Source: Chitinophagaceae bacterium | GTDB taxonomy: Bacteria > Bacteroidota > Bacteroidia > Chitinophagales > Chitinophagaceae | DNA: 33,531 bases | Reading direction: 5' to 3' | NCBI GenBank assembly: GCA_027486835.1 | Contig: JAIXOJ010000214.1 | Coordinates: 1-33,531 of the forward strand | Shown: piece after piece, positions 1-33,531 of the stretch | How the letters are laid out: every line of letters starts with the position of its first letter | Numbering within the stretch: position 1 is the first letter of the stretch | The notes under the pieces: model-generated | The model's input: only the letters and a program-made list of their open reading frames with translations | Database searches by the model: none | Told to the model about the DNA's origin: nothing | Translations under genes and position numbers: made by a program

Positions 1-2
1 AC

Positions 3-95
3 GTTGCAGAACAGCTTGCAGAACTTCTCACAAAAACAGAAACCATATTCCCTGGTACTGATTTGAAATTAATCTTTAAAACTACCGCTTCCTAA
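3..95 (+). CDS. C-terminal end of an unrecognised gene (partial)
   Basis: The frame beginning at base 3 is open from the window edge to a TAA at 93-95. It gives 30 residues that start VAEQLAELL and end LKLIFKTTAS. The other two plus frames stop earlier, and this one has protein-like composition (an amphipathic helix followed by a beta-like tail). I do not recognise the family. The gene lies outside the left copy of the oxyR direct repeat, so it may be the original upstream neighbour of oxyR if the block between the repeats was inserted. Confidence 0.45.
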   Translation, partial: VAEQLAELLTKTETIFPGTDLKLIFKTTAS

Positions 96-180
96 ACTGC
101 GAAAGGTCTGGAGTTCTGATATTATAATCGTTTTTTCTGCCTTACTCCAACCCATTTCCCCTTGAACCCTAATACTTATT

Positions 181-231
181 GTGACCATTGTACCATTACA
201 ATATGTGGTGGCGTTAGATACCCAATTGTAG
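181..231 (+). pseudogene. Duplicated 5' fragment of oxyR (16 codons)
   Basis: Reading from GTG at 181, this stretch encodes VTIVPLQYVVALDTQL and then TAG. The intact OxyR at 27264 begins MTIVQLQYVVALDTYRHF. At DNA level, 184-222 matches 27267-27305 at 37 of 39 positions, and 195-222 is identical, including all wobble positions. After the GAT-ACC codons the sequences diverge abruptly. Such identity at silent positions points to a recent duplication or a recombination junction, not to conservation of two genes. I see no clear similarity upstream beyond a CTTATT. See the matching entry at 27267-27305. Confidence 0.85.
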
Positions 232-252
232 GCATCTATCAATAATTACCAA

Positions 253-260
253 TAAGTTTG
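253..260 (+). promoter_or_regulatory. Candidate Bacteroidota -7 promoter element
   Basis: TAAGTTTG fits the Bacteroidota -7 consensus TAnnTTTG. A TTG at 226-228, inside the oxyR fragment, could be the -33 element, but the 24-bp gap is a little long. Transcription would begin only about a dozen bases before the ATG at 279, so the leader would be very short. This favours ATG 279 over the in-frame TTG at 258 as the translation start of the next gene. Confidence 0.3.
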
Positions 261-278
261 TGTTTTAAAAATCATTTT

Positions 279-932
279 ATGAAAAGAAACAGGACTTTAG
301 GAATTGCTATGGTAATTTTATTAGGAACCACCATTTCTGTAAGTGCATTAGCTCAAAAAATACAACTGTCAAAAATTGAAGTAAGTGCAGCAATTGGAAG
401 TTTAGTACCCGAAAGCATTATATTAAATGGTGGTCTAGACCTTTATGAAGTTAATAACTGGGCTATTGGTGGTAATGTTTTAATGTATAATTATCCTTCC
501 ACAAACCACCCGTCTGACTATGTACTTTCCAACCATTTATTTTCCAGTAATAAATATTCTTACAGTGACGAAATTTTTACATTCTCTTTAAACGTTACCA
601 AAAAAATACCCGTTTGTAAATACTTCCAAGTTGGGCTTAGCTTGGGAATTGCTGAAAATCAATTCACCAATCATATTTTTAGTTCTGATACAGATTCACA
701 AGAAGGTATTTACGTATATCCGAACAAAAGGTATCTAGGTAGTAATAGAACCTATTTCCTTGGTTTTTTGGCACAAACCAAATTCATGGTACCGCTGAAC
801 AGCCATAGTTCGTTAGGTATCGCCATCATAAGCAACCAAAATCCCAAAAACAGTTACAATGCTTTCACTTTTAGTTTCAATAAATCCTTTAACATCAAAA
901 GCATTTTTTCAAAGAAAAGAATTAAGGCATAA
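279..932 (+). CDS. Secreted protein of unknown function, possibly a small outer-membrane barrel
   Basis: The product has 217 residues. It opens with a basic N-terminus, a hydrophobic stretch (about residues 7-20) and a predicted signal peptidase I site ending SALA before Gln. The mature part is rich in Ser, Asn, Tyr and alternating hydrophobic residues, with strand-like segments such as NWAIGGNVLMYNY and a C-terminus AFTFSFNKSFNIKSIFSKK, as in small beta-barrels or adhesin-like proteins. No catalytic motif is visible. I chose ATG 279 because the signal peptide starts there. The frame extends to TTG 258, but those codons overlap a promoter-like motif. It stands alone between the oxyR fragment and a non-coding stretch. 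Confidence 0.65.
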   Translation: MKRNRTLGIAMVILLGTTISVSALAQKIQLSKIEVSAAIGSLVPESIILNGGLDLYEVNNWAIGGNVLMYNYPSTNHPSDYVLSNHLFSSNKYSYSDEIFTFSLNVTKKIPVCKYFQVGLSLGIAENQFTNHIFSSDTDSQEGIYVYPNKRYLGSNRTYFLGFLAQTKFMVPLNSHSSLGIAIISNQNPKNSYNAFTFSFNKSFNIKSIFSKKRIKA

Positions 933-1186
933 TGATTTTTGAGTTTTTCGATAATACTGAAGGAAAAAAGTTTTGTGCTTAACAAGAAAAATCTAGCCAC
1001 TTTGCTTAATCTAAATATTGAATCAATTTTTGCGAAAGCAAATAGTTGAACAATTTCCCTTTTGCTCGTCCAAATTAACGGTTAGTGATGCTATAAGTGC
1101 CTTTACGGAAATAGAAATAGAAAATAGTCGAAATGTTTAGCCAAAAGCGGTTGAACTAAAGCTGGTAGAAAGTAATTGCCAAGTTC

Positions 1187-1234
1187 TGCCAAAATGACAC
1201 ATTTGGCATCATTTTCACTATAAAATGGCCAAAT
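1187..1234 (+). other. Two mutually exclusive hairpins sharing one arm
   Basis: Hairpin 1 pairs TGCCAAA (1187-1193) with TTTGGCA (1202-1208). Hairpin 2 pairs ATTTGGC (1201-1207) with GCCAAAT (1228-1234) and CATTTT (1210-1215) with AAAATG (1222-1227). It has 13 pairs, a two-base bulge at 1208-1209 and a 6-nt loop. The arm around 1201-1208 cannot be in both at once. The layout resembles a transcriptional switch, but no T-run follows hairpin 2 and the next gene starts 420 bp away, so function is open. Confidence 0.4.
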
Positions 1235-1297
1235 AGCATGTCAAAGTCTTTCTAAATAGGCAAATTTTAAAAATAAATTGTCCTGTTTTTTCATTTT

Positions 1298-1402
1298 ATT
1301 GACCAGTATATTGAAAATATTGCCCGATTTATAGAAGAAATTGACCAATTTATTGAAGATACTGACCAATTTATTGAAGAAATTGAGCAGTTTATTTGGA
1401 AG
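1298..1402. repeat. Tandem array of five 21-bp units
   Basis: Units begin at 1298, 1319, 1340, 1361 and 1382. The two central units (1340-1381) differ at only three positions, and the outer ones are more diverged. On the plus strand the units read as heptads such as IDQFIEE and TDQFIEE, but there is no ATG and an in-frame TAA lies at 1274-1276. On the minus strand they read LVNFFNK-like heptads inside a 59-codon ORF that begins with ATG at 1420. The period is a multiple of three and the outer units are degraded, as in an old coding-phase minisatellite. A second 21-bp array lies at the other end of the window. Confidence 0.85.
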
Positions 1403-1654
1403 GAGGACCAGCCCTAGCATTTTAAGCAATATTTAAAAAAGATAACACACAACAAAAGCAGCCTAAAAATATTTACGCCAATAAAACAAAGGAATCTATC
1501 AGACAATATAAAGCTAAACTATGCCTCACCTTCAAACGCACCTAACACTGCTAAGTCTATTCTTGCCACCGTATCTATTTTTGGTTTTGAAATCGAAATA
1601 TCTACCATTTATGGTTTATTTTGCCATCTTATAACTTCACTTCTATATTTTGGA

Positions 1655-2629
1655 ATGAAAAAACGACTCTACAAAGTTGCCCTGCTCACTTCGCCCATTT
1701 TGGGATTGTATGGCGGTGCACCAGCCTATTTTTTAAATAAAGTTGCATTGACTTATTTCCTTGGATTAACAGGAATTATTACAGTGGTGATTTTTATTGT
1801 TTGGAATTTAAACATACTAATTGTTACCAAAGTAAAGAACAGCAGCAGTTGGCAACGATATGTGTTGAGTTATTTATCCGTAATTACATTTCAATTTTCC
1901 CTCATTAAAATTGGAACTATCTTTCAACTTCGCCCCGATAATATCAATGAAGTGTATCCATTTATTGCGATGCTTTCTATTAATTCAATCATCTTGTTTA
2001 TTGCTAATTTCATTTTGCTTCAAACACAAAAAGCGACTGCTGACCAAGAGATAGAGCTTTTGAAAGTGAGCAACCTAGAAGCCCAAAAACAAGTGCTGAT
2101 GCAACAATTACAACCCCATTTTCTCTTCAATGCGCTCAGCACGCTTAAATCGCTCATAAGCGAGAATTCAAGCGTTGCAGAAGATTATACCCTTCAACTT
2201 TCTGATTTTCTGCGCTATTCTGTTCAGGCCAAAAATCAAGACACGATTGAACTTGCCGATGAGGTAGAATTTACCCAAAACTATATAAACCTTCAAAAGG
2301 TTCGTTTTGGTGATTCCTTGCTTTTTTCCGTAAACATTCCAGACAATTTCCTTTCGAAAAAAGTGCCCGTTTATGGCTTACAAACCTTGGTGGAAAATGC
2401 CATCAAGCACAATGCTTTTAGCGACAAAAAAATCCTTACCATCAATATATCCGTAGAAAACAATCGAATTCGGGTACATAACAACCGCCAACCAAAAAGA
2501 TTGCTAATACCCTCTGGCACCGGGTTGCAAAACTTGAACAAACGCTATCAAATATTGGCCAACAAAGAAATTGAAATAATTGCCGACGAAAACAACTTTA
2601 TTGTATATCTCCACATACTTGAATCATGA
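1655..2629 (+). CDS. LytS-type sensor histidine kinase
   Basis: This 324-residue inner-membrane kinase belongs to the His_kinase family (LytS/YehU type), which autophosphorylates a His and passes the phosphate to a LytTR regulator. Hydrophobic segments near residues 8-25, 33-57, 70-92 and 101-123 form a membrane sensor with no evident extracytoplasmic domain. A helical linker (125-150) leads to the phospho-acceptor motif LQPHFLFNAL with His155. The ATPase domain shows the N-box VENAIKHNAF and G-box GTGLQNLNKRYQ. ATG 1655 gives the usual length and start (MKKRLYK). The stop overlaps the start of the response regulator gene, so the two are translationally coupled. The signal is unknown. Its position just before the peptidase and export genes makes it a candidate controller of them, which is inference. 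Confidence 0.93.
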   Translation: MKKRLYKVALLTSPILGLYGGAPAYFLNKVALTYFLGLTGIITVVIFIVWNLNILIVTKVKNSSSWQRYVLSYLSVITFQFSLIKIGTIFQLRPDNINEVYPFIAMLSINSIILFIANFILLQTQKATADQEIELLKVSNLEAQKQVLMQQLQPHFLFNALSTLKSLISENSSVAEDYTLQLSDFLRYSVQAKNQDTIELADEVEFTQNYINLQKVRFGDSLLFSVNIPDNFLSKKVPVYGLQTLVENAIKHNAFSDKKILTINISVENNRIRVHNNRQPKRLLIPSGTGLQNLNKRYQILANKEIEIIADENNFIVYLHILES

Positions 2630-3390
2630 ACATCATCATTATTGAAGACGAAAAACTAACCGCTAAAGATTTGGTAAAAACGCTGATTGCCCTTGAGCCT
2701 GATATTGTTATCATAGCTATGCTGCATTCGGTGGAAGAAGCGATTGAATTTATAAAAACCAAACCCCAGGTTGACCTCATTTTTTCTGACATTGAATTGG
2801 GCGATGGGCTAAGCTTTGAAGTGTACGAAAAATTACAAATTACCACTCCTGTCATTTTTTGTACTGCCTACAACCATTACGCAATAGATGCCTTTGCCAC
2901 AGTGGGTATAGACTATATTTTAAAGCCATTTAGCAAAGAACGCATTGAGAAAACACTGTTGAAATACCAATCTCTGAAAGAAAAGTTTGCCACACCCAAA
3001 CAAGATTTTTCTGACTTATTTCTTCTGCTTAAACAAAAAGTGCCCACACAAGAAAAATCAGTGATTATTCACCAAGGGGATAAAATCATCCCTCTCAGCG
3101 AAAAAGAAATTGCCCTTTTCTTTATTGATAAAGAATATACGTTTGCCTACACTTTTGGAGGCAAAAAGCATATCCTTTCGCAGAACATGGATCATCTTGA
3201 AAAAACATATGCCCCCGATTTCTTTCGAGCCAACCGTCAGTTTTTGGTAAACAGAAAAGCAGTGAAAGACGCTTCTCAACACTTCAATAGAAAGCTACAG
3301 ATCAACCTCACAATTCCTTTTGAAGAAGCGATATTGGTGGGAAAATTAAAAACAACTGCCTTCACATGTTGGCTTTCAGGGGATTTTTAG
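2626..3390 (+). CDS. LytTR-family response regulator
   Basis: The protein has 254 residues. The N-terminal receiver domain (about 1-120) has the acidic pair E7-D8, phospho-acceptor Asp55 in LIFSDIELGDG, Thr80 in FCTAY and Lys100 in YILKPF, so it is complete. Residues about 145-250 form a LytTR DNA-binding domain, with the typical FFRANRQFLVN signature and a preceding IIHQGDKIIPL strand pair. The start ATG overlaps the kinase stop as ATGA, and the kinase is its obvious partner. LytTR regulators often control exported or envelope functions through imperfect direct repeats upstream of targets. I could not identify such sites with confidence here. Confidence 0.93.
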   Translation: MNIIIIEDEKLTAKDLVKTLIALEPDIVIIAMLHSVEEAIEFIKTKPQVDLIFSDIELGDGLSFEVYEKLQITTPVIFCTAYNHYAIDAFATVGIDYILKPFSKERIEKTLLKYQSLKEKFATPKQDFSDLFLLLKQKVPTQEKSVIIHQGDKIIPLSEKEIALFFIDKEYTFAYTFGGKKHILSQNMDHLEKTYAPDFFRANRQFLVNRKAVKDASQHFNRKLQINLTIPFEEAILVGKLKTTAFTCWLSGDF

Positions 3391-3739
3391 CGAAGTTTAT
3401 CGATTTTTGTTTAAGATTTTCGACTTTTATGTAGTAATATTGCCACAAATAGGAGTAGTTTAATGAAATCCAATTCTTTTTTTATGCGGAGGTTGAAAAG
3501 GTGCGAAAGCAATACTTTGTATCTTATAGTAAATAAGCATTTATTGAGTAATTCCCAACACAAGACCAATCTCTTGATTGTTTAAACCTAATTTACAATG
3601 ATTAGCCTCTTTATCATGAAAAACCTCAATATCCTAAACAGATCACACTCTTTTCTTCAGCTTTTGCCATTTAGCTTGCAAATACACTAAATTACTTACG
3701 TAAAATAACAATTTGGATAAACAATAAATTAAAGTAATA
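3391..3739. other. Intergenic stretch after the two-component pair
   Basis: No conserved gene is visible. It holds two short plus-strand ORFs: 3463-3585 (40 codons, listed separately) and 3598-3690 (30 codons, beginning MISLFIMKNL). I see no hairpin terminator after the regulator gene and no clear TAnnTTTG promoter. A TACTTTG at 3514-3520 is one base short of the consensus spacing. The next gene starts at 3740 after a very AT-rich run, as expected for a promoter or leader. Confidence 0.4.
3463..3585 (+). CDS. Possible small basic peptide (40 aa)
   Basis: A 40-codon ORF starts MKSNSFFMRRLKRCESN and ends in TAA. It is preceded by AGGAG at 3451-3455, 7 nt before the ATG. That is a good Shine-Dalgarno match, which is unusual for the genes of this window. 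The peptide is Lys/Arg-rich with one Cys, has no signal peptide, and matches nothing I know. Its place just after a LytTR regulator is where small signalling or bacteriocin peptides can lie, but chance is a real alternative. Confidence 0.2.
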   Translation: MKSNSFFMRRLKRCESNTLYLIVNKHLLSNSQHKTNLLIV

Positions 3740-4465
3740 ATGGCAGATCAAGAAGTAATCAAGCACACCAAGAAAATCTATAAGATTTGGAATAGTAAAG
3801 ACAATACTATATGGCATAAGCTCAAAGAATTTCTAGTAGAAATTTTCATTATCGTTTTTGCGGTTAGCATTTCTATTTGGTTGCACAACTGGAGCGAGCA
3901 TAAGCACGAACAAGAGTTGGTAAAAACTTTTTTAATTGGGCTTAAAAAAGATCTACAGTCCGATATAAATGGGGTGAAAGAAGCTCAAATTTTTTATAAG
4001 AATGCAAATACTAATTACACATTTCTTTCAAAACTGGACAAAGAGCAAGAGCCAAATTCTGATTCATTAAAAGAAGCAAGTCTTTTTATAGGAAATAGTT
4101 CTTTTTTAAGACCACATAAATCAAGATTTACTGGTTTTTCGTCGGCAGGTAAAATAATGACAATTGAAAAGGATGAATTGGTACAAGCTATTTTGGAATA
4201 CTATCAAGGGACACTAGCAGCTTTGAGTACTTCTGAGGAAGCATGGCTAAATATTCACAAGGGACTATATCAGTTTTTAATCAGTCAAGGAATAGATAGT
4301 AAACAACCTAAAGAAGTATATCAAGTTCTTTCAAATATTCAGGGAAAAGCCTACACCAAGCGTTTAATTCCTTGGCCTCAATTACTAGAAAGATATCAAA
4401 ACGCGATTAATGATGCCAATTCAATAATCGCAATGATCAATAAATTGTATCCTGAAGAAAAATAG
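3740..4465 (+). CDS. DUF6090-like single-pass membrane protein
   Basis: This 241-residue protein has a short cytoplasmic N-terminus, one strong membrane helix (about 30-50) with the sequence EIFIIVFAVSISIWLHNWSE, and a long helical domain outside the membrane. The pattern of a Glu-initiated helix followed by a LHNWSE-like turn, then charged helix and KTFLIGLKKDLQSDI, is that of the DUF6090-type proteins of Bacteroidota (usual form GILIALQINNWNE). Their function is unknown. The gene is followed after 27 bp by the M1-like peptidase gene and probably shares its transcript. No catalytic residues are visible. Confidence 0.6.
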   Translation: MADQEVIKHTKKIYKIWNSKDNTIWHKLKEFLVEIFIIVFAVSISIWLHNWSEHKHEQELVKTFLIGLKKDLQSDINGVKEAQIFYKNANTNYTFLSKLDKEQEPNSDSLKEASLFIGNSSFLRPHKSRFTGFSSAGKIMTIEKDELVQAILEYYQGTLAALSTSEEAWLNIHKGLYQFLISQGIDSKQPKEVYQVLSNIQGKAYTKRLIPWPQLLERYQNAINDANSIIAMINKLYPEEK

Positions 4466-4492
4466 AAATCTATCGTTTGAAAAACATTAGCA

Positions 4493-5881
4493 ATGAAAAT
4501 AATAAAGTTGTTGTTATCGTTAATTATTTTTATTTCCCAAGCCCCTTTCGCCCAAGTTCCTCACCTGACAGGAGAGATTAAAATTTCAGTACTAAACGGC
4601 ACTATTGTGGGTGATTTGGAATATTCAAATTTACCAACTCTAAAAAATTATAGCATTTGGTTAAATACTGGATTGAATGTTAGATACTTTAGAGATGAAG
4701 CGGATACGTTTAATTATACGCCTGAAAAATATTATGAAAGCGAAAAATCCGATGAAGCATTTCAGTATTATTTTCCGGATAAGGATAAAAAAGGTAAATT
4801 CTTGCCATCAAAATTTAAAATAAATTATGTAGGTAAATTTCCAGTAATTAATGATACTCTCAGGGCTAGTAATAGGAACGATTGGAAAGGAAATATTGCA
4901 TTTAACGGCAAAACAATAAGAGCCTCAGAACAAACCTGCTGGTACCCTATTCTATATGATGTTGACAATGATGTAGAGATTAATAAGGTTACCTACGACT
5001 TAAAAATAGATTGTATCGATTGTGAAAGTATTTATGTAAATGGTTCAGCCCCCCAAAAAGGAAAATCAGTTAGTGCTACATCAAATAATCCCACTGCGTT
5101 ATTGATGTATGCAGGTATCTTCGATTTTACAAAAAATAAGGAAACCTATTTTATAGATGCTAAACTAAATCCTGAACAAGAAAAAGTACTGAATAACTGG
5201 ACTGAAAAGATTAAAGGTTTTTATGAGGGAAAATTAAAGATTCCCTATCAGAATTACGTTGCCTATTTATCTACTACACCCATTTCAAAGAAAAATGCTT
5301 GGCTGTTTGTAACTTATCCAACAATTGCAATTATTGGCCATAAATACAACTTAAATTATTACTTTAATCCAAATGAAAATGTTTTAAAAGATAGTTCTAT
5401 CATCGAATTGCTTTCTCATGAACTTGGTCATTACTATTTTGGAACGATGTTCGTTCCAAATGCTGAATTAAGATGGTTTTTTCTTGAAGGAATTACAGAG
5501 TATTTGGCACTGCAAACAATAAAAGAAATTTTAGGTGAAAACTACTACAAGCTTCAAATGTCAGCACATATAAAAAGAGTGAAAGATTTCAATCCCAAAT
5601 CACTACCAACTGTAAAAAGCAATGAAATAAACGAAACGTATAGATATAAATACATTCCACTTCTTATTACAGCATTAGAAAAAGAAATAGGAAAAGAAAA
5701 GGTTTGGAATTGGTTGGCGACAATTTTAAAATCTGATAAATCAACTAAAACAGATTACGATTTCCTCAAAACTTCATTATTAAAAAGTGGAATTAGTGAT
5801 ACAACAGTTAAAAATTTTGAGGAAAAATATATTCTGTCTGACAAAGCGAAAGAGAATGTGCTCAGAATATTGAATAATTAA
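4493..5881 (+). CDS. Secreted M1-like zinc metallopeptidase
   Basis: A signal peptide with predicted cleavage at PFA before Gln21 starts this 462-residue protein. The N-terminal half is beta-rich, as in the N-terminal domain of M1 aminopeptidases. The zinc site is HELGH (309-313), followed after exactly 18 residues by Glu332 in FLEGITEYLAL, the gluzincin spacing of family M1. I cannot find a GAMEN exopeptidase motif, so it may not be a typical aminopeptidase. A Tyr-rich stretch and helical C-terminal part follow. The family acts on peptides; here the location would be periplasmic or outer-surface. It is the first of a run of predicted envelope peptidases and is 36 bp from the next gene. Confidence 0.8.
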   Translation: MKIIKLLLSLIIFISQAPFAQVPHLTGEIKISVLNGTIVGDLEYSNLPTLKNYSIWLNTGLNVRYFRDEADTFNYTPEKYYESEKSDEAFQYYFPDKDKKGKFLPSKFKINYVGKFPVINDTLRASNRNDWKGNIAFNGKTIRASEQTCWYPILYDVDNDVEINKVTYDLKIDCIDCESIYVNGSAPQKGKSVSATSNNPTALLMYAGIFDFTKNKETYFIDAKLNPEQEKVLNNWTEKIKGFYEGKLKIPYQNYVAYLSTTPISKKNAWLFVTYPTIAIIGHKYNLNYYFNPNENVLKDSSIIELLSHELGHYYFGTMFVPNAELRWFFLEGITEYLALQTIKEILGENYYKLQMSAHIKRVKDFNPKSLPTVKSNEINETYRYKYIPLLITALEKEIGKEKVWNWLATILKSDKSTKTDYDFLKTSLLKSGISDTTVKNFEEKYILSDKAKENVLRILNN

Positions 5882-5917
5882 AGCTCCTTCATATTGTCAA
5901 ATTAAATTCAACATTTT

Positions 5918-7348
5918 ATGGTAATTAAGATGTCTACAACATTTTTGTTTACTTTAATTTTATTTTCGGTTTCATCAGCTATTGGCCAAGCCAAAACCTT
6001 TCAGTTCGATTGGGAAAAAATAAAAGCAAACCCGAAACTGCCGCAACGAGAAGCGCAATGGCTCAACGACAGCATTTCTGTGGAGGAAAGAAATAAAGCC
6101 ATTGAATTGGTAGCAGCATTATCCCAACCCGCTTCTACGCAACTTATGGTTGGATATGCACATTTAGATGGCAGTTATACCAACTTTAAAAAGTATTTGG
6201 ATAGTTTGTCCATCCGTCCGCCCGACGGCGATGCAGGTATCATTAGGGTGGCTTATTTGGTGGCAAAGCTTCGAACTAGGTTATTAGCAAAGAAAAACAA
6301 GAACACCATGTTCCGTGCAGCTTTCAAAGGCGAAACTTTAACGGTACCCAATTTCAATAGAAATGATATAAATCCGAACATCCAACTCAGTTTTGATTTT
6401 CAACCTGCACGAGTGTTGTTAGATATCATAGGTTCGGAAAAAAGCAGTTATAAAGAAATAGCAAAAAAAATAAGCCTACACCAATTCGACATGCTCATTA
6501 GGCATCATAATCAAAGTTTTTATGAAACGCCACTTACCAAAGAGCGATTAATCACTTGTTTACAGATTGCCAACAGCAAAAAACCATTAGATGTATTGTA
6601 TCGTTACATGAACCCAAGTGGTTTACTCGATTTTGCAGATGTGAAAGATAATCTTGCCAATTACAAAAAGCAGTTAACAGATTTAAAACACAATGAGCAA
6701 GAAATTACCAACTATATAAACGCTCGCATATCCCCCCTCCTACCCACCAACACAGCCTTCAAGAGAAAGATATCGTTCTTTTATGTAAATGATGCAGACG
6801 GTTGGCAGGCAGAAGATGTGGCAGCTATTGATTTGAATTATTATAAAGATGATTATGCAACCATATTACCAACCATGGTTCATGAAACTTATCATACAGG
6901 TCAATCGGCAGTAGAGATAAAAGATACCATTAAAAGAAAAGAAAATGAACAATCTTTGGTAGATGCCATGAATTACTTGTTTTTAGAAGGAACAGCAAGC
7001 TATGTGTACCCACCTGCCAAGAAAACCCAAACAGAATATGAAATAGCAATAGCAAAAGCTGGAAAATTGTTAGATAGCTTATACCAATACACAATTGTGA
7101 AGTACAACGAAGAAAAAGCCCAAACAATTGCTGATGATGGCATACAAGGGGGTGGACCATTCTATTATTTCGGTGCAGAAATGACAAAGACTATCGTTAC
7201 AAATTTAGGCAAAGAAAAACTCGCCTCCATCATCCCTCATGGGGGCATCACCTTTTTTAAAACCTATTTAGAAGCAGTGGAAAAATCAGGTAGTACAAAG
7301 AATTTGTTGAGTGGTGAGGTAACGAAATTTATAAACAGTCTTAAATAA
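5918..7348 (+). CDS. DUF5700-type putative zinc-dependent peptidase
   Basis: The protein is 476 residues with a signal peptide cleaved after SSAIG, before Gln24. ATG 5930 is an alternative start four codons in. The active-site motif is HETYH (322-326) with a likely third ligand Glu357 in LFLEGTASYV, 30 residues later. The downstream segment GGGPFYYFGAEMTK is typical of DUF5700 proteins, which are predicted zinc peptidases of Bacteroidota with no established substrate. The spacing between HExxH and Glu is longer than in M1, so it is a different fold variant from its upstream neighbour. It is part of the same-strand peptidase run. Confidence 0.75.
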   Translation: MVIKMSTTFLFTLILFSVSSAIGQAKTFQFDWEKIKANPKLPQREAQWLNDSISVEERNKAIELVAALSQPASTQLMVGYAHLDGSYTNFKKYLDSLSIRPPDGDAGIIRVAYLVAKLRTRLLAKKNKNTMFRAAFKGETLTVPNFNRNDINPNIQLSFDFQPARVLLDIIGSEKSSYKEIAKKISLHQFDMLIRHHNQSFYETPLTKERLITCLQIANSKKPLDVLYRYMNPSGLLDFADVKDNLANYKKQLTDLKHNEQEITNYINARISPLLPTNTAFKRKISFFYVNDADGWQAEDVAAIDLNYYKDDYATILPTMVHETYHTGQSAVEIKDTIKRKENEQSLVDAMNYLFLEGTASYVYPPAKKTQTEYEIAIAKAGKLLDSLYQYTIVKYNEEKAQTIADDGIQGGGPFYYFGAEMTKTIVTNLGKEKLASIIPHGGITFFKTYLEAVEKSGSTKNLLSGEVTKFINSLK

Positions 7349-7390
7349 CCAGTTTTATCTAACTAAATATTATTGAACAATTAGAAAATT

Positions 7391-7576
7391 ATGCAAAACA
7401 TTATAAAAATAAAACTCATACTACCATTATTGTTAGTAGCATTAACAAGATTTAGCCAAATGCGCAATATGCTAACCCCAGTCTACAATGTTAACAACCT
7501 GCCAAAACCTTGGCAGGGAAGTATAATTTTTTATTTACCACTAGCTAAAAATAATATTTATTTATGTCAACAATAA
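7391..7576 (+). CDS. Short secreted peptide ORF (61 aa), unknown
   Basis: The ORF starts with a clear signal peptide: MQNIIKIK, a hydrophobic core, then RFS before Gln23. This is the same cleavage pattern as in the other secreted proteins here. The remaining 39 residues (starting QMRNMLTPVYNV, with one Cys near the end) match nothing I recognise. It overlaps the start of the RDD gene by 13 bp. It could be a genuine small secreted peptide or the leader-bearing front of a gene lost by deletion. Decayed genes nearby (8986-9234 and the broken gene at 9268) make the second option serious. Confidence 0.35.
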   Translation: MQNIIKIKLILPLLLVALTRFSQMRNMLTPVYNVNNLPKPWQGSIIFYLPLAKNNIYLCQQ

Positions 7577-8127
7577 AAAATCAATTAAAGCTCCAATTAT
7601 TTGTTAATAGAAGCTATGTCTTGGAAGCAGATAAAAGGTATATATTGGCTTCTTATCACAAGAGGGTATTTGCATTTCTGATAGACATTTCATTTCTGTG
7701 CTTAATTGTTTTTGTCCTATATCATATACTTAGAATTAATGGCAAAACGATTAAGTCAATAAATTATGAGGGATTATCACATGTTAGTGTAAAAGGTGAT
7801 AATTTATCATTAGAAAGTTTGAAATACATAAAAATTGGGTTTGCACTTTTACCCACTTTTTATTTTTCTGCAATAACCTTTTTTACAAATGGCTATACTT
7901 TAGGTAAGTGGCTATGTAGTATTCGTATTCACTCACTATATCATCATCGTATTTCTTTATGGCATTGTATTGAAAGAAGTCTCGGCTACATAGCCTCCTC
8001 ACTTGAATTTGGTTTGGGCTTTTTGCAGATTATTTGGAATCCTAACAGAATGACTTTACATGATAGAATTGCAGAAACAGTTGTTGTAAACACACAGAGA
8101 AATAATAAAAGTAGTAATAGTAAGTAA
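7564..8127 (+). CDS. RDD family membrane protein
   Basis: This 187-residue integral membrane protein has the hallmarks of the RDD family: an Arg in YHKRVFAFLIDISFL near residues 35-50, a Gly-Lys segment LGKWLCSIRIHS after the second hydrophobic region, and the closing NPNRMTLHDRIAETVVV. Membrane segments lie near residues 37-58, 80-105 and 130-155. RDD proteins are proposed to help transport, but their role is mostly unknown. ATG 7564 overlaps the preceding short ORF. The CPBP protease gene follows after 7 bp, and the two membrane genes look co-translated. Confidence 0.8.
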   Translation: MSTIKNQLKLQLFVNRSYVLEADKRYILASYHKRVFAFLIDISFLCLIVFVLYHILRINGKTIKSINYEGLSHVSVKGDNLSLESLKYIKIGFALLPTFYFSAITFFTNGYTLGKWLCSIRIHSLYHHRISLWHCIERSLGYIASSLEFGLGFLQIIWNPNRMTLHDRIAETVVVNTQRNNKSSNSK

Positions 8128-8134
8128 TAATAAA

Positions 8135-8953
8135 ATGAAAACAAAAATTAAGGTACTCGCTCAAATTATTGGTAAATATCTAGTCTTATTAGTGTTCTTT
8201 ATTCTAGGTATCCTCTTGGCAGAGAGTTTATCGCCATTTATTAAAAAACAAGAAAAACCAGTTACTACTTTCTTGTTTGAATTCTTTCCCTTTGTTGGGT
8301 TATTAATTGGCCACCTCGTAGTAATTAAATTGTTTGAAAAAAGCAATCTTTCCTATGTAAAAATTCATAAAAAATTAATGCTTTCAAATACCCTAATTGG
8401 GTTTTTTCTTGGGTTTATTTGGCTAATAGTTTCTGTTTTGACTATCATTATAATAAACAATGGAGTGGTCAAAACAAGTATATCAGAGCCTTTATCGCTT
8501 CTACTAACCTACTTTGCCATCTTGTTCATTAATTCTGCAATGCAAGAATTATTAGTTCATGGTTATCTATTTTCTTTATTACAAAATAAGTACTCAAAAT
8601 GGACGGCACTAATCGTTACATCGTTGTTGTTTTTGTTGCTTCATCCTGGAGCAATAAATTCAGGAATAGTAGCCTCAATCAATGTTTTTAGTGCAGGTTT
8701 AATCTTTGGATTAATTATCATTAAATATGATAGTTTGCTTAATGCAACTCTTGCTCATACGGTTTGGAATTATTTTGGAGCCGTTTGGTTTGGTTTAATT
8801 CCATTAAGTGCTTACCCTTCAATGAAGCTAATAACCATAACAGGAAATCCATTATTTGCAGGTGATAAAAATGGTATGGAAACAAGCATAATTGTCACCG
8901 CAACAGCATTTATTTTTGTTTATATTTTAATGAAAAAGAAGTTAAATTATTGA
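8135..8953 (+). CDS. CPBP-family intramembrane metalloprotease, variant active site
   Basis: The 272-residue protein has about eight hydrophobic segments. The family's first motif, normally EExxxR, reads MQELLVHGYLF (Gln137-Glu138, His142), so the first Glu is Gln and the Arg is His. The second motif is present as LFLLLHPG (His170) and the third as LAHTVWNY (His208, Asn212). CPBP proteases cut membrane-embedded substrates and in Gram-positive bacteria are linked to bacteriocin maturation or immunity. Here it follows an RDD gene in a peptidase cluster. The substitutions may reduce or alter activity. Family assignment is firm, catalysis is not. Confidence 0.8.
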   Translation: MKTKIKVLAQIIGKYLVLLVFFILGILLAESLSPFIKKQEKPVTTFLFEFFPFVGLLIGHLVVIKLFEKSNLSYVKIHKKLMLSNTLIGFFLGFIWLIVSVLTIIIINNGVVKTSISEPLSLLLTYFAILFINSAMQELLVHGYLFSLLQNKYSKWTALIVTSLLFLLLHPGAINSGIVASINVFSAGLIFGLIIIKYDSLLNATLAHTVWNYFGAVWFGLIPLSAYPSMKLITITGNPLFAGDKNGMETSIIVTATAFIFVYILMKKKLNY

Positions 8954-8985
8954 ATGAATAACATATATTATATGAAAATAGGTAA

Positions 8986-9234
8986 TTAGATTGTTATGCA
9001 AAAAAGGTCAAACTTTTTGGCGTTACCACATCGGGGGTTTTAGATATATCCAATATGTATTTTGTAAAATCGCCTTGCAAAGAATTTGAGTTAGGATATT
9101 CTCTCTCAAAAAGCTATAGGATTCCTGATATGGCTATTGACAGCAAGGGTATAATGCCTGATTACTATATTGATAAAGAAATTAAGGATTATGATTGGAT
9201 TGACTATGTGGCTGGAATTTTAAATAGCAAGTGA
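8986..9234 (+). pseudogene. C-terminal remnant of an S41 protease gene
   Basis: An open frame from 8986 to the TGA at 9232-9234 has no start codon of its own. From AKKVKLFGVTTSG (about 8998) it aligns with the C-terminal part of the S41 protease encoded at 11442-12926 (SKKVKLMGVTTGG there). Both continue to a SKSYRI motif, then a final P-D and a trailing W-I segment. The catalytic Ser region and everything upstream are missing, so this is a leftover tail. The space where the missing body would lie is now occupied by the RDD and CPBP genes. Confidence 0.8.
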
Positions 9235-9267
9235 TGAATTAGAATAATTAATTGAACTAACTAGATA

Positions 9268-10374
9268 ATGAAAAGAATCGTTTTAAGCTTATTCGTAATA
9301 GTATTAAGCAACCAAATTATAACAGCCCAAAAAACTTATAAGGGGCTACCATGCATCAAGGCAAGTTCTGAGAAAGCGAGTTATTATTTAAATAATCCTG
9401 AAGCAAGCAATGGTTGGATAATTTCGCCCGAAGTGCGAGCGGATTCTCTTTCGATTGGTATTCTGGCTAAGACTTCTTTTACTTTCAAGACCAACAAAGA
9501 CAGTATATCATTTCCTTTATTGCCTGGCAAAAGCTGTTCATTTTATGTTCAGCTTAATGATACTTTATACGCTCTCACGATAATTTATGGAAAGGCTATA
9601 GCACTTGAAAAACTAGGGTACGAGAAAAAAAAGAAAAATAGCGAATTGAAATTTGCTTACGAAAACAACAGCAATAATCCCTATTTGGCTAAGCTTAAAA
9701 AAGAGTATCCCATCGACTCATTAATAGCTTCAAAAAAGGACGATACAGAAAAGGCATTGAGCATTTTACATTGGGTACATCAACAATGGAATCATAACGG
9801 AAGCAATGAACCTAAAAAAAGTGATGCCATTTCTATTTTGCATGAAGTAAAAGAGGGTAAGCAATTTCGATGCGTGGAATATGGTATAGTTACCACGGCT
9901 TGCTTAAATTCAGTTGGTTTGAAAGCTAGGGTACTTGGTCTTAGAACCAAAGATGTTGAGACAACCGAATCTGGTGCAGGACATGTGCTATTAGAGGTAT
10001 TTTTAAATGATATACAAAAGTGAGTGCTGTTAGATGGTCAGTTTGATGCGATGCCAGTTTTAAATGGCGTTCCTTTGAATGCCGTTGAATTTCAGCAAGC
10101 TATCAACAACAATTACGTCAAATTGCAGATAATTACAAATTCTGGTTTAAACAAAGATTTTTATACGGCATGGATTTACCCCTACCTCTACTATTTTGAT
10201 GTAAAATTTGACAACAGAGAGGGCGTTGCGGAAAGCCAACTAAAAAATGAAGGAAAGAGTAATTTAATACTTGTGCCAAAAGGAGCAAAAAATCCAACTG
10301 TTTTCCAAATAAAGCGTCCTATCAATAATGCCATTTATAGTAATGTGCTTGAAGACTTTTACCATAAGCCATAA
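9268..10374 (+). pseudogene. Secreted transglutaminase-like protein broken by an in-frame TGA
   Basis: A single reading frame runs from 9268 to 10374 but has TGA at 10021-10023. Upstream are a signal peptide (ITA before Gln21), a domain of about 130 residues, and a transglutaminase-like core with Cys202 (FRCVEYGIVTTACLNSVGLKARV) and His239 (AGHVLLEVF). The third triad residue, Asp256 in LLDGQFD, lies just after the stop. Related cores usually have a Trp where the TGA falls (K-W-V-L-L-D), so one TGG to TGA change explains it. The downstream part (10024-10374) could be started at GTG only without Cys and His. As read, the enzyme would lack its Asp and be inactive; readthrough or a sequence error are alternatives. 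Confidence 0.8.
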
Positions 10375-10401
10375 TTGTAGCCTCAATAAAAATTTAGAAA
10401 A

Positions 10402-11337
10402 ATGAAAAAAATAGCTGCAATAGGTTTCATTCTACTATCTATCATCCATCATTCATTTGCCCAAAAGCTTCAATGGTTTCCTTTTGAATGGCATGGATCG
10501 GAAATGTCTGGAAAATACTATGATAGATTTTCAATAAACATTCCCGTCACCATAGATGATTTGCCCCATAAGTTTAACATGCAATTCGATTTAGGAGCAA
10601 CCAATACCATGCTTTATGGAAATTCCATAGCTCCATACTTAGAAAAATATAAATCACTGAAAAACAAGATCGACACCACGCTTACGTTTATGGCAGAGGG
10701 AGAAAAAAACTTCAAATTTAGAAGGGTGAATTTAAAACTAGGCATGGTGGATATTGGAGCGATAAACATTGGGCATTTTAAAAATTTTGGGGATTCTATT
10801 TCAGTGGATTCCATGAATACCGCTTCTGAAAAGCATATTGGCACTTTAGGAGCCAATCTATTTCAGGGCAAAATTTTGATTATTGATTATCCGAACAAAA
10901 GGATTTGTATCTCTAAAGAAATACCAAAACAATTCAAGAAAGCGTCTTACCAACCATTTAAAATAGACAAGGGCAGAATAAAGATTCCGCTAAAAATAAA
11001 CGGACAGGAAGAAGACCTAATGTTTGATACCGGGGCTAGTTTGTTTGCACTGCTTACAAGCAAGGAAAGGGCAAAAGCAATTTCGAATGGCGACGTAGTT
11101 GATTCGCTGGAGGTAACTACCTGGGGAAAATATTATACCGTATTGGGCGAAAAATTAAACCCTCCGATTTATTTTGGTAATACCCAGCTTAAAAAAGTGC
11201 CCGTGCATTATCATAAAGCTGACATTTTCAAGAACTTTTTTATGAATGATAAAATTTGGGGCCTCACAGGGAATGCATTCTTCTTGGACAATGTTGTGAT
11301 CATCGATTATCAGAAGCAATTGTTTGGGGTTAAATAA
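10402..11337 (+). CDS. Secreted two-lobed aspartyl protease-like protein
   Basis: This 311-residue protein has a signal peptide cleaved at SFA before Gln21. It contains two retropepsin-like active-site motifs: FDLGAT with Asp63 and FDTGAS with Asp209. Each is followed by a matching lobe end, LGANLFQGKILIIDYPNKR (about 149-167) and LTGNAFFLDNVVIIDY (about 288-303). The protein therefore carries both halves of a pepsin-like enzyme in one chain. The first motif has Leu in place of Thr after Asp. The product would be periplasmic or surface located. It lies 27 bp after the broken transglutaminase-like gene. Confidence 0.75.
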   Translation: MKKIAAIGFILLSIIHHSFAQKLQWFPFEWHGSEMSGKYYDRFSINIPVTIDDLPHKFNMQFDLGATNTMLYGNSIAPYLEKYKSLKNKIDTTLTFMAEGEKNFKFRRVNLKLGMVDIGAINIGHFKNFGDSISVDSMNTASEKHIGTLGANLFQGKILIIDYPNKRICISKEIPKQFKKASYQPFKIDKGRIKIPLKINGQEEDLMFDTGASLFALLTSKERAKAISNGDVVDSLEVTTWGKYYTVLGEKLNPPIYFGNTQLKKVPVHYHKADIFKNFFMNDKIWGLTGNAFFLDNVVIIDYQKQLFGVK

Positions 11338-11441
11338 ATTCAATAATACAACAGATTTAAAGGATATTCTGGGCAATCAATACTTAACTCTATAGAAAAA
11401 AGATTCAGACATTTTAATTTTTAATTTATAAACAGTAGATT

Positions 11442-12926
11442 ATGAAACGGAAATTTTACTTGATAATAGTTGTTTTCAGCATAACGACCTTCAAGTTATC
11501 AGCCCAAACCCAACCATGCAATTGCTTGGAGGAATTCAAATGGATGAAGCAAGTGATGGAAACCAGTGATGCCGGTTTTCAAGTAGCGATCGAGAAAAAA
11601 GGAAGGCCTTTGTATGCTGCACTGAACAAACAGGTGCTTGCACAATTGCAGACCGTGAAAAACAAGGAAGCCTGCTTGAAAATCTTAACGGACTGGGCAC
11701 ATTTTTTTAGGAGCGGCCATATTGGCGTGGTGCTGAATTATCCCGACACGGCAAATGCAGTAACCCCAAACGAGATTAGGGCAAAATTTGCCAAGCATCC
11801 CACATTCCAACTACCTAAAAATGCCCTGCCATCAACGGAAAATGATGCGATTTGTGGTTCTTACATCCAAGAAGACTTTGAGATAGAAATCGCAAAAGCC
11901 TACGAAAACAATGATTATATACGCTATGTAGCCGTTACCAAAAAAGCCGATAGCATGTATTGGATGCCCGGCCAAATAAAATTTTACTTGGAATATGTAA
12001 AAAATACAGGGCAACTTAATGCTTTATACTTCAATAAACTTCACAAGGAACGATATACCGGGGCGCAATGGGTTGATAAAAAAACGGGCGTACTGGAAGT
12101 AGCCAATAATTACTGGTTTAAAAAACAAGCGAATATTGATTCGGACCTTAAAAGACGGGAAGAGCGGGATTTGTTACAAAAAAGCAGCCCTTACTTTAAA
12201 GCCCTCTCAAATGCTACGAATTACCTAAGAATCCCTTCCTTTAGCTATTCAGAGAAAAAGAAAATAGAAACGGTTATACAAAACAATTCCGATAGCCTCC
12301 GCGCCCGTCCTAATTTGATCATCGACCTTAGAAACAATGGCGGCGGAACCGATGAATCATTTAAAATGCTGCTCCGATATATTTCCACCAACCCAATCCT
12401 AACGGTAGGGATGGAATTTTTGTCGAGCGAAAATGGCATAAAAATTTGGCAGGCTATCATTGATAAAAATGAACGGGATTCCGCTTCTATCAATGAATAC
12501 AAACATATCGTGAAAACATTCAAGGACCACAAAGGGATGTTTGTTGATTTGGATAGTGTTTATCAATCGTCGGATACCATAAATATCTTGGAAAACAACA
12601 TAAAAAACGTAGTCATTTTGATAAACCACAACAACATCAGTTCGGCTGAGGAGTTTTTGTTGGCAGCTAAACAAAGCAAGAAAGTAAAACTGATGGGGGT
12701 TACTACTGGCGGCGCATTGGATGTTTCCAATGTGGATGGGACCAATTCGCCAAGCAATATTTTCACGTTTGTGTTTGCCATGTCGAAAAGTTATCGGATT
12801 GGCAAATTTCCCATTGACGAAATTGGCTTACAGCCAGATATTTTCATGAACGACCAAATCAATCCCTTGGAATGGATTGAAAGGGCCAAGAATTATTTAG
12901 AGTATAATAAGAATTTTAATAACTAA
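11442..12926 (+). CDS. Secreted S41 family (tail-specific type) serine protease
   Basis: The protein is 494 residues with a signal peptide cleaved at LSA before Gln22 and a Cys-x-Cys just after it (CNC, residues 26-28). The S41 core is marked by LIIDLRNNGGGTDESF (292-307) and the catalytic region INHNNISSAEEFLLAA (about 394-409, probable nucleophile Ser401), then VTTGGALDVSN. No PDZ domain is obvious between the N-terminal helical domain and the core. Family members cut unfolded or C-terminal peptide segments. A decayed paralogue tail lies at 8986-9234, so the locus once had at least two copies. The next gene starts 3 bp after the stop. Confidence 0.85.
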   Translation: MKRKFYLIIVVFSITTFKLSAQTQPCNCLEEFKWMKQVMETSDAGFQVAIEKKGRPLYAALNKQVLAQLQTVKNKEACLKILTDWAHFFRSGHIGVVLNYPDTANAVTPNEIRAKFAKHPTFQLPKNALPSTENDAICGSYIQEDFEIEIAKAYENNDYIRYVAVTKKADSMYWMPGQIKFYLEYVKNTGQLNALYFNKLHKERYTGAQWVDKKTGVLEVANNYWFKKQANIDSDLKRREERDLLQKSSPYFKALSNATNYLRIPSFSYSEKKKIETVIQNNSDSLRARPNLIIDLRNNGGGTDESFKMLLRYISTNPILTVGMEFLSSENGIKIWQAIIDKNERDSASINEYKHIVKTFKDHKGMFVDLDSVYQSSDTINILENNIKNVVILINHNNISSAEEFLLAAKQSKKVKLMGVTTGGALDVSNVDGTNSPSNIFTFVFAMSKSYRIGKFPIDEIGLQPDIFMNDQINPLEWIERAKNYLEYNKNFNN

Positions 12927-12929
12927 AAA

Positions 12930-14060
12930 ATGAAAAAAGCAGTTTTTATTTTCATGCTATGTTGCTGTGTGGCAAACATGTTTGCACAAGAAAAAGTGAA
13001 CTTCACCAAGCATTTTCAACAACAAAATCAAGGGAAGTACAAAATTGAGTTCCATGACCTGAAAGAACTCATTCATATCATGATTGCCATTACAAAAACA
13101 GGCAAGGAAAACGATGACATGATACAACAACAAGGACAATACTACAAGGATGTATTGGCTTATTTTAAACCCTATGAAAACGAGCCGATTATCAAGACCT
13201 TTGACTCGATGGTTAATGCCTCCATCTACAATTATATCTTCTTAACCGGAAATGGTATTTCTTATAATTTCAAGGGAAACAAATTGGTAAAAGATATTGT
13301 TTTCGACTTCCCAGCCACAGGGGTTGCCAATGTTAGTATAACGGTAAACCCCATAACAACCTACAAAAAACAAATTGAAGCCTTTGCCCAAAAATCGCAC
13401 TACAAAGCATTTTATCTGCAGCAACAAAAATATTTTGAACAGATAAAAACAGATTATGACAAGAAAGCCAACTTGGGCAAGCAATGGACATGGCTAGAAA
13501 AAAAATTCAAATCGAAAATTAACAGCTATATCATCTGGTGTTCCCCTTTAATCAATGGACTAAATTATACGTTTGAATTAGATGATAACCATTTCAAAAT
13601 GGCCTTTATGGTGCTTCCACCGCTTGACAACTATCCCAAACTTTCTGAGCTAGAAAATGAGATTCAAAATACAAGGGTCATGTTTACTGAGATAGACCAT
13701 AACTATGTAAATCCGCCTTCCAATGCGAATGAAAAAACCATCAACGAATTGTTTAAAGACCGTTCCATCTGGGTAAATGAAAAAATAAATGGCACTGCAA
13801 GTTATCCTAATCCTATAAAGGTATTTAACGAGTACATGACTTTTGGGGTATTCCTTTTGTATTGCAAGGACCATTATGATGAGAAGACATTTATGGAAGC
13901 TACGAAAGGAGTGATTTCTTTAATGAAAGACAGGGGCTTCCCCAAAATGGAAGCGTTTACTAACCTCCTTTTTAAAGCTTATGCCGATAACCGGAATAAG
14001 AAAATAGACGATTGGTATCCGCAGTTTTTACAAATGTTTAGCGGCAATCCTGTGCAATAA
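12930..14060 (+). CDS. DUF4932-like secreted protein with degenerate HExxH
   Basis: The product has 376 residues, with a signal peptide cleaved at MFA before Gln20. The central part LPPLDNYPKLSELENE and the motif FTEIDHNYVNPPSN (252-265) resemble DUF4932 proteins, whose motif is usually HEFSHSFVNP. Here the first metal-binding His is Thr253 (TEIDH), while Glu254, His257 and the VNP tail remain. That would be a peptidase relative with an altered or lost metal site. The gene follows the S41 gene by 3 bp, so the pair is probably translationally linked, and it may act as a partner or decoy rather than an enzyme. The family link rests on motif resemblance alone. Confidence 0.55.
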   Translation: MKKAVFIFMLCCCVANMFAQEKVNFTKHFQQQNQGKYKIEFHDLKELIHIMIAITKTGKENDDMIQQQGQYYKDVLAYFKPYENEPIIKTFDSMVNASIYNYIFLTGNGISYNFKGNKLVKDIVFDFPATGVANVSITVNPITTYKKQIEAFAQKSHYKAFYLQQQKYFEQIKTDYDKKANLGKQWTWLEKKFKSKINSYIIWCSPLINGLNYTFELDDNHFKMAFMVLPPLDNYPKLSELENEIQNTRVMFTEIDHNYVNPPSNANEKTINELFKDRSIWVNEKINGTASYPNPIKVFNEYMTFGVFLLYCKDHYDEKTFMEATKGVISLMKDRGFPKMEAFTNLLFKAYADNRNKKIDDWYPQFLQMFSGNPVQ

Positions 14061-14089
14061 AATTATTAAGTACTAAAGTTCCATAAAAA

Positions 14090-15274
14090 ATGAAACAGGT
14101 ATTCGTTCTATTATTCTTGTTGCCATCAATCCTTTCTTTCAGTCAAACCAAGTATGAAAAAGATTTTGTAGAATTTTGGAATGATGTTAATTCCAATTAT
14201 GCCTATTTGGATCAACAAAAAATAGACTGGCTGAAGGTACGTAGCATTTATGAACCGAAGCTAAAAGCAGTAAACAACAACAATGCGTTTCTTCAATTCA
14301 TGGAATCAGTTCTAAATGAATTGCACAATGGCCATATATCATTAAACAGAAATTTAGATGCATCTAATAAACTCGTACCCTCCGGTCAGGATATTCGAGT
14401 TGAGCAAATTGGAGGAAAATATATTATTACAGATATAAGAAAGGGTTTTGGAGCAGAATTGTCTGGATTGAAAATCGGGCAAGAAATAATCAACTTTAAC
14501 GGAAAAGACATTAAAGAACAGTTGGTGAATTTTATGCCGAAATATGCAACAACTTATACGCCAGCAATGAATCAATATGCTTTAGACATGCTTTTTGCGG
14601 GTAGCCATGATGTAAAAAGAGTAATCACTATTCATCAAAATGGCAGAAGTAATGATTATTATCCTGACAGCCCTGTGGTGAAACGTTCAACCACACGGTT
14701 AGATATGAAGCGGTTGTCTAAAAAAACAGGGTACATAAGAATAAACAACTCCTTATTTGATAACAACTTAATTGCCGAGTTTGATAAAGCTGTAGATGAA
14801 TTGTTGAATTGTGATAATATCGTAATAGACCTAACGGAAACACCAAGTGGTGGCAATACGACTGTGGGCAGAAGTATAATGGGCCGATTTATATATAAAC
14901 CAACTGCCTATCAGCAACATGAATATGATGAAAAGGAATTTCAAACCAAAAGATTGTGGGTAGAATATGCAACGCCCAGGAAACAGCATTTTAAGGGTAA
15001 AGTGTATATTTTAGTAGGACACTGGACAGGAAGCATGGGCGAGGGCTTAGCAATTGGTTTCGATGGAATGAAAAGAGCAACTATAGTTGGGACTAAAATG
15101 GCTGGCTTGATAGGCGCCATCAATGGTTTTGTGATGAGTGAAACAAAATTGGGTTATCAAATACCCACCGAAAGATTATACCATGTTAATGGAACACCTC
15201 GTGAAAACTACCTGCCAAAAATTAAAACAAAGAATATCAATGAAACCTATGATTTTATAAAAAAGCTTCCCTAA
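14090..15274 (+). CDS. Secreted S41 family protease with PDZ domain
   Basis: This is a 394-residue protein with a signal peptide cleaved at SFS before Gln19. An N-terminal helical domain with LNELHNGHISL (76-86) is typical of S41. It is followed by a PDZ-like segment (about 100-185: VEQIGGKYIITDIRKG, GLKIGQEIINFNGK), and then the protease core with NIVIDLTETPSGGNTTVG (243-260) and HWTGSMGEGLAIGFDGM (311-327), with likely nucleophile Ser315 and Glu318. It differs enough from the other S41 gene here to belong to another subfamily. The predicted site is the periplasm, degrading or trimming peptides. It lies 29 bp after the DUF4932-like gene. Confidence 0.85.
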   Translation: MKQVFVLLFLLPSILSFSQTKYEKDFVEFWNDVNSNYAYLDQQKIDWLKVRSIYEPKLKAVNNNNAFLQFMESVLNELHNGHISLNRNLDASNKLVPSGQDIRVEQIGGKYIITDIRKGFGAELSGLKIGQEIINFNGKDIKEQLVNFMPKYATTYTPAMNQYALDMLFAGSHDVKRVITIHQNGRSNDYYPDSPVVKRSTTRLDMKRLSKKTGYIRINNSLFDNNLIAEFDKAVDELLNCDNIVIDLTETPSGGNTTVGRSIMGRFIYKPTAYQQHEYDEKEFQTKRLWVEYATPRKQHFKGKVYILVGHWTGSMGEGLAIGFDGMKRATIVGTKMAGLIGAINGFVMSETKLGYQIPTERLYHVNGTPRENYLPKIKTKNINETYDFIKKLP

Positions 15275-15364
15275 AATTATTGTCTAGCATCTACCTGTAA
15301 TTTAGTGGCATAAGCTAGGGGGTAAAGAATTTTAAAGTATCTGTTGATTTAAAATAAAAAAGTT

Positions 15365-16609
15365 ATGAAGAAATTGTTTTTGGCTTATTGCGGTATTTTC
15401 ATTGCAACCTTCGCAATTGGCCAATCTATTGATAACCTGTCTAAGGAAGCCGATAGTTTGTACAATGCAAAGATGTATGCCAAGGCTGCCATAGTTTTTC
15501 AAAAAATGGGCAATACAGTTTGGATTCCTGCAGAAAAGAAATCACATTATTACAATGCAGCCTGTTGTTTTGCCTTGGCAAAGGAAATAGACCAATCATT
15601 TGATTTACTGTATCTATCCATTAAAAATGGCTATGCCAATAAACAGCACTTAAATAGCGACAGCGATTTGGAGATTCTCCACAACAACAAGCGTTGGAAC
15701 AAAGTATTGTCGGCAATACAACAAGTAAAAAACACCCATGTCCCAGATAAAGTGCGACTGATTCAATCGGACATACAATTGTTTTACCACTCATTTGAGA
15801 AAGCTTTGAAAGATTCGGTGCATGCCGCTTCCATTTTTAAAAACGAGTATTTCCTAAAAGGCACGATTGGTCTTCAAGATTTCTATGCCATAAAAATCCA
15901 TGACGTAAACAAGTTTGCCAATTATGTGCTTACACACCAAACATTCTATCGTTCCATAAAGTCCACTTTACTGGATATAAATAGTTTGGACAAGCAGATT
16001 TATAGTCATTTAAATGGGTTTAAAAAGCGATACCCTGAAGGGGAATTCCCGAATGTTTATTTTGTAATAGGCATGCAAACCTCAAATGGAACGGTTTCTG
16101 AAAATGGGCTGTTGATCGGTGCGGAAGTAATGAGCAAAACGCCCACCAATTCCGTTGATTGGCAGCAAGAAGATGTGGATTGGGTAATGAACTTCTCGCA
16201 AATACCCGTTACCATCAGCCACGAAATTGTTCATTTCAACCAAAATGGCATGAAAAACGAAAATACGCTGTTGAAATATGCTATAGTTGAGGGATCGGCA
16301 GAGTTTTTGGCCGAATTGATCACCACCAAAACCGATGGTAACTATGCATCGTTTAAAGGAAGGGAAAAGCCCATTTGGAACGATTTTAAAAACGAAATGA
16401 ACCAAGATATATACAACGAATGGCTTCATGGCAATGAACCCAAAAGGCCCAGAAATGGCATGTATTGGGCCGGATATGTAATTTGTAAATCCTATTACGA
16501 GGCAGCCATAGACAAATCAAAAGCAATCCACGAAATGCTGAACGTGCAATCTTACCAAGATTTTTTTAAGAAAAGCAAGGTGGATGTGTTTGTGGAGCGG
16601 CATTTTTAG
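15365..16609 (+). CDS. Secreted TPR plus DUF2268-type zinc protease
   Basis: The protein is 414 residues with a signal peptide cleaved at AIG before Gln20. Residues about 20-120 look like tetratricopeptide helices (KEADSLYNAKMYAKAAIVFQ; YYNAACCFALAKEIDQSFDLL). The C-terminal half resembles DUF2268 predicted zinc proteases: HEIVH (286-290), then 18 residues to Glu309 in VEGSAEFLAELI, again the gluzincin spacing. A final WAGYVICKSYYEAA helix is also typical. The TPR part suggests a protein or peptide partner. It ends the peptidase run; a 90-bp gap precedes it and a long non-coding stretch follows. Confidence 0.8.
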   Translation: MKKLFLAYCGIFIATFAIGQSIDNLSKEADSLYNAKMYAKAAIVFQKMGNTVWIPAEKKSHYYNAACCFALAKEIDQSFDLLYLSIKNGYANKQHLNSDSDLEILHNNKRWNKVLSAIQQVKNTHVPDKVRLIQSDIQLFYHSFEKALKDSVHAASIFKNEYFLKGTIGLQDFYAIKIHDVNKFANYVLTHQTFYRSIKSTLLDINSLDKQIYSHLNGFKKRYPEGEFPNVYFVIGMQTSNGTVSENGLLIGAEVMSKTPTNSVDWQQEDVDWVMNFSQIPVTISHEIVHFNQNGMKNENTLLKYAIVEGSAEFLAELITTKTDGNYASFKGREKPIWNDFKNEMNQDIYNEWLHGNEPKRPRNGMYWAGYVICKSYYEAAIDKSKAIHEMLNVQSYQDFFKKSKVDVFVERHF

Positions 16610-17236
16610 TTGAAATTGTTCCTATTGGGTCATCCCTTGTTTTTAGCTTTTCCAAGCCATAAAAGAAAATTTAAAAGAGTGCCTATTTAAGGGTGAATTT
16701 GTAATTTAAAAGGTATTTGGTAATTTATGCGACTCCCCCCTTACCCAAAATTCCTCCATAACAAGAATGTAAATTTGATAACTGATCTTAATAAAATTGT
16801 TTTTTAATTCACAATATATCTTTAGAAAAACGTCTATTAATTTATTAGTGAACATTCCCTTTTCCGTGGATACACGAAAGATAGAAGTTAGTAACACCAC
16901 TGGAACGCTTTTTTCCATTGGCATAAGCATTCTCATGGATTATTACATATAAATACCGAATAGAAGATAGACCCAGTGAAACAAGCTTCACCTTTCCACA
17001 TTCAAGAATTAAAGAAACTCGAAACATAAACAAACCTAAACTTACTGATTGGTTACTACCCCCCGTCCATGAGTATATGCCAAAAGCAATCTTTCGATTA
17101 TTAGCGGAAAAATGGACATAAGAATCCATTCCCCCTGTCCATTTCAACCCCCATTTTGTCCATTTCAAGGAGGTGACAACTATTTAGGAATTCTTGCCCA
17201 ATCATTTTTGTGTCGTCATCAAAATATAGTTGGGTA
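16610..17236. other. Non-coding stretch before the TonB receptor gene
   Basis: No supported gene lies here. A 107-codon minus-strand ORF (16845-17168) has no recognisable domain and begins inside a short repeat, so I do not call it. The stretch has an inverted repeat, AAATGGACA (17110-17118) with TGTCCATTT (17136-17144), and a 12-bp direct repeat with 21-bp period (17136-17168). It also has AAGGAGGTGA at 17167-17176, a perfect anti-16S match with no start codon at the right distance. It probably contains the leader and promoter of the TonB receptor operon. Confidence 0.45.
17136..17168. repeat. 12-bp direct repeat, 21-bp period, upstream of the TonB receptor
   Basis: TGTCCATTTCAA occurs at 17136-17147 and again at 17157-17168, exactly 21 bp apart, with C-rich spacing between them. 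The first copy also pairs with AAATGGACA at 17110-17118 as a 9-bp inverted repeat. Two copies separated by two helical turns suit a regulator dimer or tandem binding (LytTR sites are often spaced this way), but this is inference. Alternatively it is a short remnant of the same kind of 21-bp repeat found at 1298 and 33332. Confidence 0.45.
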
Positions 17237-19549
17237 ATGAATAAAATAGTTAGCATCGTTTGTGGCCTTTGCCTGCTGATGGGTTGTTTTGGCAATGTGC
17301 TTGCTCAAAAAAAATGTACGGTCAGCGGCACAATAAGGGATAGCCAAACCGGGGAAACGCTCATAGGTGCTTTTTTACGGGTGGATCAAAAAATGCAAGT
17401 AGGCGTGTCAGCGAACGAGTACGGATTCTATTCCTTGTCTTTACCGCAAGGGAAATATGTTCTTAAAGTATCGTTCGTGGGCTATCAAGAACAAAAAATG
17501 TCGGTCGATTTGGATAGTTCCTTCGAGTTGAATTGGAAACTGGAAAGCAAGCATTCATTGAACGAGGTGGTGGTAAGTACAAAGCGCAAAAACGACAACC
17601 TCACCAAAGCGGTAATGGGCACAGAGACGCTCAACATGAAAGATATTGCCAAGATTCCCGTGGTTTTTGGTGAAAAAGATGTGTTGAAAACAATTCAATT
17701 ATTGCCAGGCATCAAGAGTGCAGGGGAAGGGAATAGCGGTTTTTACGTTCGTGGTGGTGCAGCAGACCAAAATCTTATCCTATTGGATGAAGCACCGGTT
17801 TACAATGCTTCCCATCTGTTGGGCTTTTTCAGCACCTTCAATAGTGATGCCATTAAAGATGCAACCCTTATCAAGGGCAATAGTCCTGCGCAATATGGTG
17901 GTCGGCTTTCTTCGGTGCTAGACGTAAAAATGAAGGAAGGCAACAACAAAGAATTGAGTGCCAACGGAGGTATTGGGCTGATCAGTAGCAGATTGAGCGT
18001 GGAAGGGCCGCTCAAGAAAGACCAATCCTCATTCATCATTTCAGGCAGAAGAACCTATGCCGATTTATTCTTAAAAGCTTCCCCAGACTTTAGCGAAAAC
18101 AAACTTTATTTCTACGACCTCAACGCTAAGGCCAACTATAAAATCAACAATAAAAACCGCTTGTTCTTTTCAGGTTATTTCGGTAGAGATGTATTGTCTT
18201 TTGGCGGTAATATGGGTATTGATTGGGGCAATTCCACTGGTACACTTCGTTGGAACAATATTATCAGTTCCAAACTATTTTCCAATACCTCTTTAATTTA
18301 TAGCAACTATGATTATAAAGTAAAAATCAAAAGTGGGGAAACAGATTTTAATATCAATTCCAACATCAAAGACTGGAATTTAAAACAAGATTTCTCTTAC
18401 TACCTTAACCCTAAAAACTCGCTCCGTTATGGCTTCAATACAATTTACCACAATGTAAAACCAAGCACTTTCACAGGCACCGTAAACAACAATGTAGTAA
18501 AAGAAGGCAGAAAGTCTTTGGACAATGCCCTATACATCAACAACAATTTCAAGGCAACACAGGCTTTTACGGTGGATTATGGTCTTCGGTTTTCAGCTTT
18601 TTCCATCCTTGGTGGCGACACATATAATATCTATCAAAAGGGCATCAAAACAGATAGCGTAGTACTTGCAAAAAACATGTTTGGCAAAACTTATTACAAT
18701 ATCGAACCAAGGGCTACTGCCAATTATCGCATCAATGAAATGAACAGCATCAAGTTAGGATATGCCCGCAACGTACAGCATTTGCACCTACTTAGCAATG
18801 CCACTTCTTCTAATCCTACCGACCAATGGGTGAGCAATAGCTACAACATTTTACCTGAAATAGCCGATCAGTACAGCATTGGTTTTGCTCGGAATTTCAA
18901 AGAAAACAAATATGAATTGGGCGTGGAAGTATATTATAAAGACATGCAAAACCAAGTGGATTATAAAGACGCTGCCGACATTAATACCGCCCCAGATGTA
19001 GAAAGTGAATTGCTCTATGGCAAGGGACGTGCGTATGGTCTGGAAATGATTGCCAAGAAAAAAGAGGGCAAATTAACGGGATGGATCAGTTATACCATAT
19101 CCAAAACTGAGCGATTGATAGAGGGTATCAACAACAACAACTGGTACAATGCCAAGCAAGACAGAACCCACGATTTATCGATAGTAGGCATATATCAACT
19201 CAACCCTCGTTGGTCATTATCAGGAGTGTTTGTATATAACACGGGCAATGCCGTAACCTTTCCTACAGGGAAATTTTACTTGGATGGACAAACCGTTTTC
19301 CAATACGGCAACCGAAATGGAAACAGAATGCCTGCAAACCACCGCCTGGATTTTAGTGCCACATACGAACGCCCCAAGAAAGACCGAATACAATCGTCAT
19401 GGAATTTTAGCTTGTACAATGTATATGGAAGGGAAAATGCCTACACCATCACTTTTGAAGATGTGCCAGACGATGCCACCAAAACACAAGCCAAGCAAAC
19501 TTCTCTCTTCAGATGGGTACCAAGCGTAACGTATAATTTTAAATTCTAA
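17237..19549 (+). CDS. TonB-dependent outer-membrane receptor (SusC-like, with carboxypeptidase-regulatory-like domain)
   Basis: The product has 770 residues from ATG 17237, with a signal peptide cleaved at VLA before Gln24. The frame extends to GTG 17210, but the signal peptide fixes the later start. Residues about 26-95 form a carboxypeptidase-regulatory-like beta domain (VSGTIRDSQTGETLIGA). The plug follows (about 130-235) with NSGFYVRGGAADQNLILLDEAPVYN, and then a barrel rich in aromatic strands ending TYNFKF. Such receptors take up ligands across the outer membrane with TonB-ExbB-ExbD energy. The DUF4249 lipoprotein encoded 13 bp downstream is the usual partner of this receptor class. 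A peptide-like ligand is plausible given the upstream peptidases, but unproven. Confidence 0.93.
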   Translation: MNKIVSIVCGLCLLMGCFGNVLAQKKCTVSGTIRDSQTGETLIGAFLRVDQKMQVGVSANEYGFYSLSLPQGKYVLKVSFVGYQEQKMSVDLDSSFELNWKLESKHSLNEVVVSTKRKNDNLTKAVMGTETLNMKDIAKIPVVFGEKDVLKTIQLLPGIKSAGEGNSGFYVRGGAADQNLILLDEAPVYNASHLLGFFSTFNSDAIKDATLIKGNSPAQYGGRLSSVLDVKMKEGNNKELSANGGIGLISSRLSVEGPLKKDQSSFIISGRRTYADLFLKASPDFSENKLYFYDLNAKANYKINNKNRLFFSGYFGRDVLSFGGNMGIDWGNSTGTLRWNNIISSKLFSNTSLIYSNYDYKVKIKSGETDFNINSNIKDWNLKQDFSYYLNPKNSLRYGFNTIYHNVKPSTFTGTVNNNVVKEGRKSLDNALYINNNFKATQAFTVDYGLRFSAFSILGGDTYNIYQKGIKTDSVVLAKNMFGKTYYNIEPRATANYRINEMNSIKLGYARNVQHLHLLSNATSSNPTDQWVSNSYNILPEIADQYSIGFARNFKENKYELGVEVYYKDMQNQVDYKDAADINTAPDVESELLYGKGRAYGLEMIAKKKEGKLTGWISYTISKTERLIEGINNNNWYNAKQDRTHDLSIVGIYQLNPRWSLSGVFVYNTGNAVTFPTGKFYLDGQTVFQYGNRNGNRMPANHRLDFSATYERPKKDRIQSSWNFSLYNVYGRENAYTITFEDVPDDATKTQAKQTSLFRWVPSVTYNFKF

Positions 19550-19562
19550 AAATAATCGACAC

Positions 19563-20354
19563 ATGAAATCATTGATAACATGCCTAGCAGTTTTGTTTTT
19601 TTTCTCTAGTTGCGAAAAAATCGTTGACTTGGATTTGAGCAACAATATCGACAAATTGGTAATTGATGCCAACATCACCAATCAACCACCACCTTATGAG
19701 GTAAGACTTACCAAGTCGGTAAGATTTAGTGAAAAGAACGAATATCCGCCTGTAAAAAATGCCGTTGTAACCATCACGGACAATGCAGGCCAATCCGACA
19801 CGTTGACCTATACTTCCGATGGTAAATACCTTACCAAAAATTTACAAGGCATAGAAGGCCGTACCTATTTTCTAACCATCAAAATGGATGGCAAAACCTA
19901 CACTGCCGAAAGCACAATGCCCAAAAAGGTGGAATTAGACAGCCTCACCATCTCGGTTTTCAAAATTAACGGAGAAGATAAAAAGTTTATTATCCCCAAT
20001 TATGTTGAACCCAATTATCTTGGCAATTACTACCGTTTTCTACAAACCTTGGATGGAAAGTTTGACAAAAATTATTACGTATTCAACGATAATTTAAACA
20101 ATGGTAAATCCAACCAACGCCCCTTACAGAATAACGATGATGATTTTGAAATAAAAAGCGGTTCTACGGTTACCATTGAAATGCGGTGCTTGTCCAGCAA
20201 TGTATATAATTATTTCTTTTCGCTTAGCCAACAAGCAGGCGGGGCTTTTGGTAGCGGCACAGCACCAGCCAACTCGCCCAACAATATTACAGGGGATGCG
20301 CTAGGTATTTTTTCGGCGCATACTAAGCAATCCAAAACCATCATTGTGCCATAA
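19563..20354 (+). CDS. DUF4249 family lipoprotein, TonB receptor partner
   Basis: This is a 263-residue lipoprotein: MKSLITCLAVLFFFSSC gives a lipobox with Cys17. After it comes the DUF4249 opening EKIVDLDLSNNIDKLVIDANITN, followed by an immunoglobulin-like beta domain (VKNAVVTITDNAGQSDTLTYT) and a region ending with Gly-Ala-rich QQAGGAFGSGTAPANSPNN and the TGDALGIFSA motif typical of the family's C-terminus. It is probably on the outer membrane, pairing with the receptor encoded 13 bp upstream, in the manner of SusC/SusD-like couples. The protein is at the short end for the family. An intergenic hairpin candidate lies about 100 bp downstream. Confidence 0.88.
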   Translation: MKSLITCLAVLFFFSSCEKIVDLDLSNNIDKLVIDANITNQPPPYEVRLTKSVRFSEKNEYPPVKNAVVTITDNAGQSDTLTYTSDGKYLTKNLQGIEGRTYFLTIKMDGKTYTAESTMPKKVELDSLTISVFKINGEDKKFIIPNYVEPNYLGNYYRFLQTLDGKFDKNYYVFNDNLNNGKSNQRPLQNNDDDFEIKSGSTVTIEMRCLSSNVYNYFFSLSQQAGGAFGSGTAPANSPNNITGDALGIFSAHTKQSKTIIVP

Positions 20355-20456
20355 TAAGGTTCTTGTTTCGGATAACCCATTTCTTAATCTTGGTTGTGAG
20401 TGGATTTGGATTTTCAAATCACTGCAATTATTTACTCATAGGCCTTGTTTAGCACC

Positions 20457-20498
20457 CTTTGTTTCAATTAAAAAACAAAGCTATCTCCCCTTTTTTTT
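20457..20498 (+). terminator. Weak terminator candidate after the DUF4249 gene
   Basis: CTTTGTTT (20457-20464) pairs with AAACAAAG (20473-20480) around an 8-nt loop, and a run of eight T begins at 20491. The stem is AT-rich and the T-run is 10 nt beyond it, so it is not a classic intrinsic terminator. It does sit at the natural boundary between the TonB receptor pair and the export operon. Confidence 0.25.
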
Positions 20499-20522
20499 AG
20501 TTATTTAAAGTAAATATGCATA

Positions 20523-20909
20523 TTGTTAGTCCCTATTGTAAAGCGTTTTAGCTTATTGCCATTATTTGCCTTCACATTGCTTCTATTAGTAGCAAATAAT
20601 GCTTCATCACAAAGTGCAAAAGATATTCTCGGCCATTGGAAATCAGTGGAACATCCCGACAAACTAGTGGAAATTTATGTAGGCAAAGATGCCTTATGCT
20701 ATGGAAGAGAAGTTTCCACGCCTAATAAAAACATGCTGAAACAGCTCCAATACAATGAAGCCACCAAGACTTTTAGTGGCACGATGTCGCCGCCAGACAA
20801 AGACATAACCTTATCTGTAAACATCAGCGTTTTAAACCATGATACTTTAAAGCTGGTAGCTAAAAAATTCTTTGTCACGAAGACAATGCTTTTTGTAAGA
20901 AAAAAATAA
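20523..20909 (+). CDS. Small secreted DUF2147-like protein
   Basis: The ORF gives 128 residues with a signal peptide cleaved at ASS before Gln30. The mature part (DILGHWKSVEHPDKLVEIYVGKD, then TKTFSGTMSPPDKD and a closing beta strand) resembles a DUF2147-type beta-barrel of lipocalin size, as found in many Bacteroidota. There is no ATG in frame near the signal peptide; the likely start is TTG at 20523. An ATG at 20516 is out of frame and stops after 11 codons. The TolC gene starts 3 bp after the stop, so this small protein is probably the first product of the export operon. Confidence 0.6.
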   Translation: MLVPIVKRFSLLPLFAFTLLLLVANNASSQSAKDILGHWKSVEHPDKLVEIYVGKDALCYGREVSTPNKNMLKQLQYNEATKTFSGTMSPPDKDITLSVNISVLNHDTLKLVAKKFFVTKTMLFVRKK

Positions 20910-20912
20910 AAA

Positions 20913-22223
20913 ATGATGCTTAAAAAAATGACCCATACCGTTTGTTTGATAGCATCTTGTATTTGCATATCATCTCTAACTGCCCAAAAAGTTTTTACCA
21001 GCTTAGATAGTTTACTATCCTATGCCACACAAAAAAGCATTACGGTACAGTCAAACGATATTAAAATCCGGCAAGCCAAACAAGCCAAGGTAGCGGCTCT
21101 GTTGAGTATTCCGGATCCTACAGGAAATTCGGGTTTGAATTATACCGACAATACCACATTGCCCGTTAGTTTGTTCCCAGATGCCAGCAATCCAGGTAAG
21201 TATTCGGAAATAAGGGTAGGCCAAAAATATTCTACGCAGTTTAGCCAAAATACGGATATTAAAATCGTAAACCTAGCTGGTTGGGAAAATTGGAAACTTG
21301 CTAAAATAAATATCGACTTAGCCAATTCCAATCGACTCTTGGGAGTTAAGTCGCTCGAAGAAAATATAGCATCCAATTATTACAACATACTCAATCTGCA
21401 AGCACAAATCGTAAACAGTGAAAGAAACTTAGCCATTTCAGATACATTGTTTCAGATTGTGCAAGCCAAGCAAGAAAAAGGTTTGGTGAAACCACAGGAT
21501 GTAAACGACAGTAAGGTGGCGGTTTTAAACAACCAAGAGCAAATTAAGCAGCTTGAATTTTTATTGAAACAGTACTATTTAAGCTTAAAAACCCTCTGCG
21601 ATATTCCAGAGCAAGAACAGATAGTTATTGCCCAAAAGTTACCGCAAAACCCGGAGAGCGAAGCTAGCACCGTGGTTCTAAATGCCTTGGCTATCAGTAA
21701 TAGTTTGCTTAAAGAAAAATATGCTTGGAGCAATTATAGACAATCGGTCAAGTCTAACCTGCCAACACTATCCTTTACCCAAAGCAATAGCTACACCTTG
21801 TACAATCAGGACTTTAAACTCTTTGATGGCAAATGGTATAAAGGTGCTTCAATAGGGTTTAAAATATCTATACCCATGCCCAATGCCAACAGCATAGGAA
21901 ATCGGACTAAGGCTAAATATGATTACGAATTAGCTAGAAAAATTACCGAACAAGAAACTATCAAGGCCAATTTGGTGCAAACGCAATTGCAGGTGGATTA
22001 CGATAAAGCCTTGTCTCAAGCTCGCAGCAACAAAGAGATTTTTGAACTAAGAAAGGATAGCTATCAAAAAAACAAATTTCTCTATGAACAGGGTTTGCTG
22101 GGGTTAGACCAAACGTTGAACAGTTTCACCGCAATGGTAAATGCGGGCTATAACCTCACCACATCTATCATCAATGTACAGTTGGCACAAGCCAAAATAA
22201 ACATCAACAATAAATTAAAGTAG
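20913..22223 (+). CDS. TolC-family outer-membrane efflux protein
   Basis: The protein is 436 residues with a signal peptide cleaved at LTA before Gln25. ATG 20913 is followed at once by a second ATG, and a third possible start is ATG 20928. Long helical stretches show TolC-type periodicity: LDSLLSYATQKSITVQSNDIKIRQAKQAKV (split here by its own turn), ENIASNYYNILNLQAQIVNS, and a C-terminal repeat with LYEQGLLGLDQTLNSFTAMVN. It would form the outer-membrane duct of a tripartite exporter with the adaptor encoded 7 bp downstream and the ABC proteins beyond. Confidence 0.9.
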   Translation: MMLKKMTHTVCLIASCICISSLTAQKVFTSLDSLLSYATQKSITVQSNDIKIRQAKQAKVAALLSIPDPTGNSGLNYTDNTTLPVSLFPDASNPGKYSEIRVGQKYSTQFSQNTDIKIVNLAGWENWKLAKINIDLANSNRLLGVKSLEENIASNYYNILNLQAQIVNSERNLAISDTLFQIVQAKQEKGLVKPQDVNDSKVAVLNNQEQIKQLEFLLKQYYLSLKTLCDIPEQEQIVIAQKLPQNPESEASTVVLNALAISNSLLKEKYAWSNYRQSVKSNLPTLSFTQSNSYTLYNQDFKLFDGKWYKGASIGFKISIPMPNANSIGNRTKAKYDYELARKITEQETIKANLVQTQLQVDYDKALSQARSNKEIFELRKDSYQKNKFLYEQGLLGLDQTLNSFTAMVNAGYNLTTSIINVQLAQAKININNKLK

Positions 22224-22230
22224 TGTAAAT

Positions 22231-23373
22231 ATGAAAAAGAAATGGATTGCTGTATGCACCTTGGTTTTGCTAGCTTCGGCTTGTGGAAAGAAAACACAGG
22301 AAACCAAACCCGTTAGAAAAGACATCACCGAAACAGTGTATGCTTCTGGCATTTTAGAGGCTAGGAATACCTATAGTCTTACTGCCCAAGCAGATGGGTA
22401 TTTGGTGGCGGTGAATTTTAATGAAGGAGATATTGTTGCCCCTGGAAAAGTATTGGCAGTGGTGGATAACAAAGAAAGTGGGTTCAACCGCGAAAGTGCA
22501 AACGACCTGTTTGTAATTGCCGAAAAAAACACCCAGAACGATGCACCTTCTTTGGTGCAAGCAAAGAACAATATGGCCACTGCCCAACAAAAAAAGGAAC
22601 AAGATTTAAAGCAGTTCAAAAGATACCAAGAACTATTGGCAGCCAAAGCCATAGCTACTGTAGATTATGAAAATGTGGCATTGCAATACCAAAACTCGGC
22701 TAGAAACTATGATGATGCAGTGGAAAATTATCGTTTACTGAAAACACAGGCCGAGCAACAGCTCATTTCTACCAAAGCGGCTAAAAAAGTAAATGAAACC
22801 ATTCTAACCAAAAACGAAATCATTGCTATTGTAAGAGGCAGGGTGTATAAGAAATACAAACAAGTGGGCGACTACGTAAAGCGTGGGGAAGCAATTGCCC
22901 TTATTGGCGATGCCGACGATATTTATGCCAAAATAAATGTTGACGAAAGCAATATTGCCAAAATAAAAATAGGTCAAGAGGCATTGGTACAATTAAACAC
23001 CCAACTAGGCAACAATTACAAAGGCATAGTAAGTGAAATCTACCCAATGTTTGACGATGCTTCCCAATCTTTTTTCTGCAAAATAAAATTTATGGACACC
23101 CTTGGTTTTAGCATTGTAAATACTCAGCTTCAAAGCAATATCATAACGGGTGTTCGAAAAAATGCGCTATTGATTCCGAAGAACTATATCGATGCAGGCG
23201 GATTTGTCCAGATAAAAGGGATGAAAGAAAAAACAAAAATTAACACGGCTTTTGCCAGCAGCGATTGGGTGCTTGTATTAGGCGGCATTGATGAAAACAC
23301 TGTTTTAGAAACAGATGATATAGCAGAAAATAAGGTAAAAACTTCTGAGGCGGGCGCATCTATGGCCAAATAG
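22231..23373 (+). CDS. HlyD/MacA-type periplasmic adaptor lipoprotein
   Basis: This 380-residue membrane-fusion protein has a lipobox LASAC with Cys18. It shows a biotinyl-lipoyl-like half motif (YSLTAQADGYLVAVNFNEGDIV, about 50-71), a coiled-coil hairpin (about 95-190, rich in Gln, Lys and Ala), the second half motif (AIVRGRVYKKYKQVGDYVKRG, about 198-218), and then the beta-barrel and membrane-proximal domains. It should link the TolC duct to the permease encoded downstream. The 124-bp gap to the permease gene is the only sizeable gap in this operon and holds no ORF. Confidence 0.9.
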   Translation: MKKKWIAVCTLVLLASACGKKTQETKPVRKDITETVYASGILEARNTYSLTAQADGYLVAVNFNEGDIVAPGKVLAVVDNKESGFNRESANDLFVIAEKNTQNDAPSLVQAKNNMATAQQKKEQDLKQFKRYQELLAAKAIATVDYENVALQYQNSARNYDDAVENYRLLKTQAEQQLISTKAAKKVNETILTKNEIIAIVRGRVYKKYKQVGDYVKRGEAIALIGDADDIYAKINVDESNIAKIKIGQEALVQLNTQLGNNYKGIVSEIYPMFDDASQSFFCKIKFMDTLGFSIVNTQLQSNIITGVRKNALLIPKNYIDAGGFVQIKGMKEKTKINTAFASSDWVLVLGGIDENTVLETDDIAENKVKTSEAGASMAK

Positions 23374-23497
23374 ATTTACTAGACAGTATTAAATGGGTAA
23401 CAGGTTTTGCAACATTTTGTATGCATCTGCAAACGAATACCCCCTTTATCGTAATGCCCACTACCTGCCTTTTCGCTAACATTAAAATGATGAAAAA

Positions 23498-24727
23498 ATG
23501 AAACTACCTGTCAATTTAGACATTGCTTTTACCCATATTTCCAAAGGACTGCGCCAAACCTTGGTAGCTGCCTTGGGCGTTACCATTGGGGTGGCTGTTT
23601 ACTTGTTTATGAATTCGTTGAGTGCGGGGTTTAGCAAGTTTTCAAGAGATAATATTTTCCAATCCAATGCTCATATCAAAATCTACAAAAGCGATGAGAT
23701 GAGCCAAGCATTGGATAAAAAGGCTTTGGCCATGCACCTTATTACCAATCCACAAATAACTACGCTGTCTAAAAAAATAATCAACCCTGCCAACTTATTG
23801 GAGCAGGTGAAGCAGCAACCTTATATCACGCATGCCATTGCACAAATTGAATTAAGCACATTTTACAACCGAGGTAAAACACAAATAAAAGGTACCGCAC
23901 TTGGCGTAAACATGATTGAATACAGCGGCATGTTTAATACGGAAAAATACATGGTGGCAGGCAGTGTAAAAGATTTGCAGGGCAATCTTAATGGAGTGAT
24001 TATTGGGTGCGGCATTGCAGAAAAATTGAGTTTAGGCATTGGAGACAACATTACCATGTCTTCCTCTTATGGGGTAAGCAAAGTATTGCGCATTGTGGGC
24101 ATTTTCAAATTGGGGAATAGCATGAGCGACGATTCAAAATCGTATGTCAACATCAGCACTGCCCAACAGTTTTTAAAAGAAGGCCCTTCTTATGTTACCA
24201 CTCTTTACGCCAATACACAGAACCCCGATGAAACCGAGGGTTTTGTAACAAAATTGCAAGCCATTACTCCATACACCGTAGAAGATTGGAAAACCACCAA
24301 TGCCGATGTAATCAGTGGCGACAAAACCAGAAGTACCATGATGAATTCTATTTCTATGTCTATTTTACTGCTAGCGGGGTTTATCATCTACAACATATTG
24401 AGTTCTACCATTTCCCAAAAAATAAACGACATCGCCATACTCAAAGCCACAGGATTTGCCAGCAAGGATGTGATAAAAATTTTCTTGTTAGAAGCCTTAA
24501 TTATGGGTTTGATAGGCACGCTCATCGGCTTGGGACTTGGTTCTGTATTGATATTTATTTTATCGAAAGTTTACATGGGAGGGCCTGTTGGTTATTTCCC
24601 CATCCATTTTGAATGGAAATTATACCTGCAAAGTTTTGTACTTGGATTATTAATGACTGTTTTGGCTGGTTATTTCCCTGCTAGAAGGGCAGCCAATGTA
24701 GATCCGATTGACATTTTTAGAAAATAA
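23498..24727 (+). CDS. ABC transporter permease, FtsX/MacB type
   Basis: The protein is 409 residues. One membrane helix lies near the N-terminus (LVAALGVTIGVAVYLFMNSL, about 22-41), followed by a periplasmic MacB-type domain (about 45-280). Three C-terminal helices (about 288-308, 333-358, 380-400) carry the FtsX domain and the closing PARRAANVDPIDIFRK, typical of the family. FtsX/MacB permeases do not take up solutes; they drive export or extraction of lipoproteins, peptides or antibiotics through a MacA-like adaptor and TolC. In MacB the ATPase is fused, whereas here it is a separate gene 12 bp downstream, as in LolCD-like systems. Confidence 0.92.
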   Translation: MKLPVNLDIAFTHISKGLRQTLVAALGVTIGVAVYLFMNSLSAGFSKFSRDNIFQSNAHIKIYKSDEMSQALDKKALAMHLITNPQITTLSKKIINPANLLEQVKQQPYITHAIAQIELSTFYNRGKTQIKGTALGVNMIEYSGMFNTEKYMVAGSVKDLQGNLNGVIIGCGIAEKLSLGIGDNITMSSSYGVSKVLRIVGIFKLGNSMSDDSKSYVNISTAQQFLKEGPSYVTTLYANTQNPDETEGFVTKLQAITPYTVEDWKTTNADVISGDKTRSTMMNSISMSILLLAGFIIYNILSSTISQKINDIAILKATGFASKDVIKIFLLEALIMGLIGTLIGLGLGSVLIFILSKVYMGGPVGYFPIHFEWKLYLQSFVLGLLMTVLAGYFPARRAANVDPIDIFRK

Positions 24728-24739
24728 ACATTAGGCTTT

Positions 24740-25438
24740 ATGACAACTAACAAAGTAGTGCTGCATACACAAGGCATTGGCAAATATTTTTACGACCCAG
24801 TAAAGTTTAAGGCTTTAGACAATATCAGTTTTGAGGCTTATGAGGGGGAATTTTTAACCCTTGTGGGTAAAAGTGGCTCGGGTAAATCCACGCTTTTGTA
24901 TTGCCTCAGCACAATGGATACCTCCTATGATGGCAACTTGTTTATCAAAGGAGAAAAGGTAACGGGTAAAAAGACCGATGAATTGGCCGCCATTAGAAAT
25001 CGGCACATTGGCTTTGTTTTTCAGTTTCACTACCTTTTACCTGAATTTTCTTGCCTTAAAAATGTGATGATACCAGCATTAAAACTGGGTCAGTATTCGG
25101 CAGATGAGATAGAGGAACGGGCTTACGAAAAATTAAAAATGCTCGACTTGGCATCGCAAGCCTTGAAGCCTGCCTCAAAACTGAGTGGTGGACAGCAACA
25201 ACGGGTGGCCATTGCGCGTGCTTTAATAAACGACCCCGCCATCATTATGGGCGACGAACCTACTGGCAATCTAGACAGTAAAAACACAGAAATTGTGTTT
25301 GATATTTTCAAAGAAATAGCCCATGATTTTGGCAAAACCATTATTGCCGTAACCCACGACAACGACTTTGCCAAAGCCAGCGACCGCACAATAGAACTAG
25401 CCGATGGTAAAATTCTGACATTGAACAAGCAGTTTTAG
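24740..25438 (+). CDS. ABC transporter ATPase, LolD/MacB type
   Basis: This 232-residue ATPase has Walker A GKSGSGKST (43-51), a Q-loop in FVFQFHYLLPE, the signature LSGGQQQR (148-155), Walker B IIMGDEPTGNLDS (168-180) and the switch His206 in VTHDND. The sequence VFQFHYLLPEFSCLKNVMIP is characteristic of the LolD/MacB/FtsE branch. It powers the permease encoded just upstream. The next gene follows after 3 bp, so the barrel protein belongs to the same transcript. Confidence 0.95.
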   Translation: MTTNKVVLHTQGIGKYFYDPVKFKALDNISFEAYEGEFLTLVGKSGSGKSTLLYCLSTMDTSYDGNLFIKGEKVTGKKTDELAAIRNRHIGFVFQFHYLLPEFSCLKNVMIPALKLGQYSADEIEERAYEKLKMLDLASQALKPASKLSGGQQQRVAIARALINDPAIIMGDEPTGNLDSKNTEIVFDIFKEIAHDFGKTIIAVTHDNDFAKASDRTIELADGKILTLNKQF

Positions 25439-25441
25439 GAA

Positions 25442-26614
25442 ATGAAAAGATGGATGACAGGTATGCTACTAATGGGTTTCATTTTGACACATAAAGCAAT
25501 GAGTCAAAAAAACAATTACGTAAAAGCAGGGGATGAATTTCTGCCTTTGATCATTGTTTATGCCCCTGTACTTTGGCAGGACAGCCTTACTAAACAGTTA
25601 AAAGAAGAAATGCTGCAGGAAAAAGTACGCTATCACTATGTGGTGTTTGGCTACACTTCTTGCGCATCTGATTCATTGGCAAAAGAAGTAAATCAGCTTT
25701 TAAATACTGTGCATTGGATTGACAAGCAAAAAATATATCTGCTGGTTTATGGTGAATCAAGCTGCCATCAAGTACTTGATAAAATTGATAAATCAATTTT
25801 TGCGGACACTTATTTTGAACCAATTCATCCAACAACACCGCCAACCAATTGGTATGCACTGTTTAGGCAGTTTGACAAAAAATATGTTTGGGGTAAAGAT
25901 ATTTTTGACATTGAGGAAAAAAGAAAAACAGCCGTCTTTCAGAAAAAAGATTGGAATGGGCTGCTGTACCTTGGGTTTCACCACCAAAACGATTTTAACA
26001 AAGACAGTAGTTATCTCCCCTCCTTTTACACTACTTACGGCATAGGTATAGATTATAGGCTTACAAGTCACCTGCATCTGCAAGGCAGAATGGGCATCAG
26101 CGTAAAAATACCCAACAAAAAAAAGATGCAAAGCCAGCTACAAAGCCAAATGAACCCATCTGCATCTGGCGGCAATCAATCAATAACCATTGAAATAGCT
26201 ACGCACTTCATTTTGGAACAATCGTTACAGGCTAATTATTTGTTCAGGCTCCAAAAAAAATGGCAGCCTTATGTGGGGGCGGGTTTGATGGCGGTTAATT
26301 TCACGGCAAGTCATAAAAAAGAAACCAAATCAATAAATATTGCCTCCGCAAGTAGCCTAGAAAGTTCCTTTGGGGGCAATGCGAATATGCCCATTTTTTC
26401 AGGCGTATTTGTAAATCCGTTCATCAGTTTTGGCACAAACGCATCAGTTTCTGAAAACTCAGCCTTCGTATTCAATGGAAATGTAACCCTGCCCAATGGC
26501 AAAACTTATCAAGGCGTGAAACCGGGTTTTGGGCTTCAAAACTTATCGATACAATGTGGACTATCGTTCCGTTTGGGAAAAAAAGCAAAATATTATTATA
26601 AGTATGTACAATAA
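25442..26614 (+). CDS. Secreted protein with N-terminal alpha/beta-like domain and predicted outer-membrane barrel
   Basis: The product has 390 residues, with a signal peptide cleaved at AMS before Gln22. Residues about 30-140 look alpha/beta (FLPLIIVYAPVLWQD; VRYHYVVFGYTSC; IYLLVYGESSCHQVLDK), somewhat like a hydrolase or receptor-bound peptide domain, though I cannot find a full catalytic triad. Residues about 170-390 have alternating aromatic strands and a C-terminal LSIQCGLSFRLGKK, as in outer-membrane beta-barrels of Bacteroidota. It sits within the export operon, 3 bp after the ATPase gene, and may be a dedicated outer-membrane component. The next gene overlaps its end by 11 bp. Confidence 0.6.
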   Translation: MKRWMTGMLLMGFILTHKAMSQKNNYVKAGDEFLPLIIVYAPVLWQDSLTKQLKEEMLQEKVRYHYVVFGYTSCASDSLAKEVNQLLNTVHWIDKQKIYLLVYGESSCHQVLDKIDKSIFADTYFEPIHPTTPPTNWYALFRQFDKKYVWGKDIFDIEEKRKTAVFQKKDWNGLLYLGFHHQNDFNKDSSYLPSFYTTYGIGIDYRLTSHLHLQGRMGISVKIPNKKKMQSQLQSQMNPSASGGNQSITIEIATHFILEQSLQANYLFRLQKKWQPYVGAGLMAVNFTASHKKETKSINIASASSLESSFGGNANMPIFSGVFVNPFISFGTNASVSENSAFVFNGNVTLPNGKTYQGVKPGFGLQNLSIQCGLSFRLGKKAKYYYKYVQ

Positions 26615-27077
26615 TCCCGTTTACCAAAAACAACATTTTATGATGCAACAATCATACGAAATGGGCGCAGAATGGATTGTAGTGGATAGTGACCCTATCA
26701 GCAATATGGTGATGCAATATGCCATTGATTTGGCCAATGTTCCCTACCATAAAATTTTGTTTTTTGAAGAAGCTACCGCTGCCCTTGACTATTTAAAAAG
26801 CGCGAAATCTTCGGCACCAAAAATTATTTTGCTAGAAATCTTAGACAAAAACAAGCATCTTGATTTTAATTTTTTGGATCATTATCCGCTATTAAACAGA
26901 ACGGATTTGATTTATGTGGTGAGTATTTCCTGCTTTCAATTCTGCATGGATCAATGCCTTGCCTACGATTTTATTCGTAAATATTTACTTAAACCGATTG
27001 ACGGGAATTTATTTGCAACTATTCATCAGGATTATACTGCTTGGTTATTGAAATACAAGCAAAGGTTAGCTGTTTAG
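26604..27077 (+). CDS. Receiver-like protein with Glu in place of the phospho-acceptor Asp
   Basis: From ATG 26604 the protein has 157 residues; ATG 26640 is an alternative start that would avoid the overlap with the upstream gene. The fold pattern is that of a stand-alone CheY-like receiver: an acidic pair in VVDSDP (Asp28, Asp30), the beta-3 strand PKIILLEIL with Glu78 where Asp is expected, Ser107 in YVVSIS at the Thr/Ser switch site, and Lys130 in YLLKPID. The Asp to Glu change often mimics or replaces phosphorylation. It has no output domain. As last gene of the export operon, it may bind a partner without kinase control. The assignment rests on motif order. Confidence 0.6.
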   Translation: MYNNPVYQKQHFMMQQSYEMGAEWIVVDSDPISNMVMQYAIDLANVPYHKILFFEEATAALDYLKSAKSSAPKIILLEILDKNKHLDFNFLDHYPLLNRTDLIYVVSISCFQFCMDQCLAYDFIRKYLLKPIDGNLFATIHQDYTAWLLKYKQRLAV

Positions 27078-27263
27078 CGGAAAGAAGAAATTTGTACTTT
27101 TATGGGGGAATTGTGCAATATTCCTTATCCCAATAATGATTGCTAAAAACAAGTTTCAAAAAAAATTACAACTTGCCGACTATTGTAAAAAGTCTGGTGT
27201 CCACAACCGTTGCGCATATAGAACCTCAAAGGGCATACATACATCTTGCTTATTTTGCGCAAC

Positions 27264-28211
27264 ATGACCATCGTACAATTACAATATGTGGTGGCGTTAG
27301 ATACCTATCGTCATTTTGGAAAAGCAGCAGAGCATTGTTTTGTAGCACAGCCATCTTTGAGTGCACAAATACAAAAATTAGAAGAAGAAATTGGTGTACT
27401 TATTTTCGACAGAAGTAAACTTCCCATTATCCCCACCGAACAGGGGGAAGCGCTGATTGCTCAGGCACGCACTATTCTTCACAATTGCAATGAATTCACT
27501 GAACTGGTAGAAGCTAAAAAGAACATTCTTACTGGTGAATTGAAAATAGGCATCATTCCCACTTTAGCCCCTTACCTCCTACCCCTGTTTATACATGCTT
27601 TTGCAGAAAAATTCCCATTAATTAGGCTGGTGGTAAACGAACTAACCACACAAGTTTTGATGGAAAGGCTTAAAGATGGGCGTGTGGATGTTGGGCTTTT
27701 GGTTACTCCACTCAATGACAAAAGCTTAAAGGAAGATGTATTGTTTTACGAAGAAATGTTGGCCTACATAAGCCCTAAAAACACGATTTATCAGAAAAAC
27801 CACGTGCTAGCCTCTGACATAGACCCTAACAAACTATGGCTGCTAGAGGAAGGGCATTGCTTTAGAAACCAAATTATGAACCTATGCGAATGGCGGAAAA
27901 CGAGCAAAGAAGCCTCCCATTTCGATTATGAAGCGGGCAGCTTGGAAACGCTTCGCCGCATGGTTGAAATTAATGATGGTATGACCATTTTGCCCGAACT
28001 AGCCACCCTCACCCTCACCGAAGACCAAAAAAAATGTATCCGCCATTTTATAGAACCGCGACCAACTAGGGAGGTAAGCCTTATTACCCATCGGGATTTT
28101 GTAAAAAGAAGATTGGTTAAGGCTCTTAAAACTGCCATTCTGGACACTATTCCTGCTAAAGTGATGGCGAATACTAAGGAACTGGTCATTCCTATACAAC
28201 CGGTGGGTTAA
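27264..28211 (+). CDS. oxyR: OxyR, LysR-type peroxide-sensing transcription regulator
   Basis: From ATG 27264 the protein is 315 residues. An upstream in-frame TTG at 27246 is less likely, since family members begin MTIVQLQY-like. The N-terminal winged helix-turn-helix (1-60) has HFGKAAEHCFVAQPSLSAQIQKLE. The effector domain carries GHCFRNQIMNLC, with Cys199 and Cys208 at exactly the positions of the redox pair in E. coli OxyR, so disulfide-based peroxide sensing should be intact. OxyR activates catalase, peroxidase and Dps genes. The first codons contain one copy of the 39-bp direct repeat whose other copy is at 184-222. Its present upstream region would be that of the block between the repeats. 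Confidence 0.93.
   Translation: MTIVQLQYVVALDTYRHFGKAAEHCFVAQPSLSAQIQKLEEEIGVLIFDRSKLPIIPTEQGEALIAQARTILHNCNEFTELVEAKKNILTGELKIGIIPTLAPYLLPLFIHAFAEKFPLIRLVVNELTTQVLMERLKDGRVDVGLLVTPLNDKSLKEDVLFYEEMLAYISPKNTIYQKNHVLASDIDPNKLWLLEEGHCFRNQIMNLCEWRKTSKEASHFDYEAGSLETLRRMVEINDGMTILPELATLTLTEDQKKCIRHFIEPRPTREVSLITHRDFVKRRLVKALKTAILDTIPAKVMANTKELVIPIQPVG
27267..27305 (+). repeat. Right copy of the 39-bp direct repeat, within oxyR codons 2-14
   Basis: This segment matches 184-222 at 37 of 39 positions in the same orientation. The last 28 bp (27278-27305 and 195-222) are identical. The two differences are at 27272 (C, against T) and 27277 (A, against C). It forms the inner edge of oxyR and lies 27,083 bp from the left copy. 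Excision between the copies would rebuild an oxyR reading frame starting GTG at 181. No integrase, tRNA or transposase gene is seen in the window to explain it as a standard att site. Confidence 0.85.
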
Positions 28212-28363
28212 AACTTATTCTGTTTGGGAAAGGATTTTTATAAGTGGTGGTCAATAGGGTAATTATTGATTTTACAATTACAGATAGATTAATGGAGAAT
28301 AATAGTGTAAGCATGTACAATTCTTAGAACGGATATGGGAAACTAGTTTACCGAGTTAACTGG

Positions 28364-29359
28364 TTATTTTTTTAAACTCTTGATTTGCTTATCAAAGTCA
28401 GAATTAATTTTCTGGGTCTTATTAAACTGATCATATTCTATTCCTGCTTTGGAAATAGCTTGCTGATGCGACGTTGTTCCTTTACCTTCTAAAATTTTGA
28501 ACTCGTTAAAGTTCAAAAACTTATCTACACTATTTGCCAAACTTTCCATTGTAAATGTATTTTCTCGTTCGATCAGATTTTCAATATAATCAAAGTAGCC
28601 CGTTACTGTGCGTTCCAATTGCTTTATCTCTTTTTCTTGAAGGTAATTTTTGGCTATAGTGGTATCTGACTTTAAGATTCTTCCTTCGGGTCCGTTTTTC
28701 CAAGTAGTCAAACCCATATTCTCTTTTTTCGCATCGGCATTTTTAAAGATAATTTCAGCCGCTGTTTGTCCCGTTATGGCAAAATGAAACTTGTTTTGCA
28801 CCATTGCATAAAAATTCTTAGTTATTTCAGATTGAGGGTCGTAATCAATACTGCATTCGGCAAAAATATCGGTGATTTGTTGATAAATTCTGCGTTCACT
28901 GGCTCTAATAGAACGAACACGTTCCAATAATTCCTTGAAATAATCTTTACCAAATACTGCTTCGCCTTGTTTCAATCGGCTGTCATCTAAAACAAACCCT
29001 TTGATGATATATTCTTTCAGGGTTTTTGTAGCCCAAATTCTAAATTGTGTGGCTTTAGTGGAATTAACCCTATAGCCTACTGAAATAACGGCATCTAGGT
29101 TGTAAAACTTCGTCTTATAGTTTTTACCATCAGAGGCAGTTGTTTCCAAAATGGAAATAACTGAATTCTCTTCCAATTCTTTGGTTTCAAATATATTAGT
29201 TAGGTGCTTGTTGATGGCGGGTACGCCAACATCAAACAATTCAGCCATCATTTTCTGAGTTAACCAAATGGTTTCATTTTGTAACAACACTTTTAAGGTA
29301 ACATCACCACTAGGTGCTGTATAAAGAATAAAATTATTGTTAGGTACAAAATCAATCAT
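28364..29359 (-). CDS. RhuM family protein
   Basis: The protein has 331 residues and belongs to the virulence RhuM family, first noted in Salmonella pathogenicity island 3 and common in mobile and defence regions. The typical start YTAPSGDVTLKVLLQNETIWL is present, followed by a helix-turn-helix-like TQKMMAELFDVG (34-45), the FYNLDAVISVGYRVNS motif (about 91-106) and QFRIWATKTLKEYI. The C-terminal half contains the RIYQQITDIFAEC and TGQTAAEIIF blocks seen in full-length members. The function is unknown; DNA binding is plausible. It begins the minus-strand part of the window, converging on oxyR, with 152 bp between the two stops. Confidence 0.9.
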   Translation of the reverse strand: MIDFVPNNNFILYTAPSGDVTLKVLLQNETIWLTQKMMAELFDVGVPAINKHLTNIFETKELEENSVISILETTASDGKNYKTKFYNLDAVISVGYRVNSTKATQFRIWATKTLKEYIIKGFVLDDSRLKQGEAVFGKDYFKELLERVRSIRASERRIYQQITDIFAECSIDYDPQSEITKNFYAMVQNKFHFAITGQTAAEIIFKNADAKKENMGLTTWKNGPEGRILKSDTTIAKNYLQEKEIKQLERTVTGYFDYIENLIERENTFTMESLANSVDKFLNFNEFKILEGKGTTSHQQAISKAGIEYDQFNKTQKINSDFDKQIKSLKK

Positions 29360-29586
29360 GGCTAAAATCTATTTGTTTTTTTAAATGGTATTTTGTTTGA
29401 AAACAATATTCTTATTTGCCATAAAACCTTTAGCAACAAGCAATTATAAGGAACATATAATTAATCCAAAGATAAAATTTACCATTTGCTAATTCTGTTG
29501 GTATTAATACAGCAAATCGAGAAATTTTGGATACATTATAATGTGGCTAGGAGTCTAGGCAGGCAAATTCATGTTACTGGAACTGC

Positions 29587-29982
29587 TTAGTTCTTGCTGA
29601 TGTTTGCTTCGATAATTTTAAGGTATGTTTCATTTAAATCGGAATAGGCTTCTTTTGCCCCTTCTACTCCCTCTTCAGATTTTTCTTTGGCCTGTTCCAT
29701 AATAACTGAAACATTCCTCATTAGGTTTTCTCCTATAACACCCATCATTTCATCCAATTTTTGCATCATTTCATTTGCTATTGGCTCATATTTAAACAAC
29801 AATTCTATTTCCTCGGGTGTGGGAAACTCTTTTTGGGTGATGGGGAGTAACACCGTTTCCATGAATGCTTTGAACTCATCAAATCTTTGCTTATTTTCTT
29901 CGAAATAAGCCCTTGCATCCGCTACCTTTTGTGGGAAATTTTCTTCTTCCCTTCTAGTTTCTTCGTCGCTGTAGTAAATCAT
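29587..29982 (-). CDS. Small acidic helical protein of unknown function
   Basis: A 131-residue ORF encodes an acidic, almost entirely helical protein without signal peptide or membrane segment (MIYYSDEETRREEENFPQ; FDEFKAFMETVLLPIT; EKSEEGVEGAKEAYSDLNE). There are no Cys residues or catalytic motifs. Its regular composition makes it look like a real gene, not a shadow. It lies between the RhuM and YbjQ-like genes with gaps of about 200 bp on each side, so it is probably transcribed alone. I do not recognise the family. Confidence 0.6.
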   Translation of the reverse strand: MIYYSDEETRREEENFPQKVADARAYFEENKQRFDEFKAFMETVLLPITQKEFPTPEEIELLFKYEPIANEMMQKLDEMMGVIGENLMRNVSVIMEQAKEKSEEGVEGAKEAYSDLNETYLKIIEANISKN

Positions 29983-30174
29983 TTTAGTAGTTTTTTGGTA
30001 ATAAAATTGTTGGTGTTGAAATTAAGGTTTTGTTTATTGTGCTAGTTCGTCTCTGCAAATCGGGAGATTTATAGACAGTATGATGTTCACCCTTCATTGT
30101 ACAAAACACCAAGTTGAGCAACTGCGCTCATTTGTACGATTCACTGCACACCTACTCCCAACCGAGTTGCTTTA

Positions 30175-31266
30175 CTATAGATATTCTCCAATCAAACTAT
30201 TTCTTTCTTCAAGTTTCAAGATAGTTTCATTTGGTTTTGACTCACCGTTTTTGAAACCAAAAATATCCTTACCACAATTACTACAATAATACCCCATGTC
30301 ATTTGTGCTTTTACATTCACAAGTCCAAATTTCTTTTTCTTTTGATGATAGCAATTGTTTTTTCATTGAACGAATTCCACGTTCAACGAAATGTGTTTGT
30401 ACAAATTTAATTATTGATTCAATCTCTTTAATGTCTTGTTTATTATAAAAAGGTTTGTCTGTCTGCAATAATCTTAATGCTGTTTTTTGTTTATTAAAAT
30501 CGTCTGAATTTAAAATTAGGTTTATGTATTCAAAGTCTAAAAGTTGAAGTTCTTCAACAATGTCACAAAGTTTATTTGCAAGCTGTTCATTACTTTCATT
30601 TAATATACTATTATAGAGCAGTTCTATTTTTTTGTTTTCTGGTAAGCCGTCAATGTATGTAACTGTTTTCTTGTAATACTCTTGAAACAAATCATGAACA
30701 GTTCCTGAATTTGTGAAGCATTGTCGCAATTTAGAAATGATAAAATCATAAGTCTCAACTACCTGATTGGCTATAATAAAGTCCCAAACTTTTTCTTCAA
30801 GCGGTAACGAGCCTGAATTTGCTTTGTAAATGATTTCACGTTTCTGTTTTAGTATTCGTATTTTGTCAATACCAACATTCTCAAATTTTTCCTCTGAAAT
30901 TGCTATCGTTTGATTGGTTTGTAGATTGTCAATGATAGCAGCGGTTCCAATGGCTGTTAGCATAAACATTTGTTTCCCTCTCCCAGATATTTCGTTCATA
31001 TCGATTTGTAAACCAATTATACAATTTGCTCCAATTTCAAATGCTGCAACTTTAAGTCTTTCTGTTGCTTCATTATAGAGTGATGTTAATTGTTTTTGGT
31101 AAGTATGTGAACGTCCACCAAAAACATCTGTCAATCCAGCTAAAAAATCGCTGAATAAATTTGTCCCTGCTACAATATGTGCAGAAACTGGTTTTAAATA
31201 TTGTTTAACTGTCAAGCCTTCTAATGAAGAAGTTGTTGTAACAAGTATGTCTTTGGGATTCGTCAT
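30175..31266 (-). CDS. YbjQ-type (DUF74) domain protein with C-terminal zinc ribbon
   Basis: This 363-residue cytoplasmic protein begins with a YbjQ/heavy-metal-binding-like domain (about 1-115). Its hallmarks are ILVTTTSSLEGLTVKQYL, a middle AHIVAGTNLFSDFLAGLTD, and NEATERLKVAAFEIGANCIIGLQID. Stand-alone YbjQ proteins are only about 100 residues and form pentamers. The middle (about 140-300) is helical. Near the C-terminus are Cys316, Cys318, Cys328 and Cys331 (CEC ... CSNC), a single zinc ribbon, and then a charged tail. The fusion suggests an assembly with metal or nucleic-acid binding, but no function is known. It sits between two accessory genes. Confidence 0.75.
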   Translation of the reverse strand: MTNPKDILVTTTSSLEGLTVKQYLKPVSAHIVAGTNLFSDFLAGLTDVFGGRSHTYQKQLTSLYNEATERLKVAAFEIGANCIIGLQIDMNEISGRGKQMFMLTAIGTAAIIDNLQTNQTIAISEEKFENVGIDKIRILKQKREIIYKANSGSLPLEEKVWDFIIANQVVETYDFIISKLRQCFTNSGTVHDLFQEYYKKTVTYIDGLPENKKIELLYNSILNESNEQLANKLCDIVEELQLLDFEYINLILNSDDFNKQKTALRLLQTDKPFYNKQDIKEIESIIKFVQTHFVERGIRSMKKQLLSSKEKEIWTCECKSTNDMGYYCSNCGKDIFGFKNGESKPNETILKLEERNSLIGEYL

Positions 31267-31317
31267 TGGTCAATTTATTTTACTATTATCTCTAAAATTT
31301 AAGGGACTAAAAAATTA

Positions 31318-31500
31318 CGCCCAACTCATAAGGCTTGGAGTTTGTTGGGGAATTAGCATTCCATCAGCCCATAACTGAAGCCCAATAATTGCAATATTGC
31401 TGATGTTTTATTCATAATCCAAATTTATAACGTCAAGCCCGAACTGAAGTACAATAAGGAACAAATGCTGAGGCAATATTCGTCAAGTCCCAATAATGCA
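31318..31500. repeat. Mosaic of short imperfect direct and inverted repeats
   Basis: Between the YbjQ-like and Mrr-like genes, CATCAGCCCATAACTGAAG (31362-31380) recurs imperfectly at 31431-31449, and CGTCAAG occurs at 31431 and 31481. CCCAAC (31320-31325) pairs with GTTGGG (31344-31349). GCAATATTGC at 31391-31400 is a perfect palindrome. GCCCAAC fits the R'' core of integron attC sites, but the paired end does not fit the matching R' core and the spacing is too short. It may mark a cassette-like join between accessory genes. Confidence 0.35.
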
Positions 31501-31523
31501 AAACCTAATGTTGCCTGCTGTTT

Positions 31524-32216
31524 TTATCTCAATATTAGTCCAACTGGCTTGTCAGTCAGAACAACATTTGGCAACTTTGCTAAAACAACAGTAATTAAAG
31601 CTGAACCCCGTTTTGGATATTCAATATTTATTTCTTCTCTTGACATTGACTTCTTTATTAATAGTCTGTGGTAAATTGTTTCAAATGTTTTGTAGTCAAT
31701 TTTTGAGTCGCTGCCTGTAGAACTTTTTCGATACAAAAAATCATTTGTAACATTCGTAATTATATTTTCCTTTCCTGTTGCTGTTGGTAAACGTTCTCCT
31801 TTTAAAGGTTTAATATGTCTTTGCCAAAGTTCAAAAAATGAAATGTCGTTTGGTTGATTTGTAATGGTTGTTTTGTTGGTTGTTGAAGAATTATTAGTCT
31901 TGTCCAAACTATAATTTTCAATAAAGTCAACGTTTAATTTTTTTGCAACTTCTTTAGCTTCCTTGTCAATTGTATTGACAGTTACTAATAGTGATTTTTT
32001 ACAGTCATAAAGTTTTTGTCCTGCATATAAGTACATAAATTCTTGGTAACGCACAACTCTACTTTCATACATTTTCACTTGGACGGCTATTCTCGTTTCA
32101 TCATCAAACGCAATAAAATCAACTCCTTTATCATAAGATTTGCCGATATGAATTATTTTAAATCCTTGATTAACAAAGTCTGTCGCAACTGCAATTTCAA
32201 ATTCGTGTGGTGTCAT
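31524..32216 (-). CDS. Mrr-like restriction endonuclease-fold protein
   Basis: The N-terminal part of this 230-residue protein (1-105) resembles the Mrr catalytic domain, a PD-(D/E)xK nuclease fold. It has Glu6 in PHEFEIAVATDFVNQGF, then the strand with Asp33 in GVDFIAF, and Gln46-Val-Lys48 in RIAVQVKMY, matching the family's D ... QxK catalytic pattern. The next helix-strand RYQEFMYLYAGQKLYDCKKSLLVTVN (split between two elements) is also Mrr-like. The C-terminal 110 residues, after a low-complexity Ser/Thr/Asn linker, are not recognised. Mrr proteins cut modified foreign DNA. No methylase gene is adjacent, consistent with a modification-dependent enzyme. Confidence 0.75.
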   Translation of the reverse strand: MTPHEFEIAVATDFVNQGFKIIHIGKSYDKGVDFIAFDDETRIAVQVKMYESRVVRYQEFMYLYAGQKLYDCKKSLLVTVNTIDKEAKEVAKKLNVDFIENYSLDKTNNSSTTNKTTITNQPNDISFFELWQRHIKPLKGERLPTATGKENIITNVTNDFLYRKSSTGSDSKIDYKTFETIYHRLLIKKSMSREEINIEYPKRGSALITVVLAKLPNVVLTDKPVGLILR

Positions 32217-32417
32217 AATATTGTGTGTCTATAAAATAGCAGGTAACTCCAAAATATACTCGGCACCTAAAAATTGCTAAACTTCCGCTATTTTGTTAAT
32301 CCCCTAAACCTCAAGGGCAAATTACAAATAAACGCAAGTCCATTTACCTTTATATTATACCTCGTAATTCTGAAATTAGCATAATCCAAATTAATATAAT
32401 TAAGTCATTGAAGTTAG

Positions 32418-32473
32418 AATGAAACTGTCGCCTTACAAAAAGTAAAAGAAGCAGTTCTTTCGACAGTTTCATT
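32418..32473. repeat. 13-bp perfect inverted repeat with 30-bp spacer
   Basis: AATGAAACTGTCG (32418-32430) is the exact reverse complement of CGACAGTTTCATT (32461-32473). The 30-nt spacer has a Lys-like AAG/AAA composition and no ORF. It lies just beyond the stop of the minus-strand gene at 32495. The loop is long and no T-run follows the second arm on the minus strand, so it is not a typical terminator. A miniature element or a regulator site are alternatives. Confidence 0.7.
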
Positions 32474-32494
32474 ATCAAATCGATTATCGAAAAT

Positions 32495-33181
32495 CTACAA
32501 CCCCGTAACCGTAATCTCTATTGTATTACTAAAATCACCCACTTCGGTATTGCCTTTGAGGTATATTAAGCGATAGCGCCACAAGACGGCTGTGCCTGAT
32601 GGAGGTAGGAGCGATTCGTCTTTGAATTTACTAAGGTTAGATTTATCCAGTTTTACAAACCCATTTCCGTCGCCGCTGTCTTTGTAAATCTGTGCGCCAG
32701 TAAATTTGTTTTTGATAAAGCTGATTATTGGGTGGCCAGCTTCTAACTTTACTGTTGCCACTGGAGCTGATGGACCCGATTTTGAGATGGTAGAAGCTGG
32801 TTCTAAACCTAGGTTTACCAAAATAGCTGGCGTGCATTTTTTGTGGCCAGCAATATCATTTGCTAAATCTATAAATCTTTCCCTGATGCCAGCGGGTACT
32901 ATGGCGGGCATAGCAGGCAAAGTGGGTAGGGTGGGCAATATTGCCGGGTCCGTACTGTCTGCTCCCAATATCAGCTTGTCGGCAAAACTTGTCCAAGATT
33001 TCGCATAGCTGTTGTAGCCAGCCTTTGCTTGAATAGACCAAGTTAAAAACTTGAGGTCAGCTTTGCCTTGGGCAATTTTGTCTTTATTCAATTCAAATTC
33101 TTTTTCCATATCAGCAGTAATTTTGCTGAAACAATTGTCCATTTGCGCTTGGAGGGCTACTGGTGATTTCTTAATAGTCAT
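32495..33181 (-). CDS. Protein of unknown function with a possible C-terminal Fn3-like domain
   Basis: The 228-residue product starts MTIKKSPVALQAQMDNCF and has no signal peptide. The first half is helical, with a Pro-Leu-rich segment (AILPTLPTLPAMPAIVPAG, about 80-98) and a DLANDIAGHKKCTPAILVNLGLEP block. The last 80 residues (HPIISFIKNKFTGAQIYKD; LWRYRLIYLKGNTEVGDFS; NTIEITVTG) have the beta pattern of a fibronectin type III-like domain. I recall similarly built small proteins in Bacteroidota but cannot name the family. It lies between a perfect inverted repeat at its 3' end and the 21-bp palindromic array upstream of its start. Confidence 0.6.
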   Translation of the reverse strand: MTIKKSPVALQAQMDNCFSKITADMEKEFELNKDKIAQGKADLKFLTWSIQAKAGYNSYAKSWTSFADKLILGADSTDPAILPTLPTLPAMPAIVPAGIRERFIDLANDIAGHKKCTPAILVNLGLEPASTISKSGPSAPVATVKLEAGHPIISFIKNKFTGAQIYKDSGDGNGFVKLDKSNLSKFKDESLLPPSGTAVLWRYRLIYLKGNTEVGDFSNTIEITVTGL

Positions 33182-33271
33182 AGCGTTAAAATGATTATTT
33201 AGTGGTTAAAAAATACTTTTATTTAATTTATCCTATCCATAACTGGTGTTGATTCACTTATACCGCACTCC

Positions 33272-33531
33272 ATGAAACACCATTTTTCTATTTTAATTGC
33301 GTTATTTTCTAACGCAACATCATTATTTTCTACTCTGGCGGCTATTCTGCCAACCCTAGCGGCTATTCCGCCAACACTGGCGGAGGTTCCGCCAACTCTG
33401 GCGAAGGTTCCGCCAACACTGGCGGAAGGTTCGCCAACACTGGCAGAGGTTCCGCCAACACTGGCGAAGGTTTCGCCAACACTGGCGGAGGTTCCGCCAA
33501 CACTGGCGGAAGGTTCGCCAACACTGGCGGA
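33272..33531 (+). CDS. Possible heptad-repeat ORF, open at the window edge
   Basis: From ATG 33272 the plus strand is open for 86 codons to the window end. It starts MKHHFSILIALFSNATSLFS, a hydrophobic opening, and then becomes heptads of the form TLAEVPP, TLAKVPP and TLAEGSP. Most other frames through the array are also open because a 21-bp unit without stops is open by default, so openness alone is not evidence of coding. In its favour are an ATG with a signal-like hydrophobic start in the same frame and the unbroken phase from degraded to perfect units. It may instead be non-coding DNA. Confidence 0.25.
   Translation, partial: MKHHFSILIALFSNATSLFSTLAAILPTLAAIPPTLAEVPPTLAKVPPTLAEGSPTLAEVPPTLAKVSPTLAEVPPTLAEGSPTLA
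33332..33531. repeat. Tandem array of palindromic 21-bp units, running off the window
   Basis: Nine full units start at 33332 and every 21 bp after, plus an 11-bp partial unit at the edge. The typical unit is built from two inverted pairs: TCCGCCA-ACAC-TGGCGGA and TGGCGGA-GGT-TCCGCCA, so almost every base lies in an arm or a 3-4 nt loop. The first two units are degraded and those to the right are cleaner. The unit starting 33458 has GGCGAA and TTCGCC arms in place of GGCGGA and TCCGCC, so both arms changed and pairing is kept. The GC content is far above the surrounding DNA. Confidence 0.9.

Follow-up and report, generated by a model that had tools for sequence, protein, structure and literature searches.

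A displaced copy of the oxyR start, probably a rearrangement scar, 27 kb upstream of intact oxyR in a Chitinophagaceae genome

The oxyR start and its orphan copy

The window, i.e. the whole stretch of 33,531 nucleotides analysed here, is an entire contig (C47). It begins with the end of an insertion sequence, which is followed by a short orphan copy of the start of oxyR, a block of 27 kb with genes on the plus strand, intact oxyR, and a group of genes on the minus strand. The intact gene (27264–28211, plus strand) encodes a protein of the LysR family with LysR domains according to Pfam; its top NCBIfam match is an OxyR model, with a score below the cut-off of this model. Bases 2–42 of this gene (27265–27305) are repeated in the same orientation at 182–222, with 39 of 41 bases identical. 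The inner part of this repeat (184–222 versus 27267–27305, 37 of 39 bases, the final 28 without mismatch) had been reported in the first-pass annotation, and is thus confirmed and slightly extended. The two mismatches are at positions 189 and 194, and base 181, just outside the 41-base pair, is G instead of the A found in oxyR.

As previously described, the left copy (181–222, plus strand) reads GTG followed by OxyR codons 2–14, and the right copy lies within the intact gene. We can add that codon 5 of the left copy encodes P instead of Q, that 12 of its 14 residues are identical to OxyR (tblastn), and that the 14 codons are followed by two unrelated codons and TAG. It is therefore a partial copy of an intact gene and not an intact gene itself, and it has drifted from oxyR by the changed start codon, Q5P and one silent change. 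Both edges of the fragment are sharp.

Elsewhere in the window, the 41 bases align at best with 22 matches (same strand) or 24 (opposite strand), and in a sample of 1.80 Mb of the same genome with 25 or 26, so that the repeat is far beyond chance. A blastn comparison of the fragment with bases 1–27000 gave an E value of 4e-13, and no further convincing piece of oxyR or of its flanks was found in this region. According to the first-pass annotation, a widespread occurrence of the 39-bp segment would have spoken against its reading. The 25-base core has two copies in the 6.40-Mb genome, with up to three mismatches allowed, and the left fragment fits no repeat family. When window positions 120–16800 were searched against the genome, oxyR was the sole partner of the fragment among the matches listed. 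Of the earlier proposal of an insertion or a duplication junction, which rightly did not commit to a mechanism, the duplication of the oxyR start is certain, while an inserted block of 27 kb is unsupported by the data presented below.

The left contig end and the 27-kb block

A Transposase_29 insertion sequence contributes its 3' end to positions 1–119 (plus strand): its reading frame stops at base 95 and the element terminates near 118/119, and the contig breaks within it. The first 118–119 bases or so recur at six other places in the genome, five of which are contig ends. These copies are 94–100% identical across the aligned part, and their flanks diverge directly past the common GAGTTCTGA. 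The longer copy on C26 contains an 85-aa frame that matches PF21804 at 1.1e-14, and the last 30 residues of this frame match the window frame at 3–92. The gene ending at base 95, which had been proposed as an anchor to search relatives for an empty site, is thus the tail of a transposase that recurs six times elsewhere in the genome and cannot serve this purpose. The multicopy nature of the element probably explains the contig break, and a larger structure could be hidden to the left of it. A candidate of 86 bases at a contig end for the left end of the insertion sequence led to a different repeat. The spacer between the element and the oxyR fragment (120–180) matches the 1.80-Mb sample at chance level only and, among the matches listed for the genome, has none elsewhere past base 136, up to which the insertion-sequence copies reach. 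The element ends about 62 bases to the left of the fragment. Since its copies are still 94–100% identical, whereas in the fragment the ATG and one codon are no longer preserved, the insertion sequence is probably the later arrival.

Between the two copies of the repeat, 24 ORFs were taken as genes, all on the plus strand; smaller and overlapping ORFs were outside the Pfam scan. At an E value of 0.001, 19 of the 24 have a Pfam match and five have none. Gene A (279–932, plus strand) has no match in Pfam or NCBIfam and has a paralogue (55%) on contig C122. According to Pfam, it is followed by a LytS/LytTR pair and a peptidase-rich gene run (1655–16609, plus strand), and then by genes for a TonB receptor/DUF4249 and for an exporter (OEP, HlyD, MacB and ABC) at 17210–27077 (plus strand). 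The latter region also encodes an outer-membrane-barrel-like protein and contains an ORF without Pfam match that appears receiver-like by eye. The earlier remark that no integrase is visible holds for these genes: among the 19 ORFs with a Pfam match there is no integrase, relaxase, transposase or other recombinase, and NCBIfam, applied to five of the block ORFs, added no recombinase or transposase. Two side observations concern similarities of this region elsewhere in the genome. Several partial copies of the intergenic stretch between gene A and LytS (1184–1402) are present on C169 and C79, and the TonB receptor gene (17657–19351) has two stretches with 67–68% identical DNA on C27.

The G+C content is 34.8% over 1655–16609 versus 38.8–40.5% over 17210–27077. 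This modest shift, at about 16–17 kb, is inside the block. For reference, the G+C content of the genome sample is 38.5%, with 33.1 to 43.9% (5th to 95th percentile) for 2-kb pieces. There is no G+C step at the right repeat, and at the left repeat just 180 bases lie outside the block.

The neighbourhood of oxyR here and in relatives

The closest relative OxyR that was found is 72% identical over its full length, in a search that may omit the nearest records to this genome. Several loci of the wider family share the order LD-carboxypeptidase – oxyR – ... – KUP – X – Y – purQ, and X is directly 3' of oxyR in 8 of 12 genus mates. Here, at least 5 kb of other genes, i.e. RhuM, an unknown gene, YbjQ, a Mrr-type gene and another unknown gene (28364–33181, minus strand), are located 3' of oxyR, a position that X-Y-purQ occupies in most genus mates. 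In this genome KUP-X-Y-purQ is present on C33 and the LD-carboxypeptidase gene on C192. The latter has other genes on both sides, which indicates that the upstream side of oxyR is rearranged or broken. As about 160 bases of C33 remain past KUP, this contig may be the chromosomal neighbour of C47, and the RhuM-Mrr genes would then lie in between. The downstream side of oxyR may thus be interrupted instead of broken.

Among the 12 genus mates, the nearest gene 5' of oxyR is different in each of the eight loci that are readable (judged by eye with simple ORF calls), and L050 and L052 have one gene in common slightly further 5'. An attempt to recognise the native upstream side at the left copy led to neither side being callable as native, as no stretch common to the relatives' oxyR upstream sequences was seen by eye. 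In 28 of 94 relative loci (L047–L140) the gene divergent from oxyR belongs to one peroxidase family (Pfam on the L063 member), presumably katG.

Gene A is absent in all 12 genus mates, and the comparison of the block proteins with the 94 relative oxyR loci (a few of which are duplicates) at an E value of 1e-8 gave few matches near oxyR. Those of LytS, LytTR, HlyD and MacB are at 24–34% identity; the ABC protein has matches in eight loci, with 60% identity in two of these. Over all comparisons of block genes with the relatives' oxyR surroundings, the weak matches span 23–34% identity. The absence of gene A and the few block matches would agree as well with a block that arrived later. An exporter with the same orientation as oxyR is located about 3 kb 5' of it in Hydrotalea sandarakina (HlyD/MacB/ABC; L070, 2666–5726) and in a metagenome-assembled genome (ABC/MacB; L079, 2–1358). 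A linkage between exporter and oxyR was considered from these loci and not retained: the ABC proteins are 60% identical to that of the block in both, but MacB is at 29% and 34% and HlyD at 27% (L070), which is no more than suggestive.

Origin of the left copy, and another repeat family

A background sample of 1.80 of the 6.40 Mb (28%) of the same genome holds 42 short two-copy pairs, nine of which have sharp borders away from piece ends. When rows with both copies on one contig and at least 1.5 kb apart are considered, 26 are found, the window's pair included; several of these are overlapping matches of one pair. An ORF of at least 80 aa is touched by neither copy in 18 of the 26 rows and by one copy but not the other in seven. 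Judged by eye, C39 carries the only clean comparator besides the window's pair. There, a 53-bp segment at the 3' end (8596–8648) of a GH88-family gene of 498 aa recurs as an orphan at 26710–26762 (pieces L191, 8596–8648, and L243, 6710–6762). Like the oxyR pair, this pair consists of an intact gene and an orphan fragment on the same strand and with sharp edges; the distance on C39 is 18.1 kb. It differs in that the fragment is a gene 3' end and that all five mismatches fall on third codon positions. The latter indicates that the C39 orphan derives from a gene copy that once worked, and since no element is visible there, such scars can arise in this genome without one. This calls for some caution in general: a direct repeat over a gene start that brackets a block resembles an island border, and C39 presents the same anatomy without sign of an element.

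We consider it likely, with a probability of roughly 70%, that the left copy is an orphan oxyR fragment left as a scar of a rearrangement, and that the 27 kb between the copies are ordinary chromosome and not a mobile unit. A second oxyR stretch, which was either duplicated locally or acquired as homologous DNA from a relative, would once have been present at, or been copied to, 181–222. Everything past its first 42 bases would then have been lost or never copied. The fragment would have drifted afterwards, with ATG becoming GTG and Q5 becoming P, and the Transposase_29 element would have inserted upstream of it, probably later. The position of related sequence at both ends of these 27 kb would then be coincidental. 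We infer the order of these events and the copying route from what is directly seen, i.e. the repeat with its two copies and sharp edges, the insertion-sequence end, the block without recognised recombinase gene, the altered neighbourhood of oxyR and the analogue on C39. Several points speak against a scar. As the copy starts inside the start codon, the precise beginning of the gene is included, and a random piece would seldom have this property. The copies share one contig and one orientation, as is expected of a border pair. The single comparator comes from a sample of 28% of the genome and is a gene 3' end, a larger structure may be hidden beyond the insertion sequence, and if C47 and C33 adjoin, the neighbourhood on the downstream side may be less altered than it appears. 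Bacterial gene fragments and pseudogene remnants as a general class (e.g. Pseudofinder, PMC9336565) are likewise short, truncated and drifting copies of an intact gene located outside genes, whereas the oxyR piece is very short, is a gene start and ends sharply after codon 14.

Alternatively, a broken end near 181–222 may have been repaired in a single template-switching event that copied 42 bases of oxyR, and a full second oxyR would never have been present at the left site. The sharp edges on both sides and the lack of any other oxyR remnant in bases 1–27000 agree with such templated copying; the third-position differences on C39, although from a different locus, point to a once-coding copy, and we consider this route rather unlikely. 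Site-specific integration, with the 41 bp at the oxyR 5' end as attachment core and a 27-kb element that supplies a new oxyR start, appears quite improbable. Integrative elements can insert at a gene end with a duplicated attachment core, and the direct repeat at both ends of the block, with one copy truncated and the other within an intact gene, has this appearance. The core has no copies elsewhere in the genome, gene A is missing from all genus mates, and an integrase could have been lost or be encoded by an unrecognised gene, such as one of the five ORFs without Pfam match. Against these points, no integrase or other mobility gene is recognised in the block and the G+C change is misplaced inside it. 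The attachment core of a young integrated element is expected to be exact, while the supposed core has two mismatches and an altered start codon. No empty site was found among the 12 genus mates, but with OxyR identities of 72–73% at most, none of these is near enough for a fair comparison. For the earlier proposal of an inserted block bracketed by the repeat, the missing G+C step at the right repeat, the insertion-sequence end left of the left copy and the comparable stray fragment on C39 are also unfavourable. A search at record level found no literature that joins oxyR, an integration site, a genomic island and attL. If the block were truly mobile, it would be an element that targets a core stress regulator.

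As each end of the contig lies in a repeat, the left copy could also be a piece of oxyR misplaced during assembly. This is very improbable, because the copy differs from oxyR at two of 41 bases and in the start codon, lies within unique sequence, and is shorter than the overlaps of 118–119 bases common to several contig ends. Least probable to us, with hardly any chance, is the insertion of a reverse-transcribed mRNA 5' end. As the copy starts within the start codon, it would equal the mRNA 5' end if the oxyR transcript were leaderless, and a TATTTTG that we take to resemble a promoter is found about 10 bases before the oxyR ATG. The sole comparator, being a gene 3' end, speaks against it.

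Another repeat family is represented in the window at 31306–31526, with 46 further matches in the genome, often several per contig and 0.7–2 kb apart. Its copies are on a single strand on C49, C125 and C137, lie between short ORFs on C49, and by eye have the conserved end ...CCTTTTTCGTTG. From its sequence arrangement, this family looks like a gene-cassette array. An integron-integrase profile matched C141, C105 and C165, and not C47, which is a further point against integration of the block; these matches are below the cut-off and without profile positions 182–245, and all 14 control genomes match too, none over the cut-off. At its right end the contig finishes in a 21-bp tandem repeat (33290–33531), and some other contig ends likewise lie in tandem repeats.
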